This document shows positions 1 through 64,000 of a stretch of 64,000 nt of DNA, piece after piece; position 1 is the first letter of the stretch, and the number at the start of each line of letters is the position of its first letter. Origin of the DNA: Heterobilharzia americana (taxonomy: Eukaryota; Platyhelminthes; Trematoda; Strigeidida; Schistosomatidae); assembly GCA_944470555.2 (NCBI GenBank), contig OX104134.1:15603248-15667247 (forward strand), in the 5' to 3' direction. The notes under the pieces are model-generated. The model searched no databases. It was not told where the DNA came from and saw only the letters and a list, made by a program, of their open reading frames with translations. Position numbers and translations under genes: made by a program.

Positions 1-1880
1 GTGTTCTCAGAAAATCTTCATGACTAGTCACTATTGATAGTTTTTTTTATTTGTCACAGTTGTTAGCCAATATCCAAAGCATGCCACTTTTAGCAGAAGT
101 GGTTTTCCTAGAAAACTTGAGAATCTTGACAAACTGAAAAAGTTAATGGAGTCTTTCTTGTTGGTGAAGAGATTTCTCACATGTTTTTGAAGATTTAGTG
201 AGGAACCTTAAACCTTAAACTGCTGTAAATTTAAGCACTTCCTAAAGGTGTTTTGTGTTTCAAGTCTGTTGTAACACAAGTAACTTCAGACTTCCTGTAT
301 TCTATTGAATCATATCCAGAAAGTAAGGTATTTTAGTGATCTCCACTCCCTAAATTGTACACTTATTCCATCATTTTTCTGAGAGAGGTTGCTTGTGATT
401 ATCCTTTCTCGCTGAAAAGTTGCACAAACAGCGCATGGTTTATAAAGTTGTTTTTACTCATAGTCAATGAGTACAAATTTAAAGGTAACATGCATTAGAT
501 TTGCTAACCTATTCGCTTCATCTAAAGATACCAGAAGAAAGTCGAGGTTTTATTTCATCGATGACACTTCAATAGAAAACTTGAAAATTTGAGAGATAGA
601 GTTTGTTCAAACAAAAACGAATAAGTGCAACCATAAGAATACCTTGCTGTCTATTTGCTCTACTTTTGTTGCCTAACAGCTAGATAAATATTACAGTTGA
701 TCCTTTTATTTCAAATATCATGTTTTGATAACACTGAACCTCGACTCCTTGTGAAGCAGTCATTGTTTTTTGTGACACAGCAATGAAAACTGTCTGGAAA
801 AACCTTTCTGTTATTCAAAATGATAAGACAGCTTAAACAATGATATGCAAAAGTTCCATTGTAAATACAAATGAACAAAAATGAAATGCATCCCATTAGT
901 GTCAAATAATTTGAGTAGATGGTTAAATAGACACTCATTTGAGAAGTCTTAATTTCCATAGTTTCTCTTTGCTCATTGTATAAATTGTCATTAAACAAAC
1001 AGTTAAGTGAAAAATGCCGTGCAGATACTTTTGAAGGGGAAAATTCAACCAAGTGATATTAACGAAGTTTCCCAGGAATAAATAAAATTCATTATGAAAT
1101 GTGGAACTGAGTGAACTGCATGACTGCAAGCTATGACATCTCTCAAACTCAATCAACGTCAGTTTATGCTCAGAAGTTGAGACTGTCTTTGATCACTATG
1201 TGCATTTTATAGGGAAGAAAAAGTCTAAAAAAGATAGTTTAAACGTATACAAATTCATTGAGATAATTGACCAAGTATTTTTATCTAATGTTAGGGAAAA
1301 ATGAAATAGTTCATACGTCATCTGACTAAACTCATTTTAAAACAAAGTACTTTTTTTTACATTGTGTTTCTAATGGATCAAACGTTATTTTAAAAACTAA
1401 AGGTAGATATAATTAATATGCATCGTATTTGCAGACCATACTTAAAGGTTCGTAAAGATTCTCGTGTCCTGGCATAATGAGAAGTCTGTTCAGATTTAGA
1501 TGCTCAACTGGTCGCATAGCTGATAGGTTTCAATTCTTTTCTATTTATTTTTGCATCCACATTCAATTACATACGAATTTTGCTTTCATTCTATTTAACT
1601 AAGCATCTGTTCAATGAAGATTACACTGTAAAACCGAACATACCTCGTTTGATATTTAAATGTACTTGTAGTTGTCAATCATTTGGTTTACTGAATCGAA
1701 TCGAATCGTTTCTGTTGGCATATCAGTTGAACGGATACCTGCATACGGGTTTTACTCTCATGCTGTCGATTAGCGTTGGTCAGTATTGGTATCCAGGATA
1801 AACGTTCCGTCCTCTATAGGGCTCACCGATATCAAGGCAATCTCTGCACAGCCAGTAACAGTAAGTGTAGGTAAAACAAA
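1..1880. other. AT-rich stretch, nothing recognised
   Basis: I see no coding region, RNA gene or known repeat here. The longest open frames are about 110 codons, lack family motifs and sit in AT-rich sequence, as expected by chance. Exons of an intron-rich gene could be hidden, since fluke exons are often very short, but I found no exon with convincing splice sites. Confidence 0.5.
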
Positions 1881-1884
1881 GGAA

Positions 1885-3105
1885 TTAATGAAACATAAGA
1901 GTAGAGGCTGAGTCATATCAGACACTGAGTTTTTTTATGTTAAAGCTCAAGAGAAGGATTTTTAAGGAAATCAGCAATATATGAGAGAATCAAGAAAGAT
2001 CAGGAAAAAATCATAAGCCAAGACGGATCACGCTGGATTCATTCTGTATAACAGAGACAAGAGTCATGGGACTGAAGCGGTTTACATAGGTTTCATTCAC
2101 GCCTTAAGCTAAAATTAATCGTACGACATTTAAAGTGCTTGAGTTTGAAGGCATTTAAGCAATACCGGTGACCGAATTCAGTTAAGAAGTTGTTGAACTA
2201 AGGAATAATCTGAAGGGATGATTGGCGTGGATACTATTAGGTAATCTGCTCACTTAACAAAGTCAGCTTTAGTTTAGGTTTGTAAGTCCTACTGAAAGGA
2301 GAAGAAAAAGAGAAAGAATAGTACACTGAGGCACATCGGCTTCACTAAGTAGTGAAGCAGAGCGCCCCCCTCTGTGTAGAATGTATTGTCTTCTCCCGGG
2401 AAAATAGAAATCAAACCATTCCCCAATCCAGGACTCAGAGTGAGTCCCGGTAAGGCTGTTTAATAAAAGGGGTCAAGGGATATAGTCATAGACAGAATCC
2501 TAATCTAAGAAGGCTGATCTAAAATACTTAACACCTTTGTCCTGACTGGCAATAATATTATGATGTAAAACAACTGAAGCATCTAAGGTTCTCCTTCTGG
2601 GTTTGTAGGCAAATTGGTTTGGATCTCTGGAGGCCTCTAAAGGAGATTCAAACATACAAAGCAACAGTTTTTCCATTGTTTTTAGGAATGGTTGCGGTCT
2701 GTCGGAACTTCATTTTCGCTCCAGAAGATTAGGATCTAGATATTGGAACTGTACGTCATTTTCGGCAAAGGACTTATTAAAAAAATGTTCGTGAGTGGAT
2801 GACAGAATATCACCACATTTGCCAGCATGCCATTTAGTTCGAGGTTTTGTGTAGGTATTAATGATTTTTGGCATTTGAACACATCTGTTTCATTGAACTT
2901 AGGAAAACTGCCTTCCGTTATGTGTCGAGAACTAGATAAGAAAACACCACCAGGTTTACACGTGAATAATTTGTTGAGTGCACAAACGTTTTCGCAAGGT
3001 TCATTTCTAAGTAACAGTATTAAAATGTCCCTGTGCACTAGAAGGATTTTTACATGACATGATCTTCTGGTTAACAATGAAAACTCACCATAATTCATTA
3101 ACATT
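1885..3105 (-). mobile_element. CR1-like LINE fragment, decayed
   Basis: This minus-strand fragment of a non-LTR retrotransposon reverse transcriptase is recognised by homology to the longer copy at 24.1-26.6 kb. Both DNA and translation align in the same order across the region before and through the RT N-terminal part. At 2,736-3,104 the minus frame reads around KFNETDVFKCQKSLIPTQ, matching EFIEKDVFRCFKSLNPSH of the other copy. The region 2,290-2,720 matches 24,830-25,200, with the shared pieces CAGGACTCAG and AAACTGATT/AAATTGGTT. Many stops and indels break it. Assignment to the CR1 group rests on the sister copy. It cannot be functional. Confidence 0.65.
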
Positions 3106-3109
3106 TCCC

Positions 3110-5335
3110 ATAACTATCATTTAAAAATGATGTTCGTGTACAACTCATTTAAAGGCAAAACTAAGTCCTGGTATCTCCAAGATCACAAGCATTTTAAGAA
3201 AAGGTGACTTTACAAACCTGAAGCTGGTATTGTTAGATTACTTGTCCTGCTTCATTTCGTATACTTTGATAACTAAAGGACTTAACAGAGAAAACACAAT
3301 CCACAACAAATAAGGACACAATACTTAAAACAATTTTAGATTATCTTATGTATTTAAGTATTTATTACAAGAAAATTTATTGGATAAATTGTAAGTTTTA
3401 TTCCATAATGTTTATTGCATCTTTCAGTGAGGAATATTAAACTAAGCTTCTCACATTCTGCATTTTATTTCTTTAAGTTAATCATTTTTTAAACTTGTGC
3501 CATAGTGATGGGTTTGGACACAAACTAGGGAAGTGTATCTGCGGTAGTGAAGTCACCCATTATGACGATCAAGCTGCACTGAACGCTGTAGATACTCATT
3601 TACTACTTATATTGCTTAGTAGCACATATAGAGGAAGGGTAAATGGGTTTATGAAAAATATTTGTTTATACCTCCTCTATAATGCAAGTTATTTTCATAT
3701 GTAGGTGAAATGAACTGAAAGCAGAATTTCTACTACTTCTAACTTGTATTCATGGTAAGCAGGTATTGACTAAGAATTCCTTTGGTCGTATCACATGTCA
3801 ATCACTTTTGGTAAAGCCCATGGTAATCTGCAGTAGTATCTATCCAAGAACCAGATTCTTACCGTGTATAGTAGACTAATGCACATTTCAGCGTGAAGGT
3901 TACTGCATTATTCTATAATCCAGAAAATATAACTAAAAATAAGCCACTTTTACCCTATTTAAGTAACACTTTCCAGAAAGTAGTGTTTCATGAGATCAAC
4001 AGATAGTGTAGTTTGAATGAAACCTCTAAGAAGTAAGTCTTTGGAATAGATCACATGTCTTGCCTATGGTTAGTTAAAGCTGTAATCTATTTCACTAGGT
4101 TTTGAAAAAAATACTACTTAAGGTTTGATGTCAAAACATTTCCATACATAATGTGTTCATTTTTGCATGATTTATTCTTTTTATTCTTAGCCTGTAAAAT
4201 TGCTTCAATAATGTTACTCAACAACTGAAATGCACAGAAATGACAGTTGAGCCTTACCAATCATTAGCATCAGAGATAATTATTCATTTAACTTGAATAC
4301 ATTACTTTTGATTAGACTTTTACTTCACTCTAATAACAATCAGAACTGAACGGAAAATACTCATTTTATAAAGTGTAAAGTATCTTAGACCACTGGAAAT
4401 CACCAGTGATAGTTGAGAGTAAGCTGTTTTCGTCTATCTGAATCTAAACCTAGTATAATCGTTGTAACATATCTCGGTCGATGCAGATATCCTACATACT
4501 CATGGCAAAATATTAGTTAACACAAATTTAATGGGAATACAAATCAACAGACTGGTACACCGGAAGTAGACAAAAAACATGTTACACTACTTAAAAGACT
4601 TTGAAATGAAAGTATTAGCCCTTTGTGCACAGTGACATTTTAACTATTCATTTAAATATGGAATGATCCGTCGAAGACATAACCATTACTACCTGCGTTT
4701 GCATACCACTTCAATATTCGGGAATGTGACTTTCATCGGAAAATTTACATCGTATGATGTCATTTACCGGCCTTGAGATGATAAAAAGGATCCTACTTTA
4801 GGTTCGTAGATGCACATCTATAACAAAAGCACACCTCTACTATTTAAAAGGTGATTATTATTTAATATGTTTGTTATGCATCCCAACTTGGTCACAAGTA
4901 AACATCCACATCTAAAAGCAATTACGTTATTTCCTATTGTTAGTAATTAAAGAGCCAATCATCAAAACAACTATATGCCGAGGTTCGATTTATTCTTTAG
5001 TTACAGTACAAAAGTGCTTCGCTTGAATTAGTGAACCAGTTTGGTTGCGAGATAGCAATCACTTTGTCTTCAGACATTTCAAGATATCGTTATATGACAA
5101 ACTTGCTAAAATTAGAGAAGATAGCTTAAATTTGTCTATAATGTTGGCTGAGCGATAGCATAGCAAACACAGGATCCAAGATATCCTGAATTCCACCATA
5201 TATAGTGGTAATCGAACAAGACTTAGAAGAATTCCGGTCCGGAGGAAACACCTGTGTAATGAAAATCTCCGTGGTTTTTAAATCTATAATGAAAGTCATT
5301 TTATCTCAACTGAGTACAAAAAGTAAGTGATGAAA
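3110..5335. other. AT-rich stretch, nothing recognised
   Basis: I see no gene or repeat I can name. The 69-76-codon frames here lack motifs and are treated as chance. Confidence 0.5.
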
Positions 5336-5372
5336 GAGAGGAAGATGGTGAAGTAGAAGATGAACCAGTACA

Positions 5373-5438
5373 TTGCTGTGCAGTGCTGTGCTGTGCTGTG
5401 CAGTGCAGTGCAGTGCAGTGCAGTGCAGTGCAGTGCAG
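5373..5438 (+). repeat. (GTGCA)n pentamer array in LINE copy B
   Basis: Tandem pentamers, first alternating GTGCA and GTGCT and then pure GTGCA units, lie inside the LINE linker region. The mirrored site in LINE A is about 30 bp shorter. Read in frame it gives a spurious Ala-Leu-His-Cys-Thr repeat on one strand and Cys/Ser/Ala/Val repeats on the other. Confidence 0.95.
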
Positions 5439-6249
5439 GGATGAACAACGAAAAGAGGAACTAAACACAACCTATAAACACTACACTGGACAAAGAAGTG
5501 AGGAGGAGTACATGGAAAGCCAAAGTCACTCCCACGACACACTTGCAAGTGAAGCAGAACAAGCTGCAGGCTGCAGGCTGCATGCTGCAGGTAAGACAGA
5601 CAGAGGTCTGACAACATTATATCAAATAACCAGGTTACATTACTCACAATCTGGGAGGAGAGAGATCAACACAGATGAAACCAATGATGGGAGATAGTGA
5701 AGGAAACGTGGTTACCAAATAGAGAGGAGAAACAAAGGAAACGATGTGGTGACCACTTCAGAGAACTCTTGAATCGACCACAACCACCACTACCACCACC
5801 ACCACGACCACCACCACGACCAACTGCAACTGCAACTGCAACTAGTCCAGAAATACCACCACCAACTGCAGAACTACCAGTGAACACAAGCTGTCCGACA
5901 AAAGCAGAAGTGAAGTCGTGAACGCCATAAAGTTGTTGAAATTCTGGAAAGCAGCACGACCGGATGGAATTCCTCCAGAAGTGCTGAAAACAGAGTCAGA
6001 GACAAAAGCGAGCAGGCACACACAACTACTGCAGAAGGTTTGGAGGGAAGAAATAAATGGTAACTACAGATTGGAAGAATGGCTTCCTTGTCAACTCGCG
6101 AAGAATGGAGACTCGACTGTTTGATCGAACTGGTGAGGAATCATGCTGCACTCCGGTCCACACCAAGCAAAATATTATACCGCATCATCCTGGAGAGACT
6201 AAAAGATGCATTGGATTCAAAATATTGACCGGGACAGGCTTGCCTGCTG

Positions 6250-6428
6250 GCTGGTTGCTGGCTGATTGACTGACTGACTGATTGGCAACCTACCTATCTA
6301 CCTACCTATCTACCTACCTATCTACCTACCTATCTATCTACCTACCTACCTACCTGCCTACCTACCTACCTACCTACCCACCCACCTACCCACCCACCTA
6401 CCTACCTACCCACCTACCTACCTACCAA
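6250..6428 (+). repeat. (CCTA/TCTA)n tetranucleotide array with GACT lead-in
   Basis: Simple repeat. Short GCTGG and GACT runs at 6,245-6,283 are followed by about 140 bp of CCTA, TCTA and CCCA units. It separates two unrelated-age pieces of LINE copy B and marks the end of the A/B identity, so it may be a recombination point. Confidence 0.95.
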
Positions 6429-6789
6429 CAACCCATCCATCACCCAACAAATATACCCAAGACAGTGGAGATGGATTGGATTGGGCATACACTGAGAAGA
6501 CGATTTAGCCACATCACGCATCAGGTCAGGCCATCGAGTGGAACGCGGATGGGAAACGATGAGTTGGGCGTCGGAGGCAAGGGTGACATTGAGGAGATGG
6601 TGTGAGGAAGGAATGAAAGGTTGTGTGCAGTGGTGGAGCCATGTTTTGAAGACTGCAGAGAAGAGAGTGCAATGGCGATGTGCTACTGAATCCCGATGTT
6701 CCACTAGGAACCCAAGGACAAATGAGAATTGTGATGATACCTTCAATCTGTTGACTGACATGAGAGCTGAATGCAAAACGGATTTCTGT

Positions 6790-7530
6790 AATGGATCGTT
6801 ATCTTAGGTCTTAACAAACGGTTTTTCTTTTGTTTAGCATTGTTCTGTCACTTTGATTTTCCTTTTGAGATTTACTCACAAAGTTTAGCAACACTAATGA
6901 ACCGTCATACAAACAATAGATCTACCCTTCTATTACCTAATCAACTATTATTCGAAGTGCTTTTCACTTAACCTCATTACGAGTGAAAATATAGGAAGTT
7001 TCACTGATGAAGACACTAAAAACTTTAAAGTGATAAGATAAAACCAATCACTGTTGAGTATTATTATTACCTAATTGATTCGTAAATAATATATTCATAA
7101 ATACATATTAACCATCATGAAAGGAAGAAAGTTTATCGACTGTAAACCTGGAGAAATAATAATGATTGATTGCCTATGGAAGGAAATAGCTTATGAATAG
7201 ACGTAAATCACCCTTCAACATTCTTTTATGACCCGTAAAATAAATTCTAGTCACCAAAAATTTCGAAAAGACGGAAATGCAGGTCGAGTAAAAGGGGGGT
7301 AGTGGAGTGTAATAAAAATTCTGCGCATGAGATAATTTTTGAAAAATACTATAGAATACAGAATAGAAAATACTTTTGTGACACAGAGTTTTACGTTTAT
7401 AACAGTATTTAAATAATTTGACCAAGCAATAAATGAAATCTTGATTTAAAACTAGTAACGAAACCGATACTTCACGTCCTACAACAAATGCTTTTACAGT
7501 ATAATGTGGAAATAGTGTTCACAGACGTAT
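6790..7530. other. AT-rich spacer between LINE copies B and A
   Basis: No feature recognised. It sits between the 3' ends of two convergent LINE copies. A short palindromic AT stretch lies near 7,060-7,110. Confidence 0.5.
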
Positions 7531-8060
7531 CATTATTATTTATTTATTATTCTTCCCTTGGGTTCCTATTGGAACATAGGGCTAGAGCAGCACGTCCTCA
7601 CTGCACTGTCGTCTCTGCAGCCTTCAAAAGCTGCCACCACGACTGCTCACAAGCTTTCATTTCTTCCTCGTATGATCTCATCCATGTCACTCTTGGATGT
7701 CCAACTCGTCGTTACGCCATCGGATTCAACTTGAGAGCCTGGAACATGATGTCTCCAATAAGCCTTCCCAGTGTATGCTCAATCCAGTCCATCTCCACTT
7801 TCTTCTGCACACTTGTTGGGTGATACGTTCTTCGTTGTTTCGTTCCAAGAGTTACTTGTTGCTTGTTCTTATTATTCTGACCATGTGATCTTCAGTACCA
7901 ATATCGAGTGAGCGTAGGCGGCAGCTGTTAGTTCGTGTCGGTCTGTAGTTTGTTGGAAATGCTTTTCGTGATGCGCCAAGTCTCTCATCCATCATACAGA
8001 GAAGCACTGAATGACTGACATTAGTGTTGAAAATCCAACTCTCATTCACGCTTTAAGCTG

Positions 8061-8092
8061 AGTGCAGTGTAGTGCAGTGCAATGCAATGCGG
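8061..8092 (-). repeat. Small GTGCA-type pentamer run in LINE A
   Basis: Short imperfect run of GTGCA/GTGTA/ATGCA units in the LINE 3' part. In LINE C the same site (45,487-45,505) reads CTGCACTACACTC without expansion. This suggests the pentamer grew from sequence already in the LINE. Confidence 0.85.
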
Positions 8093-9740
8093 TAGATCTA
8101 CACACTGATTTTAGTTTAATGAAGATCTGTCTTGCTTGCTTTTCCAATCCTGACTTTGACATCCTCATCTGTGTCTGACCGCCTGTAGTTGAAATGATGC
8201 TGCCTGGGAAGGTAGGTGAAAGAGACAACTTCGTTTACATTTCTCCCGTTCATGGTCATCGCTACTTCTTCTTCTTGTTGTTGTTGTTGTTGGTTGTGTA
8301 TCTTCATCACCTCTGTCTTGTCTACGTTCACCTGAACGAAGTCACATCTTCCTTCGTTGCTCTGCCTCTTCTGCCGACTTGTTGGTTTTTGCCACAAGAC
8401 ATTAGACAAAAATCAACATCGGTGACGAAATCCGAATTTTCTCCAAGCGTCTTTACATTGGTCCAACCAGATTATGCACATCTTCTCGCTCCTCACAGCT
8501 GTCTAATGCATGATCCATTTGACCACAATCAGGAAGATTATGGGTGACAGATGGCGGCAACCTTGTCTTGTCTTGTCTTGTTTCACTCCCATCTTCACTT
8601 CAAAGGCATCACTGAGATTTCCATTGTGAATCACCCGGCATGTAGCATGTAGCATCATCTCATCATATATCTGGTGCTGAATCAGGTTGATGGTGGTTTT
8701 TGGTCGTGAAACCGTAGTGTTTAGGCAGCTGCCTGTCAAATTACTTCTCGGTCGACGCTACCGAAGGCCTTTTCAAAATCGATGAAGCTGAGGTAGAGAT
8801 CCATTTGACTGTCATTCTATGCTGTGTTTTATGGTGATGCGTGGCGCATGGTAGAGTTGCAATTTGGTCCGCAGATGATTTGCTCTTCCTAAATACGGCC
8901 AGCCAGCTAGACAGCCGGCCAGTCAGCCAGCAAGCAAGCCTGTCCCGGTCAATATTTTGAATCCAATGCATCTTTTAGTCTCTCCAGGATGATGCGGTAT
9001 AATATTTTGCTTGGTGTGGACCAGAGTGCAGCATGATTCCTCACCAGTTCGATCAAACAGTCGAGTCTCCATTCTTCGCGAGTTGACAAGGAAGCCATTC
9101 TTCCAATCTGTAGTTACCATTTATTTCTTCCCTCCAAACCTTCTGCAGTAGTTGTGTGTGCCTGCTCGCTTTTGTCTCTGACTCTGTTTTCAGCACTTCT
9201 GGAGGAATTCCATCCGGTCGTGCTGCTTTCCAGAATTTCAACAACTTTATGGCGTTCACGACTTCACTTCTGCTTTTGTCGGACAGCTTGTGTTCACTGG
9301 TAGTTCTGCAGTTGGTGGTGGTATTTCTGGACTAGTTGCAGTTGCAGTTGCAGTTGGTCGTGGTGGTGGTCGTGGTGGTGGTGGTAGTGGTGGTTGTGGT
9401 CGATTCAAGAGTTCTCTGAAGTGGTCACCACATCGTTTCCTTTGTTTCTCCTCTCTATTTGGTAACCACGTTTCCTTCACTATCTCCCATCATTGGTTTC
9501 ATCTGTGTTGATCTCTCTCCTCCCAGATTGTGAGTAATGTAACCTGGTTATTTGATATAATGTTGTCAGACCTCTGTCTGTCTTACCTGCAGCATGCAGC
9601 CTGCAGCCTGCAGCTTGTTCTGCTTCACTTGCAAGTGTGTCGTGGGAGTGACTTTGGCTTTCCATGTACTCCTCCTCACTTCTTTGTCCAGTGTAGTGTT
9701 TATAGGTTGTGTTTAGTTCCTCTTTTCGTTGTTCATCCCT

Positions 9741-9775
9741 GCACTGCACTGCACTGCACAGCACTGCACAGCAAT
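9741..9775 (-). repeat. (TGCAC)n pentamer array in LINE A
   Basis: Tandem ACTGC/ACAGC units lie at the mirror position of the 5,373-5,438 array, with about 30 bp fewer. This is the one clear length difference between the two inverted LINE segments. Confidence 0.9.
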
Positions 9776-10744
9776 GTACTGGTTCATCTTCTACTTCAAC
9801 ATCTTCCTATCTCTGCTCTATCAGCTTCCATGTGTCCATCGAGATCCATTCCTTGTCTCCCACCTTATTCTTCCTTACTAACACGGTTATGCAAGTTTCC
9901 TTCCACATAACTTTCAAACGGTTCAAGTGTTCTTCCACTCCCCATCCTTCACGGATGTTGCTCAATGTCTCCAACATCTTTTCCTGATGGTTGACTGAAG
10001 TGAAGATGTCATCTGTAGTTTCGTCCATCAGTTCATTTTCTGTTCTGGCTGGTTGTTCAGCTTCAACTGTGGTCGTCTATCACCAACTTGCTCGAATTGA
10101 AGACCTTCAACTTGATTTTGGAAGCAGGTTCCGTGCACTAGATAGTGAGTGGTGTCAACCTACATCTGATCACCCACACCACATCTCACACCCACACCGC
10201 ACCTCCATCTCCACCTCCACCTCCAACCAACCCCGTTCTCCATCTCATCTTGTCTCCAGTAGACTGGCTGAGTCTCCCTCCATCTCCACTCTCTTCACAT
10301 TCACATCAAGTCGATCTGATTTCCAGTGTAGTGTGTCCTGGTGTCTGGTGAAATCAACTGCATGTCGCTCACTGCCTTGTGAATATCCTAGTGTTTGTAC
10401 ACACTGCCTCGCCTCGCCTCGCCTCTCCATTCTCACTGATCATTTCACCGAGTGCCTGTCGACGCATGGTTGGTTCTCTTCCTGTGTTGTCTGCTCCCAG
10501 TTTGACTGGTATTCATGTTATCCCACCCACCCATTAGAATGAGTCTCAGTGTGGCCATGTGGTTGGGGTGAGGTGGGTTGTTGTCCAGTACTGACTACAG
10601 TTATCTGTAGAATTCCTCCTTCTTCCCTCTTCATCTGCATTATTTGAAGGTGCATAGCGTAGTGTGTCGTAACACTGCATGATTGTGACTTTCCTTCCTT
10701 TCGATTTGAATCCATCCATCTTGCTTTCATGATGCTGATTGTTG

Positions 10745-10772
10745 AGGAGGAGGAGGAGGAGGAGGAGGAGAA
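10745..10772 (+). repeat. (GGA)n trinucleotide run
   Basis: About nine GAG/GGA units inside LINE A, absent from the matching position of LINE C (near 43,020). On the minus strand it would read as Ser or Leu runs that are not part of the element's normal protein. Confidence 0.95.
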
Positions 10773-11098
10773 GGAGATTGGTTGCCATTGCATGCGAGAG
10801 AGAGACAGAGAGTGAGTGAGCCTTCGATGTTCTTCAAGGGGACATCATGATGGCCACTCGAAAACTCAGTGTGCTCGTGATTGTCGTGTGGGTGACAATA
10901 TCGGAGTAGATTATTGACTCTGCAGTTGACAGTATGTGTAGTCGACTTCCATCCCATCTGCAGATTCCTCGCAGATTCCCAGCCTAGCACTTCTATGTCC
11001 ATATCTTGTCATTTGTTTTGCAATCTGGGTAGCCTTGTCAACCGGCTTCAAACACGGTGTGGACATTCCATGTTCTCATTCATACTTTTACTTTCGTC

Positions 11099-11122
11099 GA
11101 GAGAGAGAGAGAGAGAGAGAGG
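11099..11122 (+). repeat. (GA)n dinucleotide run
   Basis: Simple GA repeat within the 5' part of LINE A, near the start of the endonuclease region. Copy C lacks the expansion. Confidence 0.95.
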
Positions 11123-11364
11123 AGACCTATTGGTCAATTAGCTTTCCGAAGTCTTTCACCAACCGGCGTCATTTCGTCTTCCTGATTCCGGTGAGGAATG
11201 AGTTTAATTTTATTTTTTATAATTACTTTGTGCTTTGAAGTTTGTTTAGTGATTGGATTGTTTTTCCGGGTTGGGGTTGGTGGCCGTATGCCCAACCTTT
11301 CCCCTTTTTCCGGCCTATGACTGGCTGGTAAACTAGTGAACTTGTCAACTAGGCGAGGTTGTAT

Positions 11365-13555
11365 TTCTTATCTGAACTATTGGAACTTGAATGTACATAT
11401 TGTTGCGATCATACTTCAACGTACTGCTCCTTGTACCGTCATTTCCGGAAGTCCCTTATATGAGTCTTTTATCAGATGATGAGTGGAAGATAAACTTCCC
11501 ACTAGGTAGTGTTACGCTTAATCGAAACCACCCAAATTATTTAAAAATCCCCTCATAAATCAATCTTTTTAACTAGGATTTTGAATGATAATAACTGTGA
11601 TCACTCAGCGTGAATAATATATGATGCAGAAAATATTATCACGCAGGACCACTTGAAGTAAACTGAGCATGAGGATAAAAGGTATACGGAAAATTGACTT
11701 TTTTTAGAGCGAAGTGATCAGGACCATCTGGTGCTTTTGAGGTTATTGAAGAGTTAACTATAATTCAAACTGAGTTCTCAGTTTACCTCTGTTATACGTG
11801 AGAGAGGACCTAAAATCTAATTTGTTAGCTGTTTTTTCTCACTGTTAGTATGGATAGATATGGTTTATTGGCAAATCACTTGTGATTAAATTTTAGTCAG
11901 ATACACATTTACACTTTTGTATTTTGTTAAATGAAAATTTTCACGACGTTTACTAACTCATAAAAAACAATTTAAACATTAATTCATCGCGAAACTTAAA
12001 ATGTTTTTTTCTCTAAATGCTTACGTATTGTGTCTCACTAGTGGCAGACCATCAAACTTTCCAACTTACAATTGGAGTATATTTATTTATTCCAAACTCA
12101 TGTTTCTTACGACTGAGTTATTTGTACCAAAGAAATGTTACTTCATCATAGGTCTTCTGGAAATAAATTGGACTGAAGATCATATTGTATAGTCACTTTG
12201 AAAAATGCTTGTCTAGATTTACTTATGAAGCCATTAAGTAGACGGCTTGAGGTTCATAACGCCACCGTTCACATACAGACCTATTCTGTTTCATTCATGG
12301 AAGAATCAAAAGTTACTAAGTATCAAAAACTGCTGGAATACGCATCCATATGAAAGAAACAACTTTCCAGTCAGTTATTTACAGTATTGATATCACACAT
12401 AGCAATAAATATTATAGTGATGCTTTTTATATGGACGACTGTTATTTAAGTGCCATTAAGAAAGTTAGTCATTGCAAACAGTGGATAAAATATGTAATGG
12501 AGAGACTGAAAATCAACAAGACTTACTGTGTAGCACAGTTCTGAAAGGTGTCATTGGTATTCTGACGCAAATATTCTTGTCTATAATAACTTGATACATT
12601 GTTGATTAAGATCTACTAAAGAAATTCTAAGATGAAAGAAACAACTTGTAACCTCTTCTTGGTTTGAGAAACTAAGAGTATATCAACTGTACTTAGAACT
12701 TGACCACAAGATGTTCATGTCTTTCGTTAATTATTCATGTGTTTAGTTGCTGTGATTGAATCTGAAACTATACTTTTTTCAACTCAGAATAGTACACACA
12801 GTATCATATCAGACTTATATTTCACGAAATACCCTTTGTCCTGACTACAGAGTATGACGGATTCTACTCAGACGACAGAATAGCATTAATATCTAATGAG
12901 GAACAAGTGACTACCTGTGAAATATTTATTTACGCTTAAGAATCAAGACTTCTGATCACATGACAGAGCTGATTTTGACATACACTGACCAGTGGGATGC
13001 GTAAACAAATAAAATGTTGTGGAACACTTATGGGGCTAACTAATAACTTTTGCCTCAAGCTTTATTATGGCCTACTCACGTATTCTTGAAAACTGCAGTT
13101 TTATCCCGTTGCACTTCATTGTCTCCATAGACTGAGGTGATGAATTTGTGCTAGCAGTTGTTATTAAAAATGTAGCTAAATGTATGGTATAAAGTTGGTT
13201 TCTCCATCTTAAGCTGAAATTTAGCCATCTAGCTTCGGATAAATGACTTGAATGTTAATCATTTGGATTAACTATGAGTTAGACTAAGTAGAAGAAAAGT
13301 TAAGAGCACAACTTTCGTGTTACCCTGCATTAAATTTGTGTATCTGATGTATTATTACAGTAAACTATAAGCATAAAGGAAAATAGTAAATATTACCGTC
13401 TACTTTTCCGAATAAACAAATCTGGTTAGTATTTTACTAGGTCTCTGAATACTTGTCAGAAGTGTTTTCAATTTTCAGCTAATTTTGCAACAACCTACTA
13501 AAAATTAGTTCATGAAATTCTTTGTGAAATAGTGTAGGATTTATGGAGGAAATAT
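11365..13555. other. AT-rich stretch, nothing recognised
   Basis: No gene, RNA or known repeat seen. The 63-64-codon frames at 12,001 and 12,350 lack motifs. Confidence 0.5.
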
Positions 13556-13559
13556 ATTT

Positions 13560-14390
13560 TCAAAATCTCATTGAGGTAAAAAATAAATTTCTGACGTTTC
13601 GCGACCTTGTAGAAGCCGCTTGTTCAGAGAATGAAACCTCTACAAGTTGCCACTTGTTTAAATAGTAAATGGGAACAAATCAGACCACGTTTTTCATATA
13701 TGATAACATGAAAATAAATATCATTGTTACTAATTATTAGTACTTGAGTTCAAGGTGGTATGAATTCGTGTGTACACGTGAATGATTGTGAAAATGTGAG
13801 AAAGGTAATAGGGATCCGAAATTCTGTGTTTTGTGTGTACATGTATTGTAGTCATAGTGTGTACAACGTGTAATTCAGAATATACTGTCGAAGTTGGTTA
13901 GATAGCTAACCTTTGTCTCTTTCAAGTATATTAAGATTCAACATGGTATGCAGTGCCTCAGCTATACGTCCTCCACTTTAGTTTGAAAATCCTTTTCGAG
14001 TAATTTTGACATTTTCGATCTCAACTTTGTGGCTATGAAAGACGGCATGATCACCAATTGCAGATTCAATTTGTAAATTCTTCATTTCTATAAGATATAA
14101 CTTGCATGCCGTTTATCACGAATGCAGATTTTGCAGGAGGATTCCCCAATATAAAAACCATCATAATCGAAGTAAAACGAATTCTGTCTACCTTATTAAG
14201 ATTTTACAAATATGTTTCTTTTATAAACCAATGCTAATCCAACGCTTAACTGATTCAATTTCGTCTGGTCAGACTTTAATTATGAAGTCCACAAAATGTG
14301 TAGCATTAACTTTTTCCAACTCTAGGCGTCACCCTGATGCTTTGTGCGAGAGTAAGGTAGTATCCCCGTATCGCAAATAAACCGATATAT
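13560..14390 (-). mobile_element. Penelope-like element 3' fragment (GIY-YIG part)
   Basis: On the minus strand, two overlapping frames give pieces expected of the C-terminal GIY-YIG endonuclease of a Penelope-like element. DGFYIGESSCKICIRDKRH lies near 14,165-14,105, with a GFYIGE core. ESAIGDHAVFHSHKVEIENV follows near 14,065-14,000, in a different frame, so there is a frameshift. Further 3', at 13,660-13,590, lies a tail with CGCGAAACGTCAG, like the GAAACGT-containing tails of other fluke PLE copies. The RT part is not visible, so this is a 5'-truncated relic. It belongs to a different subfamily from the copy at 45.7 kb. Confidence 0.5.
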
Positions 14391-15161
14391 CAAGACGTAA
14401 AGTAAGATCGTTTGACAATAAATTTTAGTTTATTACAGCTAACCGAAAGTAGCCAAAAGATGAGTAGCTGTAGACCTAGGCTTCTTGTTTGGCGACACTC
14501 CTCATAAAGCTATATTTCATAAGACAGAATAGAATTACTCTTCTCGATTTCCTATTTAACGATACCAAAGTAGTGATTGGATTTTGATGAACAAATTCAG
14601 AAGTCTTCTAAGCCAATAGCATGTGTGAACATAGTCTTATTTACTTTTTGTACTTGACTCAGCAATGTCAAGAAGAAATGTTTCCATGGAGTTAGGCAAA
14701 ATTATGGAAACATCAGTAGTTCCTAAATCTCAAAGGCATTCTGATTATTATGATCTGTACTCGTTAAATTTCAAGAAAAGCCGTTTTTAAGGTGTATATC
14801 TTCACCCAGATTCTTTGATGAATACATGGAAACTGTATCCCTTATTCTGACTAGTCTTTTTCAGCCTCTCAAGAACAGTAAAATCTTGGTGCGGATCACT
14901 TTGGTGTCGACTTTCTTTAACAAATCCTAGATTCAGGTTTCGTTCTTTTCCGCACTCCTAAGTGGGGTATCAACGAACATTCAAGGAAATTCATCTTCAT
15001 GTCTTCAGAAATCAAGACAAAGATTTTACTTCTTGTTATTCGAGAAACATTTGTTTGAAAATAAGATTCAGCTGTATATTCTAATCGGTTTGCCACTCAA
15101 CCACCCAGCTAGTCCCATGATACAGTGGCGTATTTCATCCATGAAATTTTGTGTACGTGAA

Positions 15162-15163
<2 letters not shown>

Positions 15164-15198
<35 letters not shown>
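15164..15198 (+). repeat. (TA)n microsatellite
   Basis: About 17 uninterrupted TA units. Confidence 0.97.
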
Positions 15199-15201
<3 letters not shown>

Positions 15202-15639
15202 CACTTTTAATCCCTGATTTTTTCTTTCACATTTATTTACTTATATAAATACCTAATGACACGGGTTTCGATGTTCAGCTGTACACCTTTCCCCTTAACA
15301 CTGAAGATAGGCGTAAATAATTAAAATAAAATCGAATATCGTGGGTCAATGTGATCCAATTAAAATAATAAATAGGTTTCTGTCGAGACAATCCAATTCA
15401 TGTCTGTTTCATTTATTTGACACCAGCCTTATTATTTTTATGTATGAACTATTGATTTATGAATCATTTGGTGAGAAACTCTTTGGATTCAACCTCCTGC
15501 TCATTAGTGCAATGTATGTAATTCAGATGTCTTCAAATCACTTTAATTTTTTTGAGTTTCACTTTAGTTGTTTGAAGGTAGGAAGTAGGGAGCTCTGGAT
15601 AGAAGTTTCATACTTTTTCGCACTAGTCAGCAAGGCATA

Positions 15640-15725
15640 TCCGCAACCTCAAAAGAATTGATGTCTCCAGGTAGATTCGAACTCTCAAAACCCAGTACTG
15701 CAGTTAATCGCCTTACGACTATGAT
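15640..15725 (-). repeat. Possible tRNA-derived SINE fragment
   Basis: On the minus strand there is a B-box-like block, AGTTCGAATCTACC, near 15,680-15,665. It is preceded by GTCGTAAGGCGATTAACTGC, which looks like the anticodon-arm half of a tRNA-like head. No intact cloverleaf can be drawn, so this is not called a tRNA gene. It may be a third short-element family. Confidence 0.3.
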
Positions 15726-17910
15726 TAACAAATTTCCTAGGGTTCATCAAAAAGGCAGGAACACTAAAAACACCGGTTGTTAAATCTGGATATTTTAATA
15801 ATCATGTCGCCTAAGTAAATAACTGATATTTCACTTACTTATTCCTCTCAGTATTAAGTTGTATCCTTTAATGTTCAAGATATTTCTCTTTTCCCTTTTA
15901 ACTGCAAATAATCTGTAATATGTGCATAGAAGAGACCGGATATATTTGACTTAATTTTGATCAAGCATATTTATCTATGATTTACTGTTAACCTACCAGT
16001 TTTCATATGAATTTATTTCATTAAACTGGCTAATTGATTTGAACTTACAGCTTTATCCAATACACTTTGATTAGATTTACTGTGTTATATCAGTGGTTTT
16101 TCTTTTTTCATTCTCTAAACTGTATCTGAACCTTCATCTAACAGGGAGTCACGGATACAATTCTTTAGGTAGGTCTTAATTTTATTAAGAATAGTCCTTG
16201 CTAGTGGGATGAAAAAGGCTGGTTTCCGTCTCATCATATACCTGAGTAACAATTTTCGACTTCCGTTTCAATTAAAATGACCGGAGTAATTTAAAACATA
16301 GTGAAAAAGATGGTTATATCCTATAGTAGAACTTATGTAGGGAAGTCAAATTCTAATCCCATTTATTGGATTATGAACCCAATAATGAAGCGAATGGAAA
16401 CTACAGGGAGCTGAACGAGTCAAGTTTGCTAGAAATAACTAGCCAAGGTTTTTAGATAGTTTTAATAGATGCGACTTCGTTTCGTGTTATCTTACCCTGT
16501 AGCATACTTCTCAATGTATTTGAACAACAATACTTTCTATGACTACTTTTTACACTGATAGTATAATGTGTAAAGGCGTCACCATTACGACAACCAGTCA
16601 TACTGAATGACACATCATAGCAGTGATTCCAACTTTCTGTGCTTTAACTTGATAATCATTCATTACTTCTGATTACATAAAATATTACAGTGGTGTAGAC
16701 TGGTGTTGTAAATTAAAGATAACAAATATTGTGGATAAAACAAAAACAGAATTGTACCAGAAAGTTTTTGCTCCTCAGGCCTAAATTCTATGAATTCCCT
16801 GTGAGTTTCTAATTTACCTTACAAAAATCATTTTCAGTCTTGAAAAACATGATACTCAGAATGTAGGTTCCATTGCTTATTAAAGTCAACTTGAATAGAC
16901 TAAGAATAACATACAGTAGAACAGTGAGTTTTTCATTACTTCCTGGATTCTCCTAAGCCGTTTACAACTTAAGCAGTAACAAAATGCCACTTACTTCAGT
17001 AAGGCTGACAAGAAATTCCTAAGAGAAATAGATTTAGATTAACTCATACCAACTTAAAGTAGAGGGAACTGCAGTGTGTGTTATAAACACTGATTATTTA
17101 TAGGATGATTAGTGAATATTCTTCATAGAAGCTAATATCGAATGGAAACAATAATTTACTGGAAATGGAAAACTAGTATTGCGGATTACGTCATTGTAAG
17201 AAGTTAAGGAGTAGACGATAGCCTACAGATTAATTTGAACAGTTTTCAGATAACAAGAATGAAGTTTGAAATGGGATGGAATAGAACTTGGGTCCAAAAA
17301 TGGTGAATATATTCCGCTAAAGTGTAGACACTATGTATGACTAAGAATGGTAATTTGGATAAGAAAATTATCTGTAATCATACTTGTTAACTATATTACA
17401 TTCAGTGAGGTCCAAACACTTCGATAGCAGTAGCTTTCACAAAGCTCAGTAACTTAAAGGTCTTCTTTTTATCGACTACTTTAACTAACTCTGTCTTTTG
17501 TGTGCAGTTTCTACAGTCACATTCTTAGGAATTTGCACTGAATGAGCGACAAGAACTCTTTTCTTAGTTCTTCCGATGCATATGCTTTTTATAGCAACTG
17601 TAAACTGATAGAAATAGTCGGAGTTAACGCAAGAAAAGAACTTCTTTGCTGTCAACTGTCATGGCAAACAATTTATGTGATGCAGACAGATTCACTTGAC
17701 AGCAGAATACGTGCCACTTAGTATGACAATCAGCCTAGATTTCATTACTCTGATGAGTTAATCACTCATGAGGATAAGTTGTGTTAAGCAAGTCCTTATA
17801 TCTACCATGCTGCACTTTATCCTTTTTGCACTAGATTCTCTTCACTTATTGCTGACATTATGTGAATAACAGATGCAGTGTAGGCGTGTCTAACTGTTGG
17901 TGATATTAAG

Positions 17911-18200
17911 AGTGAATGGTGGCTAACACTGAAATTCAGTGTCTTCATTTCTCCTCTTTTAGCGCTCTCCAGCCATTTGTGCCTGCCTTTACTTTCATTG
18001 AGAATAATAACACTGAGTGGGAGGCAGGTACATCCAGCTAATGAGTTCCAGATAGGACTAAACTGCCATCTTTGTTTCAACTGATGGCCACTACTGCTCC
18101 CTAATATCAAAATGAACCTGCTGACCATATGGAGACCTACTCACAGTAGTCCATATGCCAAAATAGTTCAAATCAGTCAACAGTGGGAGATAGTAAGCCA
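17911..18200 (+). mobile_element. Degenerate hammerhead SINE pieces, two orientations
   Basis: From 18,012 on the plus strand the sequence follows the hammerhead SINE: GGGAGGCAGGTACATCCAG, then a core written CTAATGAG (18,038-18,045) where a working hammerhead needs CUGANGA. The second core block is TAAA in place of GAAA. Both conserved core elements are mutated, so cleavage is not expected. A tail resembling the copy at 28.7-28.8 kb follows. Just upstream, 17,911-17,990 looks like an even more worn minus-strand copy, giving a head-to-head arrangement. Confidence 0.6.
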
Positions 18201-18539
18201 TAATATGCGCAACATTTCCCCTTATCATAGTTTTTTCGGTAGCTGAACAGCGTCCCACCTACACCCTGTTTTAGCTTGTGAAAAGAGGTTAATGAAGTTT
18301 GGATAAAGTTCACCCAGTTTTACGAAGATGTATCTTTGGATACTACCATGTGTACGTAAGCATACAAAGTGAATCACCACGCCCATGATCCATTGTAAAT
18401 CTTGTATTATGATGCAATTTGTTGCGACTAAAAGTATGAGGTACATCATACAAACTATCTCAGGTAAAAATACTTCTCAGAAATGTTGTTCACCTGACTG
18501 TAAGCTTAGTTTGCCTTAAAGGGAGGTTCATATTTATTG

Positions 18540-18690
18540 TATAGGATGTATTTTTACTTGTGTAATCCCAGCGTAGCATATTAGAACAAATGACAATGTA
18601 AGCAAATATTTTGTATTATTCCTCAACGTTTCGATCTTGCTAGGAAGATTCTTTTCAAGAGTATGAATCCGACACTAAGTTTTCAGGTTA
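18540..18690 (-). mobile_element. Possible Penelope-like 3' tail
   Basis: The minus strand reads AGCAAGATCGAAACGTTGAG followed by an AT-rich end and GCTGGGATTACACAAG. This resembles the tail seen after the GIY-YIG domain of the PLE at 47.3 kb (GCGAAACATTT...CACTGGGATTATAC). No coding part is attached. Weak call by similarity of a short block. Confidence 0.3.
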
Positions 18691-19149
18691 ATATTCAAGT
18701 TTTGGTACACAAAGTGGTGACCTTTAAAATCATCCAATTACATAGTGATATGGAGCAAAGATCAATGTAATACAAGTGAGTGATTAAGCAACTCGGTCAC
18801 AGAGGTTTTCCGTTGTGCGAGTAAGGTAGAACAAAAATAGGGCAGGGAAATTTTTTTAGTTCATCTATGAAAAGTACAATGGGGTTGTGATACATTTACG
18901 TTTCACACCAAATAATTTATGTCAAATTTTGTGCTACTATCTAGTAGTTAGTAGCATAAAACTTCAAAAAATATAGATCAGCAACACGGTTGTCGTAAAA
19001 GCTTGGTTTCTTCAGCTTTTAGGTTTAGTTTTCTACGCATTTCTTTGCTACGGAATACTGTTCTAGCCCTTATTCAGTGCACTTTCGAAGTTGCACCTAC
19101 AGTATAAGATCCACATTTTATAACCAACATCGAAAGCGATATCAATGAC

Positions 19150-19250
19150 GATGTGTACTAGGTCCGAGTCCCTGTGGGAACAACACTCACTGGGGTACTG
19201 TGCTACCAGCTGATGAGTCACAAATAGGACGAAACGCGTAACCTAGACTT
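19150..19250 (+). mobile_element. Partial hammerhead SINE
   Basis: A short tRNA-like end (GTCCGAGTCCCTGTGGGAAC) leads to a hammerhead-like block. The core CTGATGAG lies at 19,210-19,217 and GAAA at 19,231-19,234; stem II (GTCA/GGAC) keeps three pairs. The bases after the GAAA block (CGCGTAACCTAG) no longer pair well with the upstream CCAG strand, so stem I is damaged. The core is intact but the fold is doubtful. Confidence 0.65.
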
Positions 19251-19254
19251 CTAC

Positions 19255-22195
19255 GTTAGTCATTAAGATCAATCTAATATCAAACTTAATAGAACAGCGT
19301 AAGAATAACAAGTGCAGCAGGATTATACGAGATTATTTTTATTTTTTTCGAGGATTCCTATCAACTGCTTACAGCTTAAATTATATGGAGACGTACGCAT
19401 TAGAAGACTTGAATACATTTTCGTTGAGTTAACAAAAGTGTATTGACAGGATCAGTCTGTAACATAGATAGTGTGAGTGATTAAAGTAGAGCAGATTGCC
19501 AGGAATGTTAGGGAAAGATTGACTGTTTATCAGGTAAATATTCTCGAGGCAGTAGGGCAAGAGATGAATAAAAAATAGTTGCCATGGCTTATGTAGCTTT
19601 AAAATGTTTTGAATTTAAAACAGCTTGAAAAGTGAGGTGAGCTGCGTTTGGATATTATATCAACTTTTGAAACAGAACAGAATGTGTGAGCTAGAATGTC
19701 ATAACAAAATAAGCAGGATAAAATAGCAAAAGTATGTTTACAAATAACCATAGCAGCGTAAAGTTGACAACTGAATATTTCCGAACTCATAGATTTGGTT
19801 TAAGTCTCTTGATAGTTATCACTTTGGTGAGACATAATAAGTTCGAGTTCTTTTGTCTATTGATTACTTTGAACGATTTGAGTTTATCAACACTGTCGGT
19901 CATATGATGTGCGATCATACTATTCAATGCATTTAGATCCCTCAATCTTAGACTATTGAGGATATGCTTGGAAACATATACGAAAACCCTCCTCTCTATT
20001 CTTTCAATGTATACGTTTTACCACGTAAGTGATTGGCACAAGGAACAGTTAATTTTGTATAAATAGATAAGCTTCCCAGCCCCATACATGATAGAATTCA
20101 AAGGAGACTTGATGCTGATGATAGCTATATCTCCTCTGAATGTAAGTTGTGAAAGAAGAAATCACGCAACGTTTTATAATAATTTTTATATCATTTGATA
20201 AAGATTTACAGTCAGAGTTCTGTAACCATTCCTTTGGAAACTTATTTTAGTACCCCTTTTCAAAATAAAAACTAAAGTCGTCACTGAAAACCCTCGATCA
20301 ATCTACAGTGGGCAACTGAAGAGTATGAGGTATAACAGAATATGGTGTTCCAACTAACTTACTGACAACCGACGTCACAATACGAATTCTGTGATATAGG
20401 GGTTTATTGCTAGATATCCATGCATTAGAAAAAAAGTCGTTTTCAAAATAAGGACACAAGGAAGAATATTATTAAAGTGAACAGTATTGTGGCTAAAATG
20501 CTAATCGTTCGAGTTAAAGTGGCATCGCACAACAAGATGACCTAATATCCATGTAAAGTTTATTGTCCTAACCTATAAGATTCCTCACCAGAGTATTACT
20601 GATTTGAGTACCATTCTAAAGACACCACTAAATCCATCATACCGCTGAGTTTAACAAAGGGCTGCTTGAGAAAGGGTAACTGATTGGCGTTATGGCTGTT
20701 GTATTCAAATGGTAGACTTACCAGGGTAAACTAACCTATCTCTGTAGATGTGAAAATCACTTGCATAAGTACACATATAATGATTAGAATTATACTATAC
20801 TAACTTCTTCTACACCTTTGTAGACAAGAGAAATTCCAAGACTTTATAGAAGGACTGCATACAGTAAGACATGATAACCAATTAGAAAAACTCACTTCAT
20901 AACTGCTAGTATTATGATCGATATCTACTGTAGTTTTAACGAAGACAGTATGATCATAGAGTCTGATTTTGATAAATGTGAGTCACTTTAGCCTTATTTC
21001 AGGAATAATACAGGAAGAATTCTGTCATTACACCTACTTATTGTATTCATAAATCACCAATATTGGGTAGGTTAACCAATTTTGCTTCATAATTTATTGA
21101 CAAATTTGATATTTTCACCAAGCAGTTTCTACTCAATAAAAACTTGTTCCTCCCCTCCACACGCCATCTTCTTTTGCAGTTACAATGACTAACTACTTAC
21201 TTTGAGTAAATTTCTGCATAGTTTCCTTACTGCTATCATCACCATTATAATTTTTTATAACTCAAATAACCAAACAAGAATTTTTATTGACCAGTGTAGT
21301 ATCAACAACTTACACCGAATCGTTTTTATATCTAATTGTCGAGACTGATAAAACATTACCGGAAATGTGTATTTGTTAAAGTATTTTTCAGCTCTCTTGG
21401 AAGAACCCGGTTTAAATTGAGTTAGACTGAGGATTTTGAGTATCTCATCACTTTTCATAACATTCCAGTCATCCTTTTATCGAATCCACTATCAGGTATT
21501 TATATCATAACCCTTTGTACTGGCGTTTATTTCAAAGATTCTAATGCTCACAAATGCTGAAAATATTGATGGTAACAAAACAATTTCACCATATGAACGA
21601 AACAAATGTGCTAATAACTTACAACTTATCTTCGATGACTGTGTGTGGACTGAAATCATTTACTGCTGAAATCCTAAGAAAAACTTTTGAGTTTTACAAT
21701 TTGTTATAAATACGTCACATTCAAATCTGATGACCACTTTCTAATAGCCCAGGTTTCTTAATTCATTTCATTTGCATAAAAACATAATTAATCCCCACTC
21801 TAAAGCTTAATATTGCTCTGAAATTATTCATTTGAATTAAGGGTAACTTTAACACTAATAAGTACTCCAAAATCGAACATTTCGGCCAATATACCACTTT
21901 TTTATGTATACAAATGTTGTCGTTACTCTGTAAAAAGAGAAAATATGGCAAAAAGAAGAAAGTTTCAGTTTTCAGAGACTATGCTAACCTGAAGTCAATA
22001 AATAAATCCCACCCCCGAAACCTTCAAACTAAATTACTCTGATACTCTTTAGTGACTTACTACGAGATGAGATCTCGAAGTTCTAAAGAGAGGTTGTGAC
22101 CTGTGAGGCCAACCAATTCGGATGTGAGGACAAATACTCAAAGATGGTATAAGATGGAAGTTGTATTATATACGGAACTGATGGATATATAAAAT
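19255..22195. other. AT-rich stretch, nothing recognised
   Basis: No supported gene or repeat. Frames of 62-67 codons on the minus strand (19,599; 21,255; 21,763) show no family motif. Confidence 0.5.
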
Positions 22196-22224
22196 ATGGA
22201 GCAATAAATTCAATCCAGTGGCTC

Positions 22225-22395
22225 AATTGTAACATGCTTGCCACGGAACCTGAAACTCTGGGTTCAACACCTGGTGAGATCACTAGTGGGCGCTGGTGAG
22301 GAGTCCCAAACACGAACGAAACAGTTGTCCAATGTTCTCAGGTTTTCAGTGGTTCACCAGATGATGTCAGTCAGTGGTGAATACCAACCTGAAAT
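22225..22395 (+). mobile_element. tRNA-like SINE of a second family
   Basis: The head ends in a B-box-like GGGTTCAACACCTGGTGAG. It is followed by GAGGAGTCCCAAACACGAAC, then GAAACAGTTGTCCAATGTTC and TTTTCAGTGGTTCACCAGAT. The second half recurs in inverted form at 48,421-48,480, so it is a dispersed repeat. The block GGTGAGGAGTCCC...ACGAAAC superficially resembles a hammerhead, but the core reads CTGGTGA, so I do not call a ribozyme. Confidence 0.55.
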
Positions 22396-22399
22396 CAAT

Positions 22400-24075
22400 A
22401 AATATGTCGCAAAAACCTCCAGAGTGAATTATTCATTTAGGTCAGTAGATCTTGAATACTTTTCAAGGTCAAAGTCTATCTTCGAAATATGTTATAACTT
22501 AGACAGGAGTACTACACTTCTTGACTTACATGCTTAACTACTATCAGGAAAATTTCACTGATAAGCATTTTTATTTGATTCCAAGAATGGACAGGGAATT
22601 TCCGGAGCTTCTGAGATTAGCTTATTTCACAAGTTGGTATCCGTAAAACCACCAAGTAATGAAAAATAACAGTATACTCATATGTTACGGAAAAACAACA
22701 TTAATCTAAGCACCCAACATATGGTGGTTAGTATCTATGTTTATTAAGTTTGCTAGGCAAACTCATCATAATATAATGTATCTAGTTCATAAAATAAATT
22801 TCCTAAAAATATTTTCTTAAGGTTTGTGCAACGTCCTCTGATATCACTTTGTTTACCTAGCACACAAGCCAATGATAAAATGCACGTGAAGAACACGTAC
22901 TTTGCTTGATCATTCATAGCTGTTGAGTAAATAATTTCTGTTTCCATGCATAAATCTAAATTTAGTCATACTATGCAATAAAGAACATGTGTAAACATCA
23001 ACCAAAATATATCAGGAAGAGAGGATAAACATGAGTAAAAGAGAAAAAAACATTGATAAAGAAAAAGATCATATTTCTAATATCGTTTCCCGTCTGGGGA
23101 GGGGTGAGGAGAACAACAGCATAAACTGTTGATAGGTAACTTTTTTGTTTACTCATTGTAAAAATTATTCTGAATTGAGTTTATTTTCCATATTTTTCCT
23201 CTCTGTTCATAGTTTCTGTGTCACATTCGACTACAGACAAGATGGAAATGGATTAGTAGGAGGTTAGTTATATTGAGATGGTGAATACCAACATTGATAA
23301 AGTATCTTAAATTTGAAATTATAAGTAAGAAATATGCTTAGTAATACTATATGAATAGAGCAGACAAAACTAATAATAGCTCACCAGCAAAATACCTATC
23401 ATTATATAAGTAAGCATTGATATAATCCCAGTGTCTTTAGAAAGTCATGACAAGATTTTTCTAAACATCTAGCTGTGCATACTATAGCCTCGTCAAAATA
23501 CCTATTAACTTCTTATTGCTTGTCTACGCTTTCATATGTGTATTAGCATGAATTGATCAACTGGTAATCTTGTGAGCATTCAACATGAAAATCGCAATCC
23601 ACTCGAAGATCTCAAGTGACGAAGAGGTGCTTTCTACGATTACATCAGGAAACACTTCAGAACTGTCATTTTTGTGTAAATGGCAGATTCTACTGATTTA
23701 TATTTCTGAAACAAAGTAGGATATAGCAGTTTCCAAATTTTTAAAAAATAATAATGGCTTTATTCTGAAGGGCATTTCGGGAATACTGTACAGAATTTTC
23801 AGCACTTCATACAGCATCATTTGGGTAGAGACAATGCATATGTATACATACCAAAATAAAATAAACAGAAATTACATGTAGAAAATATAAAAATATTCGC
23901 TGTATCTACAACTTTCTTCAAAATGCACAGTCAGTTTAGGTAGACAGTCACATTGGCAATTAGATTCATAATACGTAAAATGTAACACTCTCACCTACAG
24001 TTAGTTTGCTTTCAAAAACAGAAGTTGATAAGTATTAGTTCATTTCTAATACTTTCTTCATCACACAGTAGACGA
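22400..24075. other. AT-rich stretch; one possible first exon inside
   Basis: No repeat recognised. The only item of note is a possible signal-peptide exon at 22,857-22,917, listed separately. Confidence 0.45.
22857..22917 (-). CDS. Possible first coding exon of a secreted protein
   Basis: On the minus strand an ATG at 22,917 opens MNDQAKYVFFTCILSLACVL, which looks like a signal peptide (short polar start, then about 14 hydrophobic residues). At once comes CTAG followed by GTAAAC, a reasonable splice donor at 22,857/22,856. Small signal-peptide exons are typical of fluke secreted-protein genes, including micro-exon genes. I could not find downstream exons, and an AT-rich genome yields hydrophobic 20-mers by chance. 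An alternative upstream start lies at 22,947 in the same frame. Read through without splicing, the frame stops at 22,753. Confidence 0.2.
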
Positions 24076-24076
24076 G

Positions 24077-26640
24077 CTAAATGTGGTATCGTAGAGTCTT
24101 ATATTTTGTAGTACGTGCATAGAGTTTTATGTATTTGCTTCTCGTCTTTCCAGATGATCGACACGTAGAGAGCTTCGAGTAAAGAGGATGTTGGTCATCC
24201 GATAAAATAACTACTGCCAAATGTTTACATGAGTTAATATGTTTGTCCACGACAGTTTTAGCTAGAAGGTTAAAGGGTACACCACTAGTTCTGCTGACAA
24301 TGTTCATAGCTCTACGCAATATAGCATAGTCTTTCTTCAGCAACCCGGTAAAAAATAAAAGGGAGAGATAGAGGAGGACAGGCATGATTCAGGAATTTAT
24401 AAAACACAAGAGGAGAGGCTGAGTAATACTACATACTCTTAGCTTCCTAATATAGGCAGTTAGACGGAAAATTCTTTTGGAAATTAGTGAGATATGAGAA
24501 GACCAGGAATGGTCTGAAAAAACAAATAAATCACACTTGTAACATTCTCTAGTGCGCAACTGTCAATAGGACAGGAATCATGAGAACCAAGCAGTTTACA
24601 CAAGTTATGTTCACATCTAAAACTTAGGTTTATGGTCTGTCATTTCGAGGAATTAAGCATAAGACCATTCTCGGGGAACCATCGTCTAACAGCAGATAGT
24701 AAAACATTCAGTTAGCAGCAATCTGCCAAAAAGGAGACAAATATGGGAACTGTTAGGTCGTCGACGTATTTACTGAAATTGATATCACCTGCAGACGGTA
24801 GGTCATGCAGAAAGAATGAGAAAAAACATGCCGATAGGATGGATCCTTGCGGAACTCCAGTCACAGTAAGCAATGAGGTGGAGCGTTTCCCCCTGTGAAG
24901 AGTATGTTGTTTCCTATCAGAGAAATAGTAATGCAGCCAGATGACTATCCAGGACTCAGTATCTGTCCCGGTTAGCTTTTCCAGTAAAGGATGTCTTGAG
25001 ATAGAAACAAATGCCGAAGTATAGTCTAAAAAGGCAAACCTGACATTTTTATGAAGACTATATTAAATGTCTTGACATAACAGAGTAGTGGCATCCAAAG
25101 GGCTTCTTCTGCCTTTATAAGCAAACTGATTAGGGTCTCCGATAGCCTTCAGTGAGGGCTTCAGCTTCTCCATTATTTTTAGAACGGAGAAGTAACTACA
25201 ATCGGACGGTATTTTGTACATGCACCTAGAGTCCTAGACTTAAGTACGAGGACTATCTTAGTGTCTTCCCAGGCAGCTGATATGGTGTTGTCTAAAAACG
25301 ATCTGTTGAACGTGTTAGCTAATGGATAGCATAAAATATCAGTACATTTCGTGAATACGAAGCTTGATATACCATCTGGATCTGAACTATGAGAAGGGTT
25401 CAGAGATTTGAAACATCTGAAAACATCTTTCTCGATGAACTCTGGACAACGTTCTTCATTGAACATAGGTAGACAAAGTGGGATCGAACAAGTGGGTTGA
25501 CGTACAAACGATTTGTTCAAGGCAAAGATATCGACATGTGCTTCTTTACTAAGGTGTTGACTACCAGTGGGGTCTTTAAAAAGCTTTTAAATGCTGGAAG
25601 AGCTGTTGCATGACAAAAGTTTCTGGTTGTATAGTAGAGTCAGGCGTTTAATTTCCAACCTAATTAAAACTTTTAATTGACGAACACCAGCATTATCACT
25701 TACCTTATATGGTTTTTTCTTTTTCTTTTCTTAGTTTCTTAAGCTGGAGAGAAGATAAAAGATCGAAGCATAGAAAAAGCTTTTCACTGGGGCAACATAT
25801 ATCTAGGCAGAACTTGAGATAACATGTCACACCATCAATAGTATCCCTCAAAACATCTCTGTCAAATATATTCCAGTCTGTACATCGTAGCATTTCTCTT
25901 AGATTAAGTATGTTACTAAGTGAGTAGTTCCTAAATAAAATCTTCTTGTATCTGAAGACTGTTTTGTGTAGTTTGCCATATATTTTGGACGAAACGCGTA
26001 TAATGCAATGATCTGAGCTGAGCAGTCAAGATCTTTTTCGAGTTTCGTATACATCAGTATCATTAACGAATACCAAGTCTAGTGCTGCATCCTGATGTGT
26101 TATGAAGTTAACAAGGTTTCTACAACCAAGAGTTTTGAGAAAGCTTTGGTTATAAGAATTGAAATCATCACATATTATCGATAGGGAACCAGGGGTCACA
26201 TAAATATTTGTTATATAAATAAAGCGATATTTGTTCAAATGTTTTGGGTGGCATTTTACAGTGATGTAATCTATGTAGTCATTTGAGAATTTGAAGCATA
26301 TGTAACTCGAAATGCATCAATGGGTGTTGATAAAGGTAGCTACTCCACCTCCCCTTTTCTTAGTAGAGCTACATGGATCTTGACGGAAAATTTTGAAATC
26401 ATTCGAAAACATCAAATTGTCATCATAAAGTTCATGTAACCAAGCTTCCTGCAGTGTAGTTACTCCAGTGTTACGGTACACATCGGAGGATAAAAGAGAT
26501 TGTAAATAATCTACTTTTCCCTGCAGTGACCTACTGTTCGTGCTTATAATTCCAATCAGAGTCATTTGAGATAAGGTTATTCGCTCCAAAGCACGTTGTC
26601 ATCCGCCGTGATGCTTATACCTCATCTTATCTGATGCTAG
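24077..26640 (-). mobile_element. CR1-like LINE, long but decayed
   Basis: Minus-strand non-LTR retrotransposon, read from about 26,590 to 24,080. The AP-endonuclease start holds STNSRSLQGKVDYLQSLL, then an LQEAWLHE block and KKRGGGVA. RT blocks in order are SDPDGISSFVFTKC (near 25,390-25,350), DYTSAF (near 25,030), GVPQGS (24,858-24,841) and the catalytic-type YVDD (24,768-24,757). A C-terminal region follows, with LLKKDYAILRRAMN (near 24,340) and CRSSGKTRSKYIKL. GVPQGS and YVDD with this layout fit the CR1/Jockey-like LINEs of schistosomes. Frameshifts and stops split it, so it is not active as it stands. Relics of the same family lie at 1.9-3.1 kb. Confidence 0.8.
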
Positions 26641-26644
26641 CATC

Positions 26645-28370
26645 GTAGAAGGCCGTAAGTTTTTAAAAAGGTGCGTGAATATATAATGCGATCAGAGGAC
26701 ATAATAGAATGATTGAAAAGAAAAAATCTGTTGAAAAATTTAATCCAATATGACAGATGGGAAAATTTAGTAGCTCAGATATTCAAGCAGGTCACTATTA
26801 GTCCCGATTAAATAAAAATGGTGACAGACACAAGGTTTTCAGCTTGTTATAGTATAGGATGGTATACTAAAAACGGTCTCCACTGAACAGTGGTATTATT
26901 AATGGGTAGTGATAATCAAGGTGTTCTCATTAGCTGCTTTTTTCCTGCGTAGCTTTTCTTCTTTTCGAACTTGCTTTTCTGGGGATTTCAATAAAAATAT
27001 GTGACTCCCAGATGTCAAGTCATAAAAAATTTTTAGAAGGAGTGTGTTTAAATTTTTTAGTCAACGCGTCTCTATAAATAGTAAGTAGTTTCATTAGTTT
27101 AATTGTACGTCTTTGTGTACCTGTTTGTTTTCCCTTAGGCAACTAAAGCCATGGTATTTAGTGTGGTTTTAGCAATTTATCTAGTTAGAATTATTCACTA
27201 ACCAACCATGTACATCACAATGGGCATTCATGCTAACTTGTTTGGCCAGCTGTTGTAACCTTTTGACACCAAATAATATTCGTCCAGCAAATCACTAATA
27301 ATTCACACATAGTAGGTGAAACAGTTCTAAAAGCCATGTATCCCTCGGTTCTATGGGTTCCAAACACTAAAAATTAACTACAGTAAGTATTTATCTTGTT
27401 TTCTATCCTGAATCATTCAGATTCCTGTACTATAAATAATCAAACTGAAACATTGAAATTCTACCAACTTTCAAAAGTTTAGATATCCTTAAATAATCAA
27501 CTGCTTCACTTTATTCATCACTTTTATACACACTGAATTCAATGAAGGAATTCTGTTCAGATCATCTTTCAAAAAGTTAATTCGTTTTTATTTATTTATC
27601 AGAGTCAGAACTCAACCATTAACTAGTGTATTCCAGAAATATACAACTCGAAGAATATCTAAAGTTTGAAAAATCCAATGATTGCAGAACATTAAAAAAT
27701 GATAATTTCTTTTTATCTTAATGGCTTTCAATCAAACGAATATGATCATAATCAGGGAACATATTGTTCTTGTAAAATGTAGCCCTTCTAATTAGAAACG
27801 AGAAAACAACAGCAATCCTGAGGATAGCTAAGAAAACATGATTTGTGTTATCGGTTTCTAATCAACTATCTACCCGTACATTTGAATGATAGTTGACATC
27901 AACTGTAATTTATATTTTTGAGAGTTTAGGGTTCCACATTACTAAGCGTTTCAAATGTAAACTTTCTGAACACCTCACACTAGCCACTATAAAAAAATAT
28001 ACATGGACTTTACGACTAATTATTTTAAAATAAGAGGTTTTCCGAACTAACTGTTTGTTTGAATATTATTTCTGAAAATTGGATCGAAATACATCTACAT
28101 GAAGTAGTTACAGCAATATGCTATAATAATCATTTGAAGAGTTCAAAAGGTGGATGAGAAAGATAACGGTATTGGTAAAAATTTAAGTAGTAATAGTAAT
28201 CATATGAGTAAAAAATTAAGAGTTGGAAATCTGTTGAATACATTAATCCATTCCACAATGCATAAACTTTCCATTGATATATTTAAGTGAAATTTAGTTA
28301 TGAAGATTTTAGGGTTTTTGGAAGGTGGAAAATTCTTATGGTAACAAGTAATACCGAATTAGCAAAGTTC
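26645..28370. other. AT-rich stretch, nothing recognised
   Basis: No gene, RNA or repeat could be named. Confidence 0.5.
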
Positions 28371-28374
28371 TTTC

Positions 28375-28475
28375 TTAGTGTTGTTGCTTGTCCCATCCCC
28401 TGGTTGAGTGAACCGGATTAGTCGGTCTTTATTGACATATGAGCTCCTTCACGGATGCCTCAGTATTGCCTGAGT
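28375..28475 (-). mobile_element. Hammerhead SINE 3' tail, lone
   Basis: The minus strand follows the tail of the hammerhead SINE units: AATACTGAGGCATCCGTGAA, then GAGCTCATATGTCAATAAAG. It matches the tails at 28,730-28,790 (plus) and 29,400-29,310 (minus). The head and ribozyme parts are missing. Confidence 0.65.
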
Positions 28476-28534
28476 TTTAATTATATATTAATACAAGCAA
28501 AAACATCGAAAGTATCCCCGTCGCACAAAAAGTA

Positions 28535-28805
28535 GCTGTCGTGACTCAGTGGTGTAATGGATAACGTTCTGGCGTTAAACCCAGGTTCGAATCCCGGTAG
28601 GAACAACATCACTCACTGGGAGGCAGGTACATCCACCTGACGAGTTCCAAACCAGACGAAATGTGCATCCTGAATTCCACTACTAGCCACTATCCATCAT
28701 TAATATATGATTAAAACCTAGGCAATACCAAGGCATCAGCACAGGAGCCCATATCCCAATAGAGACCGATCAATTCGGTCCAATGAACAACGGGATAATA
28801 CAGGT
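28535..28805 (+). mobile_element. Hammerhead SINE, full unit with worn ribozyme
   Basis: From 5' to 3' there is a tRNA-like head (GTGACTCAGTGGTGTAATGG at about 28,541, B-box GGTTCGAATCCCGG at 28,584-28,597). The hammerhead region at 28,623-28,688 and a tail ending near ATTCGGTCCAATGAACAACG follow. The ribozyme core is CTGACGAG (28,637-28,644) and GAAA (28,658-28,661), with a possible cleavage triplet ATC at 28,667-28,669. Stem II (GTTC/AGAC) and stem I (ATCCAC/CTGAAT) both carry mismatches, so activity is doubtful. This is the Smalpha-like design known from schistosomes. Confidence 0.85.
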
Positions 28806-29084
28806 GACAACACTAAGAGATTTAATTATTGAAACATAGTTCAACTAGTCAAATGGTGATGTACCATTCGTAGCACTGACATCCTATGAGTGTCATCAGT
28901 GAAGCTCATAAGTAGCTTCACTAAAGGACATAAATCCTGTAAACTGCTTTCTGATATCTAGTGACTATTCGACAAAAGTCGATTCAGAATGCTCACCATC
29001 ATTAACACCAACATTGTTCAGATAGAATCGTCATCACAACCTACAGAAAATAAGTCCTTAAAAATATTGATTATGTATAGTAAT

Positions 29085-29265
29085 GATGGGTAATGAGTAG
29101 CACTGAAATCCAGGATGCGCATTTCGTCCTATTTGGGACTCGTCAGTTGGATTTACCTGCCTTCCAGTGAGTGATGTTGTTCCCACCGGGATTCGGACTC
29201 GGGAGGGATCGCTTCAAACGCGAGAGCATTACCCACTGCACCACCGAGTCACGATAGCCACTTCT
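29085..29265 (-). mobile_element. Hammerhead SINE, full unit with nearly intact ribozyme
   Basis: On the minus strand there is a tRNA-like head (CGTGACTCGGTGGTGCAGTG from about 29,256; B-box-like GAGTCCGAATCCCGG), then GGGAACAACATCACTCACTG and the hammerhead. The next unit upstream in the same orientation ends at 29,300-29,440, so this is a head-to-tail pair with a period of about 0.32-0.33 kb, like the Smalpha repeat. Confidence 0.9.
29096..29161 (-). ncRNA. Hammerhead ribozyme motif
   Basis: Core CTGACGAG lies at 29,146-29,139 and GAAA at 29,125-29,122. Stem II is GTCC with GGAC, closing a CAAATA-type loop (29,139-29,126). The cleavage triplet is ATC (GCGCATC then CTGGATTT), with very short stem III bases (TGC/GC) as in schistosome hammerheads. 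Stem I pairs AAATCCA with TGGATTT; the pair next to the core is A with C instead of G with C. This is the best-preserved ribozyme in the window. Activity is inferred from the family, not shown. Confidence 0.85.
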
Positions 29266-29299
29266 TGTGCAACGCGTATGGTTTTAGCGTTATTGCTTT

Positions 29300-29442
29300 T
29301 ATTACACCGTTGTTGATTGGACTAAATTGGTCAGTCTTTGTTGGCATATGGGCTCCTGTGCGGATGCCTTGATATTGCCTATGTTTCAATAATGTATAGC
29401 ATTGATGGGTAATCGGTAGCAGTGGAATCCAGGATGCGCAAT
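29300..29442 (-). mobile_element. Partial hammerhead SINE: 3' half of ribozyme plus tail
   Basis: The minus strand begins at 29,436 with TGCGCATCCTGGATTCCACT, the part of the hammerhead around and after the cleavage triplet. It runs on into the standard tail (GGCATCCGCACAGGAGCCCA) and a linker to the next unit at 29,265. The start close to the cleavage site is what a self-cleaved monomer would give. Confidence 0.8.
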
Positions 29443-29444
29443 AA

Positions 29445-29995
29445 CAAGCAACAACTCTAAATATTGATTATGTTGCAATTATTATATTCTATTCCATTCA
29501 AGTAGGAGATAATGAATGACCAGTGAGGGCGTACTCGGGAAGTGATAACTGATAATAAATAATGACAATTTAATTTGCAGTGATAAATTATGAGAATTTC
29601 CTTTCCTTTAATAAAATAATGTAGACGTTGGAGGTGAGTGGTATTCGCTTTTAATACTTACACAACTGATCCATTCATCATGGTACAAGCGTTGCTGTTT
29701 CACTCATCTCCGGGGTTCATTCTAAAAGGCGCTCGTGACCATTGACAATGATAACTTTTGATTAATCGTTCAGTCGGATTAGTCATAACTGCCACAATAG
29801 ATAGCAATGGATTCTGACTAGAAGGGTTACAAAAAAATTGCACATAAACGAAACAACCAATCATTCTCAAGCATTAACAAGTGAGAAGAAATTCATATCT
29901 ACTTGTCGCTAAGCCAAAGGGAAGAATAAACTCAGTAATGGATTGCATCTTCTCTACCCTATAGTAGGCAACACGCACATGCATGCACATCCACA
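29445..29995. other. Upstream region of the bHLH gene
   Basis: No repeat recognised for 29,445-29,915. From 29,917 the sequence GGGAAGAATAAACTCAGT and the following 90 bp resemble 40,058-40,140 in the palindrome arm, in the same orientation and with roughly 70% identity by eye. Confidence 0.5.
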
Positions 29996-29998
29996 CAA

Positions 29999-30067
29999 TA
30001 TAAAGTGTCTCCTAGTAGCAATATTCCTAACATTTATCTGTGTGTGCGAAAACCAAATATATAAATA
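29999..30067 (+). promoter_or_regulatory. Possible TATA elements of the bHLH gene
   Basis: TATAAA at 29,999-30,004 lies 172 bp before the chosen ATG. A second, TATATAAATA, lies at 30,058-30,067. Neither is proven. The first sits inside the block that is repeated in the palindrome arm, where it reads CATAAA. Confidence 0.35.
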
Positions 30068-30175
30068 AATACTGTTCCATTTCCGTCTACACTCAAACAT
30101 TCCGGCATCTTGCATCATTCCTATCTGCCAAACAGTCTGCTTAAGCTACAGCAATATTATCATTTGTGTTCACAT

Positions 30176-30910
30176 ATGCACAACACAAATAGTGATCCTC
30201 CCATCAATAACAATCAACATAATCGACTGAGCTCCAACAGCCATCAGAATAACATCAAGCATACTACACAACAGTACACATTTCGAAAGACGACAGACCA
30301 TTCAGTATTCACTTCAACACAACTGTCATTGCCGTCACCACCGTCACAACAATCATCACAATCAGTCTTCTCAAACTGTTCACACAAACGTGCTTCAGCT
30401 AACCTGCGAGAACGCAAACGCATACGACTCATCAATCACGCCTTCAATGGACTGCGTTCTCACTTGCCTAGGGAGTTGTTGTTCTCAAGTGCATTGCTGG
30501 ATGATATTGACTCTACCATTCATAGCTCAGTTGTACAAGATCAGTATCCTATTGTCATGGAGTCAGCAAACAAAAAAATGACCAGCAGATTGAGCAGTCA
30601 GTATGCTGACCCAACAAACTCATATTTCCGAAAACAAACTATCTCAAAAGTTGATGTGTTGAGAGCTGCAATCAGGTACATTCGTGTGCTTCAAGAGATT
30701 GTGAAGGGACTGGATTCGGACCACCCAGTACAAGAAAGTCACAACAATCCTGATCAGAGTAGTCGTCTTCAGCTGAACACTCATCCACCAGGATTCTGCA
30801 TACAGCTCGGTAATTGTCCATGTTCAAACGATAATTCTGATAAATCTGTAGAAGAGCGACTGTATACGAAGAAGATAGACGAAATGGCAGTGGAAGAAAG
30901 TAAGCTCTGA
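30176..30910 (+). CDS. bHLH transcription factor (ASC/PTF1-FER-like) with long loop
   Basis: A 244-residue protein, likely a nuclear DNA-binding regulator. Residues 1-70 are polar (Asn, Gln, Ser, His, Thr rich) and probably disordered. The basic region is at 71-83 (KRASANLRERKRI, with E79, R80, R82 at DNA-contact positions). Helix 1 is at about 84-99 (LINHAFNGLRSHLPRE), followed by a very long loop (100-156). Helix 2 is at 157-175 (SKVDVLRAAIRYIRVLQEI), and a Cys-containing tail follows. Basic region plus helix 1 look most like PTF1A/FER; helix 2 (LRAAIRYI..LQE) and the NKKM at 132-135 in the loop look like achaete-scute. I therefore name only the superfamily. The start is the first in-frame ATG after an in-frame stop at 30,062; the frame stays open from there to the ATG. 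No intron is needed, although part of the loop could be an in-frame intron. The codon pattern is clean, so it looks functional. Confidence 0.85.
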   Translation: MHNTNSDPPINNNQHNRLSSNSHQNNIKHTTQQYTFRKTTDHSVFTSTQLSLPSPPSQQSSQSVFSNCSHKRASANLRERKRIRLINHAFNGLRSHLPRELLFSSALLDDIDSTIHSSVVQDQYPIVMESANKKMTSRLSSQYADPTNSYFRKQTISKVDVLRAAIRYIRVLQEIVKGLDSDHPVQESHNNPDQSSRLQLNTHPPGFCIQLGNCPCSNDNSDKSVEERLYTKKIDEMAVEESKL

Positions 30911-33135
30911 TTACTACTGAAATGATTTTATATCACTATCTCTTAAGTATGTTTTACTGCATTATCTTCTTTCATTTATCCTAGCACACCAATATCTTTC
31001 AAGAATGTACAACAAAAGTAGCATAGTCATGTAAAGATCTAAAAGAAGATAAATGGTATAGCGTAACGGAATAATCAGTTATGAAGAGGCAGTCCCTCAG
31101 ACTATTTCAATATCAATAAGTTTGAAGTGAATAATCATACACAATGGTTAGATTTTTAGGCTTTGGTAATATTTTTACCAAAATTAATGCCCTCAGTCAC
31201 ACTAATAGTCAGAACTTTCTCCAATTGTCTAAGCTTTGGTAATTTTACTGAAAACATTATCTAAGATTAAGAATATGTTCATTATGGGTGAACAAACATT
31301 CGTTTAAAATTTGAATCTAACATGTTAGCTCATTTCACAATGCAAAAACTCTCCATGGATAGAATATAAATAAGATAAATTCAGAAAGGTGAACTCAGTT
31401 CAGCAATGGTATTCCGATATACATTGTCCAAGGAAAATATGTCTTTGATGGTCGTGTGTTGTCTGATCTGGATTGTTCAACCGTTTCGTTTGACAGACTG
31501 AACAATCCAGCTCACAGAATACACCACCAAATTATCCTTTTGAGCTACAAATATTCTACATCATTAGAAAAACAAAACAGTTTCAATGACGAGGAAACCA
31601 GATTCTCCGATGTATAGGGGTATTGGGAAAAGTGATAACTAAGGTGCAGCATAAACGTTTTATCAACTTTGTATAAATGAATCATAGGAGTAATTTAATT
31701 AGGCGTCTAGCAATTGTAACAAGATCAGTTGACTCTCAGGAGCGTGTGGAGAATGAGATGCAATTTATCCGAGACACATTGGGTGGGAAATGATTTCTTC
31801 TAAAGTTCAGTCCCTAACTCCAGTTCGTTTTTGAAAGAATTCACTTCCACAAACTTGAATTTTGTTATCATTACTGCGGAACATGAAGAGAACTTTTTGA
31901 AAATAATCTTCCTCACCCATACTGACTGACTTCTAGGAAACTATTCAATCCATTCCCAATGCTATCAATTACTATGGCACCAAATGACTTACGTGAAATA
32001 ATGATACTTCTTTGCAAGAATATATGTTAGTTACATGACATATTCAAAGGTAGATGTAGGTGCACATTTGGTGGCCATTTGAATGTAGCATGTTCAGTAG
32101 GCTTTTTCCCAAAATCGACTAACTTCTACTGTTACACTATCAAACTGAAATTGACTCGATGCCGTAACCTAGTGTATTTGACACGATGCTATACAAAAAA
32201 TTCAGAAAGTAGACGTCTTCCACTTAATGACGTTCATGAGCGTAGCAGCTACATGACGTTCATTGTCTTCATTACTTATCAAATCTTGTGTAACTAAAGT
32301 ATTTAGGTATCCTATGAAATCTCACCAAGGAGATGCTGTTGCTAAGTAACACATTTTATTCACAACACATTTACTTTTGAGAAAGATGATAGAAACATCA
32401 TACGATACGAATAATACTAGTTTCGGTCCACGCAAATCTGAATGCAATCGATTGTCAAATTATCAATTGAAAAACAGAAATATTCCAACAAATACTCATC
32501 GCACCACATTCATATAATGAATTCTACAGAGAATATTTATTTGATTTACATGATTCGCACAAGTGATAGACTGGACAAGATGAAAGTAAAGCAGACTGTT
32601 ACAAGTAACCTTAGATTTGTAAGGACATTGACTCTTGAGAGTTGCTTGTTCATGCAGGAAAAGAGATCGAATAATTCATCGACTGTTCTGTTGCGACCAT
32701 AGCACAGATGAATCTTTATAACGCCTATAAAACAGTGAATTAAACAGTTTCCATGATCTGCTAGGGCTAGCTGAAATACTCTATATTAAGAACTATGTCA
32801 ACAGCTTGTGCTATTTTGACTATAATGAGCACCATAGTCCAATTATGAGATCCAATTTAAGATTAGGAATTGGAAGATGGTGTGAAATAGAGTCTACCTT
32901 AACCATAGGTAGTTATCGAAAGTCTCCTAGTCATTTTCAGTGATTTGTTCTGTCATTAGTCAAGACAAGTGAATGAGACATTCTCCACATGAATGAGACT
33001 TTTCACGCTGTACAAAATAAAATATCTCCTCAAACTATCAATTTAAGTCATATAGTCACATAGATCGCATCCGTCAATCACACTTTGATAGTTACACCAG
33101 ACAAATAGCTATCATAGTGTTGATCAAAAGTATTG
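30911..33135. other. Intergenic region downstream of the bHLH gene
   Basis: No gene recognised. A 12-bp inverted repeat at 31,468-31,510 is listed separately. No clear AATAAA close to the bHLH stop codon was found; the first clear match is at about 33,014. Frames of 72-86 codons at 32,079 and 32,442 lack motifs. Confidence 0.5.
31468..31510. repeat. 12-bp perfect inverted repeat (hairpin)
   Basis: CTGGATTGTTCA at 31,468-31,479 and its exact reverse complement TGAACAATCCAG at 31,499-31,510 enclose 19 bp. It could fold as a hairpin in RNA or be a small mobile-element footprint. It has no T-run after it and no gene ending nearby, so I do not call it a terminator. Confidence 0.8.
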
Positions 33136-33139
33136 TATC

Positions 33140-33557
33140 GACTCACGATTATTGTGTAGTGTTTCCAATAAACCACATTTTGTCACCATACCGCACACTC
33201 ACTCATTCAAAAATATAGCCAGTTTAAATACTTTCTGTTGCAGTTCCTTCCTCACTGTTCTTCATATCTTGCACCCCCACTACATTACAGGCTCAACTTC
33301 TCAATCAATACTCATCGGTTGGAATCAAGACTCACAAAACTCACTGTTCAGTTCAACGCACCAACACTTCCCCTCCCATTACTGTTCGAATGCAATACCA
33401 CTGAATCACTCCAACAAATGTGAGAGCATAGCTGTCGAAATGACTGGCACGAATAGAACAATATATAAGAGATATCGACACATTCGAAATTCTACACGTC
33501 TAGTTCATTGCAAACAGACATGGTGGCCAACTGTACTCAAATCCAACTACACGTGTG
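33140..33557 (+). repeat. Repeat R1, copy 1
   Basis: About 418 bp present again as a near-identical inverted copy at 51,041-51,458. Both copies carry the same 136-codon open frame, apart from the last residue. The frame has no recognisable domain and is probably incidental. A diverged partial copy lies at 34,802-34,962. Similarity to copy 2 starts at GACTCACGATT and ends after CCAACTACAC. Confidence 0.95.
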
Positions 33558-33559
33558 CG

Positions 33560-35003
33560 TAATTTAAGAGACTGAGAATACAGAAGAATTTTGTACTCAA
33601 ATAAATCTGTTTTTACACTCTCATCTTGTTTGTTATTTTGCACGTTTCTCATGGCAACAAACTAGGTAGTGTTAAACTCAAATAATAACTGAATTGAACG
33701 TTGGAGAGAAAGAAATTTGATTCCCATATGATACTATATTGCTGATGCATATCTTGAATTGAGTACTGAGGCAAATAATTGGCCTTCATGCTGACATTCC
33801 AATAAGAGGTAATTCCTTTTCTGTCACATTGTCAGTGGTGAAGATGAGCATTTATTTCGTCTAAATGGTTTCAGTGTACCATAGGTACTTCAGTGTAACC
33901 AGTGACTACATTCATGATTTGTGCTCGAACCAGTGGCTGAAATGTGTTCTGTGTACAACTCACCTACGTTATGAACTGCCAACACAACTCTACTACCAAA
34001 TTCAACAAATGGTCTTCATCGATTGTACGATGAGTCATAGTAATGTGAATGAATCAGATTGTATCATATTAAGTGAATACTATTCCATAAATCTTAATCG
34101 CTTTACTGAATTCAGCATTTTCTTATTCCATCTGCCTCCCTTTTACTTGTTTCTCCTGTATCTACGCGACATTTCTTACTTCACTTTTTAAGGTATTGCT
34201 TTGTAGCTTGACGTACAGATTTTAAGTGTGGTGACTTGAACTGTTACTTAGTAATTACTTGTCTTATGTTGAAACTGATGATGAGGACGATGATTGTCAA
34301 AATTATTTCCAAAACCTGAAACTAAGGTAATCGTATCTAGCCGGTTGAGATATCAGTTTCACTAAGATAAACTTGAAAACAAAGGTGGAAAGTAATGATG
34401 AATCACACATTCTGATCACGCAGGTAATGCATATTTTTTAAATCCAGGAACAGGTCTGCTGTGCCCTAATGACTGTTCACAGGGTAAACTACAATCAACA
34501 ATAATCTCCCTTGAAGGGTCTCTCAAAATGAAGATGAGTGTCGAATTTCTGACTGGTAGCTTACACCTTTTTTCCAACTAGCTGTTTTGTGCACAGGCTC
34601 ATTTCAAGTTGGCAGCCTTTGTCATCAACTTTTGCCAAATCAAATTGTGATCAGTAGATATGATGTGACTAATGCATATGTCCAAAGCAAGACTGAAAAA
34701 CTCATTTCCAAAGGTATTATTAATTTATATTTAAGACAGACATGTTCATTCAGTGAAATAACCAATTCGAAGAAACTTTCTAGCACTTAGTGCATTGGAG
34801 TTATCTATATCTTGCACCCCCATTATATTATAGGCCCACGCTATCAGTCAATAATCGTCAGTTTGAATCGAAACTCACAAAACCCACTAGTTAGCGCAAC
34901 GCACCAACAATTCTCCTCCCGTTACTGTTCGAACGCAATACTACCGAATTTCTATAGCACAACAGTGAGAACTAGCCAATGTAACAACACTTTCAGCATA
35001 AAT
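33560..35003. other. Spacer between R1 and the left palindrome arm
   Basis: No gene recognised; a 108-codon frame at 33,865-34,191 has no motif. The end (34,802-35,003) is repeat-derived and listed separately. Confidence 0.5.
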
Positions 35004-35007
35004 AATG
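34802..35007 (+). repeat. Diverged R1-like segment plus 44-bp arm duplicate
   Basis: 34,802-34,960 aligns with 33,255-33,410 of R1 (shared ATCTTGCACCCCCA and TACTGTTCGAA blocks, roughly 80% identical by eye). Directly after it, 34,963-35,007 is a 44-bp copy, with one mismatch, of 36,059-36,103 inside the left arm (CAATGTAACAACACTTTCAG). The left outer end of the palindrome sits at the end of this block. Confidence 0.85.
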
Positions 35008-37617
35008 GGTAGACTATGAAATGTTTGTCACTTAGAGTCCATCTCATGAAATCGAAGTGGCATGACATGGTGAGTGTGCATTGATATCGAATCAGAAATC
35101 CGCATGAAGAAAACACCCAGTGGTCTCTTGTTTTACAAGATTTTGTAAACCATCCAGTCCAGTGATGGTCGGGAGACGTTCTATGTATAACTGCCTTTCA
35201 AGACCTAGGCTGAGTTTAAATTAGGTTAAGAAATGTAGCTGTGTATCTTAGAAATAAGGCTTAATACACATCCTTACAATTGGTAGGATGTCGAATTTGT
35301 AAACTGTGAGAACTGAATGCGTAACTACTACATCTCATAATGGTAATCATACCTTTCGATACCTCGGGAAGTTCCGCATTACATCAGTGAACTGAAATTG
35401 CAGGATAGACTTAATAAAGCAAGTTTCTTGTCGAATATTTAATGGCATCATTTCACTCCCTCACCATCTCTCGACAACTGGACATCAGTGATGCAGAGTG
35501 AATCCTGAGATGGAAAACTAATGGTTGATGTTATCTCTTGTGAACACTTGGGTGAACAATAGGATCTGGAACCATTAAATTAGCATTTGTCCTTCTTAAT
35601 AGTGTTGGCAAATACTTCTAATGATTTCAAAAATCATGAGAATTAGAATGCAGGCATTTCACACACCACATTACTCGTCAAGCATCGATGTTGTGGTGCA
35701 AAATCCTCAATCAGCTACATTTCTGAACTGACTACTGCATATATTACTGTCAAATAACCAACATATGCTTTGTGAATAAACGGGTATAACAGCCCTTCAT
35801 AATGACACACAGGTAAACGCCAAACCTTGCATGAATCAGAATTCATCGAATTTGGCCCCGTTCGTTCCAAATTGTAAAACGTGAGTGAAAATATCTCAAA
35901 CATTACTATTCAACGATTGCTCGGTTGACAGAGATTATGAATGACCTAAAAAAAAATTATATTTGCTTTAGACTTCGAATCATAGGTGAAATGTGATCAT
36001 GGTAAATAGCGACAACAACCAGGTATCAGCATCTGCTCTAAACAAGATTAAAACAATCCAGTGAGAACTAACCAATGTAACAACACTTTCAGCATAAATA
36101 ATGTAAATATTAATATGGCACAGTAGGTACTCGACACATTCCACAATGCACCAGGATCCATAACAGATTAAATTGCGAAAACGAAATCCGAAACGGTGTG
36201 GTCCCACAAGAACACCATAAGGCAGTGACTAAACACTGAAGCCCATGCAATGTGTCCCAAGTCACAACTGTCATCCATGATTCCAATAAATGGTAGATTT
36301 CTCTCAATTGGAAACCACCTCTGTGTTTGATCAGTCATTTATTTAGTATAACTGCAACTGCCTGACTAACACTACAACCAGAGCAGTTCACATTACATCA
36401 TCAGATGAGATCATGGAAAACTATACTGAAATCGCTGAAGCTGAGAGGATATAATATTCAACTTGACTATCACCGTCTGATCACGGAAACCAGTGGTGAA
36501 GCAGGCAGTTGTGAATAAAAGCAAATTAACTCTCAACAGTAAGTCGGTCATTGCTTTCGAGGTTACCACTGTTTGCAATAGGTTGTCTGACTCAGTTTTC
36601 CCCCTCGTTCAACGTCAGCTTACCTCATTCACCAGCACATGAGTTTCAGTGACAGCTCCATAATCATTTATTCCTTGGCTTACTTCACTTCGAATGACAG
36701 ACATTACATTGGTCGTCTCTACCACATTTCATGCTGATACCTTTCAATGGATTTCACTTACGACTTAAATATTCGCTCACTCTGTTTCAGTTCGGGAGGT
36801 GGTAAATGTGTATCACTAACAGACACATACTTCTTGCTGTCGTCTGCCAATCAGAGTAAACACCTACCGTGTCAGTTGACTCCCTCTGTAAGTAAACTGT
36901 GTCAGCTGTTAGTTACCATTCTCCACAAATGTGCAATTCAACGTAGGAATGACTGTAGTAGGTAACAGAAGGAGGACAGAATGAATGATTACAAATAGAG
37001 CTGTGATACAGTAATGGCGAAATTCATTGCACTCAGTGAGTAGGGTGCAGATATACAGTTCGACAGAATGATCTTCTTAATTTAGCTTGAATCGTCCTCG
37101 GGCGTCGATTATTCCGTCTTCACTTATTACGGCTTAACAACCAAACAGTACGGCATGGGAAAAGCAAAAAGCAGTTTTCCCTAACTTTTTCAGTTCGATA
37201 CAGTGTACTCTTAGCTCCTCAAATAATCTAGTAGTGAGGATTGATTAAATCGATATCACTTGTGAGTCTGCAGTTAGTGATTGAAGTTATGTGAATTAAA
37301 ATGTTTCTTGATATCACATTGTTTACTCATTAGGTGGGACAAAGAGGAAAAATTTATCGGCAGTAATTCATCGACTTTATTATTTACGGTCTGTTAGGTG
37401 GGTGGTTTCTGTTTCTGTAGATATGTTTAGCCGTAACTTCAGCCTTGCTTTAGCGCACCACGCCATATCAAACTTTACTGTACAGTGGATGACACGTGTA
37501 AATATCAAACGATGAGAAATCAGAAGGCGAAGACAAACAGTACAAAATGAAGGAACACGTGGTAGAGTAAGAGAGGAAACAATCAAATAACGTCCCTCCC
37601 TGCACTCCCCCCCCACT

Positions 37618-37655
37618 CTCTTTCTTTCTCTCTCTCTCTCTCACACACACACACA
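37618..37655 (+). repeat. CT/CA microsatellite (left arm)
   Basis: TTTC and TCTC units followed by about seven CA units, mirrored at 57,337-57,374. Confidence 0.9.
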
Positions 37656-37906
37656 TACTTACCTATACCACTCAATGCCTACGTAACAATCAAACAAAAC
37701 AGCTTTCCACCTTGAGTATGACAAATAACTTCTTATAGGTCATTCAAGCTCAATCACAATCGATTGTTTATCCTATCCCCTCCCACCTTCTCCATCATAG
37801 TTTCCATGTCCGATTTATTGAGATAAGGAAAGAGAAAATTCAGTTTGAGGTCATCCACTCAGACACAATAGACGGTAACGCTAATGTGATATTGTGTGTA
37901 TGTGCC

Positions 37907-37910
<4 letters not shown>

Positions 37911-37941
<31 letters not shown>
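37911..37941 (+). repeat. (GA)n microsatellite (left arm)
   Basis: About 15 GA units, mirrored with the same length at 57,051-57,081. Confidence 0.95.
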
Positions 37942-37947
<6 letters not shown>

Positions 37948-38257
37948 CTCTGATATTTATGCAATGTGAGTAAATTTTAATCTCTGATACTATTTACTTA
38001 GAAAAAAGATGGTGCTAGGCCATCATCCAGTCAATCAGTTAGTCAGTTAGTCAGTTAATCGCTAGAACAAAAGAATTGGAGAACAACACCGTCTTGCATT
38101 GACTTACATGTTTGTGTATTTCTATGTGGGTGTAGATACATGATTGTGAGTGCGTGTACCAGTGTACGTGGGGCAGTGTGCGTGACTGTGCCATCACCAA
38201 CACAGGAACATGTGACCGACTGAAATCAAAAGTAATGACTTACTTAGTACAACTGTT

Positions 38258-38306
38258 TTTAAATGTGCATCCGGCATTCCACTGCTAGCCATTATCCATC
38301 ATTACA
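38258..38306 (+). mobile_element. Hammerhead SINE 3' fragment in left arm
   Basis: AATGTGCATCCGGCATTCCA followed by CTGCTAGCCATTATCCATCA matches the post-GAAA part of the SINE hammerhead. The 5' half of the ribozyme is missing. An identical mirrored copy lies at 56,686-56,734 in the right arm, so the insertion predates the duplication. Confidence 0.75.
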
Positions 38307-39616
38307 ATGACTTACTTAGATTCCCAAACTATGACTAAAATAAATAATACACGATTGCATCAATATGACGTAGAAAGGTATAAAGTCAGAATTCGTCAAT
38401 TAAAAATCGATCACCTATCTTGTGAAAATTGCACTGCCATGCACCAAATAATTTCCTGAAATACTAGAGAAGAAATTAATCGGTTTAAGGCTTGGCAGTT
38501 GAACAGTTTGAATGTTATGTCTCATGAGACGATTCCCCATTTCCAGATAAATTAGACTACCATCAATAGGCCTTCCTGAATGTCAGCAACATCGGAAGCA
38601 AACGAAACCAACCTGAAAGTAAGTAATGCATAGCAGGTCATCATGAAGAGGAAACAGCTGCAAGACTATCAAAAGTTTCACTGAGTGATATTGTCTGCTG
38701 TATCACCGCCCCGCTGTCTCTTCCTCTCTCCCCCTCTTCGTTTACGACACTGCTTCACATTTACCCCTTTTATCTTCATGTTTCTCGAGAAACACATTGC
38801 CTAATTTATGATTCCTGTCATATAATGACGTCTGTTGACCTATTGTTATGCAGCTACAGGAATCGTGCTTCCCTCCTCACACATTCGTCGAGTGAATCGC
38901 TGAGAATCCTTCCTCATCTACATGCAAAGCAGTCATTCCCTGGCATCGATTATCTACGCGTTTACCAGACAACTTTGCATTATTGCAAGCAGGCACTGAA
39001 TATCATGAAATCTCACTCGATCAGTCAGTCAATGAGCCAGTCAGATGGAATATTGTCAGCTCCATATAGTGATTAGAACTCTCTTGTCCTATAGGAGAGA
39101 TCGTTGTTGTGTTTTGACTCGACGCCTCATCTAAACATCAAGCGGTGAATCTGTTCGTTAATTCTCAAATACATTAACTCCACAAATTCGTCAATTGGAT
39201 ATGGAAAGCAATTCATGTTTGAGCTGTTCCGTAAACCCATCATTATTGTCCACTATGCGTAGCGTCTACACGTTCAAGAGGTCGATGACACTCACTCATA
39301 GCTTCGGAGAACCAAGCCACTCTTCTCCATCACATAGACATACTGTCTTTACACCTCACCTAGAGGGGTAGAAAAAGAATGATAGTCTGCCGACGAACAT
39401 CACGACCCATAATTTGGAGACTTAGCCACCAGCATGCCTTTATGTTCATCTCGTAAACGCATTACCACATGTGTCTTTCAATATGGATGGATATGTAGGC
39501 GATAAAATGTGATGTTGTTGTCTTCACAAGTCGACATTTTTCTTTCTCAAATCATAACACTATGCGGAAATCACCTTGACAATTCAACAAACATAATTCG
39601 TGCGAACTTCTGTGCA

Positions 39617-39638
39617 ACTTGTTACTTGTTACTTGTTA
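39617..39638 (+). repeat. Three 7-bp tandem units (left arm)
   Basis: CTTGTTA repeated about three times, mirrored at 55,354-55,375 with the same copy number. Confidence 0.85.
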
Positions 39639-40054
39639 CTACAGTGGAAACCGATTTCTCACACCCATTCGCCCTCAGTATTATCAATGTTATTGCTTGT
39701 TGCCGTTGTTCTAAATATCTCTCATCCACTCATTCCGCCTCTTCCTCTCACACCCACACACTTACATGTAAAATAATACTCACACATAATAATGCTCACT
39801 CATAATGCCCACACCCTCTCTATCCCGGTGACTAAACGCATGTGACTGGGATCTAGACTGAACTCAATTCACAGATGATCGCCGTTACACCCTTGATATC
39901 ATTCCACTGAAAGTGTTTCCCAGTCTTCTATATTCCACATCGACACTGGTTAAGGGGGAGGCAGTGATGTGAAGCACACTCGTGTCAACCATAAAACGAG
40001 AAGGAATGAGTGAGTGAAAAAGAATGAGACTAGTGAACACCAATCACTCAGTTG

Positions 40055-40165
40055 AAGGGAAGAGTAAACTCAGTTGTGGATTGCACGCTTCCTACGCTTC
40101 AATGCGCATCACGCGCATCCAGACAACATAAAGTGTCTCATTATCATCCCCCAGCATTTCAGCGG
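40055..40165 (+). repeat. Segment resembling the bHLH gene's 5' region
   Basis: GGGAAGAGTAAACTCAGT at about 40,058, then TGGATTGCA and ATAAAGTGTCTC, line up in order and orientation with 29,918-30,010 just upstream of the bHLH gene. The last part (AAGTGTCT...CCCAGCATTTCAGC) is itself repeated at 40,320-40,365. No bHLH coding sequence follows. A mirrored copy lies in the right arm (54,827-54,937). Confidence 0.6.
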
Positions 40166-41036
40166 ATTTACACTTCCCATTTGGAAGGCGTATCTCCCTC
40201 CAAATTCTTTTTCGTCATCATTATCATTCACCCTACTTCCTGCATGTCATGCATTCATGTGAGACTGACTAGGTTAATGTTGAAATGGAATCGTCTGAGG
40301 GATTGTGAGTGCTCCAGCCAAAGTGTCTTATGATTATCTATCTGCCCAGCATTTCAGCACATTGACAATATCTATTTAGGCATTTCAAACAGGGTATGGC
40401 TTGAGAGATGAAATATTTCTCTCCAGTCAGTATGAAATAACTTGGGTGAAGGAAACCCTTACTTCACTGGTCGCGTAAGAATTGACATGAAAGATGAGCA
40501 ACTTCCGCAAGTAGCCATGTGTCAACACTGAGGAACTGTGTAAGAATAGACAGGCAGAAAAGTGAAGTGACAGGTAATATGAGCTGAACGGTGGGTGGAT
40601 AGGGTCATCTGTAGACACATTTTGTTAAGACACACCTGTAATCACTTAATCGTGTAGAAATCCTGGTGACTCACTTCATATTAGATCCTGGATTCATGCC
40701 TCCTATGAAGACACTAAGAACTCAGTCATCAAACCCGTCAGCTAAGATGAATCAACAACATCATCATTACTTATTCCAGTGTGAGTTGTTTACTGGAGTA
40801 TGAATGAATGACACCTACTCAAATCACACTGATAACTGTATGTAGGATTTATGGCCTCGAGCATTATTGAACCTAACCATAATTCAATTCCATACATCCA
40901 ACCATACTACCAACGAACATGACAAGTTGGAAAGCACACACGCTGATCAGTGGAATTCGCAAGCCAAATCAGAGTGACCCACACACCTAGTTTCATCTTT
41001 TCATCACGTTACACCAACCAATTACCTACATGAACG

Positions 41037-41141
41037 TTCAATGCAATGCAATGCAGTGCAGTGCAGTGCAGTGCAGTGCAGTGCAGTGCAGTGCAGTGCA
41101 GTGCAGTGCAGTGCAGTGCAGTGCAGTGCAGTGCAGTGCAG
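41037..41141 (+). repeat. (GTGCA)n pentamer array, left arm
   Basis: About 20 pentamers (first ATGCA, then GTGCA). It is the only sizeable difference between the palindrome arms: the right-arm array (53,891-53,955) is 40 bp, or eight units, shorter. Confidence 0.97.
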
Positions 41142-43395
41142 TTAGTCAATATTCCATACGATATGCGTATCTGTATCCTATGTGACACACACACTTCCAA
41201 TTGAAATGAGGGATTAGGTTGTATTCCGTTTACGAAGAGAGGTCACCAGCTAATAATCCTTCTCATATGTGGTGATACTATTTTGACAGGAAGGATGTTT
41301 AGTGTTAACCCTCGGTCTGTAGAGGTGAGGGTTGTATGAAATTCGATGTCAAAAATATTTTGTGCATCCATGAGATCAGGTTACTGTGGGTCACATGAAA
41401 AGCTTCGTTCCACAACACATGTGTAGCCTGAGGATCTAATTACATCCTGTAAATCACATTAATTAGCTGATAACTGACTTTATCTTTTCTCCATGAAGTA
41501 AGTGTCAATCAGCGAAGTTGGGAGGTTATCGCTGGCTGTCAAGTTATGGCAATACGGTGTTGCTTACCAACAGGTTATGTCAAAAATTAATCTCACACAT
41601 ATCTTCGTAGATGAGAGATGATGGCTCCGCTCGATATTCCATTTTGAAGCATCCATCAGGATAGAAGTTGATTACAGTGGTCCATAGTGTGATATCCTAG
41701 TCTGCACTGTTCTCCATCATCTGCTTATATCAAAGCAATAAAACTTGCCATGGTTACTACAACTACCTCATACCGACTCTGTGCTGTTTGCTGCTATTCA
41801 ACATTCATTCATGTAGCGAGCGTCCTGTCAAATGGATGTACCCACTAATCAGTGTATTTTGTCCACAGTGAAACTTAAACCTGGTATCCATCACAGCGTC
41901 TTCCACTGAGTTATTCATTCAGCACATTCACCTATTATACAATATTGTCAATTACCATCGTCAACCGAATAACTACAATGTCAAGGCATTTTCATTAGTA
42001 GCTCATATAAATATATCGCATATAAAATGATATACAAATAAATCATCAACACTGGATTTGATCAGGCACATTCAACGTATAACTTATTCAACCATGGTTA
42101 TAGTCTACAAAATGGAATGAACACGTTCGCCTCATTCAAACATGAAAACGATGTGAAGATAGAGATGTTATTAGCTAAGACAATTTCCATATGTTTCTGT
42201 TTGTGCCTACTATGCTATCCACCGTATATTACGGGAAAGGATTGAAGCATTGTAGGTATGTGGTGCAAATAGTCGTTTCAATGCTCAAATACTTCTCAGT
42301 CGCAATTGGATTTACAGATTTCCTAGATTTTGAAAATAATAACAAACATACAGCTTGAAAATCCAATATCAACGAGTGGAAACTATTTTTAAACATCATT
42401 ATTCGCTTTCAATTTATTGGTCAAAGTGAACATTTTTGTTACATTCAATATGTGAGATAATTCATCGTGTATAGTGAAGTGAACATCAATAACCTCGCCT
42501 GGTTGAGTAGTTCACTAGTCACTAACCGGTCATAAGCCCGAATAAAGAGGGAAGGTTAGGCGTAGGGCTACCAACCCTACTCCATAAAACCAACCCAATT
42601 GCTGAAAGCACAAAGAAAATGTAAACAATTAAGACAAACTGATTTCTCACTGGAATCGGGGAGACTAATTGACGCGGTTGTTGAAAGCCTTCGGGAAGCC
42701 AGCCGGCCGATGTTTTTTCGCTTCTCTCGATGGAAGCGAAAGTAAACATGGGGACATGGAATGTCCACACTATGTATGAACCTACCAAGGCTGCCCATAT
42801 TCCAAAAGACATGAGGAGGTATTACATAGAAGTGCTTGGAATCTGCAAAGGTGGATGGAATGAAAGTGGACTGTCTCAATTGTCAACTGGAGAGTCAATA
42901 ATCTACTCCGATATTGTCACCGACACGACGATCACAAGCTCACTGAGTTTTCGAGTGGCCATCATGATGTCCCCTTGAAGAGCATCGAAGACTCTCTCTC
43001 TCTCTCGCATGCAGTGGCAACCAATCTCCTCCTCAACGATCAACATCATGACAGCAAGATGGATTCAAATCGAAAGGAAGGAAAGTCACAATCATGCAGT
43101 GTTACGACACACTACGCTATGCACCTTCAAATAATGCAGATGAAGAGGGGAAGAAGGAGGAATTCTACAGATAGCTGTAGTCAGTACTGGACAACAACCC
43201 ACCTCACCCCAACCACATGGCCACACCGAGACTCATTCTAATGGGTGGGTGGGATAACATGAATACCAGCCAAACTGGGAGCAGACAACACAGGAAGAGA
43301 ACCAACCATGCGTCGACAGGCACTCGGTGAAATGATCAGTGAGAATGGAGAAGTGACTGTTTGCAGACTTATGTGCATTCAACGATTTGGTGATC

Positions 43396-43426
43396 GGAGG
43401 CGAGGCGAGGCGAGGCGAGGCGAGGC
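43396..43426 (+). repeat. (GGCGA)n pentamer array in LINE C
   Basis: About five to six GGCGA units just after the LVIGG endonuclease block. LINE A has a shorter version (10,408-10,426). This is a second pentanucleotide growing inside the LINE coding region. Confidence 0.9.
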
Positions 43427-44045
43427 AGTGTGTACAAACACTAGGATATTCACAAGGCAGTGAGCGACATGCAGTTGATTTCACCAGACACCAGGACACA
43501 CTACACTGGAAATCAGATCGACTTGATGTGAATGTGAAGAGAGTGGAGATGGAGGGAGACTCAGCCAGTCTACTGGAGACAAGATGAGATGGAGAACGAG
43601 GTGGGTTGGAGGTGGAGATGGAGGTGGGGTGTGGGTGATCAGATGTAGGTTGACACCACTCACTCACCACTCACTATCTAGTGCACGGAACCTGCTTCCA
43701 AAATCAAGTTGAAGGTCTTCAATTCGAGCAAGTTGGTGATAGACGACCACAGTTGAAGCTGAACAACTAGCCAGAACAGAAAATAAACTGATGGACGAAA
43801 CTACAGATGACATCTTCACTTCAGTCAACCATCAGGAAAAGATGTTGGAGACATTGAGCAACATCCGTGAAGGATGGGGAGTGGAAGAACACTTGAACCG
43901 TTTGAAAGTTATGTGGAAGGAAACTTGCATAACCGTGTTAGTAAGGAAGAATAAGGTGGGAGACAAGGAATGGATCTCGATGGACACATGGAAGCTGATA
44001 GAGCAGAGATAGGAAGATGGTGAAGCAGAAGATGAACCAGTACAT

Positions 44046-44064
44046 TGCTGTGCAGTGCAGTGCA
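44046..44064 (+). repeat. Short GTGCA pentamer run in LINE C
   Basis: Three to four pentamers at the site that holds much longer arrays in LINE B (5,373-5,438) and LINE A (9,741-9,775). The following about 130 bp present in A and B are missing here. Confidence 0.85.
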
Positions 44065-45729
44065 GAACAAGCTGCAGGCTGCAGGCTGCGTGCTGCAGGT
44101 AAGACAGACAGAGGTCTGACAACATTATATCAAATAACCAGGTTACTCACAATCTGGGAGGAGAGAGATCAACACAGATGAAACCAATGATGGGAGATAG
44201 GGAAGGAAACGTGGTTACCAAATAGAGAGGAGAAACAAAGGAAACGATGTGGTGATCACTTCAGAGAACTCTTGAATCGACCACTATCTGCAACTCTTTC
44301 GGAAATATCACCAGTAACGGCAGAACTACAAATGAACACAGGCCCCCTGACAAAAGTAGAAGCCCTGAATGCCGTAAAGTTGCTGAAAGCCAGGAAAGCG
44401 GCAGGACCAGATGGAATTCCTCCAGAAGCACTAAAAACAGACTCAGAGACATCAGCAGGCGTGCTCACACCACTAATGCAGAAGGTTTGGAAGGAAGACA
44501 GGAATAGTACCTGCTGAGTGATTAGAAGAAGGGCTACCTTGTCAAACTCCCAAAGAAGGGAGGCCCAAGTGTTTGCAAGAACTAACGCGAAATCATGCTG
44601 CTGTCCACCTCAAGCAAAACATTAAGCCACATCATCCTGGAGAGAGTGGAAAATGCTCTAGATTCAAAACTGCGACAGGAATATGCAGGCTGGCTGGCTT
44701 TAGGAAGAACAAATCATGTGCGGACCAAATTGCAACGCTACCATGCGCTACGCATCATCATAAAACACAGCATAGAATAGCAGTCAACTAGATACTTACC
44801 TCAACTTCATCGATTTGAAAAGACCTTCGACAGCGTCGACCGAGAAGTAATTTGACAGGCAGTTGCTTCAACTCTACGGTTTTAGTACCACAAACTACTA
44901 TAAACCTCATTCATCAGATATATGAAGACATCACATGCCAAGTGATCCACAGTGGAAATCTCAGTGATGCCTTTGAAGTGAAGATGGGAGTAAGAGAAGA
45001 CAAGGTCACCACTCACTGTCACTGATGATCTTCCTGATTGTGGTCAACTCGACTAGACTGGACTGGATCATGCAGCAGACAACTATGCGGAGCGGAAAGA
45101 TGAGCACAGTCTGGTTAGACCAATGTAAAGACCCTAGAAGAAGATTTGGATTCCGCCACCCGTGCTGATTTAGGTCTAATGTCTTGTGCACAAACCCGAA
45201 GATCTGCAGGCGAAAGCTGACAAGTTGACAGAAGAGGCAGCGAAGAGGGGACTTCAAGTGAATGTTGAGAAGACAGAGGTGGTAAAGATACCCAACCAAC
45301 AACAACAGCAACAATAAGAAGTAGCAATCACCATGAACGGGAGAAATGTAAAGGAAGTCACTCCCATCTACCTTCCCAGGCAGCATCGTTTCAACTACAG
45401 GCGGCACAGGCACAGATGACGATGTCAAAGCCAGGATCAGAGAGACAGCAAGACAGGCCTTCATTAACCTGAAATCTGTGTGGAGATCTACTGCACTACA
45501 CTCAGCTCAAAGAACAAGATGCGGATGTTCAACAGCAATGTCACTTCAGTGCTTCTATATGGTTCGGAAACTTGGCGTGTCACGAAAAGTATTTCCAACA
45601 AACTACAGACATACATGAACAGCTGCCACCTACACTCACTCGATGCCGAAGATGAGATGGCCAGAATAATCAGAATAAGCAACAAGAAACTCTGACTGGT
45701 GACGAACCAATCAAGAACCTATCACCCAA

Positions 45730-47350
45730 ATAATGAGGACATTGTGATTTTTTAACCGGAAAAACGCAGCGGTGTAGTTATAATGGGCAGAAACAAATGC
45801 GTGAACAAGTTAATACCAATTCTATATGATTCATGAAGATTTCTAACTGATCGTACGAAGAAAGACATAGTAGAGTCAGTAGAAAGACGGTTGATAAAAA
45901 TGTTGAAAGAACTTTTGCAAAGGAAGTTAGTAGGAGTAGTAAACTACAATGATTTTAAACTTCATGGATCTCGGTTACCATGTTTGTGTTGCCTGCCGAA
46001 AGTTCACAAACCTATTTTTCAATACCATCAGTGGTCAACTCATCGCTTCACAAGTTGGCCCGATGGTTAGCAAAATATGTAGAGCCCATCCGCATAAAAT
46101 GTCGTTCCCAGTCTGAAAAATACCTTTGAATTCTCTCAGAAATTCATGGTTTCTTTTGATGCATCATCTTTATCTACAAGGATTCCTCTGGAACAGATGG
46201 TGAATATCATATGTCAGTAGCCAGAACTACTTCCACTTCCCAAATTCGAATTCAAACAACTGCTGCTGATGTGCACAAAATATGTCTAATTTAAATTCGA
46301 TAACGTCCAATGTCATCCAATCGATAGAGTTGCTATAGGCAGCCCTCTGGGCCTGAATCTCACTGATATATTCTTAAGAAGCCTAAAACAGACGAAACTG
46401 ATGTGTGCCATCGACCAAACAGCATTCTACATAAGGTATGTTGACGATACATTTGTTGTGTGCAGTAATGGTGAACGCAACTCTCAATTGTTGAATATTT
46501 TTAATAAAGCGTACTCTAGTTTAACATTCACAGTAGAAATTGAACATACCAACAAATTTCATTTCCAACACCTTGGTCTTCAACATTATATAAATGGAAG
46601 GATTCATAGATACATTCAATGGAAGGACAAGTGAAGAGGACTTCATTTAAACTTCAACGGCTTTCGCCCAATCCGCTACAAAAAATGTCTGGTTAGAACA
46701 TTTTTCAACCTTACTCGTAAACTGAACTCTGAAGAGAAAATTGTGGAAGACCTGAACTTTGTCGAAAACTGTCTACTCAAAGATGATTACCCACAAAAGT
46801 CCATTGACAAGTAGCATAGAACAGAAGAGAAGATAACTAATCGTAGTGCAATTGACAAGGTGGTCTGTTTACATTTTACCTTGAAAGGGAGAAGAAATCG
46901 CCACATGGATGAGTCATAGACTGAGTGTTGAAATTAAAAGGAACCTTCCAGTCACCAGGTTAGTCTGTCTGTAACAGACAAAATGCTCATTGAGACGGTC
47001 CAAAGTAGACAAGTCGGCAACTCTCTTTGCCTCCAACTGTACCTACTAATTCACATATACGTGAAAAGCATATGCATAGGAAGAACAGAGAGAAGATCTC
47101 TCATCCGCATTGCTGAACATATTCCGAAGAATCTGAGTCTTAAACCTTTCCGGGATTTAAATAATACAATCGCCTGGGATCTGTCTAATAGTGGACATAA
47201 AGTCGACGAATTAAAGCGTTCACAGTGATGAATAAATGAGTAGAACTCAGCCTGCTGCTCAACATCCAGTCCGTAGTTGTTACGAAGCTGTCGTAAACAC
47301 TGCGAAACATTTTTGTTTTTCCAAACACACTGGGATTATACTAAAACTTA
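45730..47350 (+). mobile_element. Penelope-like element, 5'-truncated
   Basis: Starts inside the RT with NEDIVIF and SGVVIMGRNKCVNKL (45,735-45,815). It then has LPKVHKP (45,993-46,013), a reading-frame-broken middle, and the RT active-site motif YVDD (46,437-46,448, context FYIRYVDDTFVV). The GIY-YIG endonuclease region shows as CIGRTERRSLIRIAEH (47,073-47,120). The 3' tail contains GCGAAACATTT and CACTGGGATTATAC (47,300-47,345). YVDD plus a downstream GIY-YIG domain is diagnostic of Penelope-like elements. In-frame stops near 45,840, 46,130 and 46,930 disable it. Its start abuts the broken 3' end of LINE C. Confidence 0.85.
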
Positions 47351-47389
47351 CTTATACAATGATTCAACCCGTTGTAGTTTACTGAAGCA

Positions 47390-50300
47390 GTTGCAATTAA
47401 AAGATCCAAACCTGATTTATGTATTTAGAAAGATACTGTTGTGAATCTTTGTTCTCCCTGCTTTATTTAAATCCGTGAAACGGAAGAATTGTAAGCAGTT
47501 CAGTAGATGCAGCTTTACTGATGAACTATACTCCGCATTAATATTGTTATGTGCAATCGTGCACCTATACGAGTCACAACGTTATACGAGTATATTTTTG
47601 TTTCTCCACTACGGTAAGTTTCTTATGTGACCTTATCAAAAGAATGCGCCCAGTCTGAAGTTTGTCATAGGCACTGATCAAAGCATCCGTCCCAACGTTT
47701 TTCTCCGTGTATTACATCAAGCGCCAGTTGACATAGAGTTAAACATCATTCACTTGAAAAATGAACACCGATTAACAAGCAAATGCAAGAGAATACAGTG
47801 TAAGATAAAATTTCAGTTGCATTGTTGCACTTAAATGTTCATGAGGAAGACTGTCACATTTTCATTTAAAGGATGACCTGATACAATCAGATAATCCACA
47901 AAAACACTGAATCATAAAGTGTATGGACCCCAAAGAGCATATGGTTCAGTAAAAGGACATAACCAATGCATAATAAGTAAAATGTACTGCTATGAGTAAA
48001 CTAAAACAGAAATAAATTCTTTTCCACCACGGTACTCAACAGCTCAGTCGTGTTGAAGTTAATGGTTATTTTATTTATAGTATATGCCATCTCTAGTTTT
48101 AAAAGAGGTGTTAGTAATCACAGATGAAATCAAAATTAAATATCTAGGTAATTTTTTCATCTATAGAAGGATACTTCCAATATGCTGCACGAATATAACT
48201 CGTGTCAAATACCTATTTTTTACTCGGTGCCTAATATGTGGAACTATTCAGTCAAATCTTGACATAAACCTAATATATTTCATATTCGCACTCCACTAAC
48301 ACTAAGTTGTTCATTTGGGTTTGAAACGGATAAAATCCTAAATTTATGAAGGAAATCAAGTGCGATGACCATTTTTGATGATTATATCAACAAATATATG
48401 TTAGAAGTAGTATTTATCATGGACTGACATCAGTTGGGGAACCATTGAAAATCTGGGAGCACTGGACAACTGTTTCGTCCATGATGAATACTACTTCTAA
48501 ATTGAAAAATCCCCATTCATCTCAAAATAAATATATGTTATTTAATTGCATGTCCTAGGCTAAATATATCTAATAGGACCACTTTACTAAGATGTGGAAT
48601 CTGAATATTATATCCTAATGTTGTGTAGTTGTCAAACTTTCAAATGAGTCCAAACCAGAATTCAATTTCTTCTCATAGGTACGGCAATTCTGTTATCATA
48701 GTCCAAATAAAAAGAAGTTATTTCGCTTGTTGTGTTTTCTGCATCCTTCCTTTAGTGAGTCATGTTAAGCGCTTACAAGATATGAAGTATAAAAAAGACA
48801 CTTTTCAAATGATGGTCAGTTTTTCAAATCCTTTCGACTCGTCATCATAGCTATTTCCCACGTGCCTGAAGAGAAGTGGTAAAGAGAATTCTCAGTTGGT
48901 TGAAGATTTATTGAGAGCAACGTAGTAGTTTTTTGTCAGTATCTGTCAAACGAAAGTAAGTCAGACCAAAAATTTATGCAGTTACAGTTCAACCGTATCT
49001 TCGAAGAACTCTGTCATAATAATGGACCATATAAAATGATTGGTGAATTAGATTAACGTTGGCCATCTAAATACCATGGGAATATGTAAAATCGTGGTTG
49101 GCTGACAAGTTTCCTTACTGTTAAAGAAGGTTAACAGAGTTATCGTGATCTTGGTTTATCAGATAAATTTCCCCAAAACAATTATTCCAATTTTTCACCC
49201 TGTTACACTGTGGTTGTCGACTTCCGATCCGAAAATTGAGCAAGATGTCAAAATGGTAAGAGAATGCACCATAAATAGATCACTCAAAGCGTATACGAAG
49301 CAAATGAAAGATCAGTTTCTCATAATTTCACTTGAAATTACATCAAATGAAGTTGTTCAAATTATAGCTAAAAGTTTGTTTCAGGGAGTGTAAAAAGAAA
49401 AGCTAAGTAGTTCATCGTGAGATATTTCTGCTTTTAAAATCTGTGCGTTACTAACAAATGAATATTAAACAAGAAAGATACAGGAATTCAGCTATGTGCT
49501 TACGAATCAAAAACATTTTTGCTCTTACCCACTATAGGATTTTGTATGATTTTTCACGAAAATATTTCAAGAGTCACTCAAGCTTCACACATATCTAGTT
49601 TATTCAGCATGGGCTTCGTGTACAACCAGTCCTAAATAGAATAAAACGCACTTTCAGACTCCCCTACTGGCCACCACCAGGTAAATAGTACAAACGCAAG
49701 GTGTTAATTCATTTATTGTTCTTCGTGTTAGTATATGTCTCAAGTGGAAGATAGGCAAAAAAATAACTCTTTGTAACCTAAATGCAGAAGCAACTTTTTC
49801 AAAGTATTTTAAGTTTGAACTAAATCCTTTCTAATTGCCGTCAGACTGTTAACTAAAGTAGGTTTTTATGTTCACAAATATGCCCTGCTTTTCAAAACAA
49901 TACTTCAACACATCACAAAAAGAACTTCAAGACAATTCAGAAGAAGCAAAAATGAGTAACTTTTGCCAAATTTATTGTGGTCTAGGTGCTTGAGACACAT
50001 AAATTCATCAAATACTTAAATATTTCTAACATGAAACCATGGAAATTTGGAAACTTCCGGTCAGTAATAATCAGCGCATTTATCACGAGACGCCTAATAC
50101 TGACGAAGTTTAAGTGCCATCATCGAAGTTAAAGGCCAAAACATGATGTTACTTTACATTACATTCATCCGTATATTTTTTCTTCTAAACAGACATATTT
50201 TATTCTTATATTATGCTCACTGATAAACGTCTACTTTGTAAGTAGTCACTACTTACAAGAATGTACCCTACTTCATTTGATACATCCTGTTTTGACATGC

Positions 50301-50445
50301 AGTTTAACTCTCTCTTTGACTATTGATGCAAGCTTATTTGGTATACGAAATACAAGTCAGCAGATGACATCAAGTTTATGGTTTAGGATAGTCAAAGTAA
50401 GATCATTTCGATGTTGTTACTTGTATACCCGTCGTATGGGAAGTG
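47390..50445. other. AT-rich stretch, mostly nothing recognised
   Basis: Apart from the 96-bp TIR-flanked element at 48.4 kb, no gene or repeat can be named. Frames at 48,084, 48,629 and 49,145 (71-82 codons) have no motif. Confidence 0.5.
48403..48498 (-). mobile_element. 96-bp element with 21-bp terminal inverted repeats
   Basis: AGAAGTAGTATTTATCATGGA at 48,403-48,423 is mirrored with one mismatch at 48,478-48,498. The middle matches, in inverted orientation, the second half of the SINE at 22,330-22,395 (GACAACTGTTTCGT; TGACATCA). It may be a MITE-like form or a hairpin made from a SINE piece. Confidence 0.6.
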
Positions 50446-50454
50446 GATATCGTG

Positions 50455-50632
50455 ACTCTGTATAGTAGTGAAAAACGCTCTAGTGCATGGAGCGATTGGT
50501 CCCAGATTCGAGTCTTAGTGGGAACAGCATCATTCACTGTGATGCAGGCATATCCATCTGACGAGTCCAAAATTAGACGAAGCGCGCATTCTGGATTCCA
50601 GTGCTAGCCACTATCGACCATTAACATAATAT
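50455..50632 (+). mobile_element. Hammerhead SINE with degenerate ribozyme
   Basis: A worn tRNA-like head (TCGTGACTCTGTATAGTAGT; B-box-like GATTCGAGTCTTAG) leads to a hammerhead at 50,543-50,612. Its core is CTGACGAG (50,558-50,565), but the second block is GAAG (50,579-50,582) instead of GAAA, and stem II keeps three pairs. The cleavage triplet reads ATT, which is allowed. Stem I pairs ATCCA with TGGAT. The A-to-G change in the core predicts loss of most activity. Confidence 0.8.
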
Positions 50633-50634
50633 CA

Positions 50635-51040
50635 TTTCTGTTCCATAGTAAGAGCAAAATGAATTATGCCGATAATAAACGCCTCTTAGTTGGCCGACCA
50701 TGTCAACTTGAAACCAAAATGCTGGACAAATATCATCCACCGAAATCGTTTACCAAGGAATAAGTGTTTTAACAACTGGCAGATAAATGTTTAAGGATTT
50801 TCATGAGAGAATAAAATACTTATAATCCCAGTTCAAAACTAAAATCTTATCCATATGACCTCATGTTATCTTAAACACAAGTTATAGCACATATTGCAAT
50901 ATTGATAATGTATTTCTTGAAGAATAATTACAAAATTTAAGTATAAAATAGAAATAATAGAAGAAAAACATGAATAAGTGTTTCAAGCAAGAATAATATT
51001 CATATCTAGTGGTAGCATAGACATAGCGTCTTAAATCATA
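50635..51040. other. AT-rich spacer
   Basis: Nothing recognised. Confidence 0.5.
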
Positions 51041-51458
51041 TACATGTGTAGTTGGATTTGAGTACAGTTGGCCACCATGTCTGTTTGCAATGAACTAGAC
51101 GTGTAGAATTTCGAATGTGTCGATATCTCTTATATATTGTTCTATTCGTGCCAGTCATTTCGACAGCTATGCTCTCACATTTGTTGGAGTGATTCAGTGG
51201 TATTGCATTCGAACAGTAATGGGAGGGGAAGTGTTGGTGCGTTGAACTGAACAGTGAGTTTTGTGAGTCTTGATTCCAACCGATGAGTATTGATTGAGAA
51301 GTTGAGCCTGTAATGTAGTGGGGGTGCAAGATATGAAGAACAGTGAGGAAGGAACTGCAACAGAAAGTATTTAAACTGGCTATATTTTTGAATGAGTGAG
51401 TGTGCGGTATGGTGACAAAATGTGGTTTATTGGAAACACTACACAATAATCGTGAGTC
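51041..51458 (-). repeat. Repeat R1, copy 2 (inverted)
   Basis: Near-identical inverted copy of 33,140-33,557 (paired positions sum to 84,598, a different axis from the giant palindrome). It lies inside the palindrome spacer, 1.08 kb from the right arm. Confidence 0.95.
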
Positions 51459-51459
51459 C

Positions 51460-52541
51460 TAATAACACATTTCATCAGCAATATGACGACGTTATCAATA
51501 GTTACAAATGTTATCACAAACTGGATTTACTGGTACCGTGAGTTGTTACCAAGTTAATGGTAAAGCTTTCACCAAAAAGTGTAATACATACTTTTTCTAG
51601 GTCATATTTTGTACCCAGAAAAGAATTTAGATTTTTTCAGAAGAAATTCCATTAGTCGAACCTTCGCTGTTCTTTGATCCAATCGGATGACTTATTTTTT
51701 AGGAGAAAAATGTTTTATAAATCATGACACTTAAAATCGAAATAAAAGTTATAGCATGATGTAGTCAATGAATGTGAACGAAAGGTAGTAATTCTTTATA
51801 CATACAATCTTGTTTGCATTGATACTCTTGGAAGGAATGTGATGGATTCGACTTTCAAATAACTAACTCATTCCAGTTGGACTACGAAATCCCACCCAGT
51901 ACATGAACGTCTAATTACGAAATTATATGTAGGTAGGCAGCTTGAGATTGTATTGATGCACTATAATTATGTGACACGCCTGAAACGAGTAAACACGTTT
52001 GGTATGCATACAACAACCAGCTGCCTGATTAGATCGTCAGTCCATGTAAACACTTTGTCGACATCAATAATTATTTCCACCCACCTATGTTACTTCAATT
52101 TATGGTCTTGACTTTGCTATTGAAATTCCTCAGATTACTTAGATGATTTCATAAGCAGAGCTGTGTATATTTGGAGTTGAAAAAATCCCGTTAGACTTCG
52201 AGCAGGTAGCTTTCAGAAGCCACAATGGTAGGATGAAGAGACTTTCGAATTGAGTTGTGTGTACGTGAACCTAGTAAGCGCTTCCAGGGTAACGCTTCCA
52301 GTGTGTAACGATAATGACGCCTTTGTATTGCATCTGTAATGGGATTATGAGTTCGCATTGTTGTGGTGTTGTGGGGTCCCGAACTGCTAATCAACAGGTA
52401 TCTGATGTTCCCTGATTTCCACTCATTATTCAAATAATGTTGATTCACACTGAAAACTCACTTGAAATCAGGTAGTATTTGCAAACCATCGACTTTCCAG
52501 TGTAACCAGTTATTAGAAACTGAGCATACACACATACACAC
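51460..52541. other. Spacer next to the right arm
   Basis: No gene recognised. An 85-codon minus frame at 52,191-52,448 has no motif. I found no matching sequence next to the left arm's inner edge, which is occupied by LINE C. Confidence 0.5.
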
Positions 52542-53890
52542 ATTGATGTTCACTTCACTATACACGATGAATTATCTCACATATTGAATGTAACAAAAAT
52601 GTTCACTTTGACCAATAAATTGAAAGCGAATAATGATGTTTAAAAATAGTTTCCACTCGTTGATATTGGATTTTCAAGCTGTATGTTTGTTATTATTTTC
52701 AAAATCTAGGAAATCTGTAAATCCAATTGCGACTGAGAAGTATTTGAGCATTGAAACGACTATTTGCACCACATACCTACAATGCTTCAATCCTTTCCCG
52801 TAATATACGGTGGATAGCATAGTAGGCACAAACAGAAACATATGGAAATTGTCTTAGCTAATAACATCTCTATCTTCACATCGTTTTCATGTTTGAATGA
52901 GGCGAACGTGTTCATTCCATTTTGTAGACTATAACCATGGTTGAATAAGTTATACGTTGAATGTGCCTGATCAAATCCAGTGTTGATGATTTATTTGTAT
53001 ATCATTTTATATGCGATATATTTATATGAGCTACTAATGAAAATGCCTTGACATTGTAGTTATTCGGTTGACGATGGTAATTGACAATATTGTATAATAG
53101 GTGAATGTGCTGAATGAATAACTCAGTGGAAGACGCTGTGATGGATACCAGGTTTAAGTTTCACTGTGGACAAAATACACTGATTAGTGGGTACATCCAT
53201 TTGACAGGACGCTCGCTACATGAATGAATGTTGAATAGCAGCAAACAGCACAGAGTCGGTATGAGGTAGTTGTAGTAACCATGGCAAGTTTTATTGCTTT
53301 GATATAAGCAGATGATGGAGAACAGTGCAGACTAGGATATCACACTATGGACCACTGTAATCAACTTCTATCCTGATGGATGCTTCAAAATGGAATATCG
53401 AGCGGAGCCATCATCTCTCATCTACGAAGATATGTGTGAGATTAATTTTTGACATAACCTGTTGGTAAGCAACACCGTATTGCCATAACTTGACAGCCAG
53501 CGATAACCTCCCAACTTCGCTGATTGACACTTACTTCATGGAGAAAAGATAAAGTCAGTTATCAGCTAATTAATGTGATTTACAGGATGTAATTAGATCC
53601 TCAGGCTACACATGTGTTGTGGAACGAAGCTTTTCATGTGACCCACAGTAACCTGATCTCATGGATGCACAAAATATTTTTGACATCGAATTTCATACAA
53701 CCCTCACCTCTACAGACCGAGGGTTAACACTAAACATCCTTCCTGTCAAAATAGTATCACCACATATGAGAAGGATTATTAGCTGGTGACCTCTCTTCGT
53801 AAACGGAATACAACCTAATCCCTCATTTCAATTGGAAGTGTGTGTGTCACATAGGATACAGATACGCATATCGTATGGAATATTGACTAA

Positions 53891-53955
53891 CTGCACTGCA
53901 CTGCACTGCACTGCACTGCACTGCACTGCACTGCACTGCATTGCATTGCATTGAA
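53891..53955 (-). repeat. (TGCAC)n pentamer array, right arm
   Basis: About 12-13 pentamers, mirror of 41,037-41,141 and shorter by 40 bp. Confidence 0.97.
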
Positions 53956-56900
53956 CGTTCATGTAGGTAATTGGTTGGTGTAACGTGATGAAAAGATGAA
54001 ACTAGGTGTGTGGGTCACTCTGATTTGGCTTGCGAATTCCACTGATCAGCGTGTGTGCTTTCCAACTTGTCATGTTCGTTGGTAGTATGGTTGGATGTAT
54101 GGAATTGAATTATGGTTAGGTTCAATAATGCTCGAGGCCATAAATCCTACATACAGTTATCAGTGTGATTTGAGTAGGTGTCATTCATTCATACTCCAGT
54201 AAACAACTCACACTGGAATAAGTAATGATGATGTTGTTGATTCATCTTAGCTGACGGGTTTGATGACTGAGTTCTTAGTGTCTTCATAGGAGGCATGAAT
54301 CCAGGATCTAATATGAAGTGAGTCACCAGGATTTCTACACGATTAAGTGATTACAGGTGTGTCTTAACAAAATGTGTCTACAGATGACCCTATCCACCCA
54401 CCGTTCAGCTCATATTACCTGTCACTTCACTTTTCTGCCTGTCTATTCTTACACAGTTCCTCAGTGTTGACACATGGCTACTTGCGGAAGTTGCTCATCT
54501 TTCATGTCAATTCTTACGCGACCAGTGAAGTAAGGGTTTCCTTCACCCAAGTTATTTCATACTGACTGGAGAGAAATATTTCATCTCTCAAGCCATACCC
54601 TGTTTGAAATGCCTAAATAGATATTGTCAATGTGCTGAAATGCTGGGCAGATAGATAATCATAAGACACTTTGGCTGGAGCACTCACAATCCCTCAGACG
54701 ATTCCATTTCAACATTAACCTAGTCAGTCTCACATGAATGCATGACATGCAGGAAGTAGGGTGAATGATAATGATGACGAAAAAGAATTTGGAGGGAGAT
54801 ACGCCTTCCAAATGGGAAGTGTAAATCCGCTGAAATGCTGGGGGATGATAATGAGACACTTTATGTTGTCTGGATGCGCGTGATGCGCATTGAAGCGTAG
54901 GAAGCGTGCAATCCACAACTGAGTTTACTCTTCCCTTCAACTGAGTGATTGGTGTTCACTAGTCTCATTCTTTTTCACTCACTCATTCCTTCTCGTTTTA
55001 TGGTTGACACGAGTGTGCTTCACATCACTGCCTCCCCCTTAACCAGTGTCGATGTGGAATATAGAAGACTGGGAAACACTTTCAGTGGAATGATATCAAG
55101 GGTGTAACGGCGATCATCTGTGAATTGAGTTCAGTCTAGATCCCAGTCACATGCGTTTAGTCACCGGGATAGAGAGGGTGTGGGCATTATGAGTGAGCAT
55201 TATTATGTGTGAGTATTATTTTACATGTAAGTGTGTGGGTGTGAGAGGAAGAGGCGGAATGAGTGGATGAGAGATATTTAGAACAACGGCAACAAGCAAT
55301 AACATTGATAATACTGAGGGCGAATGGGTGTGAGAAATCGGTTTCCACTGTAGTAACAAGTAACAAGTAACAAGTTGCACAGAAGTTCGCACGAATTATG
55401 TTTGTTGAATTGTCAAGGTGATTTCCGCATAGTGTTATGATTTGAGAAAGAAAAATGTCGACTTGTGAAGACAACAACATCACATTTTATCGCCTACATA
55501 TCCATCCATATTGAAAGACACATGTGGTAATGCGTTTACGAGATGAACATAAAGGCATGCTGGTGGCTAAGTCTCCAAATTATGGGTCGTGATGTTCGTC
55601 GGCAGACTATCATTCTTTTTCTACCCCTCTAGGTGAGGTGTAAAGACAGTATGTCTATGTGATGGAGAAGAGTGGCTTGGTTCTCCGAAGCTATGAGTGA
55701 GTGTCATCGACCTCTTGAACGTGTAGACGCTACGCATAGTGGACAATAATGATGGGTTTACGGAACAGCTCAAACATGAATTGCTTTCCATATCCAATTG
55801 ACGAATTTGTGGAGTTAATGTATTTGAGAATTAACGAACAGATTCACCGCTTGATGTTTAGATGAGGCGTCGAGTCAAAACACAACAACGATCTCTCCTA
55901 TAGGACAAGAGAGTTCTAATCACTATATGGAGCTGACAATATTCCATCTGACTGGCTCATTGACTGACTGATCGAGTGAGATTTCATGATATTCAGTGCC
56001 TGCTTGCAATAATGCAAAGTTGTCTGGTAAACGCGTAGATAATCGATGCCAGGGAATGACTGCTTTGCATGTAGATGAGGAAGGATTCTCAGCGATTCAC
56101 TCGACGAATGTGTGAGGAGGGAAGCACGATTCCTGTAGCTGCATAACAATAGGTCAACAGACGTCATTATATGACAGGAATCATAAATTAGGCAATGTGT
56201 TTCTCGAGAAACATGAAGATAAAAGGGGTAAATGTGAAGCAGTGTCGTAAACGAAGAGGGGGAGAGAGGAAGAGACAGCGGGGCGGTGATACAGCAGACA
56301 ATATCACTCAGTGAAACTTTTGATAGTCTTGCAGCTGTTTCCTCTTCATGATGACCTGCTATGCATTACTTACTTTCAGGTTGGTTTCGTTTGCTTCCGA
56401 TGTTGCTGACATTCAGGAAGGCCTATTGATGGTAGTCTAATTTATCTGGAAATGGGGAATCGTCTCATGAGACATAACATTCAAACTGTTCAACTGCCAA
56501 GCCTTAAACCGATTAATTTCTTCTCTAGTATTTCAGGAAATTATTTGGTGCATGGCAGTGCAATTTTCACAAGATAGGTGATCGATTTTTAATTGACGAA
56601 TTCTGACTTTATACCTTTCTACGTCATATTGATGCAATCGTGTATTATTTATTTTAGTCATAGTTTGGGAATCTAAGTAAGTCATTGTAATGATGGATAA
56701 TGGCTAGCAGTGGAATGCCGGATGCACATTTAAAAACAGTTGTACTAAGTAAGTCATTACTTTTGATTTCAGTCGGTCACATGTTCCTGTGTTGGTGATG
56801 GCACAGTCACGCACACTGCCCCACGTACACTGGTACACGCACTCACAATCATGTATCTACACCCACATAGAAATACACAAACATGTAAGTCAATGCAAGA

Positions 56901-57044
56901 CGGTGTTGTTCTCCAATTCTTTTGTTCTAGCGATTAACTGACTAACTGACTAACTGATTGACTGGATGATGGCCTAGCACCATCTTTTTTCTAAGTAAAT
57001 AGTATCAGAGATTAAAATTTACTCACATTGCATAAATATCAGAG

Positions 57045-57050
<6 letters not shown>

Positions 57051-57081
<31 letters not shown>
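57051..57081 (-). repeat. (CT)n microsatellite, right arm
   Basis: Mirror of 37,911-37,941, same length. Confidence 0.95.
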
Positions 57082-57085
<4 letters not shown>

Positions 57086-59988
57086 GGCACATACACACAA
57101 TATCACATTAGCGTTACCGTCTATTGTGTCTGAGTGGATGACCTCAAACTGAATTTTCTCTTTCCTTATCTCAATAAATCGGACATGGAAACTATGATGG
57201 AGAAGGTGGGAGGGGATAGGATAAACAATCGATTGTGATTGAGCTTGAATGACCTATAAGAAGTTATTTGTCATACTCAAGGTGGAAAGCTGTTTTGTTT
57301 GATTGTTACGTAGGCATTGAGTGGTATAGGTAAGTATGTGTGTGTGTGTGAGAGAGAGAGAGAGAAAGAAAGAGAGTGGGGGGGGAGTGCAGGGAGGGAC
57401 GTTATTTGATTGTTTCCTCTCTTACTCTACCACGTGTTCCTTCATTTTTGTACTGTTTGTCTTCGCCTTCTGATTTCTCATCGTTTGATATTTACACGTG
57501 TCATCCACTGTACAGTAAAGTTTGATATGGCGTGGTGCGCTAAAGCAAGGCTGAAGTTACGGCTAAACATATCTACAGAAACAGAAACCACCCACCTAAC
57601 AGACCGTAAATAATAAAGTCGATGAATTACTGCCGATAAATTTTTCCTCTTTGTCCCACCTAATGAGTAAACAATGTGATATCAAGAAACATTTTAATTC
57701 ACATAACTTCAATCACTAACTGCAGACTCACAAGTGATATCGATTTAATCAATCCTCACTACTAGATTATTTGAGGAGCTAAGAGTACACTGTATCGAAC
57801 TGAAAAGTTAGGGAAAACTGCTTTTTGCTTTTCCCATGCCGTACTGTTTGGTTGTTAAGCCGTAATAAGTGAAGACGGAATAATCGACGCCCGAGGACGA
57901 TTCAAGCTAAATTAAGAAGATCATTCTGTCGAACTGTATATCTGCACCCTACTCACTGAGTGCAATGAATTTCGCCATTACTGTATCACAGCTCTATTTG
58001 TAATCATTCATTCTGTCCTCCTTCTGTTACCTACTACAGTCATTCCTACGTTGAATTGCACATTTGTGGAGAATGGTAACTAACAGCTGACACAGTTTAC
58101 TTACAGAGGGAGTCAACTGACACGGTAGGTGTTTACTCTGATTGGCAGACGACAGCAAGAAGTATGTGTCTGTTAGTGATACACATTTACCACCTCCCGA
58201 ACTGAAACAGAGTGAGCGAATATTTAAGTCGTAAGTGAAATCCATTGAAAGGTATCAGCATGAAATGTGGTAGAGACGACCAATGTAATGTCTGTCATTC
58301 GAAGTGAAGTAAGCCAAGGAATAAATGATTATGGAGCTGTCACTGAAACTCATGTGCTGGTGAATGAGGTAAGCTGACGTTGAACGAGGGGGAAAACTGA
58401 GTCAGACAACCTATTGCAAACAGTGGTAACCTCGAAAGCAATGACCGACTTACTGTTGAGAGTTAATTTGCTTTTATTCACAACTGCCTGCTTCACCACT
58501 GGTTTCCGTGATCAGACGGTGATAGTCAAGTTGAATATTATATCCTCTCAGCTTCAGCGATTTCAGTATAGTTTTCCATGATCTCATCTGATGATGTAAT
58601 GTGAACTGCTCTGGTTGTAGTGTTAGTCAGGCAGTTGCAGTTATACTAAATAAATGACTGATCAAACACAGAGGTGGTTTCCAATTGAGAGAAATCTACC
58701 ATTTATTGGAATCATGGATGACAGTTGTGACTTGGGACACATTGCATGGGCTTCAGTGTTTAGTCACTGCCTTATGGTGTTCTTGTGGGACCACACCGTT
58801 TCGGATTTCGTTTTCGCAATTTAATCTGTTATGGATCCTGGTGCATTGTGGAATGTGTCGAGTACCTACTGTGCCATATTAATATTTACATTATTTATGC
58901 TGAAAGTGTTGTTACATTGGTTAGTTCTCACTGGATTGTTTTAATCTTGTTTAGAGCAGATGCTGATACCTGGTTGTTGTCGCTATTTACCATGATCACA
59001 TTTCACCTATGATTCGAAGTCTAAAGCAAATATAATTTTTTTTTAGGTCATTCATAATCTCTGTCAACCGAGCAATCGTTGAATAGTAATGTTTGAGATA
59101 TTTTCACTCACGTTTTACAATTTGGAACGAACGGGGCCAAATTCGATGAATTCTGATTCATGCAAGGTTTGGCGTTTACCTGTGTGTCATTATGAAGGGC
59201 TGTTATACCCGTTTATTCACAAAGCATATGTTGGTTATTTGACAGTAATATATGCAGTAGTCAGTTCAGAAATGTAGCTGATTGAGGATTTTGCACCACA
59301 ACATCGATGCTTGACGAGTAATGTGGTGTGTGAAATGCCTGCATTCTAATTCTCATGATTTTTGAAATCATTAGAAGTATTTGCCAACACTATTAAGAAG
59401 GACAAATGCTAATTTAATGGTTCCAGATCCTATTGTTCACCCAAGTGTTCACAAGAGATAACATCAACCATTAGTTTTCCATCTCAGGATTCACTCTGCA
59501 TCACTGATGTCCAGTTGTCGAGAGATGGTGAGGGAGTGAAATGATGCCATTAAATATTCGACAAGAAACTTGCTTTATTAAGTCTATCCTGCAATTTCAG
59601 TTCACTGATGTAATGCGGAACTTCCCGAGGTATCGAAAGGTATGATTACCATTATGAGATGTAGTAGTTACGCATTCAGTTCTCACAGTTTACAAATTCG
59701 ACATCCTACCAATTGTAAGGATGTGTATTAAGCCTTATTTCTAAGATACACAGCTACATTTCTTAACCTAATTTAAACTCAGCCTAGGTCTTGAAAGGCA
59801 GTTATACATAGAACGTCTCCCGACCATCACTGGACTGGATGGTTTACAAAATCTTGTAAAACAAGAGACCACTGGGTGTTTTCTTCATGCGGATTTCTGA
59901 TTCGATATCAATGCACACTCACCATGTCATGCCACTTCGATTTCATGAGATGGACTCTAAGTGACAAACATTTCATAGTCTACCCATT

Positions 59989-62900
59989 CGGCTAGAAGGG
60001 TAATACGAGGCACAGATTAGATCTAATGGTGATCTCAGTTCTGTTCCCAGGTATTGAGCATCGTTTGAAGAAGATGATTGCATTGGCACCAAGCACAATG
60101 AAGGTTAAGATTGTCGCTAAGCCTGAGCATAAATACTCCTTCTAGATTGGTGGTTCTGTTTTGGCCTCACCATCCACTTTCCAACACATGTGGATTTCCA
60201 AACAATAGTACGATGAATCTGCTCTTGGTATTGTTCCCTATAAAAGCTGATATACTTGTACAATCACTACATAAAATAATCCTGTACATTTACTGATATT
60301 CTTCATGTTGCATTGTCTACTCGAGATAAATTATCTTTGACCCTCTTAATGGCTTTCTTCCCTTAGTGCATGAATATACTTTAGGGTTATATTTCGTTAA
60401 TTTTCCTCAGACTAGTTTTTGTCTCGCAGTAGACGTTCTTATTTCAGGCCGTAGTTTTGTCATATCATCTGCCTACGTATTTGTCCCTAACTTCCACCTG
60501 TTGCAAAATTATTGGGTTTTGTGGTGGTAGTAAGTTTCATATCAACTAGTTATCCGTCAGATGTTTCAACCCTCTGACATAAGCTGTTGTTAGTTTTCGC
60601 CACATGGTCACAACCGATGACACCATATTATATCCAAGTTTGTGATATATAAATTCGAGTAGAGTGACATGCTCAATTTCGCGAAATCAATGTAAGTTGA
60701 TGAAGGTCTGCTCCCAAGTTGCAGTACATTCAAGTTATTCCGAAAATACTAACATGCCTGTCTTCGAATTCTGTAGGCTGATAATCGTTGTAGTCTTGCA
60801 GTTCACCATCCTGGCACAAAAATACAACTAGTGCTAAATTAAATTAACTAAATAAACCTTTAGCTCGCCTCCGGATGCTTTAGGTGTTTTAAGTTTTGTT
60901 TTAAGGAGCATGCATCTGAGCAGGCTTGGACGCCATTTTGCGCTCCATCGTGCTGATTACCACACACGTACTCTGAGTCTCTAGCTCAGCCTTACAAGCC
61001 AGATAAGTTGATTAAACTTTCCCCTCCATCCATTATTATTACATTTACTTTAATTAAATACATAGCTCCTTCAAATATATTCCCGTACCAGTTCTTTTGA
61101 TTTGTGTTTTGTTATCGGTACTTACACGTTAGGTAGAGTACTGGTTAAGCGGGTACCAGAGCACATCAAGTTAAGTGAGGTTGTTCAAACGTTACGGAAT
61201 TGTAACACGCACTCCTACAGTCTATTTATTCTGCAAGCAGTTTATGTGAAATGGCTGCCGTATACACATAAGTAAAGGTGAATCCAAAATATTGGAATAA
61301 CCAATCAGAAGAAAAAGCCATAAATGCGAAATGGTGAAGTCAGGCTTAATTAACGATGACTTAACGAAGTGGTACGAGAAAAATGTCATGACTGAGCGGG
61401 TACTGAAGGTCATCTGCATAGAGAGCATGATGCCACATCCAGTGACTGCAAACAACCGTGAAAGGCAGAATACTTCCCAGTGCAAGTTTAATCTACTCAT
61501 TGTAACGCACTTTATGCCACTGAATACTGGAAAAGGAATATTTTTATCGGCAAAAACTTTGCATTGCCTAGTAAAAACTGCCTTGATCAAACTTACTTGT
61601 GTTTGGAAGCTACTGGGATTGGACTTCAAGATATATATATATATATATATTATATATATTGAGGTATATGGAACCAGTGGTTTCGATTAAACACCACATG
61701 ACCGTACATGTCGATTTCCTAAAAACCTTAGTGCTAACTAGTGGGAGGTGTGTAAATTAGTTAAGGTCATGCTAGAAACTTGTCTGTTTATCATATCATT
61801 ATGTAGTTAAAACTTCAATTAAACGAAATCCTCATTCACTTAAAACTCTACGCATCTATGTAAGTGGAGTAAATTTAAGTATCTATTCATGGGTGAGGTA
61901 TAATAACTAAACATTTTTAACAGCATGTACACATCCACTCCAACACAACGTATCTAAATCCATACGTAAATGGAACTGTAACATTTGGTATGAATCCAGA
62001 TTGAGAATAAAGGTCTGATCAAGGCAGTCAACCCCGACAAATATAGAATGAAAGATGAAATTTTGTTCATTTCGTATTAGCAGTCATAATAATGAGTTTT
62101 CAAAAGTAAGAGCTTTCAAAAGCAGTATATAAAATTGAAATTCCGATGGGTTAGGCAGTCACTGAACATTCGAGTGCAATAGTAGCTTTGGCTCATGCAA
62201 AGGGAGATTGACTGCTGAGACTCTAACTATGTAGCTAAATCCTGCAAGACGGAACGGAACAGATGGATTTCAGTTAGATGATGCTTGATAATATCAATTA
62301 ATATGTTAAAAGGATTACTTCTGCAATTATTTCTATCATTTCTATCTTTCATTTCTATCCAACCTGACTTTTTATCAACAACAAGCAATGTGAATTCCTG
62401 TAAGGTACTTTTTTTATTATTACCATCGAAATCATTTGTCTCTACTTCATCTATCATACAGTACAGTGGAATTCAGTTTGCATTTTGTTGAGATGTATTT
62501 AAATAAAAGTAACTTTCACCACTGGTTGACTTCACTTGAAGAACCACTTAAAGATATGGAAGGACCGAACTGCCGTTTCTGTCCGTAGTGTGAACTTATT
62601 TACCCATGAAGAGTCAAAACCAGAAATGTCAGGTCTAGGAGTAAGCAGGTTAACACCCAGCCACTGAGTTGAAATCCAATGGTTCACTTTTTCTTGGTTG
62701 TTCCATTTCGCAGCATACTATCATTACAATCCAATATCACTCTTACTGTCAAGTTTGCTGACCCCATTGATCGTGACTTCTTATTAGGTCTTCAAGAAAC
62801 CCATCTTGAAGAAAGTAACTAATAAGCATTTGATAGCAATTTAGTTGTCGGCTGATAGAGTTTGATTGGTTTCGTTGTGAATCCATATCATCAGATTTTG

Positions 62901-64000
62901 ACTGCGCATTGCCATGGAGTCTAAAATGAGGATGAAGCAGGTGTCCAGGTCCACAAATGTTCCCTTAATGGTCTCAGTTAGTGGTAGAAACTACTTTTGA
63001 ATACAATGGAAACTTGTTTATGTGTTTATGTTTATACTGACATAAATCATAAGTCAACTTAGCAACCATTGGGGTAATCAATTAGGTTTTTTTGTTTCTG
63101 CTGGAAAGGAAGATTTTTTATAAAACAGGAAAGTCTATTTGGTTATTTTCATTTATTCCCAGAGTGGCCTTTAAAATGATCCAAGTAACAATTATTCAGT
63201 TCATGCATTCCACTATACATATACACATAAATGTGTAATTACTGTGGTATTAATTGAGACCGGCTTGTGACATTGAAGTGTGACTAACAACATACATTTC
63301 ATGACATGGTTCAGTTTCATACTGGATAACAAGTCGTCATTTAAAAACAATAATTATATGAACAAAATAGACAGGTGCGTTAAGCAAACGCTTCTTGCCT
63401 AACATTTTGTTCCAACTATCTCCGTCAGGATGCCTGCTCAATTTTATATGAATGTATATAACAATTTTTAGTTCCTCTATTTTTTTCTCGCAAAAATGCA
63501 TCCAAATGTTTGACTTAGATACGGCTGCTACCCTCATAAAAACAAGGCATTTAAGATTGCTCCTAACGAAAGAAGTTGATAGGCAGGTTTCATTCAATTC
63601 ATTTAGATTTTTAAAAATCACTAAGGTGAGATTGAGAATAATGTTCAGAAATTTCACTTGACTTTTCAATTTTTATGAATATAGACAGGAATTTTAGTAC
63701 GCATAAAGTACTTCTTTTAAAAATAGACTTCAAGTCCTCAAGACAGCATTCAGAGGAAAGCACTAAACGGCTGTAAAAAGAAGTTATGACACAGATTTTG
63801 TGCGAATATGTGTAAACTATCTTACTTCCAATACATTAGACTGGTAAAGTGAATTAATGACTTGTCGCTTTTTCTTCATGAGTCGAAGATCTTCATAACT
63901 TTAAATTGTCTATTATAAAGACATTGTACAATTGTACTCTTCAACTTTCTCACATAATTACTCGTTCTTAATGCGTTATCGCGTGTGACATTGTTTCTCA
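59989..64000. other. AT-rich right flank, nothing firmly recognised
   Basis: No gene or known element is supported. Two overlapping antisense frames (61,222-61,629 minus, 135 codons; 61,331-61,690 plus, 119 codons) are longer than most chance frames here but show no motif. A block at 60,870-61,215 has the look of a worn LTR in minus orientation (TGTTACAATTCC start), but I could find no partner LTR or coding part. Confidence 0.4.
61631..61660 (+). repeat. (AT)n microsatellite
   Basis: About 15 AT units with one phase break. Confidence 0.95.

Follow-up and report, generated by a model that had tools for sequence, protein, structure and literature searches.

A near-perfect interrupted palindrome, very probably on the Z chromosome of Heterobilharzia americana, and its possible upkeep by gene conversion

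The closest described systems to the locus reported here are the large palindromes of sex chromosomes, known from the primate X and Y and from willow (PMC7023750), in which gene conversion between the arms keeps them alike; they have substitution-free inverted arms and carry repeat debris in the spacer. A raised G+C content of the arms is reported for the palindromes of the primate X (PMC8981503). Human fold-back copy-number variants also consist of inverted copies and a spacer of normal copy number; the account of them gives a median spacer of 3.4 kb, with 20 of 21 below 15 kb, and 2-8 bp of inverted microhomology at the junction from spacer to inverted copy (PMC3907307). At inversion breakpoints of Drosophila, inverted duplicates flank a segment and several short copied pieces lie close by; those described have arms of 59 and about 540 bp and are ascribed to staggered breaks or to MMBIR repair (PMC7584159). 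A further related system is ectopic gene conversion among human LTRs, in which patches of high identity stand in diverged copies and the donors are reported to lie on sex chromosomes as well as on autosomes (PMC4921805).

In Heterobilharzia americana, a 64-kb stretch of contig C8, which is called the window below, contains a near-perfect inverted repeat made of two reverse-complement arms, which we aligned base by base, and a spacer. The left arm (35004-42490, forward strand, 7487 bp) and the right arm (52542-59988, reverse strand, 7447 bp) align in 7446 identical columns with no substitution and three indels, namely one T at 37186 and one A at 57449, both of 1 bp and in homopolymers, and a 40-bp difference of eight pentamer units at 41052-41091; this likeness is far beyond chance. 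In either arm the GA microsatellite is 15.5 units long. An earlier note on this DNA had given the same arms, exact to the base, and had claimed only these three changes and an equal GA length, all of which the alignment bears out. The identical open frames that it described are also present in both arms, but its range of 62-98 codons is too short, since the longest stop-free frame, identical in both, has 149 codons. The spacer (42491-52541, 10,051 bp) begins with two retroelement fragments and continues with sequence for which, among the 40 of 6,089 candidates scored, there was no second near-identical copy except for an exon copy (A', below) and two dispersed repeats; the same search did not list a partial exon copy of ~82% identity (B, below) and is thus incomplete for diverged copies.

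Two inverted arms of very high identity with a spacer between them make up a palindrome, and the locus shares with those of sex chromosomes its substitution-free arms, the repeat debris in its spacer and, very probably, its sex-chromosome location; its arms may also have in common with those on the primate X a raised G+C (PMC8981503). It differs from them in its small arms (7.4 kb), in which no gene was found, whereas genes are common, though not required, in many known ampliconic palindromes; moreover, it lies on a probable Z, which can recombine in ZZ males. Like the human fold-back variants it has inverted copies and a spacer within the reported size range, but the inverted microhomology between the inner spacer ends is 0 bp, the arms are far smaller and the structure is interstitial. 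The inverted duplicates and the short copied pieces close by recall the Drosophila breakpoints, although the arms are much longer. As for the LTRs, high-identity patches are seen in the diverged repeats of the fluke too, whereas the partners here are neighbours, in both orientations, within ~100 kb of each other.

That contig C8 is the Z chromosome is very probable on indirect evidence: all three matches to the U2AF large subunit above the curated cut-off lie on it, and u2af2 is described as an ancestral Z/W gene, W-linked with a Z homologue in both schistosome species compared (PMC8662593). A Z location, in line with the sex-chromosome palindromes named in the earlier note, thereby gains support. 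The same contig holds a second inverted repeat with arms of 4.37 kb and 12 substitutions, 11 of which are transitions.

The arms are apparently non-coding. Among the frames scanned, none exceeds 149 codons and none has a credible domain; the 149-codon frame has no Pfam match, and a match of arm frames to a plectrovirus family (E 4.7e-4) lay below the cut-off of that family, so this coding reading was dropped. With a 1001-base arm query against the whole genome there were three candidates, all scored: the two arms and a 45-bp piece at the left junction. The whole-arm search (337 contigs, 665 Mb; 40 of 525 candidates scored) gave no third near-identical copy, and a single diverged relic lies on the unplaced contig C74. 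The arms have a G+C content of 39.8%, whereas 54 flanking blocks, from which the stretches nearest the arms were excluded, average 34.4% (Mann-Whitney P 2.5e-7); compared with the C74 relic, the excess of the arms does not reach significance (96 vs 78 changes, P 0.2). The direction of the difference is that of the primate X palindromes, and it was counted for upkeep by conversion. The G+C nearest the arms is partly intermediate, with 38.5% at 59989-60790 and 36.7% at 51500-52541, which counts against such upkeep, as does the non-significant excess over the relic.

The inner end of the left arm coincides exactly with the natural 5' end of a retroelement-like repeat copy, R2 (42491-45735, forward strand), which from its motifs we take to be of RTE type. 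Eight of the 11 aligned copies outside the window's own start at the same base as R2 and the remaining ones 1-3 bases later; in a genome search (40 of 11,103 candidates scored), 33 of the 40 further matches have their start in 42488-42495. Judged by its divergence, R2 is an old copy at its junction with the left arm: its identity to two neighbours over the first 450 nt is 73-81%, the best match to the junction among the 40 other matches scored reaches 79%, and a neighbouring copy outside these 40, R1, is 81% identical over 42491-43351. About 280 nt are missing from the 3' end of R2, in keeping with a later deletion. As to a target-site duplication, no exact repeat of at least 9 bases of its 5' flank occurs in 45600-52541, and Pfam scans gave no match in the R2 frames scanned or in five frames of the copy at 6.498 Mb. 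Dating by broken frames was dropped, as the stop-free frames of all seven repeat copies, even those of the near-identical C4 pair, are no longer than 179 codons. The second retroelement fragment (45750-47228, forward strand, start approximate), presumably Penelope-like, has a weak reverse-transcriptase match below the cut-off.

Neighbouring copies of the repeat carry tracts of 95-100% identity within flanks of 73-87%. In R2 such a central tract (42941-44285) is 95-100% identical to a neighbouring copy; with R1 (7534-11360, reverse strand), in which 10722-9398 pairs with 43056-44282, the tract has 95-100% identity and the flanks 74-87%. The tract scan, restricted to p <0.01, gave 15 pairs among 11 copies, and seven of these, made up of remote copies only or including one as partner, have tracts of 21-136 nt; since remote pairs also reach p 0.01 or less, only length sets the local tracts apart. 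Other tracts are of 81 nt (R1/R9) and 249 nt (R2/R3), and of 668 nt with R1 and 703 nt with R2 for the copy on C74. R3 (5335-6740, forward strand) has an 859-nt tract that is 99.8% identical to R1 and inverted, and the rest of R3 aligns poorly to R1. The R1/R3 and R1/R4 tracts, with remainders that can hardly be aligned, could be copied pieces; the claim of tracts is based on R1/R2 and on the comparison of R2 with the copy at 15.554 Mb.

Beside the left arm lies a bHLH gene, the first exon of which (30110-30910, forward strand) has an HLH domain (E 6.1e-13) and, at 30900, a donor-like site in frame with an acceptor before 33291, as predicted splicing would require. Segment A (33140-33552, forward strand) probably contains the downstream exon of this gene. 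Its 413 bp recur unchanged and inverted as A' within the spacer (51046-51458, reverse strand), 1.08 kb from the right arm, and a third, partial copy, B (34807-34949, forward strand), is ~82% identical to A. Some ~150 of the 413 identical bases are predicted to be intronic. The edges of A and A' are diverged yet in register, with 19 of 28 and 12 of 17 bases alike (P ~1e-4 and ~1e-3 against 200,000 random pairs), in a post hoc test that was set up after the edges had been noticed and is based on 45 bp. Within 60 bp the upstream edge beat 100 of 100 shuffles, and the downstream score was reached by 42 of 100; alignments of the wider flanks, over 300 bp and 1 kb, were not above shuffles. The pair looks overwritten rather than newly inserted.

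With belief and doubt about evenly balanced, we favour the reading that the interrupted palindrome truly exists on the Z of Heterobilharzia americana, as a segment duplicated locally in inverted orientation with copies that gene conversion keeps identical, and the duplication would then be older than its 0% divergence implies. The duplicated segment is of 7.4 kb, apparently gene-free and next to the bHLH gene. The original duplication probably came about through break repair with template switching, which is suggested by the 45-bp piece copied to the outer junction of the left arm; this piece (34963-35007, forward strand) matches the arm-internal 36059-36103 in 44 of 45 bases, ends 4 bp inside the left arm and is possibly a templated insertion. 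The left arm would long ago have received R2 in its inner part, the 3' end of R2 and the sequence beyond would have been lost later, leaving the insertion as the inner limit of homology, and arm-to-arm conversion since then would have erased the substitutions in the remaining 7.4 kb. The exact abutment of an old repeat copy on the arm is better explained by conversion in an older palindrome than by a recent duplication, and it is the one observation arguing that the arms are more alike than the age of the duplication would allow; the R1/R2 tract, the core of A/A' and the 3' loss of R2 were counted on the same side. Against it, the sequence bordering the arms shows no adjoining homology at either end, the weak matches in that search being spacer-internal self-hairpins, one 32-bp match at E 0.56 and, far from the ends, one 74-bp match of 69% (E 1.6e-4). 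In addition, the A/A' pair and the arm pair do not mirror each other in their order, which calls for more than a single event, and the single mismatch in the 45-bp copy counts against a very old origin. The earlier note had left the choice between a very recent duplication and continuing gene conversion as in sex-chromosome palindromes, and had named an assembly error as the main alternative; conversion-like tracts elsewhere in the window and the Z location speak for the latter, while the lack of any gene found in the arms does not.

A serious competitor, though on balance a doubtful one, is that template switching or break repair wrote the 7.4-kb segment into a nearby site in inverted orientation within the last ~25,000 generations, with no conversion needed. 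The absence of substitutions in 7446 bp bounds the divergence at ~4e-4, or ~25,000 generations at 8.1e-9, the rate estimated for S. mansoni (PMC4754680); sharp arm ends with no diverged homology adjoining and the arm-internal piece copied at the left outer junction agree with so young an event, and the second inverted repeat of C8 shows that such duplications arise. Yet it would then be a coincidence that the segment stops precisely where an old repeat copy begins with its 5' end, the 45-bp piece carries a mismatch where the arms carry none, and the exon pair has the look of overwriting.

We consider it unlikely that the assembly is in error, by one real arm being placed twice or two structurally different haplotypes being merged in one path, even if the arms differ by no substitution and the two homopolymer indels and the change of array length belong to the commonest consensus errors or allele differences. 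The flanks of both arms differ on each side, so that the reads must contain four distinct junctions, and misjoined reads do not write a spacer exon copy of the same locus or a 45-bp copy at one junction; nor was a leftover third arm copy found in the 337 contigs among the 40 of 525 candidates scored, and the other inverted repeat of C8 diverges in the ordinary way, mostly by transitions. Near-identity and sharp ends would also suit a transposable element, either in two recent copies of 7.4 kb each or as a single one with giant terminal inverted repeats; this we regard as very improbable: transposon copies were rejected because no third near-identical arm copy was found in 665 Mb among the candidates scored, and a credible coding domain was likewise not found in the frames scanned.

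Conversion of the arms, if it is the right explanation, would be one instance of a local exchange in which nearby copies take part whatever their orientation, and local concerted evolution may be widespread in the Heterobilharzia americana genome. That the palindrome is one case of a genome-wide, local and orientation-blind concerted evolution is a possibility that we put forward tentatively. If true, nearby copies of any sequence, be it an exon, a retroelement piece or a 7-kb unique segment, overwrite one another within roughly 100 kb, both orientations of the spacer, and of the second bHLH exon with it, should occur in the population, and a dispersed repeat family would turn into local near-identical clusters with ~20% divergence between clusters. 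In two genome queries with the repeat family (40 of 9,952 and 40 of 13,549 candidates scored), the other long matches were mostly of 69-82% identity and the closest relatives were local, with 88-92% here and 99-100% at C8:6.44-6.53 Mb.

In the self-comparison of the window, 35004-42490 and 52542-59988 form the single dominant inverted match, and base-by-base alignment of these two arms gives 7446 identical columns with 0 substitutions, the indels being a 1-bp T at 37186, a 1-bp A at 57449 and 40 bp at 41052-41091 in a TGCAG array. The arm coordinates and difference counts of the earlier note are thus correct, as is its claim that the GA microsatellite has the same length in both arms (15.5 units each).

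The searched assembly comprises 664,890,237 bases in 337 contigs, and the window lies at C8:15603248-15667247. The contigs C1-C8 measure 162.6, 79.5, 86.8, 85.6, 37.1, 46.1, 36.1 and 116.7 Mb; in order and size proportions this series is similar to schistosome chromosomes 1-7 with Z in last place. The U2AF large subunit has three matches above the curated cut-off, all of them on C8 at 22.126-22.142 Mb, ~6.5 Mb from the window. Since the relevant part of PMC8662593 places u2af2 among three genes that are located on the W and have a Z homologue in each of the two schistosome species compared, C8 is very probably the Z chromosome. No W copy of this subunit was seen, the assembly giving no further match above the cut-off. 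The matches stand in tandem (C8:22126125-22142131, spacings 7.3 and 7.5 kb), one frame being open and two having one internal stop each.

Regarding the nature of the arms, a 1001-base arm query returned both arms plus one piece of 45 bp at the left junction (3 of 3 candidates scored). For the whole left arm, 55 matches were listed from the best 40 of 525 candidates: the two arms, the 45-bp piece, one 42-bp match, a diverged relic on the unplaced contig C74 in two pieces, and numerous short fragments of a dispersed repeat around arm positions 3258-3320. Among the same best 40 of 525, matches of this short repeat (38261-38323 and its right-arm partner) are often paired in inverted orientation at distances of a few hundred bases, an arrangement resembling a small hairpin element. 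The relic aligns to 37657-38791 at 62% identity with gaps counted and at 76% over 939 ungapped columns, and as a query it recovered, with 15 of 15 candidates scored, nothing over that stretch except itself and the arms. This alignment is broken by large insertions and deletions, the arms hold no stop-free frame above 149 codons, and the frames scanned gave no credible Pfam domain, all of which suggests that the arm DNA is non-coding. In view of this content and of the searches, the arms are a segmental duplication rather than mobile-element copies, which were rejected as no further near-identical arm copy appeared among the genome candidates scored. C74 (77 kb) could be an alternative version of the window region or its W-linked counterpart, since besides the relic it bears a repeat copy with 91% identity to the local cluster.

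Sequence similarity stops at the arm ends on the spacer side and on the outer side alike, and the two inner spacer ends have no microhomology. At the left outer junction, 34963-35007 is a 44/45 copy of the arm-internal 36059-36103. The spacer opens at 42491 on AACCTCGCC, which is where members of a dispersed repeat family naturally have their 5' end: 8 of 11 aligned copies (the window's own excluded) start at the same base and the other three 1, 2 and 3 bases later, and the sequences upstream look unrelated, save a duplicated pair at 6.48/6.50 Mb. Among the best 40 of 11,103 candidates for the query 42391-43400, 33 of 40 other matches start within 42488-42495 and the rest at 42481 (1), 42508-42513 (4) and 42563-42564 (2), with a top identity of 79%; the neighbouring inverted copy starting at 11360, outside these 40, has 81% to 42491-43351. 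The copy at 42491 has no detectable target-site duplication and ends ~280 nt before the family 3' end, where another retroelement fragment follows. From their motifs we presume the two to be RTE and Penelope-like, names which the Pfam scan backs only by a sub-threshold reverse-transcriptase match at 46290-46631. Beyond the right arm, a solo-LTR-like repeat of ~423 bp (60797-61219) is 88-91% identical to 39 listed copies, among which six pairs are spaced ~5.2 kb.

The copies starting at 42491 and 11360 share a tract of 1158 nt at 98.7%, the 300-nt sides of which have 86% and 78%, with p 0.001, the lowest value possible with 1000 permutations. In the same scan remote copy pairs used as a control also reach p <=0.01, but with tracts of just 21-136 nt, therefore the distinctive feature of the local tracts is their length. 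A third copy at 15.554 Mb has 73-79% to the first 450 nt of the copy at 42491 and 95-100% beyond, up to ~43990, after which it is unalignable. Among the best 40 of 9,952 candidates for 43091-44284, the closest long relatives (88-92%) lie in C8:15.55-15.72 Mb and on C74, the next (78-79%) at 15.34-15.35 Mb, and the remaining long matches have 69-74% apart from three of ~400 bases at 80%; shorter pieces vary in identity. The copies in the window and around it make up a patchwork with conversion-like tracts.

Near-identity between neighbours was established by measurement for C8:15.6, C8:6.48 and C4:67.52 Mb; at other sites the matches were seen to cluster. Among the best 40 of 13,549 candidates for a query from C8:6.477 Mb, five other copies have 99-100%, one of them partial, all in C8:6.444-6.530 Mb, the other matches have 78-82%, and 34 of 40 rows lie <200 kb from another (manual count). 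With the query's own, six near-identical copies in both orientations occupy 86 kb (C8:6444048-6530579), and matches among these 40 are also clustered on C1, C4 and C7. Here C8:6474321-6478691 and 6497845-6502211 are inverted copies over 4.37 kb with a 19.2-kb spacer and 12 substitutions, 11 of them transitions, a pair which is no random sample because it was found via two equal-scoring repeat matches. The simplest view of an inverted pair on C4, ~99% alike, is that it consists of two repeat copies.

A second inverted pair involves a bHLH gene. The protein of 30110-30907 matches an H. americana protein with a reported identity of 100% and query coverage of 92%, one residue differing by eye (H vs R); the contig of the database protein has 149 Mb against 117 Mb for C8 and may therefore belong to another assembly. 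The segment 33140-33552 (413 bp) recurs inverted in the spacer at 51046-51458 with zero differences and probably contains the downstream exon of this gene: its frame and the C-terminal end of the S. bovis homologue share 27/83 residues (E 2e-13), and that homologue has only three assembly matches, namely the first exon and the two segments (7 of 7 candidates scored). Splicing from a donor-like site at 30900 to an acceptor before 33291 would keep the frame. Beyond the identical core the two segments agree in register at 19/28 and 12/17 bases, with P ~1e-4 and ~1e-3 against 200,000 random anchored pairs in a test done after the edges were inspected by eye, and wider local alignment of the flanks is not above shuffles. 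We interpret them as an inverted pair of older date with an overwritten core. A third partial exon copy, ~82% identical, is at 34807-34949.

With 0 substitutions in 7446 bp, arm divergence is bounded at ~4e-4 (95%), which the S. mansoni mutation rate of 8.1e-9 turns, by our own arithmetic, into ~25,000 generations; the rate is itself described in the pertinent part of PMC4754680 as obtained by regression on genome size. The duplication is less than ~25,000 generations old, or else the arms are being homogenised. To homogenisation by gene conversion we give about an even chance. It is favoured because an old repeat copy starts exactly at the arm end, as it should if conversion extends to the border of an old insertion, because the overwritten exon pair lies at a distance of 1 kb from the right arm, and because conversion-like tracts surround the arms. 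A very recent inverted duplication is the simpler account and fits arm ends that are sharp and without diverged remainder; however, it makes the position of the old repeat copy a coincidence, and we hold it possible if rather doubtful. That the arms are an assembly error seems quite improbable.

Arm G+C is 39.8% versus 34.4% in 54 blocks, the stretches beside the arms being partly intermediate (38.5% and 36.7%), and does not differ significantly from that of the C74 relic. The rise has the same direction as in primate X palindromes, for which the part of PMC8981503 concerned reports raised arm G+C (human, 46.3% vs 41.2%).

Dispersed repeats of the window contain three type I hammerhead ribozymes that exceed the Rfam gathering score, at 28631-28675 (+), 29108-29152 (-) and 50552-50596 (+); the repeat copies holding the first two are inverted and ~78% alike.
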